The position numbers and the translations under genes are program-made. This document shows, piece by piece, positions 1 to 43,599 of a stretch of DNA of 43,599 nucleotides. How positions within the stretch are numbered: the stretch's first letter is position 1; every line of letters begins with the position of its first letter. The stretch is taken from IMG/VR virus record IMGVR_UViG_3300044720_000100, positions 1-43,599 of that record; one strand, written 5' to 3'. The DNA comes from a virus. The notes below the pieces were generated by a model. The model saw only the letters and a program-made list of their open reading frames with translations. It did no database searches and was not told the DNA's origin.

Positions 1-474
1 ATGGAGCCGACCCGACCACGCCTTGGCGGACGCAAGTCCGTCCTGCCCGACGGCGAAGAACTGGACCGCCTCAACGGGCAGACCGGTTTGTCGTTCGACC
101 AGATCGGTGCCATGTACGGCGTGAGCGGACAGGCAGCCCAGCAGAAGCACAAGCGCTGGAAGCAGGGCACGGACGGCTCCACCAACTGGAGCCGGCATTG
201 GCCGGGCGAATGGTGGAAACAGCGGCACGGTGGCAACAAGGTGCGCACCGACCACGCCGGTACCTACATCTACAAGCAGCTGTTGAACTACACGAAGCGC
301 CGGTACGGCGTGGAGATCCGCCCGCACGAAGTGCAGATCCTGGACGACTTCCTGGACCATCTACGGAAGAACAACCTGGTGGTCTACTACCTGTACGAGG
401 ATGCCAACGGGTTCCGTTTGCGTTCACGCAGGGACGGGGATGGCCCGGATGTGATCTGGGCTGCCGAGGCGTAG
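1..474 (+). CDS. Hypothetical protein, possible HTH DNA-binding
   Basis: A 157-residue protein that I do not recognise by family. Residues about 18-50 (LNGQTGLSFDQIGAMYGVSG, then basic KHKRWKQG) read like a helix-turn-helix: a short helix, a turn and a YGVSGQA recognition-helix pattern. The rest is rich in Trp, Arg and Tyr, ending in an acidic tail. It starts with ATG at the first base of the window, so any upstream ribosome site or promoter is not visible. It is the only rightward gene left of the leftward block and is separated from it by a hairpin. A role as a DNA-binding regulator or small-terminase-like protein is possible, but only the HTH-like pattern supports it. Confidence 0.6.
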   Translation: MEPTRPRLGGRKSVLPDGEELDRLNGQTGLSFDQIGAMYGVSGQAAQQKHKRWKQGTDGSTNWSRHWPGEWWKQRHGGNKVRTDHAGTYIYKQLLNYTKRRYGVEIRPHEVQILDDFLDHLRKNNLVVYYLYEDANGFRLRSRRDGDGPDVIWAAEA

Positions 475-481
475 ACACAGC

Positions 482-503
482 AATGCCCCCTTGCGGGGGC
501 ATT
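482..503. terminator. Hairpin between convergent genes
   Basis: AATGCCCCC, loop TTGC, GGGGGCATT: a perfect 9-bp stem. It lies between the rightward gene ending at 474 and the leftward gene ending at 516, where a bidirectional terminator is expected. The following T-run is poor (GTGTTGGTGTT), which is common in GC-rich actinobacteria. Confidence 0.7.
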
Positions 504-515
504 GTGTTGGTGTTC

Positions 516-779
516 CTAGCGCGGGTGGCCTTTGCCTCTTCGAGGCTTCGGATTGGGCTTTGCCTTGCACATCAGGTCGGTGCCGTACTTGATGCAGGCG
601 CAGCCGACGCCCTGAATGAACCAGTAGCCGTTCAGACCGTAGCGCTTGTTGTACATCCGGTTGAAGCGGTACGCAGGCTCGTCGCAGAAGACGCTTGCGG
701 TCTCCCAACCGCGGCACCCGCCGCCCGTGGTCAACGTCCAGTACCGCTCGGCCTTCTTGAGCTTCCGTGCTCGGCTCAC
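516..779 (-). CDS. Small Cys-containing hypothetical protein
   Basis: An 87-residue basic protein, not recognised. I chose GTG at 779 because a GGAGAGG ribosome site precedes it by about 8 bases. The frame stays open upstream to 866, but that extension would run into the neighbouring gene that ends at 799. It contains scattered cysteines (GGGCRGW, VFCDE, GCACIKYG, LMCK), an aromatic centre (YNKRYGLNGYWF) and a Lys/Arg/Pro-rich tail. It is the last gene of the leftward block 2665-516. The cysteines could bind metal, but no standard zinc-finger spacing is clear. Confidence 0.6.
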   Translation of the reverse strand: MSRARKLKKAERYWTLTTGGGCRGWETASVFCDEPAYRFNRMYNKRYGLNGYWFIQGVGCACIKYGTDLMCKAKPNPKPRRGKGHPR

Positions 780-798
780 CTTCGCGTCCTCTCCAGCA

Positions 799-1101
799 CT
801 AGTCGGCAGGCCCGTCGGCCAACGGCAAATCCGGCACCGAAAAGCGCAGCTGCCAGTCCAGCCCAACCAGCAACGCGGACTGCTTGTGCGCGACCAGCCA
901 TCTTTGTACCTGCCTTCCCCCGATAGCCTCGGTAACCGGGTGGGTGTCCAACGGGATACCGGAGCGCAGCACCAGCCGGATCACTTCGATACGTTCGTAT
1001 GAGGTGAGGTGCCTCGGGGGTTTACGCCCCCCGAGAACACGGAACACGATCACCCAGTCGTATTGCGCGTCCCGCAGTGGACGCCTGCGCTTGGTTTCCA
1101 C
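799..1101 (-). CDS. Hypothetical protein (100 aa)
   Basis: An unrecognised 100-residue protein starting with GTG at 1101, three bases downstream of the stop of the preceding gene, so probably translationally coupled. The N-terminus is very basic (METKRRRP), followed by a hydrophobic stretch (WVIVFRVLGG) and a repeat of Arg/Leu helices (SYERIEVIRLVLRSGI). The last residues are acidic and Pro-rich. It belongs to the leftward block. No function can be assigned. Confidence 0.6.
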   Translation of the reverse strand: METKRRRPLRDAQYDWVIVFRVLGGRKPPRHLTSYERIEVIRLVLRSGIPLDTHPVTEAIGGRQVQRWLVAHKQSALLVGLDWQLRFSVPDLPLADGPAD

Positions 1102-1104
1102 CGA

Positions 1105-1806
1105 TCACCCGCCACAGCACGTCGGGCAGTCGTCGGCGCAGTCGCCGTGCACGGTGCGGAGAACGCAGTCCATGCACCCGCGGGCATCGCAGTTCCGGCA
1201 GTCGGGCGAAGGGACTTTCACGAGTTCCATGCCGCTTTGTTCGCGGTGGAACCGTTGGACGTCGGCGATGGTGGCGAACACCGGCCCGCACTGGTACCAG
1301 CCGGGACCGACGACCGTGTCGTTCCGCCAGAACTCGACCTGGCCGTTGTTGACCCGGTAGACGGGACCCTGGTGTTGCTCCGTAGACCACGCCTGCGGGG
1401 TCTCACGACCCGAGTCGTCCGGCTCGGGCTTGGCCATTCCGCACACAGCACACGGGTGCCAGACGGCCGAATCGTCCACCACGTAGGTGCAGGTATGGTC
1501 GGGCGTTTCCGACGCCTCAGATTCGAGACCGTCCAGGAACTTGGCCAGCTTCTTGCGGCCCCACTTCTGCTCCAGTTCGGCAAGCAGGTGGTGGTACCGC
1601 TCGTTGCGGCCCTCCAGCGCGCGGGTCATCGTGGCCAGCCACGCTTTGTCGACCGCGGTGTTGCCTTGCAAGGTGGCGATGACCTCCGCTCGACGACGTG
1701 CGATGCGCTCCCAGGTACCCGCCCGAACCACCGCGCGGTAAAGACGGGCTCTCTGGGCGGATCGGGCCACAAGGTCCGCCCATTCCTTGGTCACGTGCAC
1801 CGTCAC
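1105..1806 (-). CDS. Cysteine-rich putative zinc-binding protein
   Basis: A 233-residue protein with two parts. Residues 1-105 are helical and charged (Arg/Glu/Lys-rich, coiled-coil-like around GRNERYHHLLAELEQKWG). The rest carries repeated metal-ligand pairs: HTC, HPCAVCGM, CRNCDARGCMDC and CADDCPTCCGG, consistent with two or more zinc sites. The C-terminal CxxC arrangement resembles DnaJ-like zinc modules but without the exact spacing. Its ATG overlaps the upstream stop by four bases (ATGA). It may be a nucleic-acid-binding accessory protein; that is inference from the cysteines. Confidence 0.7.
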   Translation of the reverse strand: MTVHVTKEWADLVARSAQRARLYRAVVRAGTWERIARRRAEVIATLQGNTAVDKAWLATMTRALEGRNERYHHLLAELEQKWGRKKLAKFLDGLESEASETPDHTCTYVVDDSAVWHPCAVCGMAKPEPDDSGRETPQAWSTEQHQGPVYRVNNGQVEFWRNDTVVGPGWYQCGPVFATIADVQRFHREQSGMELVKVPSPDCRNCDARGCMDCVLRTVHGDCADDCPTCCGG

Positions 1807-2021
1807 CTGCCCCGCACCTCCTTGTCGGCAGCCTGGGCCTTCGCCCGGATCGCCTGCTGCACGTTGCGGGCCGTCTCCGGCTCCAAATCCACCTTGGCCC
1901 TGCGGCCGTCCTGGTCCTGCACGGACACGGTGACCTTCCCGTCCAAGGCAACCTGCACCTGGAGGCTGCCGTTGTCGGCGTGGAAGGTGCGCGGGGTGAA
2001 CCGCGCCAGGCGGTCGGTCAC
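1803..2021 (-). CDS. Small hypothetical protein (72 aa)
   Basis: A 72-residue protein beginning with GTG at 2021 and overlapping both neighbours by four bases, so cotranslation in the leftward block is likely. The first half is beta-rich ([20 protein letters not shown]) and the second half is a charged helix ([20 protein letters not shown]). No cysteine, signal peptide or membrane segment is present. The function is unknown. Confidence 0.65.
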
Positions 2022-2665
2022 GCGTCCCCGTCCTCGGGGTGGGCCTTGCCGATCTCGGCCGACCAGTGCTGGGTGAGGATGCGGTACTGCTCGGGTTCGA
2101 TCAGGTCCCGCGTGAGCACCGCGAGCGCGGCGCCCCAGACGGCGCCCCTGGCGACGTCCCAGGCGGCGTCCTGGGCGGCACCCCAGGCGGCGCCCCTGGC
2201 GGCACCCCAGGCGGCGCCCCTGGCGGCACCCCAGGCGGCACCCCAGGCGGCACCCCAGGCGGCGTCCTGGGCGGCACCCAACCGTCGAGCCTCGTCACGG
2301 GTCAGCTGTGCGGTGCGCTCGATGATCCCGGCCACGTAGTTGCCGTTCGGGCCGAGAGCCTGCCAGGCGGGGAGTTCTTCAACGACGCGCAGCGACAAGC
2401 ACGCCCGCTTGTACTCCGACGCGGTCAGGTCGGAGAGCAGGTCTCCGATCGGCTCGACACGGAAGAGGCGGCAAGGCCAGCTACCGCCGATCAGCGTCTC
2501 ACCGGGCTGGGTGGAGATCGACAGGTACGAGTGCGCCTCGTCGGGGCGCATCGCCGTGCTGGTCGGGTGCTTGACCGTCTCGCCGGTTCCCAGCGCCCCG
2601 GCGTAGTCGAGCGTCCCGCTGTAGAAGTCGCGCCCGTCCGGACGGGCCGCCTTGAAGTGGTCCAC
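2018..2665 (-). CDS. Actinophage protein with Ala/Trp tandem repeats
   Basis: A 215-residue protein. GTG at 2665 is chosen because GGAGGA lies directly upstream; a longer frame to 2791 exists but lacks this signal. The N-terminal domain has the [25 protein letters not shown] and [17 protein letters not shown] patterns that I recall from a widespread actinobacteriophage family (possibly listed as DUF7666). From about residue 148 comes a run of five-residue repeats of the AAWGA/AARGA type, coded by a 15-bp tandem DNA repeat at about 2150-2280. Such repeats form an amphipathic helix and vary in number between relatives. It is the first gene of the leftward block. Its role is unknown. Confidence 0.8.
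2150..2280. repeat. 15-bp tandem repeat inside the Ala/Trp protein
   Basis: Near-perfect 15-bp units alternating between GGCGCCCCTGGCGGC-like and ACCCCAGGCGGC-like forms. On the coding (minus) strand they specify AAWGA/AARGA peptides. The plus strand of the same stretch reads as Gly/Pro/Thr repeats, which are an artefact. Slippage would change copy number in multiples of five residues without breaking the frame. Confidence 0.85.
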
Positions 2666-2684
2666 AGGTCCTCCGTTGGTGTTG

Positions 2685-2705
2685 GTCAACGATGCTCTGG
2701 CCAAC
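2685..2705 (-). promoter_or_regulatory. Start-associated repeat, copy A
   Basis: On the minus strand this reads GTTGGCCAGAGCATC followed by GTTGAC: two half-sites at 15-base spacing. It lies 20-40 bases upstream of the GTG at 2665 and points in the direction of transcription. The same motif occurs at 3460, 11032, 16860, 18616 and 18666. It is a probable binding site for a phage regulator. Confidence 0.6.
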
Positions 2706-2840
2706 AGAAGACGCCTGCGCGGTCCGATAGTCAAGCCGACGTGGCATGTTGGGTTTGTCGTGCCTCGTGCGCCCGTGCGGTAGTGCATCAACTACTTCCG
2801 GCGCGGTCCGATGAAGCGCCGGGCTGTCTCTTGTTGTAGT

Positions 2841-2904
2841 ACCAGGCCTTGAGGGCCTGGTTACTTAGTAGTAACTGCTACTTGCAGGGGGCCTTACGGC
2901 CCCT
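2841..2904. terminator. Three consecutive hairpins in the left control region
   Basis: ACCAGGCC-TTGAG-GGCCTGGT (2841-2861), GTTACT-TAGT-AGTAAC (about 2859-2874) and GGGGCC-TTAC-GGCCCC (2888-2903). They sit between the leftward block (start 2665) and the rightward promoter region near 3110. They could terminate or attenuate transcription in either direction. The last hairpin resembles the GGGCCCC repeats near 19556. No gene is visible here. Confidence 0.5.
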
Positions 2905-3106
2905 AATAGATCTTTACTTAGCTGGCAGTTACTCGCTTCGCTCGTAGTGTACTTAGCTCTACTGACACGGATGCGCGTACCCGCGGCGTGCCCGAGTCAC
3001 CCCGTTGACGTAGCGCACTGCTCCGTGCAAGCTGTTGAGCGTGCAACCTGTCCAGCGGACAGCAACGTTACGATCGTGTATCGCTGCTGGTCATTTGCTT
3101 GTCCTA
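2905..3106. other. Non-coding control DNA upstream of early operon
   Basis: No credible gene. It contains a CGCTTCGCTC word at about 2934, also found twice near 19680 and 19740, and a TTGACG hexamer at 3005-3010 without a good -10 partner. It is probably part of the control region between the leftward block and the rightward early operon. Confidence 0.5.
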
Positions 3107-3142
3107 TTGAGACGGTTGTGCGGTGGTCGAATGTATGTTCGA
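3107..3142 (+). promoter_or_regulatory. Likely early promoter overlapped by a LexA (SOS) box
   Basis: TCGAATGTATGTTCGA at 3127-3142 matches the actinobacterial SOS box TCGAAC-N4-GTTCGA with one mismatch, and it extends to an inverted repeat GTCGAA/TTCGAC. TTGAGA at 3107-3112 and AATGTA at 3130-3135 form a -35/-10 pair with a 17-base spacer, so the box would cover the -10. The rightward genes begin at 3271. If LexA binds here, DNA damage would derepress the early operon directly. The match is seen; binding is inferred. Confidence 0.6.
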
Positions 3143-3270
3143 CAGGCAGGTCGTCACGTTCCGCAACCGCAGTACTAGTCCGTTCGAGTGAGAACGTAAC
3201 GCGTTTGAACAGTCAACGATCACCCAAGTAGAAGCCCGCAACATTCCTCCCCGGACCTCGGAGGGCCGCA

Positions 3271-3438
3271 ATGCCACGCAAATCAGACGGCGATCAATTC
3301 GTTGTCACGTTCACCCGCGGCGGAAGCTACGACGTGAGCGTTCCCGGCTCGTTCGCGCCGGAAGACTGGCCCATCCTGGATCGTGTCGTCGCGGCTGTCC
3401 GCGAGGCTGTCACAGGCGCGGCGGTGGGCCACGCGTAG
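3271..3438 (+). CDS. Small hypothetical protein (55 aa), first early gene
   Basis: ATG at 3271 follows a clear GGAGG. The peptide begins MPRKSDGDQFVVTFTRGG, has a beta-like first half and a helical second half (WPILDRVVAAVREAVTGAAV). There are no cysteines or membrane segments. It is the first gene downstream of the promoter and LexA box, so it is a candidate for an early regulator or host-takeover peptide, but no family is recognised. Confidence 0.65.
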   Translation: MPRKSDGDQFVVTFTRGGSYDVSVPGSFAPEDWPILDRVVAAVREAVTGAAVGHA

Positions 3439-3459
3439 CGTGTCCCCATTGGGTGCTAA

Positions 3460-3480
3460 GTTGGCGAGAGCGTGTTGCTG
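3460..3480 (+). promoter_or_regulatory. Start-associated repeat, copy B
   Basis: GTTGGCGAGAGCGT followed by GTTGCT, 28-48 bases upstream of the ATG at 3508 and in the same orientation. Spacing between half-sites is 14 rather than 15 bases. A downstream GCCAAC (3484-3489) makes an inverted pair with the first GTTGGC. Confidence 0.55.
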
Positions 3481-3507
3481 CTGGCCAACCGGTGGAGGTG
3501 AGATCGC

Positions 3508-3828
3508 ATGGTGACCCTGTACCTGGTGGCCGGTAGCCGCTGCAAGAAGGCGGCCGAGGAGGCCATTCCCGGCGACTTGTGGCCGAAGGTGAAGCAGAAG
3601 TACATCCGGATCAAGAAGGACGTGCCAGCTCGCGGGCACCTGCTGCTCCAGGTCGGCAAAGGCACGCCCGACTTGGAGGCGGAACGCTTCGCCGCCCGTA
3701 AGGGCGCGCTGCTCACCTGCCTGCCCGAGGCGGGCATCTACGTGGAGCAGAAGGTCCGCCAGGCGTTGGACGCCAACACGGATCTGGTGCTGCTGGACGT
3801 GGGCTTGATGAACGTGTCGGTGGTCTGA
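3508..3828 (+). CDS. Hypothetical protein (106 aa)
   Basis: ATG at 3508 with GGAGGTGA eight bases upstream. A 106-residue protein with a basic helical first half (CKKAAEEAIPGDLWPKVKQKYIRIKKD) and an alternating hydrophobic second half (HLLLQVGKGTPDLEAERFAARKGALLTCLPEAG). It ends in VLLDVGLMNVSVV. No known domain is recognised. It starts the run of small early genes and is followed immediately by a coupled zinc-ribbon gene. Confidence 0.75.
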   Translation: MVTLYLVAGSRCKKAAEEAIPGDLWPKVKQKYIRIKKDVPARGHLLLQVGKGTPDLEAERFAARKGALLTCLPEAGIYVEQKVRQALDANTDLVLLDVGLMNVSVV

Positions 3829-4002
3829 GTGGGCGCGTGCGCCCAGTGCGAGGCCGAGCTGAACCCAGACGGACCGAGCTTCTACTTCTGCTCGATGAAA
3901 TGCCAGTTCGCCTGGTCGTGCGCCCAGACCGACAGCTTGTTCAAGTGGACCATGGATTTCGACCACGGCAGGAACTTCCACCCCGAACAGGAGACCTCGT
4001 GA
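3829..4002 (+). CDS. Small zinc-ribbon-like protein (57 aa)
   Basis: A 57-residue peptide with GTG directly abutting the upstream TGA. CAQC at residues 4-7 and CSMKC at 25-29 form two knuckles suited to one zinc ion; a further Cys lies in SCAQTD. The FYFCSMKCQFAW pattern is typical of small phage zinc ribbons. It overlaps the next gene by GTGA. It probably binds nucleic acid or protein, but only the cysteine spacing is evidence. Confidence 0.65.
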   Translation: MGACAQCEAELNPDGPSFYFCSMKCQFAWSCAQTDSLFKWTMDFDHGRNFHPEQETS

Positions 4003-4244
4003 ACACCTGCGGTGGTTGCATCACCACCTGGACCGGCATGGTCATGTGCCACTGCGCCGGGTGCCACAACACGTTTTCGTCCCTAGGACTGTTCGACCGC
4101 CACCGCCGGGGTGGTCGGTGCCGGGAGCCCGGTTCGTGCGTTCTGGGTAAGGACGCGACACCAGCAATGCGGCAAGACGCACGGGGTGTGTGGGTTGGTG
4201 CGGAAGCCAACCCGCGCTGGAGCAAGAAGGAGGCGAACGCGTGA
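3999..4244 (+). CDS. FDXHR-type putative zinc-binding protein
   Basis: An 81-residue protein starting with GTG at 3999 (GTGA overlap with the previous stop). It shows CHCAGCHNTFSSLGLFDRHR: a CxxC pair followed by FDRHR and a later GGRCREPGSC, the signature of the small FDXHR zinc-binding family common in actinobacteriophages. The C-terminal DARGVWVGAEANPRW segment is also typical. The family has no known biochemical function. The upstream extension of the frame to 3837 is rejected because it overlaps the preceding gene. Confidence 0.8.
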   Translation: MNTCGGCITTWTGMVMCHCAGCHNTFSSLGLFDRHRRGGRCREPGSCVLGKDATPAMRQDARGVWVGAEANPRWSKKEANA

Positions 4245-4609
4245 ACGAGCCGAAGGCGAAGTTCGCCGAGGGCGACCTCGTGGTGAACCGTCAGTACGCC
4301 AAGCTTGCTGACGTGCCGACGCTGGTAGTCCTCGATCGTCCGGAGTTGAACACTAAGACGGGGACGTTTTACTACGGCCTGCACTACGTGCAGCGCCCCG
4401 AGCTTGGCTACCCGAATGGCGGGTCCAGCTGGAGCACGGAGGAGAAGTGGCTCCACTTCCCGCAGACGGGCCATGAGCAGCTGCTCGCCATGCAGTACGG
4501 AGCACACGGGCGGGTGCTGCTGACAGCGAAAGCGGCCGAAGCCGCGGTCATCGAGGCGAAGGCTGTGGACGTGACACTGGCCGTGTTCCTCCGGTCGGAG
4601 CCCTCATGA
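4241..4609 (+). CDS. Hypothetical protein (122 aa)
   Basis: GTG at 4241 overlaps the preceding stop and has GAAGGAG upstream. It begins VNEPKAKFAEGDLVV, like a small beta-barrel (KOW- or SH3-like) start, followed by aromatic-rich strands (TGTFYYGLHYVQRPELGY) and a C-terminal Ala-rich helix (AKAAEAAVIEAKAVDV). The family is not recognised. It overlaps the MazG-like gene by four bases, so the two are likely cotranslated. Confidence 0.7.
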   Translation: MNEPKAKFAEGDLVVNRQYAKLADVPTLVVLDRPELNTKTGTFYYGLHYVQRPELGYPNGGSSWSTEEKWLHFPQTGHEQLLAMQYGAHGRVLLTAKAAEAAVIEAKAVDVTLAVFLRSEPS

Positions 4610-4929
4610 TCACAGTCGACGAGTACCAGGCGTGGACCAAACGGTTCGACAACCACAAGGGTCCCGTGCAGGTGCTGGCCTTGGCGCTCGGCCTTGCGGC
4701 CGAGGCGGGCGAGGTGGCCAACCTGTTCGAGCGCCGTTGCCGTGAAGGCGCCGCACCCCTGGACCTGGCCAAGGTGGAAGAAGAGCTGGGCGACGTGCTG
4801 TGGAACGTGGCACGCATCGCCGCCGAGCTGAACATGACGCTGCCGCAGATCTGGACGACCAACATCGCGAAGCTGACCAAGCGCTTCGCCGACAACCTCG
4901 TGTCCGGAAGCGGCAACAGCACCGCTTGA
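4606..4929 (+). CDS. MazG-like nucleotide pyrophosphohydrolase
   Basis: A 107-residue all-helical protein. Residues 30-70 carry the EAGEVANLFER and EEELGDVLWNVARIA motifs, that is the ExxE then ExxD acidic ligands for Mg2+ in the MazG/dCTPase superfamily. These enzymes hydrolyse (d)NTPs to NMP plus PPi. In phages they reshape nucleotide or ppGpp pools. Length is normal for single-domain phage members. The ATG overlaps the preceding stop (ATGA), and the next gene starts inside its stop. Confidence 0.85.
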   Translation: MITVDEYQAWTKRFDNHKGPVQVLALALGLAAEAGEVANLFERRCREGAAPLDLAKVEEELGDVLWNVARIAAELNMTLPQIWTTNIAKLTKRFADNLVSGSGNSTA

Positions 4930-5735
4930 GCACCATCACCAAGCGCTGGTCGCACAGTGCATACGAGGACTACTCCTCGTGCGGGGAGAAGTACCGCCTG
5001 AAGCGGGTCGTGAAGGTCCCCGACCAGCCCGGCCTGGCCCGCACCGCGGGCACCGCCTTCCACTCGTGGTCTGAGGACTACGACAAGGCCGAGCAGGAGT
5101 GGGAGAAGCAAGGCCTGCTCGTTTCGTGGGATGTCTACCTTGAAGCCGCCCTGAAGGCCGAAGAAGAGAAGACCGGCGTCCTGCGCGACAAGTTCACCGT
5201 GTCCGGTCGGGTGTCGAAAGACAAGCCCAACAAGGAAGACCTGACGTTCTGGCGTGACGAGCTGGGGCCAGACCTGGTCTTGAAGTACGCGGACTGGGTG
5301 TCCAACTCGGACTGGGTGATCGCACAAGACCTGCCCGAGGATGCCAACGGCAACACCACCGGTATCGAGTACGAGGTGTCGTACCGCGTGGGCCAGGTGG
5401 AGGAGAAGGGCTACCTGGACCGGGTGTACTACGACCACCTGGGCAACATCGGCGTGGTGGACATCAAGACGTGGTCCCGCAAGAGGACCACCGTTCAGCT
5501 TCCCGGCTACATCCTGGCTTTGCAGAAGCGGGGCGTTGCCGCCACGTGGGGTTCGTACTACCACGCCCGCAAGGGAACCGCTGACGACCCGGTGTTCTAC
5601 GCCTGGGATGAGCACAAGCTCGCCGCCCTGTACGAGCAGGCCGCGGTGATGGAGCAGCAGGGGTTTTACCTGCCGCGTGTGTCCGACGACTGCGGCTGGT
5701 GCTCGGTTCGAGCCCACTGCCAGTTCGCCCTGTGA
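4926..5735 (+). CDS. Cas4/RecB-like PD-(D/E)XK nuclease
   Basis: A 269-residue nuclease starting at TTG 4926, which overlaps the upstream TGA; no other in-frame start is near. The fold motifs are all present: RWSHSAYEDYSSC at the start, GYLDRVYYD, VVDIKTW (Asp-X-Lys, about residue 179) and QLPGYILAL. Cys 19 plus C-terminal Cys 256, 259 and 265 (CGWCSVRAHC) match the 4Fe-4S ligands of Cas4 and AddB-type nucleases. Such enzymes resect DNA ends for recombination. The neighbouring MazG and RecA/DnaB-like genes support a replication/recombination role. No Cas1 or Cas2 and no CRISPR array is present. Confidence 0.88.
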   Translation: MSTITKRWSHSAYEDYSSCGEKYRLKRVVKVPDQPGLARTAGTAFHSWSEDYDKAEQEWEKQGLLVSWDVYLEAALKAEEEKTGVLRDKFTVSGRVSKDKPNKEDLTFWRDELGPDLVLKYADWVSNSDWVIAQDLPEDANGNTTGIEYEVSYRVGQVEEKGYLDRVYYDHLGNIGVVDIKTWSRKRTTVQLPGYILALQKRGVAATWGSYYHARKGTADDPVFYAWDEHKLAALYEQAAVMEQQGFYLPRVSDDCGWCSVRAHCQFAL

Positions 5736-5752
5736 TCCAGAAAGGACAGTCG

Positions 5753-6292
5753 ATGCCTGTCGAGTTCAAGGCCTGGCCGAAGACGCCGCGCCTGTTCCGG
5801 CGCGTCACCATCACGGAGAAGATCGACGGCACCAACGCCGCTGTCATCGTGACGGCCGACGGCGAGGCCGTGGCCCAGTCGCGCAAGCGGCTGATCACCC
5901 CGACCGAAGACAACTACGGCTTCGCCGTCTGGGTCCAGGACCACGCGGACTACCTGGTCGAGACCCTGGGCGAGGGCTACCACTTCGGCGAGTGGTGGGG
6001 GCAGGGCATCCAGCGGCGTTACGGCTTGGACCACAAGCGCTTCTCGCTGTTCAACGTGCGTCGCTGGGTCGGCACGGAGTTCGCGCTGCCCGGCCTGGAC
6101 CTGGTCCCCGTGCTGTACCAGGGCGACCTGAACGACTGGTGCGTCGAGCAGCAGCTGGACCGCCTCCGTCGCCACGGTTCCGTCGCCGCACCCGAGTGGC
6201 CGACGCCCGAGGGGATCTGCGTGTTCCACGAGGACGCGAACCAGGTCTTCAAGGTGCTGCTCGAAAACGACCACCTTTCCAAGTCCGCCTGA
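5753..6292 (+). CDS. RNA ligase family nucleotidyltransferase
   Basis: A 179-residue protein; ATG at 5753 follows GAAAGGA. TEKIDGTNAA (Lys 23) is motif I, where the lysine forms the covalent AMP adduct. SRKR, GEWWGQGIQ, EGICVF and FKVLLEND follow as the later ligase motifs. The layout is that of short Rnl2-like RNA ligases rather than DNA ligases, with no OB domain. It would seal broken RNA, for instance tRNA cut by host anticodon nucleases. The phage carries its own tRNA-Asn at 33503. No polynucleotide kinase is visible, so it would need ends that are already ligatable. Confidence 0.85.
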   Translation: MPVEFKAWPKTPRLFRRVTITEKIDGTNAAVIVTADGEAVAQSRKRLITPTEDNYGFAVWVQDHADYLVETLGEGYHFGEWWGQGIQRRYGLDHKRFSLFNVRRWVGTEFALPGLDLVPVLYQGDLNDWCVEQQLDRLRRHGSVAAPEWPTPEGICVFHEDANQVFKVLLENDHLSKSA

Positions 6293-6308
6293 GAAGAACA
6301 GGAAGCAG

Positions 6309-6809
6309 ATGACCGTCAAGTTCATCGCCCGCATCCCTACTCCCGTGCAGTACGGGTACCTGGAGGTGCACGCCGAAGGGCAGCCGGGCCAGCCCGCCGA
6401 CAGCGTGCAGGCCGAGTTCACCGAGGCGGTGGTCTACGCCGAGGACTACGCGAAGACCATCACCGCGGGCACCGAGGTTCCGGGCGCCACCGAGGCGGCC
6501 GTGCACAATCTTCAGCAGCAGGGTGTGGTCCCGCAGGGCCAGTCCGTGCAGCAGCTGCCGCAGGTGGCGGGCCCCCCGCCGTGGGCTGGCGCCCAGCAGT
6601 CGTTCGCCCAGCCCGCCGATCAGCAGCAGGCCCCGCAGGGGTGGCAGCCTTCGGTCCCGCCACAGCAGGCGCCGAGCGCTGGGCCTTCGTGCCAGCACGG
6701 GCCCGCCAAGTGGGTCCCGCCGGGCGTGAGCAAGCGGACCAACCAGCCGTACACCGGCTTCTGGTCCTGCCAGGCCCCGCAGGGCCAGACGAAGTGCAAG
6801 TTCAACTGA
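6309..6809 (+). CDS. Phage protein with Pro/Gln linker and zinc-ribbon tail
   Basis: A 166-residue protein; ATG after AGGA. Residues 1-70 look like a small beta domain (KFIARIPTPVQYGYLEVHAEG). Residues 70-130 are low-complexity Gln/Pro/Ala. The end is a conserved-looking ribbon: CQHGPAKWVPPGVSKRTNQP, then FWSC and CKFN. I have seen this CxHG...KRTxxPYxxFWSC ending in actinophage proteins near replication genes. A disordered linker between two small domains is reminiscent of SSB-like accessory proteins, but OB-fold evidence is lacking. Confidence 0.75.
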   Translation: MTVKFIARIPTPVQYGYLEVHAEGQPGQPADSVQAEFTEAVVYAEDYAKTITAGTEVPGATEAAVHNLQQQGVVPQGQSVQQLPQVAGPPPWAGAQQSFAQPADQQQAPQGWQPSVPPQQAPSAGPSCQHGPAKWVPPGVSKRTNQPYTGFWSCQAPQGQTKCKFN

Positions 6810-6817
6810 GGCGCTAG

Positions 6818-7618
6818 GTGCTCACAGCCTCGCAGGTCTTCAGGAAGAAGACCGAGGCAGGGCAACCGTTGCCCGTGGTCTGGCAGTCCTTCCTGAACAA
6901 GAAGATCGTCTTTCGCCGAGGACAACTACATCTCACAGCAGCCGGGCCGGGCGCCGGAAAGTCGGTGCTCGCGCTCAGCCAAGCGGTGCACATGCAGGTA
7001 CCCACCCTGTACATCTCTCTCGACGGGGATGAGCTGACGGTGGGGTCACGCCTCATCCAGGTGGCCACAAGGTGCGACCAGGAAACCGCGGAGCAGGCCG
7101 TGCTGGGAAAGTCGACACTGGCTTTCGACGTGGCACGGCTTGTCCCGTGGTTGACATTCACCTACCCGTCATCGGCTACAACCGATGACATCGCCCAGCA
7201 CGTGTGGGCGTACGCGGAAGCGCGGGGCGAATGGCCGCACCTGATCGTGGTGGACAACCTGTCGGACGTTGCGGACGAGGACGACGCGTCCGCTTTGAAC
7301 CGGGCGATGGACGACCTGGCAATCCTGGCCCGCGAAACACAGGCTGCTGTGCACGTGCTCCACCACGTGGGCGGGGAATACGAGGACGGCAACAAGGTGG
7401 TGCCGTTGTCGGGGCTCCGCTACAAGGTGGGCAAGAAACCGTCCTTGGTGTTGACGCTGTGCAACGGGGCGGCCGACGACCAGATATGGGTGTCGGCGGT
7501 GAAGAACAGGTTCGGCCCCAAAGACACAGCCGGACTGAAGGTCCGAGCAGAACTGAGGGTCAACTTCGCAACGATGCAAGCATGTGACCCTTTCCTAATC
7601 TCAGACGGGAGGGCGTGA
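6818..7618 (+). CDS. RecA/DnaB-like AAA ATPase
   Basis: A 266-residue P-loop ATPase starting with GTG at 6818 after a GAGG. Walker A is GPGAGKS (residues 43-49) and Walker B is LIVVDNL (about 141-147), followed by an HVLHHVGG stretch typical of RecA/KaiC/DnaB and RepA-type helicases. The N-terminal DnaB domain is absent, so this is a small single-domain form, like plasmid RepA or phage recombination mediators. The split primase lies downstream, consistent with a helicase or recombinase partner. Helicase versus recombinase cannot be decided from sequence alone. Confidence 0.82.
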   Translation: MLTASQVFRKKTEAGQPLPVVWQSFLNKKIVFRRGQLHLTAAGPGAGKSVLALSQAVHMQVPTLYISLDGDELTVGSRLIQVATRCDQETAEQAVLGKSTLAFDVARLVPWLTFTYPSSATTDDIAQHVWAYAEARGEWPHLIVVDNLSDVADEDDASALNRAMDDLAILARETQAAVHVLHHVGGEYEDGNKVVPLSGLRYKVGKKPSLVLTLCNGAADDQIWVSAVKNRFGPKDTAGLKVRAELRVNFATMQACDPFLISDGRA

Positions 7619-7767
7619 TGAGCGCCAGCACAATTGAGGACGAGGGCGATGTGGCTGCGCTCGCACACATCCTCTACGAGGGGGGTGTGGGTACCGCCAG
7701 GGCAGAGAAGGTGGCACGACACCTCATCGCGGTGACCGACCCCGAGTTCGGAGAGGACCAGGACTGA
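7618..7767 (+). CDS. Small hypothetical protein (49 aa)
   Basis: ATG at 7618 overlaps the upstream TGA and its own stop overlaps the next ATG, so it is embedded in a coupled chain. The acidic 49-residue peptide contains ALAHILYEGGVGTARAEKVARHLIAV, an amphipathic helical pair. No domain is recognised. The tight stop-start overlaps on both sides are the main evidence that it is real. Confidence 0.65.
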   Translation: MSASTIEDEGDVAALAHILYEGGVGTARAEKVARHLIAVTDPEFGEDQD

Positions 7768-7985
7768 TGGAAGAGTTCGAAGAGTTCGACTTGTTGGAGC
7801 GACTCGTTGACTTCGGCAACGCCGTAGGCGAGGACTACAACGAGGGCATCAACGGGTACCTCACCGCCGAGTGGGAGACGGCTGCCGACGGCGACCGGCA
7901 GCTCCGTGTCGACTACCAGTTCTCCACGGAGGAGGGGCTGGAAAGCGGCGGCGTCAAGCGGTACAAGTTCGTCGAGGTGCTGTAG
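7767..7985 (+). CDS. Small acidic hypothetical protein (72 aa)
   Basis: ATG at 7767 overlaps the preceding stop by one base, and the endolysin ATG follows its stop immediately. It is very acidic at the start (MEEFEEFDLLERLVDFG) with beta-like strands later (RQLRVDYQFSTEEG, VKRYKFVEVL). No cysteines or membrane segment. Position next to the endolysin does not by itself imply a lysis role. Function unknown. Confidence 0.65.
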   Translation: MEEFEEFDLLERLVDFGNAVGEDYNEGINGYLTAEWETAADGDRQLRVDYQFSTEEGLESGGVKRYKFVEVL

Positions 7986-8882
7986 ATGGGCCTCTTCGGT
8001 GTCGACGTCTCCAACCACCAGGCCTCGTTCAACTTCGACGGCTGGGACTTCGCGTTCATCAAGCTGTCGCAGGGGACCGGCTTTGTGGACGGCCGGTTCT
8101 GGCAGCACTGGAGCGCAGCCCGAAGTGCCGGTTGCCTGACCGCTGCGTACCACTACGTGGATGGCGGTGATGTCAACGGACAGTTCGACCTGATCGCCGG
8201 GCGGATCGGCCCGGACATTCCCGTCATCCTGGACGCCGAGGAAGGCACACCGAACATCGGCGTGGTGTTCGAGTTGCAGGCCAAGCTGAACAGGGCGGGC
8301 TACCACACGCCGTTCACCTACATTCCCAAGTGGTACTGGGCTGGGCGCCTCGGTTCACCCAGCCTGGCGGGTCTGGCCCCTTTGTGGGCGTCGTGGTACC
8401 CGGACTACACGGCTCGGCCGAAAGAGCAGGGCATCGCCAAGGTGCCCAGTTCCGCGTGGCTGCCTTACGGCGGCAACGACGTGGTGCTCATGCAGTTCAC
8501 GTCCAGTCCGTTCGACCAGAACTACTACCCCGGTTCACGGGAGCAGCTCTCCGCACAACTCGGAGCCGGCGGCTCCGGTTGGGGTGGCGGGGCAGGAGAG
8601 GAAGACGACATGGCGTTCAGCCGTGAAGAGATCAAGGGAATGTTCTACGAGGCGATCACGGACTTCTTCCGTGACGTGTCGACCGGCGTCAACGCCGACT
8701 CGGGCTACGCCTACTTCCGCAAGTCGCTGGCCGACGCCCACGTGCAGCTCACCGACGACACCGTGGACCGAGTGTCCACCGCGGTGGCGGGCAAGGTGCC
8801 CGCCGGGACCGGTGGCGGCGCCACGGCCGAGGAGATCGCCCAGCGGGCGGCTGACGTCCTGGCCGACCGCCTGGCGGACTGA
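7986..8882 (+). CDS. GH25 endolysin (N-acetylmuramidase)
   Basis: A 298-residue endolysin that cleaves beta-1,4 bonds in peptidoglycan. Residues 1-195 are a GH25 (Chalaropsis-type) lysozyme barrel: GVDVSNHQ with Asp 7, FAFIKLSQGTGFVD, AAYHYVDGG, PVILDAEEG with the catalytic acidic pair at about 80-84, PLWASWYPDY and MQFTSSPFDQNYYPG. A Gly-rich linker (198-205) leads to a helical, acidic C-terminal part of about 90 residues that I do not recognise and which may bind wall or oligomerise. There is no signal peptide, so holin-dependent release is expected; the holin lies 33 kb away at 42068. An internal start is described separately. Confidence 0.9.
   Translation: MGLFGVDVSNHQASFNFDGWDFAFIKLSQGTGFVDGRFWQHWSAARSAGCLTAAYHYVDGGDVNGQFDLIAGRIGPDIPVILDAEEGTPNIGVVFELQAKLNRAGYHTPFTYIPKWYWAGRLGSPSLAGLAPLWASWYPDYTARPKEQGIAKVPSSAWLPYGGNDVVLMQFTSSPFDQNYYPGSREQLSAQLGAGGSGWGGGAGEEDDMAFSREEIKGMFYEAITDFFRDVSTGVNADSGYAYFRKSLADAHVQLTDDTVDRVSTAVAGKVPAGTGGGATAEEIAQRAADVLADRLAD
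8594..8882 (+). promoter_or_regulatory. Possible internal start inside the endolysin
   Basis: GGAGAGGA at about 8595-8602 precedes an in-frame ATG at 8610, right after the Gly linker. Translation from there would give a 90-residue product (MAFSREEIKGMFYEAIT...) equal to the C-terminal domain alone. Some endolysins (Lys170, CTP1L) make their wall-binding domain this way to build a multimer. The signal is seen; use is inferred. Confidence 0.45.
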
Positions 8883-9334
8883 TGGCCGCGGGGAAGGCGC
8901 GGGCTTGTAAGGGTTGCGGCTCGACCACCAGGCCCGTGCCCTACCCCGGCCCCCGCTGTGCCACCTGCAACCGCGCGGTGAGAACCGTGCGGCGAGGCCA
9001 GGCCAGGGACAGGCGGGCTGTGGCCACGTACGGCCTGTCGCCGGGTGACTGGCAGAAGCTGTTCGAGGCGCAGGGCGGGAAGTGTTTCATCTGCCAGCGG
9101 TTCAAGGCGAAAGCCGTGGACCACGACCACGCCTGCTGCTCGGGGCCCACCTCGTGTGGGCGTTGCGTGCGGGGCTTGCTGTGCGGTACGTGCAACACCG
9201 GCATCGGCCGGTGGAGGGATGACGTCGCCACGTTCCTGCGGGCGGTCGACTACCTGAACAACCCACCCGCAAGACGGGTGCTGGGTGATGGAGGAACCGA
9301 TGAATACCCAGCCGTTCAGGCCGTTGACGGATGA
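8882..9334 (+). CDS. Endonuclease VII-type recombination nuclease (HNH)
   Basis: A 150-residue protein whose ATG overlaps the endolysin stop (ATGA). Cys pairs CKGC and CATC at the start and CFIC, CGRC and LLCGTCNTGIG later form zinc sites. VDHDHACC gives the His-Asp-His of the beta-beta-alpha metal nuclease core, and the LLCGTCNTGIGRW ending is typical of Pfam Endonuclease_7. T4 gp49, the type enzyme, resolves branched DNA before packaging. In actinophages these are usually annotated as HNH or endonuclease VII. The role could be junction resolution or a free-standing homing nuclease. Confidence 0.88.
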   Translation: MAAGKARACKGCGSTTRPVPYPGPRCATCNRAVRTVRRGQARDRRAVATYGLSPGDWQKLFEAQGGKCFICQRFKAKAVDHDHACCSGPTSCGRCVRGLLCGTCNTGIGRWRDDVATFLRAVDYLNNPPARRVLGDGGTDEYPAVQAVDG

Positions 9335-9653
9335 CGAAAAGAACACACGCCTAGGCGTGTGGGCTGACCGCATCACCGCTATCGCAGCGAAGATGTGCAC
9401 GCATTCGGTACCGGGAACAAGGACAGCGCAAGGCCACCCTTCTTTTCCGTGCAATACGTGCACCAAGATTGTCCGCTTCGTCACTGGTGAATGGGCTGGC
9501 ATCTTCTCTGCTGAGCAGTCCCGCGTTATCGCGCGGTACCGTGAGGACAAGCAGGCTCGGGTGGTCACGTTGCGCGGTGCGTACCGCGCTGTGGGCGGTG
9601 CGACCATCGAGCCGGACTGGTCCCTAGCCACCGACGATTACGGGCCGCTGTGA
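9300..9653 (+). CDS. Hypothetical protein (117 aa)
   Basis: I chose ATG at 9300 because GATGGAGGAACCG precedes it; an ATG at 9285 is possible. The gene overlaps the end of the nuclease gene by 35 bases in another frame. The protein has one zinc-like set: MCTHSVPG and FPCNTCTKI, with an aromatic-rich second half (EWAGIFSAEQSRVIARYRED). Base composition is slightly less GC-rich than its neighbours. No family recognised. The primase N-terminal gene starts inside its stop codon. Confidence 0.65.
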   Translation: MNTQPFRPLTDDEKNTRLGVWADRITAIAAKMCTHSVPGTRTAQGHPSFPCNTCTKIVRFVTGEWAGIFSAEQSRVIARYREDKQARVVTLRGAYRAVGGATIEPDWSLATDDYGPL

Positions 9654-10006
9654 GACGGCACGCACACCGGGAATCGCCTGTCTTCCCCATCGGCCCCGTG
9701 CTGGAAGACCTGGGTGGTGAGCTGCCGCACCACCAGCACGGCGACAGGTGGACGAAGATGGACTGCCCGTTCCACGGTGGGGATTCGGGCAGTGTGAACT
9801 TCCAGGCGAACCGCTTCCATTGTTGGGCCGGATGTACGGACCGGCCCGAAGATGCGATTGGACTGTTGATGCTTTATGGCGGCTGCCGCGACTTTCTCAC
9901 TGCCCTCGCCGAAGCGGAAAGAATTGCTGGGCCAAGCATCGCAGAGGTACGCAGCCCACGTAAACGTGGCAGCGGACTATTTGACAAGTCGTGGAATAAC
10001 GGCTGA
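9650..10006 (+). CDS. DnaG-like primase, zinc-binding part
   Basis: A 118-residue protein starting with GTG at 9650, overlapping the preceding stop. CPFH (Cys 39, His 42) and FHCWAGC (Cys 58, Cys 62) form the CHC2 zinc ribbon that reads template DNA in DnaG primases. The helix after it (EDAIGLLMLYGGCRDFLTAL) is also standard. The frame then diverges into a basic tail (RSPRKRGSGLFDKSWNNG) and stops. The catalytic toprim part is in the +1 frame of the next gene, which it overlaps by 131 bases. It is either a separate subunit or the first half of a frameshifted primase. Confidence 0.8.
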   Translation: MRRHAHRESPVFPIGPVLEDLGGELPHHQHGDRWTKMDCPFHGGDSGSVNFQANRFHCWAGCTDRPEDAIGLLMLYGGCRDFLTALAEAERIAGPSIAEVRSPRKRGSGLFDKSWNNG

Positions 10007-10541
10007 CATCGCACAGCAATGGCAACTCGGCGTTGTTGCCGACCCCATTCCGGGGCACGAACGCCAACTCGGGTGGCTGTGCATCCCGTACCTGTCCCCC
10101 GGTGGGGTGCTGGACTTGAAGTTCAGGTGTATGAAAGACCACGACCACCAGGCCAACGGGCACCCCAAGTACCTGGGTGAGATCGAATCTTCTGCCCGCC
10201 TGTTCGGCGTGCTCAACCTGTCCGTTGACACAGAGGTCATGGCCATCTGTGAAGGTGAGCTGGACACCATCGTGTGCACAGCGGCCGGTATCCCCGCGGT
10301 GGGCATCTCCGGTTCCAACAAGTGGCGCCCGTGGTGGGCGCACTGCTTCGAAGGTTACGCCGAAGTGGTGGTACTCCAAGACGGCGATGAGAACGGGGCG
10401 GGCGAGAAGCTGTCGAAGACTGTCAGTGCGAATCTTTACAATACGACCAGTCGTACGGTTCCAATGCCGAGAGGTCACGACGTGAACTCTTACGTGTTGG
10501 AGTTCGGACCGCAGGCACTGCGCGAAAGGATCGGGCTTTAG
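9876..10541 (+). CDS. DnaG-like primase, toprim catalytic part
   Basis: A 221-residue frame beginning with ATG at 9876. From about residue 36 it matches the primase core: VAADYLTSRGITADIAQQW, LGWLCIPYLSPGG, MAICEGELDTIVC (toprim Glu) and VVVLQDGDENGAG (DxD metal site), then PRGHDVNSYVLE. This makes RNA primers on the lagging strand. The first 30 residues look less like primase, and the ATG lacks a good ribosome site, so translation may come by +1 frameshift from the zinc-ribbon gene somewhere around 9910-9960. It acts with the RecA/DnaB-like ATPase at 6818. Confidence 0.8.
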   Translation: MAAAATFSLPSPKRKELLGQASQRYAAHVNVAADYLTSRGITADIAQQWQLGVVADPIPGHERQLGWLCIPYLSPGGVLDLKFRCMKDHDHQANGHPKYLGEIESSARLFGVLNLSVDTEVMAICEGELDTIVCTAAGIPAVGISGSNKWRPWWAHCFEGYAEVVVLQDGDENGAGEKLSKTVSANLYNTTSRTVPMPRGHDVNSYVLEFGPQALRERIGL

Positions 10542-10774
10542 TGAGGTACGAGGAAGAGTGCGCTCCAGCAGCTCCTGAAGCGGTCGGGGACAACCCCCAG
10601 GCGGAGATCGAGCGGCAGTCCGAAAGGTGGTACCAGCTCGGTGAGCAGTACCGCGCGGAGCAGCGTGAGCTGGACGAACTCGCCCTCGTCAAGGGCCGCA
10701 AGGCGGACCTGTACTTCGGGGCCGCCAGTGCCATCGTCTCCGACTCCTCGAACGTGAAGGCGGCCAAGCGATGA
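10541..10774 (+). CDS. Hypothetical protein (77 aa), coiled-coil
   Basis: GTG at 10541 overlaps the primase stop by one base. A charged, mostly helical protein: AEIERQSERWYQLGEQYRAEQRELDELALVKG has heptad-like spacing suggesting a coiled coil. No cysteines or membrane segments. It overlaps the next gene by four bases. Function unknown. Confidence 0.65.
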   Translation: MRYEEECAPAAPEAVGDNPQAEIERQSERWYQLGEQYRAEQRELDELALVKGRKADLYFGAASAIVSDSSNVKAAKR

Positions 10775-11130
10775 CCGAGTTCCAGAGGTACGGCATCCAC
10801 GCACAGGTGCGTGCGGATGGGGATCTGTACGTCAACGCCCCGACGGTGACGCTCGGGGAAGCCGAGGGCCGTGAGCTGCTGGGGTTCCTGATGACCGAGT
10901 ACCACCAGCTGGACGTGGACAGGCGGGTTGTCGACGACGAGCCGAGCGAGGACGACACGGCGTTCAACGCCGCTGTCACCGACCTGGAGTACGAGAACCG
11001 CGAGGTACCCGTCATCGAGACGGCCACCGATGTTGGCGAGAGCACCGTTGCCTCGGTGTCCACTCCGGACCAGAAGCCGCCGATCGCCAAGCGGGCGCCC
11101 AACGGGCACCGCAACACCTCGCAGACCTGA
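10771..11130 (+). CDS. Hypothetical protein (119 aa)
   Basis: ATG at 10771 overlaps the upstream stop. Residues 1-60 look like a compact alpha/beta domain (FQRYGIHAQVRADGDLYVN, LGEAEGRELLGFLMTEYHQL). The second half is acidic then basic and Pro-rich, likely disordered. A copy of the GTTGGC...GTTGCC repeat at 11032-11052 codes for VGESTVA within this tail; another unrelated gene (16845) carries the same peptide from the same DNA motif. No family recognised. Confidence 0.7.
   Translation: MTEFQRYGIHAQVRADGDLYVNAPTVTLGEAEGRELLGFLMTEYHQLDVDRRVVDDEPSEDDTAFNAAVTDLEYENREVPVIETATDVGESTVASVSTPDQKPPIAKRAPNGHRNTSQT
11032..11052 (+). promoter_or_regulatory. Repeat element, copy C (inside a gene)
   Basis: GTTGGCGAGAGCACC followed by GTTGCC, with 15-base half-site spacing. 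It is in the coding region of the 10771 gene and about 97 bases upstream of the GTG at 11149, in the direction of transcription. It is nearly identical to copies at 16860 and 18616. Confidence 0.5.
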
Positions 11131-11148
11131 CCCGAAGGGAGGCCGGGC

Positions 11149-11343
11149 GTGTCCAGCTACCAGTTGCAGCGTGTCGAAGCGCACTACTCCACCGGTGAGA
11201 CCGCCAGCCAGGCGATACGCCGGGCCACCCTCGTCATGGAAGACGTCCAGAAGGCTGGCCGGACCATCGAAGGCGGCTGGCTCTACACCTCAGCCCTTGA
11301 GGGCGAGCCGTACGGGTTCGTGTTCCTCTCCCAGAAGTCTTAA
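11149..11343 (+). CDS. Small hypothetical protein (64 aa)
   Basis: GTG at 11149 with GGGAGG seven bases upstream. A 64-residue helical/beta protein: YQLQRVEAHYSTGETASQAI, RATLVMEDVQKAGRTIEGG and EPYGFVFLSQKS. No cysteines. The family is unknown. The good ribosome site and the short gap to the next gene support it. Confidence 0.68.
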   Translation: MSSYQLQRVEAHYSTGETASQAIRRATLVMEDVQKAGRTIEGGWLYTSALEGEPYGFVFLSQKS

Positions 11344-11356
11344 GGAGCCAGCTGTC

Positions 11357-11725
11357 ATGCCCATGGTCGAGCAGTACCGGAACGGCAAGATCCTGTCCGA
11401 CGACAACCCGTTGCCCTGCAACAGCGGCACGGCCGTGAACACGCAGGCGTTCAGCACGGTGTCGGCCGGTGCCACCGTGGACCTGGGCTACGCCAGGGGC
11501 ACGCACACCATGCAGACCAAGTCGACCGGCACGCCCGCAACGGTGAGCATCACGTTGCAGGGGTCGTTGGACGGCAGCACGTGGGCCACCCTGGCCACGT
11601 CCACGTCCACCACGGGGGACATGCAGCAGGCGGTGGACAAGCCGGTGCGCTACCTGCGCGCCAACCTCGGCACGTTGACGGGCGGTACCACCCCGACCGT
11701 GACGGCCATGTTCTGCTCCCAGTGA
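11357..11725 (+). CDS. Putative virion-like beta-sandwich protein
   Basis: A 122-residue protein from ATG 11357, preceded by AAGGAG. It is Thr/Ser/Gly-rich with alternating strands: FSTVSAGATVDLGYARGTHT, VSITLQGSLDGSTWATLATS and VRYLRANLGTLTGG. This pattern resembles decoration or fibre-domain proteins that sit on phage virions. Its place in the early/middle operon, away from the late genes, is unusual. A carbohydrate-binding or host-surface role is possible but unproven. Confidence 0.6.
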   Translation: MPMVEQYRNGKILSDDNPLPCNSGTAVNTQAFSTVSAGATVDLGYARGTHTMQTKSTGTPATVSITLQGSLDGSTWATLATSTSTTGDMQQAVDKPVRYLRANLGTLTGGTTPTVTAMFCSQ

Positions 11726-11726
11726 G

Positions 11727-11909
11727 GTGACCGTGAAGCACTACATCCCCGTGTTCTGCCTTGGCGTGATGCTGGGCATGGAGCTGAAGAAGACGTTCAC
11801 CGAGCGGCTGCCGTTCATCGCTGACTTTCAGCACCGTCTCCGTCTGATGTGGACTGGCGACATGGTGGGCTGGGTGCCCATGTCCGAAGAGGACGAGGAC
11901 GACGACTGA
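11727..11909 (+). CDS. Small hypothetical protein (60 aa)
   Basis: GTG at 11727 lies one base after the previous stop. The 60-residue peptide begins with a short hydrophobic stretch (YIPVFCLGVMLGMELKKT) and ends very acidic (MSEEDEDDD). The stretch is too short for a confident membrane segment. Its stop overlaps the next ATG. Function unknown. Confidence 0.6.
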   Translation: MTVKHYIPVFCLGVMLGMELKKTFTERLPFIADFQHRLRLMWTGDMVGWVPMSEEDEDDD

Positions 11910-12649
11910 TGCGCCACATCGTGATCCTTCCGGACGTGCAGGTGCCGTTCGAGGACGTCGAGCTGATGAAGAAGTTCATCGGTTTCCTTGAGGCGTACCA
12001 GCCTGACAAGGTGGCGTCGGTCGGGGACTTCACCGACTGCACCGCCCTCGGGCGGTGGGTCAGCGGCTCGGTGGGCGAGTACAGCGGCGGGTTGCAGGAC
12101 GAGTTCGACCGTGCCAACGCGTGGCTCACCAAGATCCGGGCGGCTGTTGGTGACGCCGAGTTCATCATGCAGCGCAGCAACCACGCCGACAGGTTGCAGA
12201 AGTGGCTGCGCACCAAGGGCGCAGCGGTTCACGACCTGCGTGACCTGACCATCGAGAAGCAGCTGAACCTGAAAGACCACGGGGTGCAGTACTGCTACGG
12301 AGACACGGCTGTGGCCCCCGGCTGGCTGATCAAGCACGGCGATGAGGGCAGCACGTCGCAGATCGGCGGGCAGACGGCCGCCCTGTTGGCTCAGCGGCAC
12401 GGTAAGTCGGTGGTGTGCGGGCACACCCACAGGGGCGGCATCGTCCCGGTGAAGCAGGGCTGGATCGCCACCACCTACGGCATGGAGGTGGGCTGCTTCA
12501 TGGACCCGTCCAAGGCTTCGTACCTGACCGCCCCTTCGGGGTGGACGAACGGGTTCGGCATCTTGCACGTGGGCAAGGACAACAAGACGTTCGCCGAGTA
12601 CGTCCAGGTCGTGTCGCGCGGCTTCGTCGTCGACGGCACCAGGTTCTGA
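11909..12649 (+). CDS. Calcineurin-like metallophosphoesterase
   Basis: A 246-residue enzyme; ATG at 11909 overlaps the preceding stop. Metal-ligand motifs run in order: ILPDVQVPF (Asp, with Gln replacing the common His), ASVGDFTD (GDxxD), RSNHADR (the GNH-like motif), LIKHGDEG and VVCGHTHRGG (GHTH). This is the layout of two-metal phosphoesterases that hydrolyse phospho-mono/diesters; many actinophages carry one. The substrate is unknown: nucleotides, RNA ends or cyclic nucleotides are all possible. The pairing with an RNA ligase in the same operon raises the option of RNA-end processing, as inference. Confidence 0.85.
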   Translation: MRHIVILPDVQVPFEDVELMKKFIGFLEAYQPDKVASVGDFTDCTALGRWVSGSVGEYSGGLQDEFDRANAWLTKIRAAVGDAEFIMQRSNHADRLQKWLRTKGAAVHDLRDLTIEKQLNLKDHGVQYCYGDTAVAPGWLIKHGDEGSTSQIGGQTAALLAQRHGKSVVCGHTHRGGIVPVKQGWIATTYGMEVGCFMDPSKASYLTAPSGWTNGFGILHVGKDNKTFAEYVQVVSRGFVVDGTRF

Positions 12650-12658
12650 GAGGTAGAC

Positions 12659-12883
12659 ATGACGAAGCCGGGACTGGACCCGATCGAGTCGAAGCGGGCG
12701 TTCACCGTGACCCACGAACGGAAGGGCGTGCTGCCCATCACCGAGGGGAAGGTGTCGGCGGTGGACTTGTACGAGTTCGCCCGTGCCGCACTGGCGGCTG
12801 ATGCGGTGGACGTGGTGTTCAACCACGACCAGTTGGACAAGCTGGTGGGCTGCCAGTTCTCGGCCGAGGTGGCCGAGGCCTGA
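12659..12883 (+). CDS. Hypothetical protein (74 aa)
   Basis: ATG at 12659 after GAGAGGT. A 74-residue protein with VTHERKGVLPITEGKVSAVDLYEFARAALA and VVFNHDQLDKLVGCQFSAEVAEA, suggesting a small alpha/beta fold. No membrane segment. Its stop overlaps the ATG of the following membrane protein. Family not recognised. Confidence 0.7.
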   Translation: MTKPGLDPIESKRAFTVTHERKGVLPITEGKVSAVDLYEFARAALAADAVDVVFNHDQLDKLVGCQFSAEVAEA

Positions 12884-13119
12884 TGGACTCCTTCCTGTAC
12901 GCGCTGAAGCACACGAACCTCACGTTCGTGGTGCTCGTCTCAGCCCTGCTGGGGCTGAGGTCGAACGTCATGTGGTGGGTTGCGCTCACCCTGCTCATCG
13001 TGCTGGTCGCCGTTGAGACGGCTCACGGTGCCGTGATGGGGTGGTTCTACCGGCTGGCCACGAAAGGCCGGGAGAATCACGCTGCTGACCCAGCAACGGG
13101 GGTGGCTGCCGATGTGTAG
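12883..13119 (+). CDS. Small membrane protein (78 aa)
   Basis: ATG at 12883 overlaps the upstream stop (TGATG). Two hydrophobic stretches, LTFVVLVSALLGL (about 13-25) and VMWWVALTLLIVLVAVETAHGAV (about 29-51), make one or two membrane passes, followed by a basic cytoplasmic-type tail (RLATKGREN). It is far from the lysis genes, so a holin role is less likely; membrane-based superinfection exclusion is possible. No family recognised. Confidence 0.7.
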   Translation: MDSFLYALKHTNLTFVVLVSALLGLRSNVMWWVALTLLIVLVAVETAHGAVMGWFYRLATKGRENHAADPATGVAADV

Positions 13120-13510
13120 CCCCGACCTGTGCCGCATCCCCGAGCCGCACGTGCACGAGGGCTTTGCCGTGAGGTACATCGAGACGGTGGAGCCCGCCAT
13201 CAAGCCACCCGTGCTGGACCCGTTCGACAAGGTTGTGGCCGAGGTGCTCGCACTCAACCGCCGCAAGCGAGCCGACTACACCGACAACAAGGACCCATGG
13301 GCCAACTTCCGGGACTCCTCCCGGCAGGTGTCAGCCCGGCCCGGCACCTCGGTTGAGGTGCTGATCGCCACCAAGCAGAGCAGGTTGCGCCAGCTGTTGC
13401 AGAAGGGGCGGGAGGCGAACAACGAGAGCGTGCGGGACACGTTGCTGGACCGTGCGGTGTACTCGCTCATCTCCCTCGCCATGTACGACGAAGGTCTGTA
13501 CGCGGACTGA
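13112..13510 (+). CDS. Nmad1/DUF1599-like protein
   Basis: A 132-residue protein. The signature is KRADYTDNKDPWANFRDSSR followed by IATKQSRLRQLLQKG and NNESVRDTLLDRAVYSL, the DY...DPxANF...K..RL...DtllD pattern of helical phage proteins linked to the nucleotide-modification-associated domain 1 / DUF1599 group, related to all-alpha NTP pyrophosphatases. It may act on nucleotides together with the MazG-like protein at 4606. It overlaps the upstream gene by 8 bases and is the last gene of the rightward operon, with a terminator right after it. Confidence 0.65.
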   Translation: MCSPDLCRIPEPHVHEGFAVRYIETVEPAIKPPVLDPFDKVVAEVLALNRRKRADYTDNKDPWANFRDSSRQVSARPGTSVEVLIATKQSRLRQLLQKGREANNESVRDTLLDRAVYSLISLAMYDEGLYAD

Positions 13511-13522
13511 CCTCGAACGGCA

Positions 13523-13558
13523 AGAAGCCCCCCGGTGTGAACGTGCCGGGGGGCTTCT
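13523..13558 (+). terminator. Strong terminator of the early/middle operon
   Basis: AGAAGCCCCCCGG and CCGGGGGGCTTCT form a perfect 13-bp stem with loop TGTGAACGTG. It lies 13 bases after the last rightward gene and before the leftward gene ending at 13582. It may work both ways. Confidence 0.85.
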
Positions 13559-13581
13559 GCATGTCCTGACGGTTCCAGCCG

Positions 13582-13773
13582 TCAGGGTGTCGGGGTTGTG
13601 CGTCTCCGCTTGTCGAGCCACAGTCCTCCCGCCACTGGCGCGGCGGCAACGGCGACGTAGAGAAGTAGCACCAGCCCTGACCCTGTGGTACCTGAGGCCA
13701 GGTTAAGTATCAGTCCGAGCAGCAGGAAAGCGGAGACCGCTGCTCCCACCGCAGTGAAAACCCATCTCGGCAT
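13582..13773 (-). CDS. Small membrane protein (63 aa)
   Basis: ATG at 13773 preceded by a textbook AAGGAGGT five bases away, so the longer frame to 13803 is rejected. Two membrane helices are clear: WVFTAVGAAVSAFLLLGLIL and LVLLLYVAVAAAPVAGGLWL, followed by a basic C-terminus (DKRRRTT). It belongs to the leftward unit that starts at 14225. Such small membrane proteins next to regulators can serve as superinfection-exclusion proteins; that is inference from position only. Confidence 0.75.
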   Translation of the reverse strand: MPRWVFTAVGAAVSAFLLLGLILNLASGTTGSGLVLLLYVAVAAAPVAGGLWLDKRRRTTPTP

Positions 13774-13815
13774 GTCGACCTCCTTCCTCTGCTTATCGCC
13801 CACCAGCCCGCGGCG

Positions 13816-13941
13816 TTAGCCCGCGTAGGGATTGTGGTCGGGTGCGGCCTGGCCGATACGGTCCACACAGTCGGGGCACAACGGCATCAACACCTGGTCC
13901 AGCAGGTAGTAGGCGAGCACCGCCCGTTCGCACACCGTCAT
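13816..13941 (-). CDS. Small Cys-containing protein, start uncertain
   Basis: From ATG 13941 this gives 41 residues: MTVCERAVLAYYLLDQVLMP then LCPDC and a short polar tail. The frame stays open upstream, and the extra sequence (GIVWKLDVQTQTHAFTADDF...) looks protein-like, but no ATG/GTG/TTG start is found before it runs into the 14028 gene. The true start could lie near 14020 with an unusual codon, or the two genes could be joined by a frameshift. CxxC could bind zinc. Function unknown. Confidence 0.5.
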   Translation of the reverse strand: MTVCERAVLAYYLLDQVLMPLCPDCVDRIGQAAPDHNPYAG

Positions 13942-14027
13942 GTACCCTTCGCGCTCCTCGCCTTTGAAATCGTCGGCAGTGAAGGCGTGGGTCTGTGTCT
14001 GTACGTCCAGCTTCCAGACGATGCCGC

Positions 14028-14225
14028 CTACAGGCAGCCGGGGTCGACTCTCATCACCGGCCGGGCGCCCGCGGTCTCGTCCAGGACCACGCGGCGCCTC
14101 ACTACCAGCGTCGGGTCCGGTCGGGCGCTGATCGTGGTCATCCTCTGGCCATGCCAGCGTCCCAACAGGTATGCGACCACGGCTGTTGCCGTGACCACTA
14201 CCCATATCAGTGTTGGTGTCCACAC
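14028..14225 (-). CDS. Single-pass membrane protein (65 aa)
   Basis: GTG at 14225 with GAGGTGA just upstream. Residues 3-21 (TPTLIWVVVTATAVVAYLL) form one membrane helix; the remainder is basic and cytoplasmic-like (GRWHGQRM, VVRRRVVLD). It is the first leftward gene and lies divergently from the HTH-DUF5753 regulator, with two palindromic operators between them. Probably controlled by that regulator. Function unknown. Confidence 0.65.
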   Translation of the reverse strand: MWTPTLIWVVVTATAVVAYLLGRWHGQRMTTISARPDPTLVVRRRVVLDETAGARPVMRVDPGCL

Positions 14226-14259
14226 GTGTCACCTCATCCCATCGAATGAGGCCCAGCCT

Positions 14260-14309
14260 AGGGGTGTGATCACACCCCTGGCCATACATCGAACGGGTGT
14301 AATCACACC
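14260..14309. promoter_or_regulatory. Two palindromic operators between divergent genes
   Basis: AGGGGTGTGATCACACCCCT (14260-14279) is a perfect 20-bp palindrome. GGTGTAATCACACC (14296-14309) repeats its core with one central mismatch. Centre-to-centre distance is about 33 bp, close to three helical turns. They lie upstream of the HTH regulator (ATG 14338) and of the divergent membrane gene (start 14225). Autoregulation by the HTH protein is the simplest reading. Confidence 0.75.
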
Positions 14310-14337
14310 GTCTAGCCCGGCGTCTACGATCATCGCC

Positions 14338-15186
14338 ATGCCTGCTACACCTAACGAAGCGAAGCGCACTTTGGGTGCGCTCCTCGTCGGGTTGCGTGAG
14401 GGTGCGGGACTCTACGCTGCTGATACGGCTCGCCATCTTGGCGTCACCCCAACCACGGTAGGCAGGTACGAAGCTGGTACAACGGTTCCCCAGGATGAGG
14501 ATCTTGAAACCATTCTTAACCTGTATGGAGCAACCGAAGACCAGCGTTCGGCCGTGCACGCTGCCCTGCTTGACGCACGGGCAGGTGTGGTCAGGTTGCA
14601 GCACGCCAGTGCCGTGTCCCCCAAGTTCCGCTCGTTCCTGCGTGCGGAGGCTGACGCTGAAGGCGTCCGGACCTACGCCCCTCTCGCCGTACCCGGACTG
14701 CTGCAAACACCCGCCTACGCCAGCACCGTGCAGCAGAAGGGGCGTGCCGTGACCGACCCGGCCGTACCGGTGGACCGCATCGTTGCCGCACGCATGAGCA
14801 GGCAGCAGCGGTTGAGCCTGGACGTGGTGCCGCTGCAACTGCACGCGCTGCTTGATGAGATCGTTGTCCTGCGGTGCGCAGCGGAAGGCAAACTGGGGGA
14901 TGACCAGCTGGTGCACCTGCTCCAAGCAGGGGCGCAGAAGAACATCACCATCCAGGTGGTACCCACCAGTGCCGGGTTGTACGGCGCCATGTCGAGCCCT
15001 GTCACCCGCTTCCAGTACCCCGGCAAAGGGGACACGGCAGCGGTGTACCTGGAGTACCCCGGTGGCGGGGCGTGGGTGCGAGGCAAAGGTGTCGGCAAGT
15101 ACGAGCAGCTGTTGGACGACATCCAGCGCTGCGCCCTCGGGCATGACGAATCGTTGACGTTGATCGCAGCAGCAAGGCGGACATGA
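14338..15186 (+). CDS. XRE-family HTH regulator with DUF5753 (WhiJ-like)
   Basis: A 282-residue regulator. Residues 5-65 are an XRE helix-turn-helix: LGALLVGLREGAGLYAADTA, then TARHLGVTPTTVGRYEAGTT and a Glu-rich helix. From about residue 95 it is DUF5753: YAPLAVPGLLQTPAYASTV, RMSRQQRL, LHALLDEIVVLR, QNITIQVVP-like QKNITIQVVPTSAG and GGGAWVRGKGVGKYEQLLDD. This architecture is abundant in Streptomyces and relatives (WhiJ, AbaA-type) and is normally paired with a DUF397 protein, as here. It is a candidate lysogeny regulator or a host-development mimic. ATG 14338 is chosen because the longer frame would cross the operators. Confidence 0.88.
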   Translation: MPATPNEAKRTLGALLVGLREGAGLYAADTARHLGVTPTTVGRYEAGTTVPQDEDLETILNLYGATEDQRSAVHAALLDARAGVVRLQHASAVSPKFRSFLRAEADAEGVRTYAPLAVPGLLQTPAYASTVQQKGRAVTDPAVPVDRIVAARMSRQQRLSLDVVPLQLHALLDEIVVLRCAAEGKLGDDQLVHLLQAGAQKNITIQVVPTSAGLYGAMSSPVTRFQYPGKGDTAAVYLEYPGGGAWVRGKGVGKYEQLLDDIQRCALGHDESLTLIAAARRT

Positions 15187-15362
15187 ACCCCACGACGTGG
15201 CGTAAGAGCAGCTTCAGTAACGACCAGGGCGCCTGCGTTGAGGTTGCCAGCACACTGGCCGCGGTACGGGACAGCAAGAACGGGGCAGGCCCGAGCCTGT
15301 GCTTCGGCAGGCACCAGCTCGGCGCGTTCATCGGCGCAGTCAAGCAAGGCAGGCTGGGCTAG
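15183..15362 (+). CDS. DUF397 small partner protein
   Basis: A 59-residue protein; ATG overlaps the regulator stop (ATGA). It carries the DUF397 hallmarks: TWRKSSFSNDQGACVEVA at the start, VRDSKNGAG in the middle, and a LxF-like GAFIGAVKQG ending. DUF397 genes sit next to XRE-DUF5753 regulators throughout streptomycetes and are thought to modulate the partner's DNA binding. The stop-start overlap implies 1:1 synthesis. The length (about 60) is normal. Confidence 0.87.
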   Translation: MNPTTWRKSSFSNDQGACVEVASTLAAVRDSKNGAGPSLCFGRHQLGAFIGAVKQGRLG

Positions 15363-15367
15363 GACGC

Positions 15368-15408
15368 AGACCAGCCCCCGCCGGGTGAGTAGCGAGGGCT
15401 GGTCTTTC
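15368..15408 (+). terminator. Terminator after the DUF5753/DUF397 pair
   Basis: GACCAGCCC and GGGCTGGTC form a 9-bp stem (15369-15404) with an 18-base loop, followed by TTTC. It lies just after the DUF397 stop. The stretch up to 15458 holds no gene. Confidence 0.75.
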
Positions 15409-15458
15409 ACATCGGGTAGGGGAGCGCGCAACGTGTCGCGCTCAACCCTGCCCGAGGT

Positions 15459-15629
15459 CTAGTGGTGAGGCAGGTCTGCCTCCATGTACTTCTCGGCTAT
15501 GCGCACGTCGTTCGCAGCCTGCGACAACAAGCTGATCTCGGCCAGCGTCAGGTCGGTGTGCCGTTCAAGCACACCCTTGATGAGGCTCATCGCCAAGTCC
15601 AGCTCGGCCTTGTCCTGCGGTGCCAGCAT
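15459..15629 (-). CDS. Small helical protein (56 aa)
   Basis: ATG at 15629 with AAGGGTGA upstream, stop TAG at 15459. The 56-residue peptide begins MLAPQDKAELDLAMSLIKG, continues VLERHTDLTLAEISLLSQAA and ends with YMEADLPHH; it is almost entirely helical. It is the last gene of the leftward accessory operon. No family recognised; small helical proteins of this type may be antitoxin- or anti-sigma-like, which cannot be shown here. Confidence 0.55.
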   Translation of the reverse strand: MLAPQDKAELDLAMSLIKGVLERHTDLTLAEISLLSQAANDVRIAEKYMEADLPHH

Positions 15630-15667
15630 GGCGTGCTCACCCTTCGCTTGCGTTGTCGCTACCCTTG

Positions 15668-15766
15668 TGCGCCGCCGGGATTCGAACCCGGCCCGCCGGA
15701 CTGCTAGACCAGTCCACCTGAGGGGCTGTTTGTTCCCTCGTGCGTGCTTCCGCTACACCACGGCGC
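15668..15766 (-). tRNA. tRNA-like element, anticodon arm abnormal
   Basis: On the minus strand GCGCCG (from 15766) pairs with CGGCGC near 15669. GTGT-AGCGGAA-GCAC is a good D-arm resembling actinobacterial tRNA-Glu, and CCGGG-TTCGAAT-CCCGG is a perfect T-arm. Between them are about 50 bases instead of about 22: GGACTG-GTCTAG-CAGTCC makes a stem, but neither it nor the GAGGG...CCCTC stem gives a normal 7-base anticodon loop. It could be a degenerate tRNA, one with a long variable arm or an insertion, or a tRNA mimic. No amino acid can be assigned. Confidence 0.4.
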
Positions 15767-15773
15767 TGTCGTG

Positions 15774-15986
15774 CTACGAGCAGTAGCCCGCCACCTTGCC
15801 GCCGATGCGTGCCGCGGACAGCGCGCACGCACTGCCGCCCGAACCCCAGCCCTGCGCACGGGTGGTGACCGTGGCGCCCAGCCTCATCGCCTCCGGCAGG
15901 GTGAGGGTGCGGGTCGCAGCCTCCAGCTGCTCGGTGCTGATCGTCTCGGACAGCTTCTTCACCGGGTCGTGCGTGATGGTGCTCAT
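15774..15986 (-). CDS. Small hypothetical protein (70 aa)
   Basis: ATG at 15986 overlaps the upstream gene stop (ATGA). The 70-residue peptide begins MSTITHDPVKKLSETISTEQ, is helical through TLTLPEAMRLGATVTTRAQG and has a Gly/Ser/Ala-rich end with two cysteines (SACALS, GYCS). Between its stop and the next leftward gene lies the tRNA-like element. Function unknown. Confidence 0.6.
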   Translation of the reverse strand: MSTITHDPVKKLSETISTEQLEAATRTLTLPEAMRLGATVTTRAQGWGSGGSACALSAARIGGKVAGYCS

Positions 15987-16468
15987 GCTTCGTTCCCTTC
16001 GGGCATCTTGAACGTGAGGTCGATGTTGTTCAGCAGCGCGTACTCCTCCAACCAGTCGGCGATGTTCGGCTTGCCAGGCTCAGCCTCGCTGGCAGCACGA
16101 GCCCACCCGTGGACGTCGTTGAGGTGGATGACCAGCGCGAGCAGGCTCGCCTCACCGATCGCGCACCGACACTGTGAGCAAGCCAAGTTGGGATAGCCGT
16201 ACGCGAGGTAGTCCTTGCACCTGCCCCGATCGCACGTCGAGCACCCGACCGGGCAAGCGGCGTGTGAGCCCTGGATACCGGGGACAGCGCCATATATCAC
16301 GTCCCCGCTGGCACTCCAGTCCTGGGTGACGGGCACCGACTTGCCGAGCAGCTGGTACGTGACAATCAAGTTCTCGTACAAGCTGACCTGCTTCACGGCG
16401 GCAGGCCAGGCGGTGCTCACCGCCTCCGCTTTCGTAAACAACTCGAAGTTGAACGGGCCGATAGCCAT
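15983..16468 (-). CDS. Cys-rich hypothetical protein (161 aa)
   Basis: ATG at 16468 (TGATG overlap with the upstream stop; a GTG three bases earlier is also possible). The centre has a dense cysteine cluster: ACPVGCSTCDRGRCKDYL and LACSQCRCAIG, enough for one or two zinc or iron-sulfur sites. The C-terminal half is helical (ASLLALVIHLNDVHGWARAA, ADWLEEYALLNN), and VIHLNDVHGW resembles patterns in phage early proteins. Part of the leftward accessory operon with WhiB. Function unknown. Confidence 0.7.
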   Translation of the reverse strand: MAIGPFNFELFTKAEAVSTAWPAAVKQVSLYENLIVTYQLLGKSVPVTQDWSASGDVIYGAVPGIQGSHAACPVGCSTCDRGRCKDYLAYGYPNLACSQCRCAIGEASLLALVIHLNDVHGWARAASEAEPGKPNIADWLEEYALLNNIDLTFKMPEGNEA

Positions 16469-16677
16469 CACGCCACCTGCCCCGACAGCCAGCGCTCCAC
16501 GTCAGCGGCGAACTTGGCCGCCAACCCACGTGCCATGCACTCCGGGCAACCCTTCATCCGCTCGGCGTGGTGCATGCAGTCGTGGTCGGTCAGACGGTGC
16601 CAGTAGTACGGCTCGGTGGTGCGCCCACCGCACGGGCAGCGCCCGAGCGCACGACCCAACGTCAGCTCACCGTCCAT
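16468..16677 (-). CDS. Small zinc-binding-like protein (69 aa)
   Basis: ATG at 16677 with AGGGA about 10 bases upstream (a GTG at 16680 is possible). Contains CPCGGRTTEPYYWHRLTDHD, CMHHAERMKGCPECMARG: a CxC and a CxxC plus several His, suited to one or two zinc ions. Ends in a helix (AAKFAADVERWLSG). A short, coupled gene in the leftward operon. Function unknown. Confidence 0.65.
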   Translation of the reverse strand: MDGELTLGRALGRCPCGGRTTEPYYWHRLTDHDCMHHAERMKGCPECMARGLAAKFAADVERWLSGQVA

Positions 16678-16689
16678 CACGCACCATCC

Positions 16690-16845
16690 CTACCGGCAGG
16701 AGGTGGCGAAGTGGAGCAGTAGCGGCCCACCACCCACCCCCACCAGGTGGTGGCAGATCGGGCAGTTGCCCGTGGTGCGCTGGATGCCCCGCTCCTTCAG
16801 GTAAGCGGCCATCTGCTTGTCCTTCGCGCTACCGGCAGCAGACAT
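16690..16845 (-). CDS. Small zinc-finger-like protein (51 aa)
   Basis: ATG at 16845 overlaps the upstream TGA by one base; stop TAG at 16690. The peptide begins MSAAGSAKDKQMAAYLKERG and continues IQRTTGNCPICHHLVGVGGG; CPICHH plus a later LLLHFATSC give a CxxCH...H...C set typical of a small zinc finger. A regulatory repeat (16860-16880) lies 15-35 bases upstream of this start. Function unknown. Confidence 0.6.
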   Translation of the reverse strand: MSAAGSAKDKQMAAYLKERGIQRTTGNCPICHHLVGVGGGPLLLHFATSCR

Positions 16846-17270
16846 CACGAACCACCCTTCCCAACCGTGCTCTCGCCAACTTCGCTGTCCAACGTGAGCA
16901 CGTCGGTCAGGTAGGTGCGCTCGATGGCGTCCGCGATCTCGGCGAACGTCTTGCCGCAGTCGTCGTTCATCCTGACCAGGGAGACTTCCTTGCCTGGCGA
17001 TGTGTTCACGTACGGACTCGCACCATGCAGCCCGAGGTGCGCTTGGACATCAGGAGGCAAGTTGCCTTCGAAGTTGTCGAACAGGTGGGTACCAGCCTGC
17101 GACACCCGCTCAGTCAGGCCCAGCCGCTCGGCGAACACCTCGCACGCCACGCCCAAACAGCAGTGTCTCGTTCCCTGCTCGTTGTCCTGCTTCAGGGCAC
17201 CCGTGCCCTGCGTGTACTCGCCCGACCTCAACGCAGCCACCCATTCGGCTACTGCCTCACGATTCACCAT
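16845..17270 (-). CDS. CCLG-type actinophage protein
   Basis: ATG at 17270 with AGGAAAGG upstream. Contains VAEWVAALRSGEYTQGTGAL and RHCCLGVACEVFAERLGL, the pattern (ALRSGEYxQGxGAL...CCLGVxC) of a protein found in a wide range of bacteria and phages, often near other small accessory genes. The later NDDCGKTFAEIADAIERTYL helix also recurs in that family. Function is not established. The 3-prime end codes VGESTVG from a copy of the regulatory repeat. The start overlaps the WhiB stop by 14 bases. Confidence 0.78.
   Translation of the reverse strand: MVNREAVAEWVAALRSGEYTQGTGALKQDNEQGTRHCCLGVACEVFAERLGLTERVSQAGTHLFDNFEGNLPPDVQAHLGLHGASPYVNTSPGKEVSLVRMNDDCGKTFAEIADAIERTYLTDVLTLDSEVGESTVGKGGS
16860..16880 (-). 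promoter_or_regulatory. Start-associated repeat, copy D
   Basis: On the minus strand GTTGGCGAGAGCACG followed by GTTGGG, 15-base half-site spacing. It lies inside the 3-prime end of the CCLG gene and 15-35 bases upstream of the ATG at 16845, pointing in the direction of transcription. Confidence 0.55.
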
Positions 17271-17700
17271 TACCCTCACCCTTTCCTGCTGTTGCCTTAG
17301 CCGTGCGTTCCCGCAGTCTGCGCAGCTCCAGGTGCGCTGCCCGTTCCTCGGGCGTCATCGCCTCACGCTTGATGCGCCTACGTTCCCGTTCCCGCCCGGC
17401 CCGCTTCTGCTTCTGCTCGGGCGGCATGGTCGCCCACTGGTTGCGGCTGCCATCCGGAACGCACTGCCTGCCTGACGCGGTGCGCTTCACCTCACCCTGC
17501 TTGTTCCGCTGCACCCCACCCCAGATACCGAACGGCGTGCGGTTCGCCGCGGCGTATGCCGCACAGGCTGACTGCACCGGGCACAACCCGCACACCCGCT
17601 GCGCCTCACGCGCCTCAGCCGTACCGGGGTGGGCGAACCACAGTTCCGGGTCGTCACCACGGCACAACCCGCGCCCCATCCACGAGGTGTCGCGCTTCAC
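17257..17700 (-). CDS. WhiB-family iron-sulfur transcription factor
   Basis: A 147-residue WhiB-like protein from GTG 17700. The four cluster ligands are Cys 13, Cys 37, Cys 40 and Cys 46 (GLCRG...VCGLCPVQSAC), followed by the GIWGG turn at about 58-62. The C-terminal half is unusually long, Arg/Lys-rich and helical (RAGRERERRRIKREAMTPEE), giving a basic DNA-binding tail. WhiB proteins bind a 4Fe-4S cluster and act with sigma factors only in actinobacteria and their phages. Mycobacteriophage TM4 gp49 is the precedent, blocking host WhiB2 and superinfection. It starts inside the stop of the membrane-anchored gene upstream. Confidence 0.92.
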   Translation of the reverse strand: MKRDTSWMGRGLCRGDDPELWFAHPGTAEAREAQRVCGLCPVQSACAAYAAANRTPFGIWGGVQRNKQGEVKRTASGRQCVPDGSRNQWATMPPEQKQKRAGRERERRRIKREAMTPEERAAHLELRRLRERTAKATAGKGEGNGES

Positions 17701-18008
17701 GGCCCGAACACATCCTGCTTGCAGTGGGCCTCAGCGTGGTAGTACGCCATGCAGTACTGGTACGCCTGCTCGTCGGAGACGGGGCCGCACTGGCGATTGC
17801 CCATAGTCCGGCAATCCCAACCAGGGTCGTCTTCCTGAAGACGCGATTGCGACTGCACTACGCGTACCTGGGACGGCACAGAAACGCTGGCCGGGACGGT
17901 CGGGTGGGTTGGCGAACCGAACAGCGCCACGCCCATGGACATGACACCCAGAACAGCAGCGGTGACGGGTGCGAACACCATCACGAAGATGACCAGCCTG
18001 CGGACCAC
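17697..18008 (-). CDS. Membrane-anchored protein with extracytoplasmic Cys
   Basis: I place the start at GTG 18008, giving 103 residues; a longer frame to 18197 would cover the neighbouring gene. Residues 1-30 are one hydrophobic helix (LVIFVMVFAPVTAAVLGVMS), acting as a signal anchor. The remainder is polar, Ser/Val/Gln-rich, then DPGWDCRTMGNRQCGPVSDE and QYCMAYYHAEAHC: four cysteines that could form disulfides outside the cell. A surface role such as exclusion of other phages is possible. Its stop overlaps the WhiB start. Confidence 0.65.
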   Translation of the reverse strand: MVRRLVIFVMVFAPVTAAVLGVMSMGVALFGSPTHPTVPASVSVPSQVRVVQSQSRLQEDDPGWDCRTMGNRQCGPVSDEQAYQYCMAYYHAEAHCKQDVFGP

Positions 18009-18009
18009 G

Positions 18010-18339
18010 TCACACGCTCGCAACCGAGTTGAGCAGAGCCAACCATTCACGCTCAGTGAAACCGCTGGACATGTGAGCCGACAGTTCCTCGAATGCCCCC
18101 GTGTAGTTGCCGTCCCAACCGTGCGGGCGAGAACCGTCCGCCAACGACAGCCACGTGTGCGGCCGGTACGGCGCCGATTCGGAAGGGGACTGCACACCCT
18201 CGCCCCGCAGCCACTCAGCCACCTCAGCCAGGTGGTCGAACGCGTGCGTCACGCTGTCAACGCCGCGCTGGGTCGGTTCGTCCTGACCTTCTTCCCACGG
18301 TTCGTAGACCGTGGTGTACACCGTGATCTCGTAAGCCAT
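18010..18339 (-). CDS. Acidic hypothetical protein (109 aa)
   Basis: ATG at 18339 with GAGGTG upstream. Begins MAYEITVYTTVYEPWEEGQD, then a helix (VDSVTHAFDHLAEVAEWLRG), an aromatic middle (PYRPHTWLSLADGSRPHGWD) and a final helix. No cysteines or membrane segment. The GW/D and E-rich character fits small phage inhibitors of host enzymes, but no family is recognised. It is the second gene of the leftward accessory operon. Confidence 0.65.
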   Translation of the reverse strand: MAYEITVYTTVYEPWEEGQDEPTQRGVDSVTHAFDHLAEVAEWLRGEGVQSPSESAPYRPHTWLSLADGSRPHGWDGNYTGAFEELSAHMSSGFTEREWLALLNSVASV

Positions 18340-18435
18340 TCGAATACACCTCACCCATCAGTACTGCTCATCCAAAGCGAATCGTCAGTTCTTGGAAAGG
18401 CTCAACAGCGTGAGCCCAACCAACAGCGGGACGAG

Positions 18436-18582
18436 TCAGACCCCGTGAACCGCGAGCAACCGCAGTTCGGCCGCAGCGTTCAGGTAGTGGTGCACCCGTG
18501 ACGGCACAGAGCCGACCGAACGCAAGTGTCTGGCGTAAGCGGTCAACCGCCTGCTTGCCTTGATGTACGTCGCCCTGTCCAT
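18436..18582 (-). CDS. Small basic helical protein (48 aa)
   Basis: ATG at 18582 with GGGTGAGGG upstream; stop TGA at 18436. The peptide begins MDRATYIKASRRLTAYARHL and continues RSVGSVPSRVHHYLNAAAEL; it is basic and fully helical. It is the first gene of the leftward accessory operon, with the divergent repeat pair at 18616-18686 upstream. Could bind DNA. Between its stop and the next gene (18339) about 96 bases hold nothing recognisable. Confidence 0.55.
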   Translation of the reverse strand: MDRATYIKASRRLTAYARHLRSVGSVPSRVHHYLNAAAELRLLAVHGV

Positions 18583-18615
18583 GTCCCTCACCCTTCGTCC
18601 ACCGTGTTGGTGCTC

Positions 18616-18686
18616 GCCAACCATGCTCTCGCCAACAACCAGCACACACCGCCAAACGGGTGAACGTTGGCCAGAGTTGTGTTGGC
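18616..18686. promoter_or_regulatory. Divergent pair of the GTTGGC repeat (copies E and F)
   Basis: Minus strand 18636-18616: GTTGGCGAGAGCATG followed by GTTGGC. Plus strand 18666-18686: GTTGGCCAGAGTTGT followed by GTTGGC. Each has two half-sites 15 bases apart, and the two copies point away from each other across a 29-bp gap. An extra inverted half-site, GTTGG, is at 18606-18610. Copy E lies 34-54 bases upstream of the ATG at 18582. A likely operator or promoter pair for the leftward operon and the rightward late control region. Confidence 0.6.
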
Positions 18687-19244
18687 GCTGGCTACCAGCT
18701 GCTGGGCGAGTGATCAGGTTGGAGCGAGCAGCGGGCAGGGGGTGGCAAGCAGTACAGGCGTACGGTTAACGGTGTTAACTGTTCAGTGCGGCAAGCCGAG
18801 CATGAGCCAGAGGTGGCAGCCACTGCCATCATCACTGTCTGTACGTCTCACATGTAGTACGAGAAGTGCACCCCGAGGGGTAGGCGGGGTGGGGGTGGGG
18901 GAGGGTGAGTACAGATCTACGTATAAATACACTGTTCACCACGATTCAGACGGCGCGGCCGGGCCGGGCGGCAGCCACCGGCAGCCACCCCCGTGTTTGT
19001 TATGTAGAGAGAGATATATATGTAACTCTACGTAGACATTCGCGCAGTAGTGGGGGTACCAGCGGCCTGTCTGACGCTGTTATAGGCCCTGTTTGGGCCT
19101 GTTTCGCCCCCGTTTTGGCGGGTACCTGGACGGCCGGGTGGTGGGTGGTGGGCCGCTACGTGGATGGGGTGGTTTCGTGGGGTGGGTGGTGCTACCTACC
19201 CCAGCCGGGTTTGGGGCTGTCTGTGTCAGCATGCGACACCGGGA

Positions 19245-19266
19245 ACGGGCCTCCTGGGAGGCCCGT
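19245..19266. repeat. Perfect inverted repeat
   Basis: ACGGGCCTCC, two-base centre TG, GGAGGCCCGT: a perfect 10-bp inverted repeat, directly followed by GTTGGCGAGAGG (19267), which is a half-copy of the GTTGGC regulatory motif. It could be an operator or a hairpin terminator. Confidence 0.6.
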
Positions 19267-19275
19267 GTTGGCGAG

Positions 19276-19322
19276 AGGACGCAGCGTTTGTTGCTTCCTG
19301 GACGTAACGTTCGCTGCGTCCT
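19276..19322. repeat. 11-bp inverted repeat with 25-base spacer
   Basis: AGGACGCAGCG (19276-19286) and CGCTGCGTCCT (19312-19322) are perfectly complementary. The spacer contains ACGTAACGTT. Together with nearby hairpins it marks a structured segment; a role in replication initiation, recombination or control is possible. Confidence 0.6.
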
Positions 19323-19374
19323 GGAGGACGGCTTGCACAGTACGGGCGGTGGCGAGAGTTGCCCCAGGTGTTGA

Positions 19375-19393
19375 CTTGCCCGTGCGGGGCAAG
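19375..19393. repeat. Hairpin CTTGCCC/GGGCAAG
   Basis: A perfect 7-bp stem with loop GTGCG, overlapping a TTGACT hexamer at 19371-19376. No matching -10 follows at standard spacing, so a promoter is not claimed. Confidence 0.5.
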
Positions 19394-19617
19394 TGGCGGT
19401 TCCAGGCAAGTTGGTGTCACGATCAGGTCACAACCTGGCGCTTGGGGCGCCCTGTTTGGGCCTGTGTACGCTTGGGAAGCGACAGCGTGGGGGGACTACG
19501 GGGGGGCTCTTAGCAGTGGTCGAGCCCCCAGCGAGACAGAGCGGCTAGAAGCTACTAGGGCCCCTTAGGGCCCCTAGCTAACAGAAGTAGGGTTTAAGGA
19601 CAAGTCTGTTGTCACCC

Positions 19618-19642
19618 AGGACCGCCCTCAAGGCGGTCCTTT
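19618..19642 (+). terminator. Rho-independent-type terminator before late region
   Basis: AGGACCGCC, loop CTCAA, GGCGGTCCT, then TTTGTCGTTT. A strong 9-bp stem followed by T-rich sequence. It would insulate the late promoter at 19771 from rightward transcription out of the control region. Confidence 0.85.
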
Positions 19643-19770
19643 GTCGTTTCACCAGCGGCAAGCTAAGGGCAGCTCGGTCGCTTCGCTCCCTCGCCTATAG
19701 GCCCACCCCCAGCTTTCGCTGAGGAAGACCACACCCCGTCGCTTCGCTCCGGACCCGCCCCCTCGGGGCG

Positions 19771-19900
19771 TTTCTACACTTGGAACTGCGCACGAGTGAG
19801 CTAGCTCCTCTGTCGCACCACCGGTCCCGAACCGGCATTCCCAGCTCGGGCAGGCCGAGCACGAGACCCCCGGCGTACCGCTACCGCGCCGGGGGTCCTC
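19771..19900 (+). promoter_or_regulatory. Late promoter motif and structured leader (terminase)
   Basis: TTTCTACACTTG (19771-19782) contains a good -10 (TACACT) but no recognisable -35. The same 12-mer precedes the tRNA/scaffold/capsid genes at 33417. The leader has hairpins CCGGT-CCCGA-ACCGG, GCTCGG-GCAGG-CCGAGC and a long GACCCCCGGCG/CGCCGGGGGTC stem ending in CTCTTCT, which could act as an attenuator before the terminase start at 19918. Confidence 0.6.
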
Positions 19901-19917
19901 TTCTAAGTGGGGTTGGT

Positions 19918-21768
19918 TTGGCCAAGAGCATTCTCATCGACGACGCCAAGAGCATCGTCCTGGACCAGCTTGCTGGCGGGGCGAAGGTTCGCGATGCGAT
20001 GCGGAAGGTCAACCGTTCGGAGGAGACGTACCGCTCCTGGCGGAAAGAGGACCCGAACTTCAAGTCCGCGGTGGACGCGATCCGCGAAGCCCACGAATCC
20101 GGCCAGCGTGCCAAGTCGGCCCTGCCGGACTTCCCCGAGTTCTGCGCCAAGTACCTGGACCGGCCTTTGCCGGAACACCACGTGCGGGCATGGGACGTTG
20201 TCCAGGGTAAAGACCCGACGGACTTGCACTATTCGATGCAATACCAGCCGGGGAAATCACCGGGCCGGTACATGATGATGAACTTCCCGCCGGAGCACGC
20301 CAAGTCGACGGTGTGGAATGTGCAGTACGTCCTGTGGCGGATCATCAAAGATCCGAACATCCAGATCATCACCATCTCCAAGTCGCAGGACATGGCGAAG
20401 AAGTTTCTCCGCCAGCTGAAGTTCTACTTGGAGAACCCGTCTTTGTTCCCGGCGTTGCACGCCGCTTTCGCCCCCGAGGGCGGGTGGAAGAACGAGGACA
20501 AGTCGGCTGGCCTCGCCTGGCGCGAGGACATGATTTACATCCGCGGGCGCACGGTCAGCGCCAAGGACCCCACCGTGGAAGCGAAGGGTTTGGGCGGGCA
20601 GATCTACGGCGCCCGCGCGGACCTCATCATCCTGGACGACATTGCCGACTTCAAGTCTGCCAGCGACTACGAGAAGCAAGCCGACTGGATCGGCCAGGAC
20701 GTGTTCTCCCGGCTGAACAAGAAGAACGGCCAGCTGTTGATCCTGGGCACCCGTGTGGGTGCCATGGACGTGTACCGCTGGTTGCGGGACGAGTCGAAGG
20801 ACGCCGCGGGCAGGCCGTTCTATACGTACTTCGCGCAGCCCGCGATCCTGGAGAACGAGTCGGCCCCGTGCGATGAGTGGGTTGTGCTGTGGCCCGACCA
20901 CGTCCCGGCTGGCGCCCTGGAGGACGCCAAGTCGGCCATGACGGATCAGCGCCGGTTCACGTTCGTCTACCAGCAGCGCGACGTCAGCGAGTACGCGGTG
21001 TTCCCCGCGGTGGCAGTGGACGCCGCAGTCAACGCCAAGCGGTTCTCCTGCCCGATGCAGCCGGGTGTGCCCGGCCACCGGGAGAACGGCATGGACGGGC
21101 TGTACGTCATCGCCTCGTGGGACCCGGCCAGCTCGGCCGGGCGTAACGCGATGATCTGCTACGGGGTGGACCGCTTCACCAAGAAGCGCTGGGTCATCGA
21201 CGTCTGGAACCGCAAGGGCGTGACGTCGGCGCAGAGCATCCCGCAGCTGAAGGCGTGGCAGGTGAAGTACCACGTCAACGAGTGGCGTATCGAGAAGAAC
21301 GCGGTGCAGCAGTTCATCACCCAGCTGCCCGAGATCCGCCAGTTCGTCAACGCCAACGGCGGGAAGATCGTCGAGCACGAGACCCGGCAGAACAAGTGGG
21401 ACCCGGTGAAAGGCATCGAAGGCCTGCTGGTCCCGCTGTTCCTGTCGTGCGTGCTGGAAGTGGGCGACCGGATGACCCCGAAGCCTGACGGCTCGGGCCT
21501 CATCGAGCTGCCCAGCAAGCGGCAGAACCCTCACGTCGTGGAGCTGTGCGAGCAGCTGAAGGCGTGGGAGGCCGAGGCGAAGCGCCTCGTCCAGGACCTG
21601 GTGATGGCTTTGTGGTTCGCCGAGCTGGGCGCTCGCGACTACCTCCGCGGGGCGCTGGGGGAGAAGACGCACATGGAGTCCAGGTGGACCTCTCGCGGGG
21701 ACAAGAGGTCCCGCACCGTCGTTCCGTGGGAAGAATTGCACCGGCAGGGGCTAGTCCATGCAGTCTGA
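19918..21768 (+). CDS. Terminase large subunit with N-terminal HTH-like region
   Basis: A 616-residue packaging motor. I chose TTG 19918 (after GTGGGG); the frame upstream runs through the hairpin leader and is not protein-like. Residues 1-60 (DDAKSIVLDQLAGGAKVRDA, RKVNRSEETYRSWRKEDPNF) look like the helix-turn-helix of small terminases. The ATPase has a Walker A-like FPPEHAKST at about 122-130, LIILDD at about 236 and ILGTR at about 275. The RNase H-like nuclease has SWDPASSAG at about 400 and VQDLVMALW near 560. No separate small terminase is seen nearby, so the N-terminus may supply DNA recognition. It overlaps the portal gene by 11 bases. Confidence 0.9.
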   Translation: MAKSILIDDAKSIVLDQLAGGAKVRDAMRKVNRSEETYRSWRKEDPNFKSAVDAIREAHESGQRAKSALPDFPEFCAKYLDRPLPEHHVRAWDVVQGKDPTDLHYSMQYQPGKSPGRYMMMNFPPEHAKSTVWNVQYVLWRIIKDPNIQIITISKSQDMAKKFLRQLKFYLENPSLFPALHAAFAPEGGWKNEDKSAGLAWREDMIYIRGRTVSAKDPTVEAKGLGGQIYGARADLIILDDIADFKSASDYEKQADWIGQDVFSRLNKKNGQLLILGTRVGAMDVYRWLRDESKDAAGRPFYTYFAQPAILENESAPCDEWVVLWPDHVPAGALEDAKSAMTDQRRFTFVYQQRDVSEYAVFPAVAVDAAVNAKRFSCPMQPGVPGHRENGMDGLYVIASWDPASSAGRNAMICYGVDRFTKKRWVIDVWNRKGVTSAQSIPQLKAWQVKYHVNEWRIEKNAVQQFITQLPEIRQFVNANGGKIVEHETRQNKWDPVKGIEGLLVPLFLSCVLEVGDRMTPKPDGSGLIELPSKRQNPHVVELCEQLKAWEAEAKRLVQDLVMALWFAELGARDYLRGALGEKTHMESRWTSRGDKRSRTVVPWEELHRQGLVHAV

Positions 21769-23590
21769 AATGACGGCCATCCAGCAGATCCACGTCCGTG
21801 TGCGCGACATGCGGTACTCCCCCCTGGCCGTGGAGCGCGACCAGCACATCCAGAACGTGCGCCTGGTGCGCCGGGGGCACATAGACCAGTTGTTCCCGGA
21901 CGCGTTCGTGGACGAGATGCAGCACTCCACGGTGGCGAACCTGGTGGAGACCGCTGCGCGGGACACCGCGGAGATGATGGCGCCGTTGCCGTCGCTGGCG
22001 TGTGCCAGCGGCAACATGGCCACCCAGTCGGACGAGAACCGCGCGGGCAAGAAGAACAAGATCGGCTCGTACTACTGGACGGCCAGCAGGCTGGCGCAGC
22101 AGATGCCCGAGTTCGCGGACTCGTACGGCAGCTACAGCTTCGGCTGCTTCGTGGTGGAACCCGACTTCGAGCACGGGTGCCCGAAGATCCGGGTCGAGTC
22201 CCCGTTCGGCGTGTACTACGAGCTGGACCGCTGGGGCCAGGTCAGGCAGTTCGCGAAGGTCACCTACGCCACCGCTGGCGCCCTGGTCGCCATGTATCCC
22301 GAGCACGCCTACGCGATCATGCAGCCGGGCGGGCAGCATGCCCCGCAACGGCACCACAACGACCTGCTGGAGATGATCCGGTACCAGGATCGTGAGTGCA
22401 CGGTCATCTACCTGCCGGACTGCCAGAACCTGGTGCTGGCCTACGCGCCCAACCGGCTGTCGCGGGTGCCGGTGGTGATCTGCGAGCGGTTCAGCCTGGA
22501 GGACACGCCAGGCGGGCAGTACGACGACGTGATCTGGGTGCAGCTGGCCCGCGCCCAGATGGCCATCTACATGCTGTCGGCCGCGGAGCAGTCGGTGAAC
22601 GCTGGCATCGCCCTGCCGGACGACGTGCAGAACGTGCCGTTCGGCCCGCTGTCGGTGTGGCGCTCCCAGTACCCCGAGAAGATCCGTCGGGTGGATCTGC
22701 CGATCCCCCGTGACGTGTTCATGCTCCAGCAGACGCTGGACGAGGAGCTGAAGACCGGCTCCCGCTACCCCGACTCCCGCACAGGCGGGGTGCAGGGCAA
22801 CATCGTCACCGGCAAGGGCGTTCAGGCCTTGCAGGGCACGCTGGACACCCAGATCAGCACCGCCCAGCTGCTGTTCTCCGCGGCACTGGAGGACGCCACC
22901 TCCATCTGCTTCGAGATGGACGTCCAGTTCTGGCCGTCCACGCCGAAGAAGATCGAAGGCCACATCACCGGCAGGCCGTTCGAGATCACCTACATCCCGA
23001 AGCGGGACATCGGCACGTCGTGGGGCTGCAAGGTCACCTACGGCTTCGCCGCGGGTATGACCCCGGCCCAAGCCATGGTCGGTATGCTCCAGCTGCGCGG
23101 TGATGCAGTGATCTCCCGCGACACTTTCCGCAGGCAGTTGCCGTTCGAGGTGGATGCGGAAGAGGAGCAGCGCGCGGTGGACCGTGAGCAGCTTGAGGAC
23201 AGCCTGAAGGAAGGCTTCAAGACCCTGTTGCAGTCGCTCGGTGCGATGGCGATGCAAGGACAAGACCCGCTCCCGATCGTGCTCAACGCTGCCAAAGCCA
23301 TCGAGCTGAGGCGCAAGGGCAAGGGCCTCGCGGAGGCCATCGAGCTGGCTCTCACTCCGGATAAGCCGGACCCGTCGGCGGTTGTCCCGGAACAAGCAGG
23401 TCCGCCCCCTGCCGAGTTGCCGCCTGGCGTGCAGGACTCGGGCCGCCTCCAGGGCGTGCCGCCCGGCCAGGCCGGTGCACCACCCGGTGGGATGCCCGCC
23501 ATCTCGGCGTTGATGGCCGAGATGCGCGGCAACGGTGACGCCCAGATGGGCGCCGCGGTCCTCCGCAAGCGCGCGATCGGACAGGGGTAA
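21758..23590 (+). CDS. Portal protein
   Basis: A 610-residue portal subunit, forming the dodecameric ring for DNA entry and exit. It directly follows terminase (11-base overlap; an ATG at 21770 is an alternative start). Composition and pattern fit portals: a long N-terminal helical part (YSPLAVERDQHIQNVRLVRR), the beta-rich wing (YGSYSFGCFVVEPDFEHGCP, ESPFGVYYELDRWGQVRQFA), LSRVPVVICERFSLEDTPGG, a helical stem and a Pro/Gly/Gln-rich C-terminus with AMAMQGQDPLPI. Family assignment rests on size, position and pattern rather than a single motif. Confidence 0.85.
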   Translation: MQSEMTAIQQIHVRVRDMRYSPLAVERDQHIQNVRLVRRGHIDQLFPDAFVDEMQHSTVANLVETAARDTAEMMAPLPSLACASGNMATQSDENRAGKKNKIGSYYWTASRLAQQMPEFADSYGSYSFGCFVVEPDFEHGCPKIRVESPFGVYYELDRWGQVRQFAKVTYATAGALVAMYPEHAYAIMQPGGQHAPQRHHNDLLEMIRYQDRECTVIYLPDCQNLVLAYAPNRLSRVPVVICERFSLEDTPGGQYDDVIWVQLARAQMAIYMLSAAEQSVNAGIALPDDVQNVPFGPLSVWRSQYPEKIRRVDLPIPRDVFMLQQTLDEELKTGSRYPDSRTGGVQGNIVTGKGVQALQGTLDTQISTAQLLFSAALEDATSICFEMDVQFWPSTPKKIEGHITGRPFEITYIPKRDIGTSWGCKVTYGFAAGMTPAQAMVGMLQLRGDAVISRDTFRRQLPFEVDAEEEQRAVDREQLEDSLKEGFKTLLQSLGAMAMQGQDPLPIVLNAAKAIELRRKGKGLAEAIELALTPDKPDPSAVVPEQAGPPPAELPPGVQDSGRLQGVPPGQAGAPPGGMPAISALMAEMRGNGDAQMGAAVLRKRAIGQG

Positions 23591-23593
23591 CAC

Positions 23594-23764
23594 GTGAAGA
23601 TCGAGATCATCGTGGCCAACCGTGGCTCTGTCACCGTGAAGACCGACGAGGACTGGGAGCCCGAGGAGCTGCTGAAGCTGATCCGCAAGGCCACCGGCTT
23701 CGCCAACAGCCTCAAGCCCGGCTCGCGCAAGGTGAAGCAGTTCGGTTTCGGGAGTGAACAGTGA
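23594..23764 (+). CDS. Small hypothetical protein (56 aa)
   Basis: GTG at 23594, three bases after the portal stop. The peptide begins VKIEIIVANRGSVTVKTDED, continues WEPEELLKLIRKATGFANSL and ends with a basic patch. It looks like a compact beta-beta-alpha protein. It overlaps the next gene by four bases (GTGA). It could be a small head component, by position only. Confidence 0.65.
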   Translation: MKIEIIVANRGSVTVKTDEDWEPEELLKLIRKATGFANSLKPGSRKVKQFGFGSEQ

Positions 23765-24195
23765 CCTCCCCCGCGCAAGTCTCCGGACCCGGCGCGCTGT
23801 CGCAGCGCACCGACACGGGCGGGCAGCCGATCCGCTCCCTGCCGGACCCCGACTACGGCGAAGCCACCGCGTTCAGGGACCAGCAGAAGGGCGCCCCCCT
23901 CGCGGAGGCGCCCAGCACGCCCAACCCCCGCATGCCCGAGCACGCCGCCGTTCCAGGTGGCATGGAACAGCCCACTTCTGTGGAGCCCCCGGTGGGGCTG
24001 TTCGCCCCCACCCAGCGCCCGGATGAGCCGATCACCGCTGGCGCCCCCGTGGGCGCCGGGCCGAACACCCTCTCGGGCGGACCTCTCGCGCCTCGCGCGT
24101 ACGCCACGTCGGAGCAGCTGCGCCAGTACGCGGCTGACGACAGCTCGGGCTCGCTGGCGTGGCTGGCGAACTTCCTCAACTCACAGGGGAACTAA
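23761..24195 (+). CDS. Pro/Ala-rich hypothetical protein (144 aa)
   Basis: GTG at 23761. The protein is low-complexity, rich in Pro, Ala, Gly and Thr (DTGGQPIRSLPDPDYGEATA, GAPVGAGPNTLSGGPLAPRA), with a short helical end (SEQLRQYAADDSSGSLAWLA NFLNSQGN region). Largely disordered. It sits between portal and the giant virion protein, so it may be a head-associated or scaffolding-type protein. No family recognised. Confidence 0.65.
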   Translation: MTSPAQVSGPGALSQRTDTGGQPIRSLPDPDYGEATAFRDQQKGAPLAEAPSTPNPRMPEHAAVPGGMEQPTSVEPPVGLFAPTQRPDEPITAGAPVGAGPNTLSGGPLAPRAYATSEQLRQYAADDSSGSLAWLANFLNSQGN

Positions 24196-24207
24196 GGAGT
24201 ACTTCGC

Positions 24208-27200
24208 GTGGCTAAGAAGTACTGGTGGCAGAAGGTCACCGATCCTGACCGGATCGTGCAGGCCGCTGCCGCACCCATCCACGACAGCCGCATCCGGACG
24301 GCCACGGCCATCCGCTACGCGGGCGCTTTCCCCGACGAGCCCGAGATCGCCCAGGCGCTGTCCAACAGCGCGCTCCCCACAGCCCTCGCACTGCGTGCGT
24401 TCCAGGGCTACCAGGCGACGAAGCAAGTAGCAATCACGGGTATCGCAGCAGGCGCGGGCTACGGCCCCAAGTCGCTGACCCCCGAGCTGGCCAAAGCCAC
24501 CGAGGTGAAGGCAGCTGTCGACCAGCCCGAGCCGCAAGGCGGCGCCGGGTTCTGGGATGGCGTGGGCACGGTGGCCAAGGTGGCACTGGGCGGGGTTGCC
24601 AACGGCGCAGCGGCTGTGGGCCACGCGGCGAAGAACGTGGGCGAGGGCCTCATGGAAGGCCTGAACAAGGTCGCCTCCCCGCTGACCGCTTCAGCCCAGG
24701 CGGGCTACGCCTCCGACAACGGGTTCGACCAGTTCCTCGGCAAGACGGCCATGCAGAACCGCGGCAACCCGATCGGTGCGGGTCTCGCCGCCATCAGCGG
24801 CGTGGCCAACACCCTGGAAGGTGCGGTCAAGCTGGCAGGCGGGGCTTCGGTTTCGCCCGAGCAGCAGGCGGACATGCGCCGAGCGAACTACAACCCGGAC
24901 TCCGCGGCCTCCCGGTACGCCTACTACTTCCAGTCGATGGGCAACAAGCGCGTGCCCGTGTCGGACACGGCCATCACCAAACTGAAGGCTGACGAGCGCT
25001 TCGCCCCCGGCGACGTGGACGCCGCCCGCGAGATCGTGTCCTCGGGTGCGCTCAACGACCTGACCCGTTCGGCTGACTCCCTGTCCGAGCAGGCCCGCGG
25101 CCTGCTGGACCGTGCGGGCTCCGACCAGAACGCCGAACTGCTGCTGCGCACGGTGGCCGACCACTCCCAGCTGACGTTCGGCGGGAACCTGGTGTCGATG
25201 TCCGCGCCCGAGCGCAAGGCGGGCGACTGGCTGGGGCAGGGCTCCACCTCCCGCACCATCGCGGCGGCTGCCGCAGACCTGATCGGCTACTGGTATGCGG
25301 ACCCGCTGGTCGCGGTGGGCGGTGGTGTCCGTGCGGTGCGCGGTGCCACCGCGGTCACCGAGGCTGGTGCTGGTAACGCGCTCACCCGGCGGTGGGCGTA
25401 CGGCGTGAACGCTCAGTCCATCGACGACGTCACCACGGCGATCCGTGCCACCGACGACGAGTTCCGCCCGGTGGGCGCGGTGGCAACCCGGTTTGACCAG
25501 GCTATGGACCAGGCGGACAGGATCGTCCGGCTCAACACCTCGGGTAAGCCCGAGGACGCCATTGAGGCGGGCCGAGCGTACGCGGACTGGACGAAGCTGT
25601 ACCCGTCGATGCGTCCTGCGTTCGACACCCTGATCGGGATGCGCTCTGGCGCGATCGGCAAGCTCACCATCCGTGAGGCCACGCAGGCCAAAGAAGCCGA
25701 CCGTGCGCTTCAGGGAGGCCGCAACGTGGCCCCCTGGACCATTGACGCACCCTCGGACGGTAGGCCGCTCTGGAGCCTGACAGACGACACGGGAAACGCC
25801 ATCTCAGCGGAGCTGCGCGCACAGGAGCGCGCCAAGGTTGCCGACGAGATGTCCGCGTTCATCCTCGCCGAGGCTTACGCCTCGGGCAGGGAGTTGACCC
25901 ACGGTCGCCTGCTAATGCCCGGCCAGATGTCCCTCAACGGTGCCCTGCGCAACGCGCTGGGCAAGTTCGGTGTGGACCTGTTGATGCGCCGCGACCGCTC
26001 CGCGATGCGGCAGCTGAAGGACAGCAAGGGCGCCATCGACCTCAACGGCGGTGTGGGCGCAGACCTCACCGGCCGGTACGACCAGCTTCTGTCGCCCCAG
26101 GCCGCCGAGTGGATGAGTAAGAACTACACGTTCGGCTTGAGTCACATGTTCGCCCGCGGATGGCGCAACTTCGAGCGCACGTTCAGCGGGAAGACCGTCA
26201 ACCCGCTGGATCCCAACTCGACCAAGGTCTACGGGCAGCTGGTGTCGCAGTTCATGCCCAAGCGGCAGGCCCAGATGGTCACCTCCCAGTACGCCGGGGC
26301 CAACCCCGGTGAGCGGTACGCCATGCTGCGTAACACGGTCAGTGGCTTCCTCAACACCATAAACCTGCGCAACACACCCGAAGCGCAGGAGCTGGTGGAG
26401 CAGATGACCAAGGGGTTGATCCCCTCGGACCGCGCCATCAACGGGTACAAGGCCGGTGGCCACGAGTGGTACACCACCCCCGACAACAACAACATCCGTG
26501 TCGGGGACTTCCGTCTTGCCGCGGGCGTACACCCGTGGCAGATGAACGAGGGCCTGGTGCTGCCCAACTGGCGCGAGGTCCGCTCCCTTGTGGACCGGGG
26601 CAAGGTGCTGAACGCCGTGCTCGGCACGGTCGGCCCGTGGGGCAACTCGTTGAACCAGGCGTGGAAGGCGACCAAGACTGCCTCGTGGGCGAACGCCGCC
26701 CGGCAAGGCATCGAAGGTTTCGCTTTCACCGCCGTGCGCAACCCTGAGGCGCTGAAAGGCTACCGGGGTGCTCGGGCCGCCGTGAAAGCGGACCTGTTGA
26801 CCCGGAAGGTCAACGACAACGACCTGTCGCGCCTGGCCAACACAGTGCGGAACTTCAACGCCGAAGACCTGCACTTGCTGGAGCAGGCCCGCCAGAAGGA
26901 CCCGGCCGTCTACGCGTCCACGATGCGCAGCATGCTGGGCCGCAACGGTTACGACCGCGGGCAGGCGGATGTCCTCACGCGACTGTCAGAGGATGTGGAC
27001 CTCAACGGCTTGGCGTCGGCCAACACGTTCGGCGTGGCCCGCTTGGCCATGGCCGGGCCCATCGACTTCGTGCGCAGGATCCGCGCAGAGCGGGCGGCCC
27101 GCAAGGGCGGGGAGGTCAACGACTCCCCGCTGGCCCAGTACCTGGACGAGGAGACGGCTGCCGCGTTCACCGAGAACGCGTTCAAGCAGCTGGGATCGGC

Positions 27201-30072
27201 TGCTGACAACTACGTGTCCTCGGCTGAGCGCATCGACCGCGCAACCCGACAGCAGGTGTTCTCAGCCGCGGGCCGTGGCTACACGAAGCGCCCGGCGAAG
27301 CTGGTGGACGCCTACAAGTGGCTGGGCTCCAAGTCCAAGGTCAACCACGACATGTGGTCCATGGAGCTGGACAAGCGGTTCGGCGACACCGCCAACAACC
27401 TGGTGATGCGCCTCGTGGCGCAGCGGGCTCTGGACGGCTGGGCCGAGAAGGCCCGACCGAAGCAGGTCGGCGAAGTGGCCGTGGACCTGGACGGTCTGAC
27501 CGCCTCGAAGATGGCTCAGCTCCTGCGCCAGGAGAAGACCGGCCCACTGACCGCCGAACACCAGGCCGTGGTGGACGCAGCCGCGCGCGTCCAGCAACTG
27601 TTGCAGCAGCAGTCCGCGCTGTCCGGCACCATGCGCGCGTCGGTGACGCGGGAGCTGAAGAAGTTCCGCGTGGACGAGGTTGACGACGCTGGCAAAACTG
27701 TCACCCGGTACGGCCCTTCCGGCGACGAACTCACCCACGCCCAAGCCGAGATCCAGCGCATCAACACGGAGGCGGCAGCCGACCCGCTGTTGCAGTCTGA
27801 GCGCTTCTCGTCTGTCGACGGACTGACCCGTTATCTGTACAGCCAACACGAGCTGGGCGCGGGCATGCGCACCAACTCGGCTCGCATGCAGTACCTGCCC
27901 AACGGGGAGCTGGCCCGCTCCGAGGCGGAGCGTGCGATAGCAGCCACCCGCACCGCGCAGACCGCGGTGGACGACCTGGTGCACCACTTGGGCGGGACCC
28001 TCACTCGCGACGAGGAAGCGGGCCGCACCGTGGTCCGGTTCAACGAAGCCTCCAAGCCGCTGCTGGAGAAGATCGCGGCAGGGCAGAAGCCCACGCCTGA
28101 CGACCTGGCCAGGCTGCCGCACGAGGTGTACCCCGAGGGCCTGGTGCACACCATGCAGGTGCCCACGCTGGCCGGGCAGGGCTCGGCCGCCCAGAAGCTG
28201 GCCAACGCAGCTTCCCGCGCGTACGGGACGATCGTGGCCGAGCCGTTGGCGCACATGGTGATGCAGCCCCTGTTCCTGGCTGAGCGCCGCATCGCCTACG
28301 GCGAGGTGGAGCCGTTGATGGAGCAGTTGGTGGCCCGCGGCTACAGCCAGGGCCAGGCCGCGTACGCCCTGGAGGCCATGGCCAACAACAGGGCCATCAA
28401 CCGCACGTTCCTGTCCACCGACAACCCCAACGAGAAGTCGGTGTTCTCCGAGCTGGGCGACAAGTACCTGATGTTCCAGCGGGCGCAGGAAGACTTCGTC
28501 CGCCGGTTCATCGGCGCAGCCACTGTCAACCCTGGCGCCCTGGGTCGGGCCAACCTGATGATGACCCAAGCCCAGCACGTGGGCTTGCTGCACAACGAGC
28601 CCATGCAGGACGAGCAGGGCAACACCGAGTACCGGCTGACATTCACCTACCCTGGCAGCGCGCTCGCGCAGCGGGTGCTGATGGACGCTGGGGTGGCGTT
28701 GGGTCTCGCTCCCGAGGAGATGCTGCGCATCCCCCAGTTCGACGGGCTCAAGTCGCAGGTGCGGTTCATCAACCCCGGCGTGGCCAACCCGTTGCAGTTC
28801 TCCGCGAACCCGGTGTTCGGCTGGGCGGTGGACGGCATGGAGAAGATCTGGCCGTCGCAGCGCATCGAGCTGGAGCGCCTGAAGCGGGGAGCCCAAGGCG
28901 GCGAGGACTTCGGCGGTGGCCAGTCCGCTTTGCAGCAGCTGATGCCCGCCATGCTCCAGCGGTTCGTGCCGCTGATGCAGCGTGACGACGCGGACGGACA
29001 GTTCGCGTCCGCTTTCCGTACGGCCACCATGTACGCCGAAGCCGCGGGGCAACTGCCCGGTCCGGACGCTTCACCCGAGGAGAAGTCGAAGGCGCTGGAC
29101 GCCGTGAAGGCGACCGCCACCAACATCCTCATCATGCGGGCGTTCACCGGCACGTTCCTCCCGGCCAGCCCCACCAACGCTGACCCGTCGATCACGGACG
29201 TGGACGTGCTGGGCAGACTCCAAGAGTTGCCGAACATCCGGGCCGAGTGGTTCCAGGTGAAGGCCGAGCTGGCCAAGAAGTACCCGGACAACTACTCCCG
29301 CGCGTACAGCGAGGCGCAGACCGAGTTCGCCCGCCGGTACCCCGGCCAACTGATCGTCAACCCGAAGGCTTTCGCTGTCGGCACCGTGGAGTTGCTGGGC
29401 ACCAGCGACACTGGCGACGCGGTGACTAACGTGCCGTACACCTTGGACGGCACCAGGTGGATGCTGGAGAACCTGGACTTCGTGAAGAACAACCCCACTG
29501 TCGCGCTGGCTTTGATGCCCCGCGACACCACGGGTGGTGACTTCAACAACGAGGCGTACAAGCTCCAGCTCAAGAGCGAGCTGCGCCAGCACAAAGACCT
29601 CGCCGACTTCTACCGGGATGTCACCTTGTCCGATGACATCTCCGAGTACCGCATGACCACCCAGAAGTACTCGGAGGCGGCGAAAGCCACGAGCACCGCC
29701 GCGGCCAAGGGGATCTACGCCAAGATGGAGCAGTTCCAAGACGGGTGGCGCCGAGCCCACCCGCTGGCTTCAGCAGAGCTGGACCGCCGGGCCGAACCGA
29801 ACTTCGTACACGCCGAGATGGCCCCCGCCTTGGAACGCCTGGCCACCGGCCAAGCCCAGCTCCCGCAAGGGCTTGAGGCGTACCGGCCCCAGATCACGGC
29901 CATGTACCAGGACTGGGCGGTCTACCGCGACAAGTACCTGAAGGTCGACTTCTTCAACAACGGCGAACGGGCTTCGCTGAACAAAATGTACCGCCAGCGT
30001 GGCAACCAGCAGTGGCTGGGTACACCGCTCGAATCCCTTTGGAAGCTCGTCGATGTCTACGAGGTGTCCTGA
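24208..30072 (+). CDS. Giant putative internal/ejected virion protein
   Basis: A 1954-residue protein from GTG 24208 with AAGGAG upstream; it fills 13% of the window. It is mainly helical, with Ala/Gly-rich hydrophobic segments near residues 115-145, 175-215 and 350-380 (TIAAAAADLIGYWYADPLVA), then long charged helices. There are no tail-tape repeats, no transglycosylase or peptidase motif that I can see and no frameshift gene beforehand. Late segments (PGVANPLQFSANPVFGWAVD; the last 40 residues ending SLWKLVDVYEV) recall the giant polyvalent or ejection proteins of podoviruses. Position between portal and capsid fits a protein packed in the head and delivered with the DNA. It could instead be an atypical tape measure. 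Confidence 0.7.
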   Translation: MAKKYWWQKVTDPDRIVQAAAAPIHDSRIRTATAIRYAGAFPDEPEIAQALSNSALPTALALRAFQGYQATKQVAITGIAAGAGYGPKSLTPELAKATEVKAAVDQPEPQGGAGFWDGVGTVAKVALGGVANGAAAVGHAAKNVGEGLMEGLNKVASPLTASAQAGYASDNGFDQFLGKTAMQNRGNPIGAGLAAISGVANTLEGAVKLAGGASVSPEQQADMRRANYNPDSAASRYAYYFQSMGNKRVPVSDTAITKLKADERFAPGDVDAAREIVSSGALNDLTRSADSLSEQARGLLDRAGSDQNAELLLRTVADHSQLTFGGNLVSMSAPERKAGDWLGQGSTSRTIAAAAADLIGYWYADPLVAVGGGVRAVRGATAVTEAGAGNALTRRWAYGVNAQSIDDVTTAIRATDDEFRPVGAVATRFDQAMDQADRIVRLNTSGKPEDAIEAGRAYADWTKLYPSMRPAFDTLIGMRSGAIGKLTIREATQAKEADRALQGGRNVAPWTIDAPSDGRPLWSLTDDTGNAISAELRAQERAKVADEMSAFILAEAYASGRELTHGRLLMPGQMSLNGALRNALGKFGVDLLMRRDRSAMRQLKDSKGAIDLNGGVGADLTGRYDQLLSPQAAEWMSKNYTFGLSHMFARGWRNFERTFSGKTVNPLDPNSTKVYGQLVSQFMPKRQAQMVTSQYAGANPGERYAMLRNTVSGFLNTINLRNTPEAQELVEQMTKGLIPSDRAINGYKAGGHEWYTTPDNNNIRVGDFRLAAGVHPWQMNEGLVLPNWREVRSLVDRGKVLNAVLGTVGPWGNSLNQAWKATKTASWANAARQGIEGFAFTAVRNPEALKGYRGARAAVKADLLTRKVNDNDLSRLANTVRNFNAEDLHLLEQARQKDPAVYASTMRSMLGRNGYDRGQADVLTRLSEDVDLNGLASANTFGVARLAMAGPIDFVRRIRAERAARKGGEVNDSPLAQYLDEETAAAFTENAFKQLGSAADNYVSSAERIDRATRQQVFSAAGRGYTKRPAKLVDAYKWLGSKSKVNHDMWSMELDKRFGDTANNLVMRLVAQRALDGWAEKARPKQVGEVAVDLDGLTASKMAQLLRQEKTGPLTAEHQAVVDAAARVQQLLQQQSALSGTMRASVTRELKKFRVDEVDDAGKTVTRYGPSGDELTHAQAEIQRINTEAAADPLLQSERFSSVDGLTRYLYSQHELGAGMRTNSARMQYLPNGELARSEAERAIAATRTAQTAVDDLVHHLGGTLTRDEEAGRTVVRFNEASKPLLEKIAAGQKPTPDDLARLPHEVYPEGLVHTMQVPTLAGQGSAAQKLANAASRAYGTIVAEPLAHMVMQPLFLAERRIAYGEVEPLMEQLVARGYSQGQAAYALEAMANNRAINRTFLSTDNPNEKSVFSELGDKYLMFQRAQEDFVRRFIGAATVNPGALGRANLMMTQAQHVGLLHNEPMQDEQGNTEYRLTFTYPGSALAQRVLMDAGVALGLAPEEMLRIPQFDGLKSQVRFINPGVANPLQFSANPVFGWAVDGMEKIWPSQRIELERLKRGAQGGEDFGGGQSALQQLMPAMLQRFVPLMQRDDADGQFASAFRTATMYAEAAGQLPGPDASPEEKSKALDAVKATATNILIMRAFTGTFLPASPTNADPSITDVDVLGRLQELPNIRAEWFQVKAELAKKYPDNYSRAYSEAQTEFARRYPGQLIVNPKAFAVGTVELLGTSDTGDAVTNVPYTLDGTRWMLENLDFVKNNPTVALALMPRDTTGGDFNNEAYKLQLKSELRQHKDLADFYRDVTLSDDISEYRMTTQKYSEAAKATSTAAAKGIYAKMEQFQDGWRRAHPLASAELDRRAEPNFVHAEMAPALERLATGQAQLPQGLEAYRPQITAMYQDWAVYRDKYLKVDFFNNGERASLNKMYRQRGNQQWLGTPLESLWKLVDVYEVS

Positions 30073-31664
30073 TGCCATTCACTTACGGTCCTGACGGCGT
30101 GGTCATCACGTCGGGCGGAGGCGTCGGCACCGGCCTGTACGGCCACGTGCAGGGCCAGCTCGGCGCGAAGAACGACGCAGCCACCATCGCCGCACAGGTG
30201 GCCGAGATGAACGCCGCCGTGCAGCAGGCACGCGTGGTGGGTGCCCCCAACCTGGGGCAGGCGGGCCGCCGGGCAGGCGACAGCCAAGCGCCCCAGGTGT
30301 CCGCACCGCCGAAGCCGGTGCCTTCGCTGTTCGCCCCCTCGAAGCCCCGTCAGGACCCGACCGGCCTGAAGATGCCGGGTGAGCCCACGTTGGGCAGCGA
30401 CTTCCCCGGTGGCGTGTACGTGTCGGTCCCGAAGGGCAAGACGGGCCTGCCAGAACTCTCCGCACCTTCACCAGCTACCGACAAGAACGCGGCCAACGAC
30501 AAGGCCGAGCAGGAGCACAAGTCCAAAGAGGTCCAGTCGATCGCCGCCGCGAGGGCGGCCGACAAGCTGTACGACACCACCATCAAGGACATGCTGGACG
30601 ACATCCACAAGGACCCGGCGAAGGACCCCGAGGCCGAGCGGGTGGCGGGCATCCTCGCTTCCGAGTTCAAGGCGTCCGTGTGGGGCCGGACCTGGTCGTT
30701 GGACGAGGTGAACAACAACCCGCTCGTGCGGGAGCTGAACAACATCTCGATCTGGTCCACCTACCGGCGCAAGGTGTCGGAGTGGCAGGCGGGCAAGAAC
30801 AAGCTGGGCACGGAGACCAACGACTCTGGCGACGGGTCGTTCAACACCATGGTCACCGGCAGCTTCTCCTCGAAGACGGGCACGGGCAACGTGCCCGGCA
30901 TCATGGTGGCCCGCGACGAAGAGGGCCTGCTGTACATCACCGACGTGGACACGTGGATCAACGGCAAGATGGCGGACATGAAGGCCGACCCCCAGTTGGC
31001 GGCCGACACCATCACCGCCCTGGCGTCCATCCAGGCGTACGGCGGCGACAGCGCCGCCAACTCGGCAGCCGGTTCCCGCGTGGTCACCGACGGCGCGGGC
31101 AACCCGGTCAAGGCGTTCATCTCCAACGAGGACTACACCGCGTTGAAGAACATCGCCTTGCTGGCGGTCAACTCCCAGGCCGCGGGCAACACGGAGACGC
31201 TGGACGACTTCTTCGGCAGCCTCACCGCGCAGTCGCAGGACGTGTACCACGACCCGCAGTGGGAGCCGCCATCTGATGACGGCGGTGGTGGTGGTCGTGG
31301 TGGAGGCGGCTACGGGGGTGGCGGTGGCGGAGGCGGCACGGGCTCCGTGCGCTACACCGACTCGGAGCAGCTGGGCGCCCAAGTGGACGCCATCGCGCGC
31401 CAGCGGATGGGCAGGCAGCTCACGCCTGAAGAGAAGGTTGAGTTCATCAACTACTACCACAAGCTGGAGGAGACGATGACGGCCGCGTACTACGCGGGCC
31501 AGTCCACGACCCAGCTCGACCCCGAAGGGGAAGCGGTGGGGTGGATGGAGTCCCGTTTCGAGCAGGAACGCGGCAAGCAGGCGTACGGCTCGTTGGCCGG
31601 GAAGTTCATGCAGATCATCGGATCCGGTGGCTTCTCGGGCGCGCTGTCCAGTGGGGGTAACTGA
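30072..31664 (+). CDS. Putative internal virion protein with Gly-rich linker
   Basis: A 530-residue protein; ATG at 30072 overlaps the giant gene stop. Residues 1-170 are low-complexity Pro/Ala/Lys; 170-390 are helical (AARAADKLYDTTIKDMLDDI, NNISIWSTYRRKVSEWQAGK); then a poly-Gly linker at about 400-425; then a compact helical domain: YTDSEQLGAQVDAIARQRMG, RQLTPEEKVEFINYYHKLEE. This RxMGRxLTxEE module recurs in phage internal or tail proteins. It ends in hydrophobic helices. It forms a row with the three other large helical proteins and probably belongs to an ejection complex. Confidence 0.65.
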   Translation: MPFTYGPDGVVITSGGGVGTGLYGHVQGQLGAKNDAATIAAQVAEMNAAVQQARVVGAPNLGQAGRRAGDSQAPQVSAPPKPVPSLFAPSKPRQDPTGLKMPGEPTLGSDFPGGVYVSVPKGKTGLPELSAPSPATDKNAANDKAEQEHKSKEVQSIAAARAADKLYDTTIKDMLDDIHKDPAKDPEAERVAGILASEFKASVWGRTWSLDEVNNNPLVRELNNISIWSTYRRKVSEWQAGKNKLGTETNDSGDGSFNTMVTGSFSSKTGTGNVPGIMVARDEEGLLYITDVDTWINGKMADMKADPQLAADTITALASIQAYGGDSAANSAAGSRVVTDGAGNPVKAFISNEDYTALKNIALLAVNSQAAGNTETLDDFFGSLTAQSQDVYHDPQWEPPSDDGGGGGRGGGGYGGGGGGGGTGSVRYTDSEQLGAQVDAIARQRMGRQLTPEEKVEFINYYHKLEETMTAAYYAGQSTTQLDPEGEAVGWMESRFEQERGKQAYGSLAGKFMQIIGSGGFSGALSSGGN

Positions 31665-31666
31665 CC

Positions 31667-32569
31667 ATGTCGATGCCCATCCAGGTCCGCACCACCCCGC
31701 CCGGGCCCGAAGACGTCGCGGCCCAGTACGGCTTCGTCACGATGATCGCGCAGCAAATCCCCGAGATCGGGGCCTTGATGCAGCAGGCGGTCAACGAGAA
31801 CTGGACTGCGGACAGGTTCTCCCTGGCCTTGGCTGCGACCGGCTGGTGGAAGTCCACGCCGGACGCCGTGCGTCAGTGGACGGTGAAGCAGATCGCAGAC
31901 CCGGCTTCCGCCGAGCGTGAGCTGAACACCGGCTCGGACAAGATCCGCAACCTGACCACCGCCCTGGGCTTGCGGTTGCCGGACATCAACGAGGCCCGCG
32001 GCCTCTTCCTGCGCGGACAGCTGGACGGCTTGGACGAGACCGGCCTGCAAGCCCTTCTCGCGCGGACACTGCTCGGCCCCGCACCCGGCCAAGAGGCGGG
32101 GACGTACGGGGAACTGGTCAACGGGATGTACGACCTGGCGTTCAAGTACGGCTACAGCGCCCCCGATCTGGCGCAGCAGGTTCACCAGGAAGCCCGCAAC
32201 ATCCTCCAGGCAGGTGGTGACACCAGCCGGGTGGGTTTGACCGGCTGGCAAGGCAAGGTGCAGCAGTACGCGGCAGCCAAGTACACGCCTTTCGCCGACC
32301 GCATCCGCGGTGGCGAGACGGTGGTGGACATCGCCCGCCCGTACATGGACTCCTACGCCCGCGTGCTGGAGCAGGCGCCCAGCGCCGTGAAGCTGGACGA
32401 CCCGCTGTTGCAGCAGGCCCTCCAGGGCGACGGGACCGCGGCGAAGCCGGTGTGGGCGTTCGAGCAGGAACTGCGCAAAGACGAGCGCTGGGGGCAGACC
32501 AACAACGCCAAGGACGCGGCAGGCAAAGCGCTGACGTCCATCGGTCGGGCCTTCGGAATGATCGGCTGA
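31667..32569 (+). CDS. Putative internal virion protein (300 aa)
   Basis: ATG at 31667, directly after the previous stop. The protein is all helical. Recognisable patterns are AATGWWKSTPDAVRQWTVKQ, LGLRLPDINEARGLFLRGQL and, near the end, RGGETVVDIARPYMDSYARV followed by FEQELRKDERWGQTNNAKDA. I recall the PYxxxxxxxLE...LRKDxRWxxTxNA pattern from virion proteins of short-tailed phages, but I cannot verify it here. No enzyme motif. Likely part of the ejection set. Confidence 0.65.
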   Translation: MSMPIQVRTTPPGPEDVAAQYGFVTMIAQQIPEIGALMQQAVNENWTADRFSLALAATGWWKSTPDAVRQWTVKQIADPASAERELNTGSDKIRNLTTALGLRLPDINEARGLFLRGQLDGLDETGLQALLARTLLGPAPGQEAGTYGELVNGMYDLAFKYGYSAPDLAQQVHQEARNILQAGGDTSRVGLTGWQGKVQQYAAAKYTPFADRIRGGETVVDIARPYMDSYARVLEQAPSAVKLDDPLLQQALQGDGTAAKPVWAFEQELRKDERWGQTNNAKDAAGKALTSIGRAFGMIG

Positions 32570-32573
32570 CGAC

Positions 32574-33410
32574 ATGACCTCACCGAACCCGGCGTTCGAC
32601 AACGCCTGGACCATGATGGCCGCAGTGCTCCAGCAGTGGGGCCTGGACTCGTTGTCCTCTGTGGTCCGCGACATGCTCACCGCTGGCGACAGCACCGACG
32701 TCATCCCGTTGAAGCTGCGCCAGACCGAGCAGTACAAGGCTCGGTTCTCCGGCAACCTGCTGCGCCAGAAGGCGGGCCTGCCCGCCCTGTCCGAGTCGGA
32801 GTACCTGGGCACCGAAGCCACGTACAAGTCGATCCTGCGGCAGTACGTGGGCTCGGGCGCCTACGACAGCAAGGATCAGCTGGACAAGTTCTTCGGGTCA
32901 AACGTCAGCCCGGCCGAGCTGAACAACCGGATGCAGGAGCACCAGGAGTTCTACCAGTCCAAGCCCCAACGGGTGAAGGACGCCTGGGCCGCGGTCGGCC
33001 TCACCCCGGCCGACGCCATCCGCACCACGCTGGACCCCACCGTCACCGAGACCGACCTGAAGCGGCGGCTGGCCGCGTTCAGCATCTCGGCCGAGGCGTT
33101 CAACGCCTACGGCGACTACCAGATCGACCAGCCCCGCCTGCTGGACCTGGCCGACCGCGGTGTCAGCACCACGGACGCCGCCAAGGCGTTCCAGGAAGTG
33201 GCGGGGCGGGCCAGCGAGGACAAGCTGATCGGCTCCCGTTCGGGTATCGACCTCACCCGCAACGACCTGGAGAACGAGCTGCTGACCGGCGACGCCGCGG
33301 CGAAGCAGAAGCGCACGTCGGCGTACCAGCAGGAGGACGCCAGGTTCAAGCAGAACTACCTGGGCACCCAGCAGGGCGCCCTCGGCAAGGACGTGCAGGG
33401 GCGGTACTAA
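32574..33410 (+). CDS. Putative internal virion protein (278 aa)
   Basis: ATG at 32574, four bases after the previous stop. Helical throughout. It contains the pattern LKLRQTEQYKARFSGNLLRQ, KAGLPALSESEYLGTEATYK, a flexible DSKDQLDKFFGSNVSPAELN and a second helical half (RLLDLADRGVSTTDAAKAFQ). The TExYKxRFxGN...GLPxLSExEYLxxE motif recurs beside structural genes in many actinophages and aquatic short-tailed phages. Fourth of the large helical proteins between portal and scaffold. The late promoter motif follows its stop. Confidence 0.68.
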   Translation: MTSPNPAFDNAWTMMAAVLQQWGLDSLSSVVRDMLTAGDSTDVIPLKLRQTEQYKARFSGNLLRQKAGLPALSESEYLGTEATYKSILRQYVGSGAYDSKDQLDKFFGSNVSPAELNNRMQEHQEFYQSKPQRVKDAWAAVGLTPADAIRTTLDPTVTETDLKRRLAAFSISAEAFNAYGDYQIDQPRLLDLADRGVSTTDAAKAFQEVAGRASEDKLIGSRSGIDLTRNDLENELLTGDAAAKQKRTSAYQQEDARFKQNYLGTQQGALGKDVQGRY

Positions 33411-33416
33411 ACCGCC

Positions 33417-33500
33417 TTTCTACACTTGTAGACGAGAGCTGGCTAGTGGGCGTTGGGCGGTCGAACCGTCATCCGGGTTGCTCCCCGGTGCCAGCCTCGT
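33417..33500 (+). promoter_or_regulatory. Second late promoter motif and structured leader
   Basis: TTTCTACACTTG (33417-33428) is identical to the motif at 19771, again with TACACT as -10 and no -35. The leader begins ACGAGAGCTGGC, which pairs with GCCAGCCTCGT near 33490 around two inner hairpins (CGGT-CGA-ACCG; CCGGG-TTGCTC-CCCGG). Order and partial sequence match the terminase leader. It would drive tRNA-Asn, scaffold and capsid. Confidence 0.6.
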
Positions 33501-33502
33501 AA

Positions 33503-33575
33503 TGGGAAGTAGCTCAGTCGGTAGAGCGGTGGATTGTTAATCCGCAGGTCCCAGGTTCGATCCCTGGTTTCCCAG
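33503..33575 (+). tRNA. tRNA-Asn (anticodon GTT)
   Basis: A full cloverleaf: acceptor TGGGAAG/TTTCCCA with a G-T at the last pair, D-arm GCTC-AGTCGGTA-GAGC, anticodon stem GTGGA/TCCGC with loop TTGTTAA (anticodon GTT at 33536-33538), variable AGGTC, T-arm CCAGG-TTCGATC-CCTGG and discriminator G. CCA is not encoded directly. It lies in the late structural operon right after the late leader. The phage RNA ligase at 5753 could repair it or host tRNAs if cut. Confidence 0.95.
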
Positions 33576-33694
33576 CTCCAGCACCACGTGTCCGAGGTGG
33601 CCGCTGTGTATTCGAATCGGACGGTTTGGCCATCCCGCGCACTTACCCCTCGGTGCGTGGCGGGCTCTCTGAGGGTGAGATGGAGAACTGAATC
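33576..33694 (+). other. Untranslated stretch before scaffold
   Basis: No gene. TGTCCGAGGTGGCCG followed by TATTCGAATCGG looks like fragments of a second tRNA (D-arm-like and T-loop-like) but does not fold into one. CCCGC-GCAC...GTGC-GTG-GCGGG (about 33633-33664) is a strong hairpin 30 bases upstream of the scaffold start, which could be an RNA-processing or stability element. Confidence 0.45.
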
Positions 33695-34186
33695 ATGAGC
33701 GAGTTCTTGAACGCTGAGAACGGTGAGCAGGGCAAGCCCGAAGAGGGCAAGTCGCTCCGCGCTTTCGCTGAAGCCCAGGCGGCTGAGAATGCCGCACTGA
33801 AGGCCGAGCTGGCCACCGTGAAGCAGACGCTCGCTGCGCAAAGCTTCAAGTCCATCTGGGATGGGCTTGACGTGCAGGTCCCCGAGAAGACTCGCGCGTT
33901 CTACACGGGCGAGGCGGACCCCGAGGCCGTCAAGAAGTGGGTCGCCGACAACCAGGACGTTTTCCGGTTCGAGGCGAAAACCACCGAGGGCGCCGAAGGC
34001 GACGGCGGGACCGACAACGCAGAAGCGATCGCACAGCAGGCCGCTCTGGACGCCGCGCAAGGTCTGGGCCGTGACAAGACGCACGTCGGTTACGCCGCCA
34101 GCATCGCGCAGTTGAAGGAGCACAGGAACTCGCCGACTCGAAACGAAGCCGACCTGGACAAGGCGCTCTCTTTCCTGCCTGACTAA
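33695..34186 (+). CDS. Putative scaffolding protein
   Basis: A 163-residue acidic protein from ATG 33695. It has a predicted coiled coil (FAEAQAAENAALKAELATVK), a middle segment (VPEKTRAFYTGEADPEAVKK WV region) and a disordered acidic/Gly stretch (TTEGAEGDGG) before a basic end. Small, coiled-coil, acidic and immediately upstream of the capsid gene is the standard profile of phage scaffolds that guide shell assembly and then leave. No protease is seen. Confidence 0.82.
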   Translation: MSEFLNAENGEQGKPEEGKSLRAFAEAQAAENAALKAELATVKQTLAAQSFKSIWDGLDVQVPEKTRAFYTGEADPEAVKKWVADNQDVFRFEAKTTEGAEGDGGTDNAEAIAQQAALDAAQGLGRDKTHVGYAASIAQLKEHRNSPTRNEADLDKALSFLPD

Positions 34187-34224
34187 GTCCGGTTCGGCCG
34201 ACTCCTCTTCGAAGAGAGCTGGCA

Positions 34225-35175
34225 ATGGCCGATACCACCACCACCGTCTGGACGGACTACGTCGAGACGGCTTTCGACACCGTCGCAGAGACCTACCTCA
34301 AGGCGCAGGTGCAGTTCCGCGCCATGGTCGACAAGCGTCCCGCCGCGCAGGCCATGCCTGGCGACGTCATCACGCTGACCATCGGCAAGCAGCTGGCCGC
34401 GTCGAGCACCCCTCTCACCGAGGGCTCGGACGTCACGCCCGTCGCGATGCCCGCACCGCGCAGGGTCACCGTGACCCTGGCCGAGTACGGCAACGTCGTG
34501 CAGTACACCAACCTGCTGACCAAGGTCGCCTTCACCAAGACGGTGGCCAAGGACATCGGCATGGAGATCGCCGAGAACCAGTCGGAGTCTCTGGACGCGG
34601 TGTACAAGGCGATCCTGGACGCTGGCACCAACAAGCTGTGGCAGCACACCAACGGCACGTTCGCCACCACCGACCAGACCACGAACACCGGGGTGCTGAA
34701 GGCCACCGCTGTGGCCGCGGCCGTGTCGCTCCTGAAGAAGCGGCGCGCGATGAAGCGGGACGGCGCCTTCTACGTGGCGCACATCCACCCGGACGTGGCG
34801 TACGACCTCCGTCTGGAGACGGGCACCACGGCGTGGGCGAACCCCCACCAGTACGTGGACACCGCCCAGATCTACGCGGGCGAGATCGGTTCGTTCCACG
34901 GCGCACGGTTCGTGGAGAACGACCGGTGCACCACGGTCACCTCTGGTGTCGTGCAGTACAACACCTACTTCTTCGGCAAGCAGGCCATCGCGGAAGCGGT
35001 GGCCGAGGAGCCGCACACGGTCGTGGGTCTCCAGACGGACAAGCTGAAGAGGTTCAGCCCGGTCGGCTGGTACGGCATTCTCGGCGCCTCGCTTTACAGG
35101 CAGAACGCGCTTCAGCTCGTTCGCTCGTCCGCTTCTATCGCCGGTCTCGGCGGGGCTGTGGACTACTCGGCCTGA
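34225..35175 (+). CDS. Major capsid protein (N4-gp56/HK97-like)
   Basis: A 316-residue protein from ATG 34225, with GAAGAGAGC upstream. The pattern YLKAQVQFRAMVDKRPAAQA, then DVITLTIG, SSTPLTEGSDVTP, VTLAEYGNVVQYTNLLTKVA, DIGMEIAENQSESLDAVYKA and HIHPDVAYDLR closely follows the N4-gp56 family of HK97-fold capsids, typical of short-tailed phages. The basic RRAMKRDGAF region and the C-terminal ILGASLYRQNALQLV fit the A-domain end. It is followed by a strong terminator, as expected for a highly expressed gene. Confidence 0.87.
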   Translation: MADTTTTVWTDYVETAFDTVAETYLKAQVQFRAMVDKRPAAQAMPGDVITLTIGKQLAASSTPLTEGSDVTPVAMPAPRRVTVTLAEYGNVVQYTNLLTKVAFTKTVAKDIGMEIAENQSESLDAVYKAILDAGTNKLWQHTNGTFATTDQTTNTGVLKATAVAAAVSLLKKRRAMKRDGAFYVAHIHPDVAYDLRLETGTTAWANPHQYVDTAQIYAGEIGSFHGARFVENDRCTTVTSGVVQYNTYFFGKQAIAEAVAEEPHTVVGLQTDKLKRFSPVGWYGILGASLYRQNALQLVRSSASIAGLGGAVDYSA

Positions 35176-35203
35176 TCTAGGCGGTGATCTACATCTCGGC
35201 ATT

Positions 35204-35230
35204 GCCCCTGCCCTTTGGGGCGGGGGCTTT
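35204..35230 (+). terminator. Terminator after capsid gene
   Basis: GCCCCTGCCC, loop TTTG, GGGCGGGGGC: a 10-bp stem (one T-G pair), followed by TTTGTCG. It would set capsid expression above that of the downstream tail genes. Confidence 0.85.
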
Positions 35231-35256
35231 GTCGTAGCCGAAAGGAAACCGCCGTC

Positions 35257-35667
35257 ATGGCGAATGTGCTCTACCCCAAGTTCAAGGAAATCCTACTCGG
35301 CACGGGTACGCGTATCGACCTGTCGGCCGACAACATCAAGGCCATCCTGGTGGACTTGGCCGACTACACGTACTCGGCCGCGCACCAGTTCCTTTCCGAT
35401 GTGCCTTCGGGCGCACGTGAGGAAACGTCGGCGAACCTGGCGTCGAAGACCATCACGAACGGCGTCTTCGACGCCGCGGACGTCACGTTCACCGCGGCAG
35501 CCGGGGACCCGTGCGAGGCGGTCATCGTCTACAAGGACACCGGTTCGGCGGCCACGTCGAACCTGATCGTGTTCGTCGACACCGCGACCGGTTTGCCCGC
35601 CACGCTGAACGGCGGCGATGTCGTCGTGGCGTGGGACAACGGGGCCAACAAGATCTTCGCTCTCTAA
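35257..35667 (+). CDS. Putative head decoration / structural protein (136 aa)
   Basis: ATG at 35257 with AAAGGAAA upstream. Begins MANVLYPKFKEILLGTGTRI, continues DNIKAILVDLADYTYSAAHQ FLSDVP and ANLASKTITNGVFDAADVTF and ends in beta strands (GDVVVAWDNGANKIFAL). This YxxfKexLL...iKviLVDtadYt...fLsdvp pattern is common in structural gene clusters of phages; I recall it near capsid or tail-fibre genes. It is probably a virion surface protein; exact role unknown. Confidence 0.75.
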   Translation: MANVLYPKFKEILLGTGTRIDLSADNIKAILVDLADYTYSAAHQFLSDVPSGAREETSANLASKTITNGVFDAADVTFTAAAGDPCEAVIVYKDTGSAATSNLIVFVDTATGLPATLNGGDVVVAWDNGANKIFAL

Positions 35668-35680
35668 GGGGTAAAGCCTC

Positions 35681-37030
35681 ATGGCCGCACCCGTTTGGGC
35701 GAGTGCCGGAACGTACCTGTCGGGTACCGCGTCGACTTTGAACGTCGCGGTCCCGTCGGGTGTTGTCGCGGACTCGGTCGTCACGGTCACCGCTTTCCTC
35801 GACAGCACTACCACCGTCACGGCCGCGCCTTCCGGGTTCACCCAGTGCACGGCTTCGCCTGCGGACATCGCGGCCAACCACCGCCTGGTGAAGTACTGGA
35901 AGCGCGCTACGGGCGCGGACTCCGGAACGTACGACTTCACGCTGTCGGGTAGCGCGTACCGCAACGCGGTGGCCGAGCGGTACAGCGGGTGCGTCACCAC
36001 AGGCGACCCGTGGGACGCCTCCCCGACGAGCGCCACGGATGCCACGAACGGCACAGTCACACCCTCGGTGAACATCACCACCGCAGGCGCCGATCGTCTT
36101 GTGGTGTGGTCGGGCTCGGACTGGGCAGGCGGTACCTGGACGCCGCCCACCGGGTTCACCGAGCGGGTGGACCAGGGTGACGGCCTGATCTCGGTGGCCA
36201 CGAAGACCCAGGCGGTGGCTGGTGCCACTGGCGGGGTGACCGGCACGTGCACCGGCAGCGACAAGCGGACCGCCTGGATGGGGGCTCTCATCCCCGCGGG
36301 GGCCGGGACTATCACGGTCTCCCCGTCCGGCATCGCCAGCACGGCCGTTCTCGGTGCACCTGTCGTGTCTGTGGGGGCCGTAACCGTGTCCCCCGGTGGT
36401 ATCACCCCAGGGAGCGCTGTCGGCGCTCCTACGCTCAGCCAGGTTGTGGCGCCTACCGGCGTGGCTTCTACTGCCGCACTGGGCAGCCCGACCCTGACCC
36501 GTGGCGCCATCACCGTCACGCCCTCGGGCGTGGCCAGCACCGCAGCCGTGGGTTCCCCGGTCCTCACGGCAGGCGGGCTGGTGGTCCAGCCCAGCGGTGT
36601 CGCATCAACCGCGGCGGTGGGTTCGCCCACCGTCACCGCCAACAGCACCACCGTGTCGCCCACGGGCGTTGCCAGCACAGCGCAGCCCGGCACGCCGAGC
36701 CTGACGTTCGGTCCGATCACCATCACGTTGTCGGGTGTCGGCTCGACAGGGGCGGTGGGTTCGCCGACCGTCACGGTGACGTTCAACGGCTGGCGGCTGG
36801 TGCCGCCCAGCGTCACCCACTTGTTCTCGATCCGGGGACGCCTACTCCAGTCCCTCGTCGAAGAGTCCCATGTGGCCGGTGACAACGCCACCCTCACCAC
36901 GTACGGGCCGAGCGAGGAAATCCCCGAGGACGCCCTGCACGTCTGGTTGGGCGGCCACCGGAACACCACCACCGATCCAGCTATCCGTGCCCTGTGGATC
37001 TCACAGGGCTACACCGTGGAGGCGTTGTGA
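35681..37030 (+). CDS. Repeat-bearing virion adhesin/fibre protein
   Basis: A 449-residue protein from ATG 35681. Residues 1-200 form a beta-sandwich-like domain (GTYLSGTASTLNVAVPSGVV, VTVTAFLDSTTTVTAAPSGF, WSGSDWAGGTWTPPTGFTER). Residues about 208-366 hold seven repeats of about 22 residues, each like ITVTPSGVASTAAVGSPVLT. The last 80 residues are a separate domain (WRLVPPSVTHLFSIRGRLLQ...). Repeats of this VxPSGVASTAAxGxP type are known from phage head or tail appendages. It probably binds the host surface; copy number could vary by recombination. Confidence 0.78.
   Translation: MAAPVWASAGTYLSGTASTLNVAVPSGVVADSVVTVTAFLDSTTTVTAAPSGFTQCTASPADIAANHRLVKYWKRATGADSGTYDFTLSGSAYRNAVAERYSGCVTTGDPWDASPTSATDATNGTVTPSVNITTAGADRLVVWSGSDWAGGTWTPPTGFTERVDQGDGLISVATKTQAVAGATGGVTGTCTGSDKRTAWMGALIPAGAGTITVSPSGIASTAVLGAPVVSVGAVTVSPGGITPGSAVGAPTLSQVVAPTGVASTAALGSPTLTRGAITVTPSGVASTAAVGSPVLTAGGLVVQPSGVASTAAVGSPTVTANSTTVSPTGVASTAQPGTPSLTFGPITITLSGVGSTGAVGSPTVTVTFNGWRLVPPSVTHLFSIRGRLLQSLVEESHVAGDNATLTTYGPSEEIPEDALHVWLGGHRNTTTDPAIRALWISQGYTVEAL
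36304..36780. repeat. Imperfect ~66-bp repeats coding for 22-residue units
   Basis: Seven imperfect copies within the fibre gene. The peptide core PSGVASTAAVGSP is best conserved in copies 3-5. DNA similarity between neighbours is high enough for slippage. Confidence 0.75.
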
Positions 37031-37251
37031 GCTGCACATCCGGGTGCCCCACCCCTGGGGTTCACGCCACCTGGGGCGAGTGCCTGCGCGCCAAAGCCCT
37101 GGAGATCACCCCCGGCCTGATGGACAAGCCGGGCAGGCAGAGCTGGGATGCCGAGCTGAGCGCCTACGGCGAGGCCAGGCGGCAGGGCATCCAGCCGAAG
37201 GGCACGCGGATGCACCAGGTCCAGGCGGCCGTTGAGGCGGCCAACGCATGA
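37027..37251 (+). CDS. Small Cys-containing structural-cluster protein (74 aa)
   Basis: GTG at 37027 overlaps the preceding stop (GTGA). Begins VSCTSGCPTPGVHATWGECL, then RAKALEITPGLMDKPGRQSW and a helical end. The CxxxC...HATWGECxRAK pattern recurs as a small protein near virion genes in actinophages. One His and three Cys could bind zinc. It overlaps the adaptor-like gene by four bases. Confidence 0.72.
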   Translation: MSCTSGCPTPGVHATWGECLRAKALEITPGLMDKPGRQSWDAELSAYGEARRQGIQPKGTRMHQVQAAVEAANA

Positions 37252-38162
37252 CCACCCTGGACCAGCTGGTCGAACGAACCCGCGCCAACCTGACCCAGGG
37301 TGGCATGAACGTGCCCCAGCTGGCCACGTTCAACGGGTGGGTGTTGAACGGGTCCGGCAGCCCGATCGGCCTGCAACTGGCCGACGTCGGAGACCCCGAC
37401 GCGCTTGCGCGGTCGCACGTGGAGATCGGCACCGAGCTGGTGTACGTGCAGTCGTACGACGCCAACTCGGGCGTGGCCACCTGCCCCGCCTGGTTCCGCC
37501 AGCGGATGGGCTCCCCGGCGAACGCGTCTGCTGCGGTCGGCAACATGGTGACCATCAACCCCCGGTGGGCCACGTGGACGGTCAGTCAGGCTTTGCTGGA
37601 CGGCATCCGGGCTTGCGAGCCCGACCTGTTCGCGGTGAAAACCACCACGCTCACCTCCTCCCCCGTGTCGGTGCGCTACCTGCTGCCGTCCGATGTGGAG
37701 GACATCCTCACGTTGAAGGTGTTGCTGCCGGGGTCCACGGATTCCGAGCTGCCGGTGAAGCGCTGGTCGTTGGACACCAAGGCAACCGACGGGAACCGGT
37801 ACCTGCACATGCCCTGCCTGGGCATGAGCGGTCTGAACATCTACGTGACGTACCGATCGAAGGCGACCATCCCGGCCGCCACCGCCATGTCGGGGCTGAC
37901 GTGGGCCAGCACCGGTCTCCCCGCGTCCGCCGAGGGCCTGCCGGTGCTGCACGCCACCGCTTCTCTTCTGCCGCAGGCGGAAGCGACCCGCACCCAGACG
38001 TCTTCCATCGAGCAGTCGGACCGGGCCAAGTACATCCAGACCGGCTCGGCCACCAGCACCTCGCGGTTCTGGATGCAGGAGTTCGAGGCAGGGCTTGTGC
38101 GTGAACGCCGCGCCCTGCTGGACAAGTTCTCGGCCCGGCCGCATTTCCAGATGAACGGGTGA
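37248..38162 (+). CDS. Putative head-tail adaptor protein
   Basis: A 304-residue protein from ATG 37248. It starts with TLDQLVERTRANLTQGGMNV, then a beta-rich part with ARSHVEIGTELVYVQSYDAN, then WATWTVSQALLDGIRACEPD LFAV: helix then Glu-Pro-Asp-Leu-Phe, as in gp4/adaptor-type proteins where it packs against the portal. Later VRYLLPSDVEDILTLKVLLP and a helical C-terminus (EQSDRAKYIQTGSATST) fit too. Size is larger than siphophage adaptors, closer to podovirus tubular proteins. Assigned by pattern and order, not by a defining motif. Confidence 0.65.
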   Translation: MTTLDQLVERTRANLTQGGMNVPQLATFNGWVLNGSGSPIGLQLADVGDPDALARSHVEIGTELVYVQSYDANSGVATCPAWFRQRMGSPANASAAVGNMVTINPRWATWTVSQALLDGIRACEPDLFAVKTTTLTSSPVSVRYLLPSDVEDILTLKVLLPGSTDSELPVKRWSLDTKATDGNRYLHMPCLGMSGLNIYVTYRSKATIPAATAMSGLTWASTGLPASAEGLPVLHATASLLPQAEATRTQTSSIEQSDRAKYIQTGSATSTSRFWMQEFEAGLVRERRALLDKFSARPHFQMNG

Positions 38163-38169
38163 CGCAGCG

Positions 38170-39894
38170 ATGACCCAGTACTTCTACTCGAACACGGCGT
38201 CGGTCGCCCAACTGTCCGCGCCGATCAACTCTTCGGCGCCCAGCGTCACGCTGTCGTCGGCCACAGGGTTCCCCACGTCGTACCCGTTCTGGGCCATCAT
38301 GGGTCGGAGCACCGCGCAGGCAGAGGTTGTGATCGTCACCAACGTGGTGGGCTCCTCGTTCACCATCACCCGCGGGCAGGACGGCACGCTGGCGTCCGCG
38401 CAGAACGGTGGCAACACCTTCGAGCACATCATCCCGGCTTCCCTGGCGAACCGCGCGGAAGCGCACATCGCAGCCACCACAGGCGAGCACGGGGTGACCG
38501 GGTCCTTTGTGGGCACCACAGGCGCGCAGACCATCTCCGACAAGGAGTACCGGGGCCACTTCACCCACGCCTACGCCGACGGCTTGCCCGCTGGTGTGGC
38601 GTCGGGGTTCGAGGTGACCGCCACAGCGGCCACCGCACGGGACGGGTTCAAGCACACCAACACCGCGGGCGACGTGGACCGGCGTGGCTTCCTGTTGTCG
38701 CAGTCGGGCACGGACCGCTTCGAGGTGTTCAACGACGGCACTGTTCGGTCAACACCGAACACCGCACACACCCGCCCGGCCGTCGAGGCTCGGGCCACCA
38801 CGGCCAAGTCCGCCTTGCGGGTGGGCAACGCGAGCGCGGCCAACGCGCAGACGTTCGACGTCACCGGCAACGGCAACACCGCCATCGGCGGCACCCTTGC
38901 TGTCACGGGTGCGGCGACCGTGACGGGCGACGTGGACTTCGCCCTTCAGGCTGGCGGTGCCACCGGCAACCGTACGGTGATCCGCACCCAGCCCGGCCAG
39001 GTGCCGCTGTCCGTCAAGGACAACGGCGGGTTCAACGTCTTCACCATCGGCGCCAGCGGTAACGTGGACGCCTCGGGCTACCTGGCCACCGCGTCTACGT
39101 TGTCGGCCGGTGGTGCCAGCACACTGACCGGTGACGTGACGTTGCCGTTGCCCGCTTCGGCCACGACACCCCGCCTGACGGTCAACGGTCGCACCGGCAC
39201 CGCTCTATGGACGGGCAAGAACCAGGCGGGTACCACCACCTCCCGCATCGACGAGACCGGCTACGCCGAGCACGCCCACCGACTGAACATCTTCAACAGC
39301 GCATCGCCTGTCACGGCGTCGGTCGCTGCGACCACCGACGTACCAGGCCCGCTGTCCGGGCAGATCGTCTGGCTGAACTCGACCAACTCGTGGATGCGCT
39401 ACAACGGCTCCGCGTGGATCAGCGCGGAGACGCCTCGGGGCATCATCGGTGGGCGGGCAATCACCGGCACCAACACGCTGACTTCGGGCATCGCCGCCAC
39501 CGAGACCAAGCCGACCAACATGGACTCGACCCTTCTCTCCTTGGAGAAGAACAGGCGTTACCGCGTGCACGTCAGGTTCAAGGCGTCGGCCTCGGGAACT
39601 ACGTCCACGTTCCTTGTCAAGCTGAAGGAAGACACCGGCACCTCGGGAACGACGGGCAACCAGATCCGCGAGTACGTGCTGATCGACGCCGCGGACGTGG
39701 AGACGCGGGACTTCTTCGGCGAGTACGAGACGGGCGGGTCGGACGTGTCCCGCGCGTTCAAGATCACAGCCGCGCGGATCTCTGGCACCGACACCCTCGA
39801 CTTCAAGGGTGGAGGTTCGACGACCACCAGCCAGGTTGGCATCTGGGTTGAGGACATGGGCCCGGCCGCCAAGCTGACCGTCACGGCGAGCTGA
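38170..39894 (+). CDS. Tail fibre / spike-like protein
   Basis: A 574-residue protein from ATG 38170. The N-terminal part (QLSAPINSSAPSVTLSSATG, EVVIVTNVVGSSFTITRGQD GTLA) resembles the virion-binding domain of many actinophage fibres. Residues 190-330 alternate short beta segments with Gly/Asn/Thr turns (NGNTAIGGTLAVTGAATVTG DVDF) like a beta-helical shaft. The C-terminal 150 residues form a separate beta-sandwich (RRYRVHVRFKASASGTTSTF), probably the receptor-binding tip. Long, beta-rich and Thr/Gly-rich fits a trimeric fibre. No intramolecular chaperone seen. Confidence 0.82.
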   Translation: MTQYFYSNTASVAQLSAPINSSAPSVTLSSATGFPTSYPFWAIMGRSTAQAEVVIVTNVVGSSFTITRGQDGTLASAQNGGNTFEHIIPASLANRAEAHIAATTGEHGVTGSFVGTTGAQTISDKEYRGHFTHAYADGLPAGVASGFEVTATAATARDGFKHTNTAGDVDRRGFLLSQSGTDRFEVFNDGTVRSTPNTAHTRPAVEARATTAKSALRVGNASAANAQTFDVTGNGNTAIGGTLAVTGAATVTGDVDFALQAGGATGNRTVIRTQPGQVPLSVKDNGGFNVFTIGASGNVDASGYLATASTLSAGGASTLTGDVTLPLPASATTPRLTVNGRTGTALWTGKNQAGTTTSRIDETGYAEHAHRLNIFNSASPVTASVAATTDVPGPLSGQIVWLNSTNSWMRYNGSAWISAETPRGIIGGRAITGTNTLTSGIAATETKPTNMDSTLLSLEKNRRYRVHVRFKASASGTTSTFLVKLKEDTGTSGTTGNQIREYVLIDAADVETRDFFGEYETGGSDVSRAFKITAARISGTDTLDFKGGGSTTTSQVGIWVEDMGPAAKLTVTAS

Positions 39895-39898
39895 CGCC

Positions 39899-41782
39899 AT
39901 GACCGCATCCCCCGTTCTCCCGAACACACTGGTCCCGATCCCCCTGTCGGGCCAGTTCGCGGCTGTGGTCGAGTCGGGCCTGCTGCACGACTTCCTCATC
40001 GACGGCATCCCGTTCCGGCTGCACCCGGACGAGGAGCACCCGTACGTGCGGGAGATCCGAGCGGACGAGAAGGAACAGTTCGACACCTCCCACGAGGCGG
40101 GGGAGCAGAGCTTCGGCAGGTGGTGGCTGCGCAGCCAGGGCTCCTTCCACGGCGGGGCCGGGCAGCGCTACCTGGACTCGGGCGACCCGGCCACCGGCCG
40201 GATCCGGTTCGACTCGTCCCGCTACACCTACCCGTGGGAGCCGGGGGAGGTGACCATCGCGGGTGCGCTGGGCTTGTCGAACCTGGGCCGTAAGCGGGTG
40301 GAGCAGGTCACCTGGTCGGGTGTGCAGAAACTGGCCATGATGTCCTCCACCAACCACCAAGTGCAGGTTGTGGACCTGCCCGGCATGGGCGGGTCCAGCA
40401 CCGTGTCGTGCGGTGCCACCGGCACCTGCCAGGACATGACGTCGGACGGCACCAACCTGTACGTGGCGGTCAACGACCGCGTGTACAAGGTGGACCCGAC
40501 GGGCACTGCCACGCAAATCGCGAACGTGACCTTCTCGGGCCTGGTGACGCTGGGCTTCGCGAAGCAGCGGCTGATCCTGGCGTTGGGCAACAAGCTGTAC
40601 GACGTGGACGCCAACGGCGGCACACCCACACCTGCGGTGAAGTACACCCACCCCAACTCGGGCTGGTCGTACGCGGGCATCGCTGACGGCCCGAACGCGA
40701 TCTACCTGGTGGGGTCGGCCGGTCCGTTCTCGGACGTGTCGTCGATGGCTATCGCCGACTCGGGTTCGGGTATCACGCTGGGCACGCCGGTCGTGCAGTT
40801 GCAGGCTCCGCGCGGCGAGACCTTCACGTCGATCATGTTCTACACGAACGACAAGTTCGTGTTGACCTCAAGCCAGGGCATCCGGGCCGGGCTGTTCACC
40901 CCGTACGGCCAGCCCCAGTACGGGGCTCTCATGGCCACCGGCAACCCCTGCTACTCGTTGTCGGCTTCAGGCTCGCTGGTGTACGTGGGCGGGGTCAACA
41001 AGGTGTTCTGGGTGGACCTGGCCACCCAGCTGGACAACGCGGGCAGGTTCGCGTACGCGCTGTACGCGGACAGCATCAACTCGGGCACACCCACCGACAC
41101 GGTGCTGGACCTCACCGTGTACCCGTCCTCGGGAACGGACCTGTTGTTCGGCGCCCTGGCCTCAGGCCAGGTCATCACCCAAACGTCGTGGACTCCCAGC
41201 ACGTCGGCCACCCTCACCACCTCGTGGTTCAGGTTCGACACGGTGGAGCCCAAGCAGGCCGCGTACCTACGTATCGAAGGCGACTTCCCGGTGATCGCCG
41301 GGGTTGCCAACCCGGTGACGGTGCAGGTCCAGTCGGACACCGGTAGCACCGCCACCTTCCTGATCGAAGGTGGCCAACCCTCCTACGAGTTCGGCCTGTT
41401 CTCCCTGGACCCCGCCCAGGCGTTCCGCCTGGTGTTCACCCTGGCCGACACGGGCGCCGGGCACGGCGTGGTGCTGCGCTCCTGGCAGGTGAAGGCCCTC
41501 CCCGCTCCGAGGCAGTACCGGGAGCTGGTGCTCCCGCTGGACTGCTACGACAAGGAGATGGACTTCCGGGGCCGCGAGCATGGTCACGCGGGCTTCTCGT
41601 GGGAGCGGGTGCAGGCCCTGGAGGTGCTGGCCGAGGACAACTCGGTGGTGACGGTGAAGGACAAGCTGACCAGCGTCACCTACCAGGCGGTCATCAGGCG
41701 CGTCCAGTTCATCCAAACCCACCCACCGGCCACCGACGGCAAAACCGGTGGCGTGGTCAATCTGATTCTCAGGCAGGTGTGA
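39899..41782 (+). CDS. Propeller-like tail protein (possible nozzle/hub)
   Basis: A 627-residue protein from ATG 39899. The start includes PYVREIRADEKEQFDTSHEA and RSQGSFHGGAGQRYLDSGDP, a pattern I associate with actinophage minor tail proteins. Residues about 140-430 hold repeated blades: VQKLAMMSSTNHQVQVVDLP, MTSDGTNLYVAVNDRVYKVD, LGFAKQRLILALGNKLYDVD, then later copies, each ending in V-Y-x-V-D. This is a beta-propeller. Podovirus nozzle proteins also contain propellers. The C-terminal 150 residues (YRELVLPLDCYDKEMDFRGR) look like a receptor or domain-docking module. Nozzle versus fibre-hub is undecided. Confidence 0.7.
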   Translation: MTASPVLPNTLVPIPLSGQFAAVVESGLLHDFLIDGIPFRLHPDEEHPYVREIRADEKEQFDTSHEAGEQSFGRWWLRSQGSFHGGAGQRYLDSGDPATGRIRFDSSRYTYPWEPGEVTIAGALGLSNLGRKRVEQVTWSGVQKLAMMSSTNHQVQVVDLPGMGGSSTVSCGATGTCQDMTSDGTNLYVAVNDRVYKVDPTGTATQIANVTFSGLVTLGFAKQRLILALGNKLYDVDANGGTPTPAVKYTHPNSGWSYAGIADGPNAIYLVGSAGPFSDVSSMAIADSGSGITLGTPVVQLQAPRGETFTSIMFYTNDKFVLTSSQGIRAGLFTPYGQPQYGALMATGNPCYSLSASGSLVYVGGVNKVFWVDLATQLDNAGRFAYALYADSINSGTPTDTVLDLTVYPSSGTDLLFGALASGQVITQTSWTPSTSATLTTSWFRFDTVEPKQAAYLRIEGDFPVIAGVANPVTVQVQSDTGSTATFLIEGGQPSYEFGLFSLDPAQAFRLVFTLADTGAGHGVVLRSWQVKALPAPRQYRELVLPLDCYDKEMDFRGREHGHAGFSWERVQALEVLAEDNSVVTVKDKLTSVTYQAVIRRVQFIQTHPPATDGKTGGVVNLILRQV

Positions 41783-41783
41783 C

Positions 41784-42056
41784 GTGTCGGAACCAGTGGT
41801 CATCGGTATCCGCGAGGTGTACGCCGCAGTCACCGCGCTTGGCGCGAAGCTGGATGTGTTCGTTACCGACCAGGCCGTTCGCACCGCCACCATGGAATTG
41901 CGCTTGACGAACCTGGAGAAGCAAGCGGACTCGGACCGCAACACGGCCGGTGCCCGCGCCGACAGCGAGCGTTCCAGGCGCTGGCAATTGTACGTCGCAT
42001 TGCTGGCCGCTTTCATCGCTATCGCTTTGGGCGTTCTACAAATCGTCACCCGATAA
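41784..42056 (+). CDS. XhlA-like coiled-coil membrane protein
   Basis: A 90-residue protein from GTG 41784. Residues 5-60 are a charged coiled coil (MELRLTNLEKQADSDRNTAG), and residues about 66-88 (WQLYVALLAAFIAIALGVLQ) form one C-terminal membrane helix. This is the profile of hemolysin XhlA-type proteins which work beside holins in phage lysis. It lies directly upstream of the r1t-type holin. Confidence 0.75.
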   Translation: MSEPVVIGIREVYAAVTALGAKLDVFVTDQAVRTATMELRLTNLEKQADSDRNTAGARADSERSRRWQLYVALLAAFIAIALGVLQIVTR

Positions 42057-42067
42057 GAGGAGTGCAC

Positions 42068-42295
42068 GTGTCGAAGCAGAAGTGGATCGACCTGGCCGAG
42101 CGTTCGGCCTGGACCCTGCTGGAGGCAGGGGTGGGCGCCGAGGTTGTGGCCCAGTTCGACCTGCCGGTTCTGGTGGGCGTGGCTGTGGCCGGTGCCCTGG
42201 CGGGCGTCAAGGCGTCGCTGGCCCAGAAGTTCGGCAACGGCACGGGCGCGACCGTTCCGGTCGAACACGAGGCCGTGTTCCTCCCCCGGAAGTAG
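42068..42295 (+). CDS. Holin, r1t-like family
   Basis: A 75-residue protein; I use GTG 42068 because GAGGAG precedes it. It begins VSKQKWIDLAERSAWTLLEA and contains DLPVLVGVAVAGALAGVKAS LAQKFGNGT, the LAERAxxT...GLAGxLSxLKSLAxxxFG-like pattern of the phage r1t holin family. Two short membrane helices are likely, with a charged tail. It would permeabilise the membrane and release the GH25 endolysin made from 7986. The physical separation of holin and endolysin is unusual. Confidence 0.78.
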   Translation: MSKQKWIDLAERSAWTLLEAGVGAEVVAQFDLPVLVGVAVAGALAGVKASLAQKFGNGTGATVPVEHEAVFLPRK

Positions 42296-42321
42296 CCTTT
42301 GCTGGTGCAGCATGCGTACTC

Positions 42322-42353
42322 AGGAGCCCCTGGAACGTTCGGGGGCTCCTTTG
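42322..42353. terminator. Terminator at the end of the late operon
   Basis: AGGAGCCCC and GGGGCTCCT form a 9-bp stem (42322-42350), then TTTGC. It lies between the rightward holin gene and the leftward unit ending at 42354, so it may serve both. Confidence 0.85.
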
Positions 42354-42575
42354 CTATGCCGGGTCGGTCAGGAACGCCAGGGAAGCGAAGCCTTTGACGG
42401 TGCCGCCAGCGGTGACTTTGCCGTTGGAGAAGATGCGCACCACTGCACCCCAGCACGTGTCTTTGTCGCACAGCAGTGCTTCGTGGGTGGACACCACGTC
42501 CACCGCCTGGCGCACTTTCGGGTCGGGACCCCCGCAGTTGTCGCACGTCCTCACTTCACGGTACTCAACCGGCAT
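42354..42575 (-). CDS. Small zinc-binding-like protein (73 aa)
   Basis: ATG at 42575, GGGCGG upstream, 11-base overlap with the integrase gene end. Residues include REVRTCDNCGGPDPKVRQAV and HEALLCDKDTCWGAVVRIFS: CxxC and CxxxxC knuckles, suited to one zinc, followed by a beta-rich end (NGKVTAGGTVKGFASLAFLT). Being translated with the integrase it could be an excisionase-like helper or DNA-binding partner, but the fold does not look like a known excisionase. Confidence 0.7.
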   Translation of the reverse strand: MPVEYREVRTCDNCGGPDPKVRQAVDVVSTHEALLCDKDTCWGAVVRIFSNGKVTAGGTVKGFASLAFLTDPA

Positions 42576-43599
42576 CTTCGACCGCCCTCAACTCGACCAC
42601 TTCCGCTTTCTTCGGGCGCAGTCTACGCCCGGCAATAGCTTCGTCGCGTCTCACCCGGTCGCGGTCCTCACCCCAATAGTTGTACGAGGTTTCCACGGTG
42701 GCGTGGCCGTACATTGCCATCACCTGGTAGTCGGCTTCTTTTTCCCCCGCGTCCCGCAAAGACTCGCGCAGTTCCTGCCCGCCCGAGCGGCGCAACGTGT
42801 GAGACCCGACCCCTTTCAGGTCGGCTTCGGTCAAGTCTGGCATCAGGTCACGGATGGCCGCTTTCACTACGGCGCCCAAACGCTCCCGCTTACCGGTCGG
42901 GTAGTACTTCCAGTACACCACCCCGCTGGTCTTGCCCGCGGGGCAGGCCAGCCGTTGCGGAATCAGCCGCCAATCGTTTTGGAGCGAGCCGCACAGTTTC
43001 TCGTACTCGGGCAGCCACAAGTCCAGCTCGTCTGCCAACTCGGCCGGGATCGGAATGCGGTCCAGCTTGTCGTTCGGGTCGGCCCGGCGCCCTTTGGTGC
43101 GCACGATCGTCATCTTGTTCTCGGTCTGGTTGAGGTGCGCGAAACGCACCGCCAGCAGCTCTTGTTCACGGCACAGCGTGTACCGCAAGGCGGCCAGGAT
43201 GAACCGGGTGTAGGGGTCTTTCGCCTCGGCCATCAGCCGGTCCATCTGGTCGGTCGACAAGTACAGCTTCGGCTTCGGTGCGGCCTGCATGTTGTCCATC
43301 TCCACCACGGCCGCCAACGACCAGTGCCCACGGCCCGCACCCCACCGCACGAACTTGCCGATCAGCGACTTGTAGACGTTCCAGCTGCCGGGCGCCAGGC
43401 GGTCGGCAAGACCGTCAGGGCCCACCAGGTAGTCCTCCACCTCCCAGCCGGACAGGGTCTTGGCCGACTTGTGCGTCCTGTCGCGCCACTCGACGAACGG
43501 GCGGAGCACGTTCGCGTTGTGTCTGACGGTTGTCTTCGGGCGCAACTTGGCCATGCGCTCCAAGTAGTCGTCTAGGTGTGCTGACATGGTCGTCTTCAT
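42565..43599 (-). CDS. int: Tyrosine recombinase integrase
   Basis: A 344-residue integrase that inserts the phage genome by site-specific recombination between attP and attB. The N-terminal SAM-like core-binding domain (residues 5-95) includes LSGWEVEDYL and VYKSLIGKFVRWG. The catalytic domain has Arg 144 (YTLCREQELL), Lys 169 (VRTKG), His 267 with Arg 270 (SHTLRR), His 299 (MYGHA) and the nucleophile Tyr 306 or 308 (TSYNYWG). All catalytic residues are present. ATG 43599 is the window edge; an ATG at 43587 is equally possible. The attP site is expected next to this gene and is not seen within the window. Confidence 0.93.
   Translation of the reverse strand: MKTTMSAHLDDYLERMAKLRPKTTVRHNANVLRPFVEWRDRTHKSAKTLSGWEVEDYLVGPDGLADRLAPGSWNVYKSLIGKFVRWGAGRGHWSLAAVVEMDNMQAAPKPKLYLSTDQMDRLMAEAKDPYTRFILAALRYTLCREQELLAVRFAHLNQTENKMTIVRTKGRRADPNDKLDRIPIPAELADELDLWLPEYEKLCGSLQNDWRLIPQRLACPAGKTSGVVYWKYYPTGKRERLGAVVKAAIRDLMPDLTEADLKGVGSHTLRRSGGQELRESLRDAGEKEADYQVMAMYGHATVETSYNYWGEDRDRVRRDEAIAGRRLRPKKAEVVELRAVEDAG

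Follow-up and report, generated by a model that had tools for sequence, protein, structure and literature searches.

The window, meaning the whole 43,599-nt stretch of viral DNA analysed here (IMG/VR record IMGVR_UViG_3300044720_000100), carries a putative repressor gene at its left end and an integrase-like gene at its right end. As the record ends exactly at these two genes, the integrase-repressor intergenic region lies outside the window. A short directional repeat with the core GTTGGCSAGAG occurs seven times in the record. The sites and the genes relevant to them are as follows.

1–474, plus strand: repressor gene (157 amino acids) with its ATG at base 1 of the record, placed by sequence profiles in the L5 gp71 / R4 gp29 / TipsytheTRex repressor family
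2018–2665, minus strand: gene of phrog_8332, a family whose function is not known, proposed to be under the control of site 1
2685–2705, minus strand: site 1, GTTGGCCAGAGCATCGTTGAC, 40 bases upstream of the GTG start at 2665, at the head of a leftward operon, with TTGACT 29 bases upstream
3460–3480, plus strand: site 2, GTTGGCGAGAGCGTGTTGCTG, with the second GTTG at +14, 48 bases upstream of the ATG at 3508, at the head of a long rightward early operon
3508–3828, plus strand: first gene after site 2 (106 amino acids), without a family match; Lentzea ortholog at L180 3673–3984, plus strand
11032–11052, plus strand: site 3, GTTGGCGAGAGCACCGTTGCC, in the 3' end of gene 10771–11130, with gene 11149 beginning 117 bases further on, a stoperator-like position
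16690–16845, minus strand: small gene (51 amino acids) downstream of site 4
16860–16880, minus strand: site 4, GTTGGCGAGAGCACGGTTGGG, in the 3' end of gene 16845–17279 (minus strand), 35 bases upstream of the ATG at 16845, a stoperator-like position
18436–18582, minus strand: small gene (48 amino acids) downstream of site 5, corresponding to the gene that opens this operon in the Lentzea prophage
18606–18610, plus strand: inverted GTTGG half site beside site 5
18616–18636, minus strand: site 5, GTTGGCGAGAGCATGGTTGGC, 54 bases upstream of the ATG at 18582, at the head of a second leftward operon
18666–18686, plus strand: site 6, GTTGGCCAGAGTTGTGTTGGC, back to back with site 5, in the leader of the rightward late operon
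19267–19277, plus strand: site 7, core GTTGGCGAGAG with no GTTG at +15, in the late-operon leader and immediately preceded by a GC-rich inverted repeat (ACGGGCCTCC/GGAGGCCCGT)
42565–43599, minus strand: integrase-like gene, its ATG at the last base of the record

The core pattern had seven exact matches in the 43.6-kb record against 0.10 expected from dinucleotide shuffles, and none of 100 shuffles reached seven; the pattern read backwards had no match. With a 24-bp weight matrix the seven sites scored 21.6 to 33.1 bits. The next best place in the record scored 11.9, within the range of maxima (11.1–15.7 bits) given by the same matrix on ten simulated genomes, and the repeat therefore has no degenerate tail. 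Allowing two mismatches likewise gave no excess (42 matches versus 49 expected). The matrix scan of the whole record placed all seven sites to the left of the structural genes and none to the right of 19277, and in an unsupervised 12-mer analysis the repeat ranked second in the window. An initial annotation of this DNA had listed six copies and regarded them as a directional repeat near early gene starts; all six are where it placed them, and the enrichment over same-composition shuffles and the uniform orientation bear it out. Of the two half copies it had added, that at 19267 proved to hold the full 11-bp core, while that at 18606 does contain GTTGG but is inverted and extends no further.

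All seven sites point along transcription (p = 0.008, one-sided). Five are non-coding (p about 7e-5, with the non-coding share of the record put at ∼8% from approximate gene calls made for this analysis), and the remaining two, at 11032 and 16880, lie inside gene 3' ends, both in frame reading VGESTV. Four copies had been described as lying 15–55 bases upstream of start codons; four were indeed found, at corrected distances of 35, 40, 48 and 54 bases, and the Shine-Dalgarno sequence at these starts is separate from the repeat. No good sigma-70 promoter was detected at two of the site regions. A second GTTG stands 14–15 bases on from the start of the core at every site except that at 19267, core and GTTG together spanning 18–19 bp. 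This downstream half, previously written as GTTGRC/GTTGCC, reads GTTGAC, GTTGCT (at +14), GTTGCC, GTTGGG, GTTGGC and GTTGGC at sites 1 to 6, so that the GTTG stands but the bases beyond it are variable. CCAAC occurs downstream of sites 1, 2 and 5 and is absent at sites 3, 4, 6 and 7.

A profile assembled from R4-like and cluster A repressors, leaving the window protein out, matched the product of gene 1–474 at 93.5% in hhalign (E = 2.3e-7). This product was also the sole window protein matched by an R4/L5-only profile in hmmsearch (E = 1.7e-6; 16,797 open frames searched). A family profile that included the window protein matched the TipsytheTRex repressor structure 7r6r, which is L5-type, at 6.7e-34. 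As a lone query the window repressor gave only weak matches among annotated phages, and the Lentzea repressor described below was the stepping stone from it to the L5/R4 family. An AlphaFold model built from two sequences was poor (pLDDT 62) and a fold search with this low-confidence model returned no matches; the family assignment thus rests on sequence profiles, by which the window repressor is a divergent member of the L5/R4 repressor family.

The closest complete relative is a prophage of Lentzea sp. NBRC 102530 (NZ_BSTF01000038 and the adjoining contig), and a terminase search of 392 genomes of the Lentzea family revealed nothing beyond it. The two terminases are 67–68% identical and the structural genes about 70%, whereas the repressors share only 25%, which agrees with the changed sites. 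The GTTGGCSAGAG repeat is absent from this prophage, including upstream of orthologous genes. The prophage carries instead a repeat of its own, GTTTCCRACATGAGA, which stands at three operon heads and has no GTTG at +15. Two of these elements are counterparts of site 2 (L180, +3604, same gene gap) and site 5 (L149, −4482, same operon head), and the third is at the head of the leftward operon holding a relative of gene 2018–2665. GTTTCCRACATGAGA emerged from an 11-mer count, and the test that followed used only operon-head seeds; the unsupervised 12-mer analysis did not surface it. With up to three mismatches there were only three further matches in 43 kb (0.5 expected), all in the 219-bp integrase-repressor gap, where they overlap the promoter region and copies occur in both orientations. 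The element is therefore present at the repressor's own control region, the equivalent of which lies outside the window record. The expectation that the repeat would stand upstream of orthologous genes in relatives thus fails for the literal sequence, but a different repeat occupies the same gaps, as repressor and sites diverging together would give. Multiple copies of the literal repeat were found neither in L008 nor in 14 portal-matched IMG/VR contigs, nor in the Lentzea prophage, and an IMG/VR pattern scan gave single hits per contig, with no contig carrying two copies among the matches listed.

We consider it very probable, on sequence grounds, that the seven sites are operators and a few stoperators of the prophage's own divergent L5/R4-type immunity repressor (gene 1–474), with a new site sequence; GTTGGCGAGAGCACGGTTG is the form of the repeat predicted as the repressor target. 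The earlier proposal that a phage regulator binds the repeat is supported as probable, and its naming of the 1–474 product as a candidate appears correct. The proposed state of the lysogen is a single repressor molecule on each site, attached through an N-terminal helix-turn-helix and a C-terminal 'stoperator' domain. At the operon heads (sites 1 and 2 and the pair 5/6) it would act at an operator and block transcription initiation, while sites 3, 4 and 7, within or at the end of operons or in the late leader, would serve as stoperators that block elongating polymerase. Stoperator blocking works in one orientation only, which would account for the common direction of the sites, and L5-type sites lose function once reversed (PMC9283540). 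We infer the binding of the repressor to the sites, its monomeric mode, the silencing mechanism and the presence of further copies in the integrase-repressor gap outside the record. Dispersal of sites into the structural operon separates stoperator-rich from operator-only systems; the structural operon here is without sites, and our claim is therefore of operators plus a few possible stoperators, not of a full cluster A stoperator system. Counting against the repressor reading are the low number of sites and their absence from the structural operon, a site longer than that of L5, the lack of the literal sequence in relatives, the position of the repressor's control region outside the record, the poor structural model and the missing sigma-70 promoters at two site regions. 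An improbable variant is that two repressor molecules, or one in a new register, use the pair GTTGGC...GTTG, phased at 14–15 bp, as a tandem site; the lineage would then have turned L5-type monomeric stoperators into a few cooperative operators located at operon heads and would no longer block elongation in the structural genes.

Recognition by the prophage's own repressor has to be weighed against other binders. The HTH_31-DUF5753 protein (gene ending at 15186, plus strand) or the WhiB-like protein (17257–17700, minus strand), as activator or repressor, might own the sites, both genes being in the record and both proteins having Lentzea prophage counterparts. We judge this improbable. In Lentzea, the element is clustered in the gap that separates integrase from repressor, the place of repressor self-regulation, and the DUF5753 proteins of both phages fall in a single family (phrog_9908, E < 1e-42 for each), yet the elements are wholly different. 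The DUF5753 protein is moreover unrelated to the L5/R4 repressors (profile score 0.1%). WhiB-type regulators usually work via a sigma factor. Still harder to credit is that the repeat is a promoter element specific to the phage or the host, or the site of a host regulator such as an AdpA-like protein. It is directional and upstream of operons, and it resembles the AdpA consensus, TGGCSNGWWY, at 9 of 10 bases, but its distance to a −10-like box is not constant, two of the sites (3 and 4) fall within genes, and the other sequence seen in the Lentzea relative would not be called for if the binder were a host-wide regulator or a sigma factor. The 9.5-Mb Lentzea host genome contains seven exact cores, none with GTTG at +14/15, against seven in the 43.6-kb window.

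An RNA element in 5' leaders, working through a hairpin, a leader-binding protein or translation control, could be argued from the position of sites 35–54 bases upstream of starts and from the local hairpins permitted by CCAAC after sites 1, 2 and 5. However, sites 3, 4, 6 and 7 lack CCAAC, just two consensus pairs and no compensatory changes were seen, and ten of the first 11 repeat positions are fixed by base, not by pairing. In addition, two sites are in coding 3' ends, one of them 117 bp from the next start, and the Lentzea copies stand in both orientations within one gap. Rfam had no match at the sites. A structured RNA leader was rejected because conserved structure and covariation are absent; the earlier suggestion that the repeat acts in RNA finds no backing here, and we regard any such role as very improbable.

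If the seven sites are indeed operators and stoperators of the 1–474 repressor, the L5/R4 repressor-operator scheme would also apply in prophages of Pseudonocardiales type, whose virion genes are unrelated, and the site list would directly predict the promoters kept silent in the lysogen. The pair of related phages, with site positions kept while the repressor and the sequence of the sites both changed wholly, would also offer a natural test of how immunity specificity evolves.

Among known systems, the start-associated sequence (SAS) of cluster K phages (GGGATAGGAGCCC), which contains the Shine-Dalgarno and sits 3–7 bp from the start (PMC3203893), is likewise asymmetric, mostly in a single orientation and confined to the non-structural half. 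The window repeat differs in sequence, and identity with the SAS was rejected because the repeat is 35–54 bases upstream of starts and apart from the Shine-Dalgarno. The initial annotation had set the repeat apart from both this SAS and L5 stoperators, and the sequences do differ; however, stoperator sequences vary from repressor to repressor (PMC6550527; R4 versus phiHau3), and the adjoining regulator falls in the L5/R4 family. The reading as a new start-associated type, separate from stoperators, is thus unsupported, given the distance from starts and the L5/R4 repressor beside the repeat.

The cluster A mycobacteriophages L5 and TipsytheTRex (PDB 7r6r) share with the window a short asymmetric repeat in one orientation in short gaps near starts and stops, and a gp71-type repressor with an N-terminal HTH and a C-terminal domain (PMC9283540, PMC6550527). 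Repressor monomers of the L5/R4 family bind asymmetric, direction-dependent operators and stoperators. The L5-type site is, however, a 13-bp sequence of the GGTGG-TGTCAAG type, whereas that of the window, GTTGGCSAGAGC...GTTG, is longer (18–19 bp), carries a second GTTG one and a half helical turns further on, and is a predicted binding site; cluster A genomes have 20–30 sites, the window record seven, with none inside the structural operon. The likeness to R4 and phiHau3 (Arquatrovirinae, cluster BD Streptomyces phages) lies in the R4 gp29 repressor family and in directional repeats, R4 having been described as possessing a repressor-stoperator system (PMC10276819). As a positive control, the method used on the window was applied to these two phages; it recovered TGTGCAAGTGT 16 times in R4 and GTGTGATAGAC 15 times in phiHau3, the copies running along transcription. 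These 15–16 copies, which extend into the structural genes (several of them there in R4), contrast with seven in the window; the repeat words differ between R4 and phiHau3, and their virion genes differ from those of the window, whose terminase comes closest, among annotated phages, to those of Beephvirinae (WRightOn, Percastrophe), at ∼37%. Most probably, what is new here is the site sequence and the low site number, the control scheme being already known from mycobacterial and Streptomyces phages.

The window, a virus contig of 43,599 bases, holds seven exact matches to GTTGGCSAGAG, where dinucleotide shuffles predict 0.10, and no match to the reversed pattern. The six copies listed in the initial annotation were confirmed at their positions, and the enrichment over shuffled sequence that it proposed to look for is evident. 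With a 24-bp matrix the seven sites score 21.6-33.1 bits and everything else in the window at most 11.9, against maxima of 11.1-15.7 bits in simulated genomes. Ten of the 11 initial positions are invariant across sites, the remaining one being G or C; past this 11-bp core the sole recurring word is GTTG, found at +15 in five sites and at +14 in one. Five sites are non-coding and two lie within coding 3' ends in a common reading frame (VGESTV). Repeat, orientation and positions are directly established: all seven copies point along transcription and lie left of the terminase gene, on a gene layout that is that of a temperate phage.

1, plus strand: start of the repressor-like gene
1-18.6 kb: early and accessory genes
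2705, minus strand: site 1, operon head
3460, plus strand: site 2, operon head
11032, plus strand: site 3, gene end, operon-internal
16880, minus strand: site 4, gene end, operon-internal
18636, minus strand: site 5, operon head
18666, plus strand: site 6, within the 1.1-kb late-operon leader
19267, plus strand: site 7, within the same leader
from 19.9 kb, rightward: terminase, portal, capsid and tail genes
43599 (last base), minus strand: start of the integrase-like gene

Sites 5 and 6 (18616-18686) stand back to back, 30 bp apart, separating the leftward operon from the late leader. The window begins (1) exactly at the start codon of the repressor gene and ends (43599) exactly at that of the integrase gene. 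It therefore appears to have been cut at gene boundaries, with loss of the integrase-repressor gap and of the control region that the two genes would share.

We noted other features along this layout. In the late leader, a G-rich tract is followed by an AT-rich conserved non-coding block, GTGTTTGTTATGTAGAGAGAGATATATATGTAACTCT (18995-19040). The block is common to all three relatives (also at about 283-322 of L008, a 6.8-kb viral contig, and about 4803-4845 of L149, Lentzea prophage DNA), the 238-column alignment of the region having a mean column identity of 73%, and is perhaps an origin or packaging-related element. A tRNA-like sequence with a GGGTTCGAATCCC arm (15668-15762, minus strand) received no call from ARAGORN, nor from Rfam at gathering score, and has a weak mascRNA match; L149 has a weak tRNA-Sec-like match (2753-2833, minus strand), and both are possibly decayed tRNA genes. 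Within gene 2018-2665 (minus strand, phrog_8332), a 12-bp tandem repeat of eleven copies (2103-2294) encodes an AAWGAARG-type peptide repeat.

The window terminase is 77% identical to that of L008, 67-68% to that of the Lentzea sp. NBRC 102530 prophage (two contigs with a 127-base overlap) and about 37% to those of Beephvirinae Streptomyces phages. An element upstream of orthologous genes was found in altered form in the Lentzea relative: the GTTGGCSAGAG core showed no repetition in this prophage, but an 11-mer count there flagged AGTTTCCGACA, and three copies, GTTTCCRACATGAGA, stand at operon heads.

Upstream of the gene 3508 ortholog, in the same gap and again preceded by that small gene
Upstream of the small first gene of the operon adjoining the late leader
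At the start of the leftward operon that lies below the repressor gene

Seeded with these three copies only and allowing up to three mismatches, a scan of the 43-kb Lentzea genome returned just three further matches (0.5 expected), and this cluster at the repressor is directly observed, all three lying inside the 219-bp integrase-repressor gap. One gap copy overlaps the likely repressor promoter, as predicted from the sequence. Since the Lentzea element occupies equivalent gaps with a different word, comparison of the two phages indicates that element positions are kept and element sequence is not.

The product of gene 1-474 (157 aa) is only 25% identical to its Lentzea counterpart, whose search matched proteins annotated as immunity repressors in R4-like Streptomyces phages (phiHau3, E 4e-4) and in cluster A mycobacteriophages (Stasia, E 9e-4); the R4 and phiHau3 records label their own repressors similar to L5 gp71. 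A profile of nine R4-like and cluster A repressors, built with the window and Lentzea proteins left out, matched the window repressor (hhalign 93.5%, E 2.3e-7; hmmsearch E 1.7e-6) and the Lentzea repressor (97.1%, 4.9e-11), and gave no match to the DUF5753 regulator, the other HTH protein of the window. These profile matches show the family membership. A family profile including both proteins reached the TipsytheTRex repressor-DNA structure 7r6r (6.7e-34); that repressor is a monomer on DNA, where its N-terminal HTH and its 'stoperator' domain both serve to bind an asymmetric 13-bp site with its flanks, and repression is lost when the site is reversed (PMC9283540).

The same word count, run as a positive control, found TGTGCAAGTGT 16 times in R4, which reportedly uses a repressor-stoperator system (PMC10276819), and GTGTGATAGAC 15 times in phiHau3, with nearly all copies in the two phages oriented along transcription. 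A similar set of sites, again with its own consensus, occurs in Rhodococcus cluster CA phages (PMC5721134). Since each of these phages has its own word, variation of the site sequence between phages is to be expected. In a further relative, contig IMGVR_UViG_3300049168_000050, a word close to TGGACACACACA occurs nine times (18770 and 33970-39734), eight of them within 33.9-39.8 kb; it is probably one more gene-start repeat specific to its phage.

The seven elements are most likely binding sites, predicted from sequence, which the window repressor would occupy in the lysogen. Sites 1, 2 and 5/6, at operon heads, would serve as operators, and sites 3, 4 and 7 are possibly stoperators. We infer binding, its stoichiometry and an elongation block for this repressor; the uniform orientation fits the polarity of L5-type silencing, and the GTTG that follows after one and a half helical turns may reflect an additional contact or the presence of a second monomer.

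The initial annotation held that the motif differs from both cluster K start-associated sequences (SAS) and L5 stoperators, and that it might act in RNA. A structured RNA was rejected as its identity. The distinction from SAS holds, the element not being of that type (PMC3203893), but that from stoperators is not supported: apart from the dispersal of sites through structural genes, absent here, the element matches the testable features of the L5/R4 system and would work alike. It is real and was well spotted; its kind is ordinary, and its sequence and host range are new.

Follow-up and report, generated by a model that had tools for sequence, protein, structure and literature searches.

Gene organization of the locus

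The window (the whole stretch of 43,599 nucleotides analysed here) contains four consecutive large open reading frames (ORFs) of 1954, 530, 300 and 278 aa between the portal gene and the scaffold and capsid genes, exactly as the initial annotation had described. In the ORF list, the first of them, P0001 (24208..30072, plus strand), begins with GTG and encodes a giant helical protein, which we propose as the main ejection protein. It shares one base with P0002 (30072..31664, plus strand, ATG start), and P0003 (31667..32569, plus strand) and P0004 (32574..33410, plus strand) follow after gaps of 2 and 4 bases. All four proteins are devoid of cysteine. P0003 is a conserved module matching phrog_6654, and P0004 is a conserved partner matching phrog_8424, a family of unknown function.

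Upstream of the module lie the genes for the terminase large subunit (TerL; 19780..21768, plus strand, phrog_38), the portal protein (21758..23590, plus strand, phrog_104) and, directly 5' of the giant, a 144-aa cysteine-free protein (23761..24195, plus strand, phrog_8200) that is homologous to gp7 of the Streptomyces phage Dennebes (44% over 89 aa). Downstream, a scaffold-like protein of 163 aa (33695..34186, plus strand; 32% over 72 aa to Dennebes gp36, annotated as a scaffolding protein) precedes the major capsid protein (34225..35175, plus strand), whose match to TIGR04387 (88.4 bits against a cut-off of 60) confirms the N4-gp56-type capsid named in the initial annotation. TerL, portal and capsid all have homologues in Dennebes. 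At least three clustered genes, one of them very large, are found near the head genes. The region 3' of the capsid gene encodes a minor-tail-like protein (35681..37030, plus strand; phrog_6813 and phrog_8501), a structural protein homologous to Dennebes gp44 (37248..38162, plus strand), a tail-fibre-like protein homologous to Dennebes gp45 over its first ~126 residues (38170..39894, plus strand) and a structural protein that is a candidate nozzle (39899..41782, plus strand; phrog_11667, with a weak match to the head-closure family Hc3, phrog_578, E 0.0057).

A tRNA-Asn(gtt) gene (33503..33576, plus strand), which had been overlooked in the initial annotation, lies just after the module. No direct terminal repeats were found, the longest word common to both 300-base ends being 8 bases. 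Because the G+C content is ~65%, the window contains long chance ORFs, and one of 697 aa is present on the minus strand. In contrast to chance ORFs, the four module ORFs are conserved protein families; for the giant, 52 homologues were recovered, every one of them joined by BLAST.

A divergent family of giant proteins

The giant gave no match either by direct tblastn in 50,697 phage records or in a single-sequence scan of viral contigs, and the family was uncovered only via a portal search, an alignment-based scan and chained BLAST. We examined 55 of the 80 portal-scan loci for a giant, the others being judged too short in sequence, and found an ORF of >800 aa in 54 of them (49 closed); the exception, L070, ends 1.8 kb past the portal. 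The closed giants were aligned with the window first, near-duplicates being left out of alignment A5 (44 of 49) and short N-terminal halves also out of alignment A6 (38 of 49), and a further alignment, A7, holds 28 giants. Giants of 1247-1886 aa were counted in 121 distinct relatives, the lower limit for counting being 1200 aa. The window giant is tied to Dennebes gp9 via intermediates rather than by direct BLAST; its own clade comprises two contigs only (L009/L088 and L004) with ~31% identity over the giant, and giants outside this clade share ~10-20% identity with it. Among the testable loci fetched by the giant, the portal gene is located just upstream in 38 of 38, and members of the P0003 and P0004 families are found downstream in 57 of 57 and 55 of 57, respectively.

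The initial annotation had noted that the giant has no assigned enzyme activity, and this stands: no Pfam enzyme domain was found among the 28 giants, and the giant has no Pfam, NCBIfam or PDB sequence match to a polymerase. A family of unknown function, phrog_10618, matches 12 of the 28 homologues but not the window giant. Several weak hits were dropped as chance, namely a GrpB Pfam match (E 0.72), DUF6468 and DUF4080 (one of 28 giants each), single-member PHROG matches including one "tail associated lysin" (E 0.0018), and the matches from the PDB sequence search. Two AlphaFold2 models of the giant are mostly helical at low confidence (pLDDT 64 and 55), which bears out, for the giant, a description that had been applied to all four proteins. 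VIA-align matches of both halves are mostly single helical stretches of ~50-90 residues with Z <8 in unrelated proteins, so we do not name a fold; the comparison of these low-confidence models gave no confident fold match. In BFVD, the only matches below 0.001 were seven viral proteins, of which the three named are all uncharacterized. Structure prediction and profile searches, which the initial annotation had suggested for the giant, gave neither a recognised enzyme nor a tape-measure match. A transmembrane search found no segment in the window giant and one or two marginal segments at scattered positions in 10 of 52 giants; by the same measure T7 gp15 and gp16 resemble the giant, with no strong segment.

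Partner proteins and peptidoglycan domains

Among 102 downstream ORFs from the relatives, 52 contain a P0003-type and 40 a P0004-type domain. P0002 has a direct match only in the closest relative and is linked to the others by weak profile matches: against its positional equivalents, hhalign gave a probability of 67%, which became 90% with the C-terminal part alone, where ~97 residues resemble these equivalents, and the N-terminal part gave no matches.

In relatives, the P0003 family carries swappable N-terminal peptidoglycan domains, namely NlpC/P60 (Dennebes gp11 and a Streptomyces composti contig), PG_binding_1 (the closest relative) and SLT (Dennebes gp12, 28.7 bits against a cut-off of 21.3). 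The SLT domain was detected by Pfam only when the N-terminal head of gp12 was scanned alone, and a phmmer search of this head against the PDB gave no match. Pfam found no peptidoglycan domain in the window P0003 or the other module proteins. Podovirus ejection complexes often, but not always, have such a domain on one of their proteins. In alignment A8, which holds 76 of the 102 downstream ORFs and three window proteins (n = 79), the Pfam matches were NlpC/P60 (2), PG_binding_1, PG_binding_3, LysM and Glycos_trans_3N (1 each); with so few matches, the majority of the N-terminal extensions are unmatched.

Near-absence of cysteine

The lack of cysteine extends across the families, as counted in ORFs of at least 120 aa (giants, at least 1200 aa). 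We found 2 cysteines in 196,883 residues of 121 giants, 2 in 50,870 aa of the P0003 family and 1 in 43,995 aa of the P0004 family, compared with 454 in 83,686 residues of 150 portals and 515 in 63,098 aa of TerL. The ejection proteins of T7, P22, N4 and phiKMV show the same property (11 of 11 without cysteine, 0 in 9,926 aa, with T7 gp14 left out owing to its incomplete sequence and N4 gp50 covered for 3342 residues only), whereas 36 other structural or packaging proteins, hand-picked from annotated regions as a non-exhaustive set, contain 137 cysteines in 18,894 aa. Cysteine-free proteins also occur elsewhere: both tape measures examined, lambda H and phiC31 gp43, lack the residue, as do the P22 and phiKMV scaffolds, 25 of 32 members of the capsid family, and the capsid, gp40 and gp44 of Dennebes. 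We found no paper in the open-licence literature on cysteine absence in ejection or internal virion proteins, which may be published elsewhere; the accessible parts of PMC10052503 and PMC12633501 contain nothing on it.

Relatives with short tails

On sequence grounds, the window module is a divergent counterpart of unannotated genes in Streptomyces cluster BF phages (Beephvirinae: Flowerpowervirus, Immanueltrevirus and Manuelvirus). The identities are 37% for TerL, 40% for the portal, 42% for the capsid, 28-32% for P0003 and 28% for P0004, and the window has a Beephvirinae-like structural module in that homologous TerL, portal, capsid, scaffold and giant genes occur in the same order. In both, TerL and portal are followed by small genes, the giant, the ejection-like genes, one or more tRNAs, the scaffold and the capsid; Dennebes also agrees with the window in its gp7-type, P0003-type and P0004-type proteins and in the order of these. 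The same module is found in ct2KA10, an uncultured phage, and in related IMG/VR contigs numbering in the hundreds. The differences are that the giant has 1954 aa in the window and 1635-1644 aa in cluster BF, that the P0003 family is duplicated in cluster BF with NlpC/P60 and SLT while the window copy has neither, and that the single window tRNA takes the position of a large tRNA array.

Several of these relatives have been imaged. In the accessible portions of the reports, Abafar, which encodes a 1644-aa protein at the position of the giant, is a podovirus by electron microscopy with a tail of 16 ± 2 nm, FlowerPower and others are likewise podoviruses, and Destructrice, also of cluster BF, has a tail of 16 ± 2 nm and "no identifiable tape measure protein" (PMC13097060). 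By analogy with these syntenic relatives, the assignment of the window phage to the short-tailed actinophages is supported, in agreement with the initial annotation.

Comparison with model podoviruses

Profile comparison (hhalign) of the giant family with T7 gp15/gp16, P22 gp16/gp20, N4 gp51 and phiKMV gp36/gp37 gave probabilities of at most 0.4%, the single-sequence targets limiting the sensitivity. The best reading of these comparisons is a module with no detectable sequence relation to the ejection complexes of phages of Gram-negative bacteria. T7 is a podovirus whose gp14, gp15 and gp16 are large cysteine-free proteins (the cysteines of gp14 not counted) encoded by neighbouring genes, and one of its ejection proteins carries a peptidoglycan domain, as in relatives of the module (PMC8954989, accessible part). 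In these relatives, however, the hydrolase is placed on a different, smaller protein than in T7; gp16 has 1318 aa against 1954 aa for the giant, with no detectable sequence relation, and the window phage would have a Gram-positive host, unlike T7. N4 (Schitoviridae) shares the N4-gp56-type capsid, and a comparable feature is its virion RNA polymerase, a giant, cysteine-free ejected protein encoded in the structural block with two smaller ones (gp51/gp52). In N4 the giant gene lies downstream of the capsid gene instead of upstream, no polymerase is recognised in the window giant and the comparison with gp51 was negative. Phi29 (Salasmaviridae) is a podovirus of a Gram-positive host, as the window phage would be, but its tail proteins contain cysteine.

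Possible functions of the module

The four proteins could instead be external parts of the short tail, such as its tip or appendages, with the P0003 family acting as tail-end cell-wall hydrolases like phi29 gp13 and the giant as a tip scaffold. Dennebes gp11 and gp12, with their NlpC/P60 and SLT domains, are annotated as minor tail proteins, and phi29-like phages, the model podoviruses of Gram-positive hosts, are stated to be without ejection proteins (PMC8954989, accessible part). Nevertheless, the four genes are flanked by portal and scaffold and separated from the tail-like genes 3' of the capsid gene, the near-zero cysteine content differs from the 3, 9 and 7 cysteines of phi29 gp9, gp12 and gp13, and a protein of 1644 aa could hardly be accommodated on the outside of a tail reported to measure 16 nm. 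We regard this arrangement as unlikely.

The size of the giant and the capsid family would also suit an injected enzyme, for example an N4-type virion RNA polymerase or a polyvalent protein, and in N4 the giant gene and two smaller ejection-protein genes lie close to the capsid gene, although on its downstream side. Since the 28 giants hold no Pfam enzyme and there was neither a PDB sequence match nor a confident fold match, we give this little credence. It is slightly less probable still that the proteins are head-assembly factors, such as an internal core or chaperones, and stay in the particle throughout; their genes adjoin the scaffold gene, and P22 and phiKMV scaffolds are as cysteine-free as they are, but in relatives the P0003 family carries domains that act on peptidoglycan, and these fit only entry or lysis.

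Tape measures span ~0.15 nm per residue, so that 1644 aa would correspond to roughly 250 nm. Although the giant is large and helical and, as in lambda H and phiC31 gp43, contains no cysteine, it is very unlikely to be the tape measure of a long tail, because the relatives are podoviral by electron microscopy and giants of 1635-1644 aa occur in a group of phages with reported 16-nm tails; the giant gene also precedes the capsid gene, no tape-measure or tail-tube family was hit among those right-arm proteins that a PHROGs scan covered, in agreement with the initial annotation, which had noted neither kind of gene, and profile comparison with the two tape measures gave nothing.

From sequence comparison, we consider it probable that this is a temperate podovirus of Actinomycetota whose ejection complex, made up of internal virion proteins, is the product of the four genes. 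The ejection module that had been proposed earlier is supported because of the gene linkage, the peptidoglycan domains in relatives and the absence of cysteine; the location of the four proteins in the virion and their ejection we infer. In this model, the head would hold the giant and its partners, probably at the portal, and on adsorption they would exit via the short tail in a form that is at least partly unfolded. Within the thick wall and at the cell membrane they may then come together again as a conduit for the DNA, with the 300-aa P0003 as a carrier module that in relatives is fused to domains for cutting or binding peptidoglycan. If true, this giant-protein entry module would explain how a tail of 16 nm can suffice for a host with a thick cell wall. 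Ejection proteins are reported from phages of Gram-negative hosts (PMC8954989, accessible part), and an entry strategy so far described mainly for viruses of Gram-negative bacteria would here be used by what is probably a virus of actinobacteria.

More tentatively, and with somewhat less than even confidence, we suggest that actinobacterial podoviruses have an independent ejectosome, with a giant unrelated to those of T7, P22 and N4 and exchangeable wall-cutting heads, and that cysteine is all but barred from portal-threaded proteins, which would make ejected proteins recognisable from sequence alone in uncultured phages. Cysteine exclusion would then be a cheap sequence mark for proteins passing phage channels, applicable to any phage genome.

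Lifestyle and distribution

The right end of the window encodes a tyrosine integrase (42565..43599, minus strand). Its PF00589 match of 20 bits is under the cut-off of 27.1, but R, HxxR, H and Y are visible by eye, and the integrase of the closest relative (G001) is above the cut-off; no PF00239 serine integrase was found in the window. This supports a temperate phage, as first annotated, whereas the BF phages are lytic according to the accessible reports.

The initial annotation had considered podovirus-type actinophages relatively rare. The scans of viral contigs do not support this: a related portal is encoded by 529 of the first 600 pattern matches and, in a second scan, a related giant by 474 of 600 matches. 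The module appears to be widespread in short-tailed actinobacterial phages, for which Abafar, Dennebes and FlowerPower are cultured models.

Organization and relatives of the giant-protein module

The window has a block of four abutting genes that follows the portal gene and precedes those of scaffold and capsid. It encodes a giant protein of 1954 aa (24208-30072), P0002 (530 aa, 30072-31664), P0003 (300 aa, 31667-32569) and P0004 (278 aa, 32574-33410). The initial annotation had placed four consecutive genes of these lengths here, and all of its coordinates were correct. Upstream of this module are the terminase (phrog_38, with a match to the T7-type NCBIfam model below cut-off) and the portal (phrog_104); downstream are a scaffold-like protein and the capsid, whose proposed N4-gp56 type was confirmed at 88.4 bits (cut-off 60). 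The module is best explained as a putative ejection complex from a podovirus infecting Actinomycetota; as far as indirect evidence goes, the complex would work like those of T7 and N4. Membership by homology was not established by the sequence comparison.

A direct search of phage records with the giant gave no match, and the portal matched 31 (29 Streptomyces phages, 39-42% identity). Dennebes (Beephvirinae, Flowerpowervirus), from Streptomyces cluster BF, has the same gene order as the window: TerL, endolysin, portal, small genes, gp9 (1635 aa), gp10-gp13, tRNA array, scaffold and capsid. BLAST identities were 37% for TerL, 40% for the portal, 44% for a small protein, 42% for the capsid, 28-32% for P0003 to gp11 and gp12, 28% for P0004 to gp13 and 32% over 72 aa for the scaffold. 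By BLAST, the giant did not match gp9 directly; a set of 52 giants, comprising those of the window, Dennebes, ct2KA10 and 49 portal-seeded loci, nevertheless falls into a single connected BLAST group, and A1426, D1468 and G1471 are invariant in an alignment of 28 diverse members.

The GH25-type endolysin gene of the window (7986-8882) lies in the left arm, flanked by genes for helicase-like and primase-like proteins; in BF phages its place is between TerL and portal. A lone tRNA-Asn(gtt) (33503-33576), between module and scaffold gene, stands exactly where BF phages have large tRNA arrays (22 in Dennebes, 14 in Abafar, both including Asn gtt), and may be the array's remnant or its seed. A tRNA scan of 34 other loci found none in the stretches covered.

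At least 529 viral contigs encode a related portal (among the first 600 pattern matches listed) and at least 474 a related giant (among 600 matches listed in a second scan). The portal was 594-818 bases upstream of the giant in all 38 giant-fetched loci reaching far enough, and downstream were the families of P0003 (57/57) and P0004 (55/57). Some loci (L028, L032, L040 and similar) have only two genes after the giant and can carry a longer P0003-type protein of ~520-550 aa with an unassigned N-terminal half. One scan of bacterial and archaeal genomes found a single relative; the Streptomyces composti contig that carries it is 196 kb long and had no PF00589 integrase among the matches listed. 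An antisense ORF of 1645 aa (locus L167, 12910-17847, minus strand) spans the entire giant gene (1630 aa) there, most likely reflecting how G+C content affects stop codons.

The giant is not a tape measure in imaged BF phages

Tape measures correspond to ~0.15 nm of tail per residue. The Abafar gene at the giant's place encodes 1644 aa, so a tail of ~250 nm would be expected if it were one. Abafar is a podovirus with a tail of 16 ± 2 nm (PMC11536984), and Destructrice, also of cluster BF, has a tail of 16 ± 2 nm and 'no identifiable tape measure protein' (PMC13097060). With 16-nm tails against ~250 nm expected, the giant is ruled out as a tape measure in these imaged phages.

Among the ejection proteins and tape measures compared, none showed a detectable relation to the giant. 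AlphaFold2 models of its C-terminal 875 aa (pLDDT 64, pTM 0.48) and N-terminal 1090 aa (pLDDT 55, pTM 0.35) are both helical at low confidence, so that the helicity proposed for all four proteins is upheld for the giant. Neither half gave a convincing match among solved folds; in BFVD, the C-terminal model matched seven viral proteins at E < 0.001, the named ones uncharacterized. No enzyme domain was seen in 28 giants, in line with the earlier statement that the giant has no assigned activity.

Cysteine is nearly absent from the module proteins

The four module proteins of the window contain no cysteine in 3062 residues. Across 159 viral-contig loci, we counted 2 in 196,883 residues of the giants (119/121 distinct proteins without any), 2 in 50,870 of the P0003 family (111/112) and 1 in 43,995 of the P0004 family (98/99), versus 454 in 83,686 of the portals (5/150), 515 in 63,098 of TerL (0/118) and 7 in 10,951 of the capsid family (25/32). 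In model phages, all 11 ejection proteins counted from T7, P22, N4 and phiKMV (9,926 residues) and the two tape measures counted lack cysteine, as do 8 of 36 other structural or packaging proteins (137 in 18,894 residues).

This near-absence is consistent with passage of the proteins through portal and tail. As a mark it cannot separate ejection proteins from tape measures, and it is common to some capsid and scaffold proteins; in Dennebes, cysteine is also missing from the capsid, gp40 and gp44. Outside the module, a 574-aa tail-fibre-like protein of the window (38170-39894) has none either. A search of open-licence literature found no paper on cysteine absence in ejection proteins.

Peptidoglycan domains in some members of the P0003 family

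The counterpart of P0003 in Dennebes gp11 and gp12 is their C-terminal two thirds; P0003 comprises this common part without a head domain. The gp11 head is NlpC/P60 (E 1.9e-29), and the single cysteine of gp11 (433 aa) lies within it; the catalytic residue of NlpC/P60 is a cysteine. The gp12 head, when scanned alone, is an SLT transglycosylase (28.7 bits, cut-off 21.3). The P0003-family heads are PG_binding_1 in the closest relative of the window (L009) and NlpC/P60 in the Streptomyces composti contig. Hydrolase domains are swapped in a like manner in T7-type ejection proteins, as described in a review (PMC8954989). When 79 module proteins were scanned with Pfam, the majority of heads had no family match, and a wall-acting role is therefore indicated for few members only.

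Lifestyle and host

A regulator gene of the window (13834-15186) encodes HTH_31 and DUF5753, domains linked to actinobacteria, and possibly serves lysogeny control; the ORF as listed has a ~170-residue N-terminal extension without a match. From this regulator and the relatives, we infer an actinobacterial host.

BF phages are reported to be lytic (PMC13097060, PMC11536984), whereas the window encodes a tyrosine integrase (42565-43599, minus strand; PF00589 at 20 bits, below cut-off; NF040815 E 1.7e-5) in which R, HxxR, H and Y are visible by eye. The 43.5-kb contig of the closest relative has an integrase over cut-off. The window opens with an ATG, its other end coincides with the start codon of the integrase, and it was perhaps trimmed at gene borders from a prophage.
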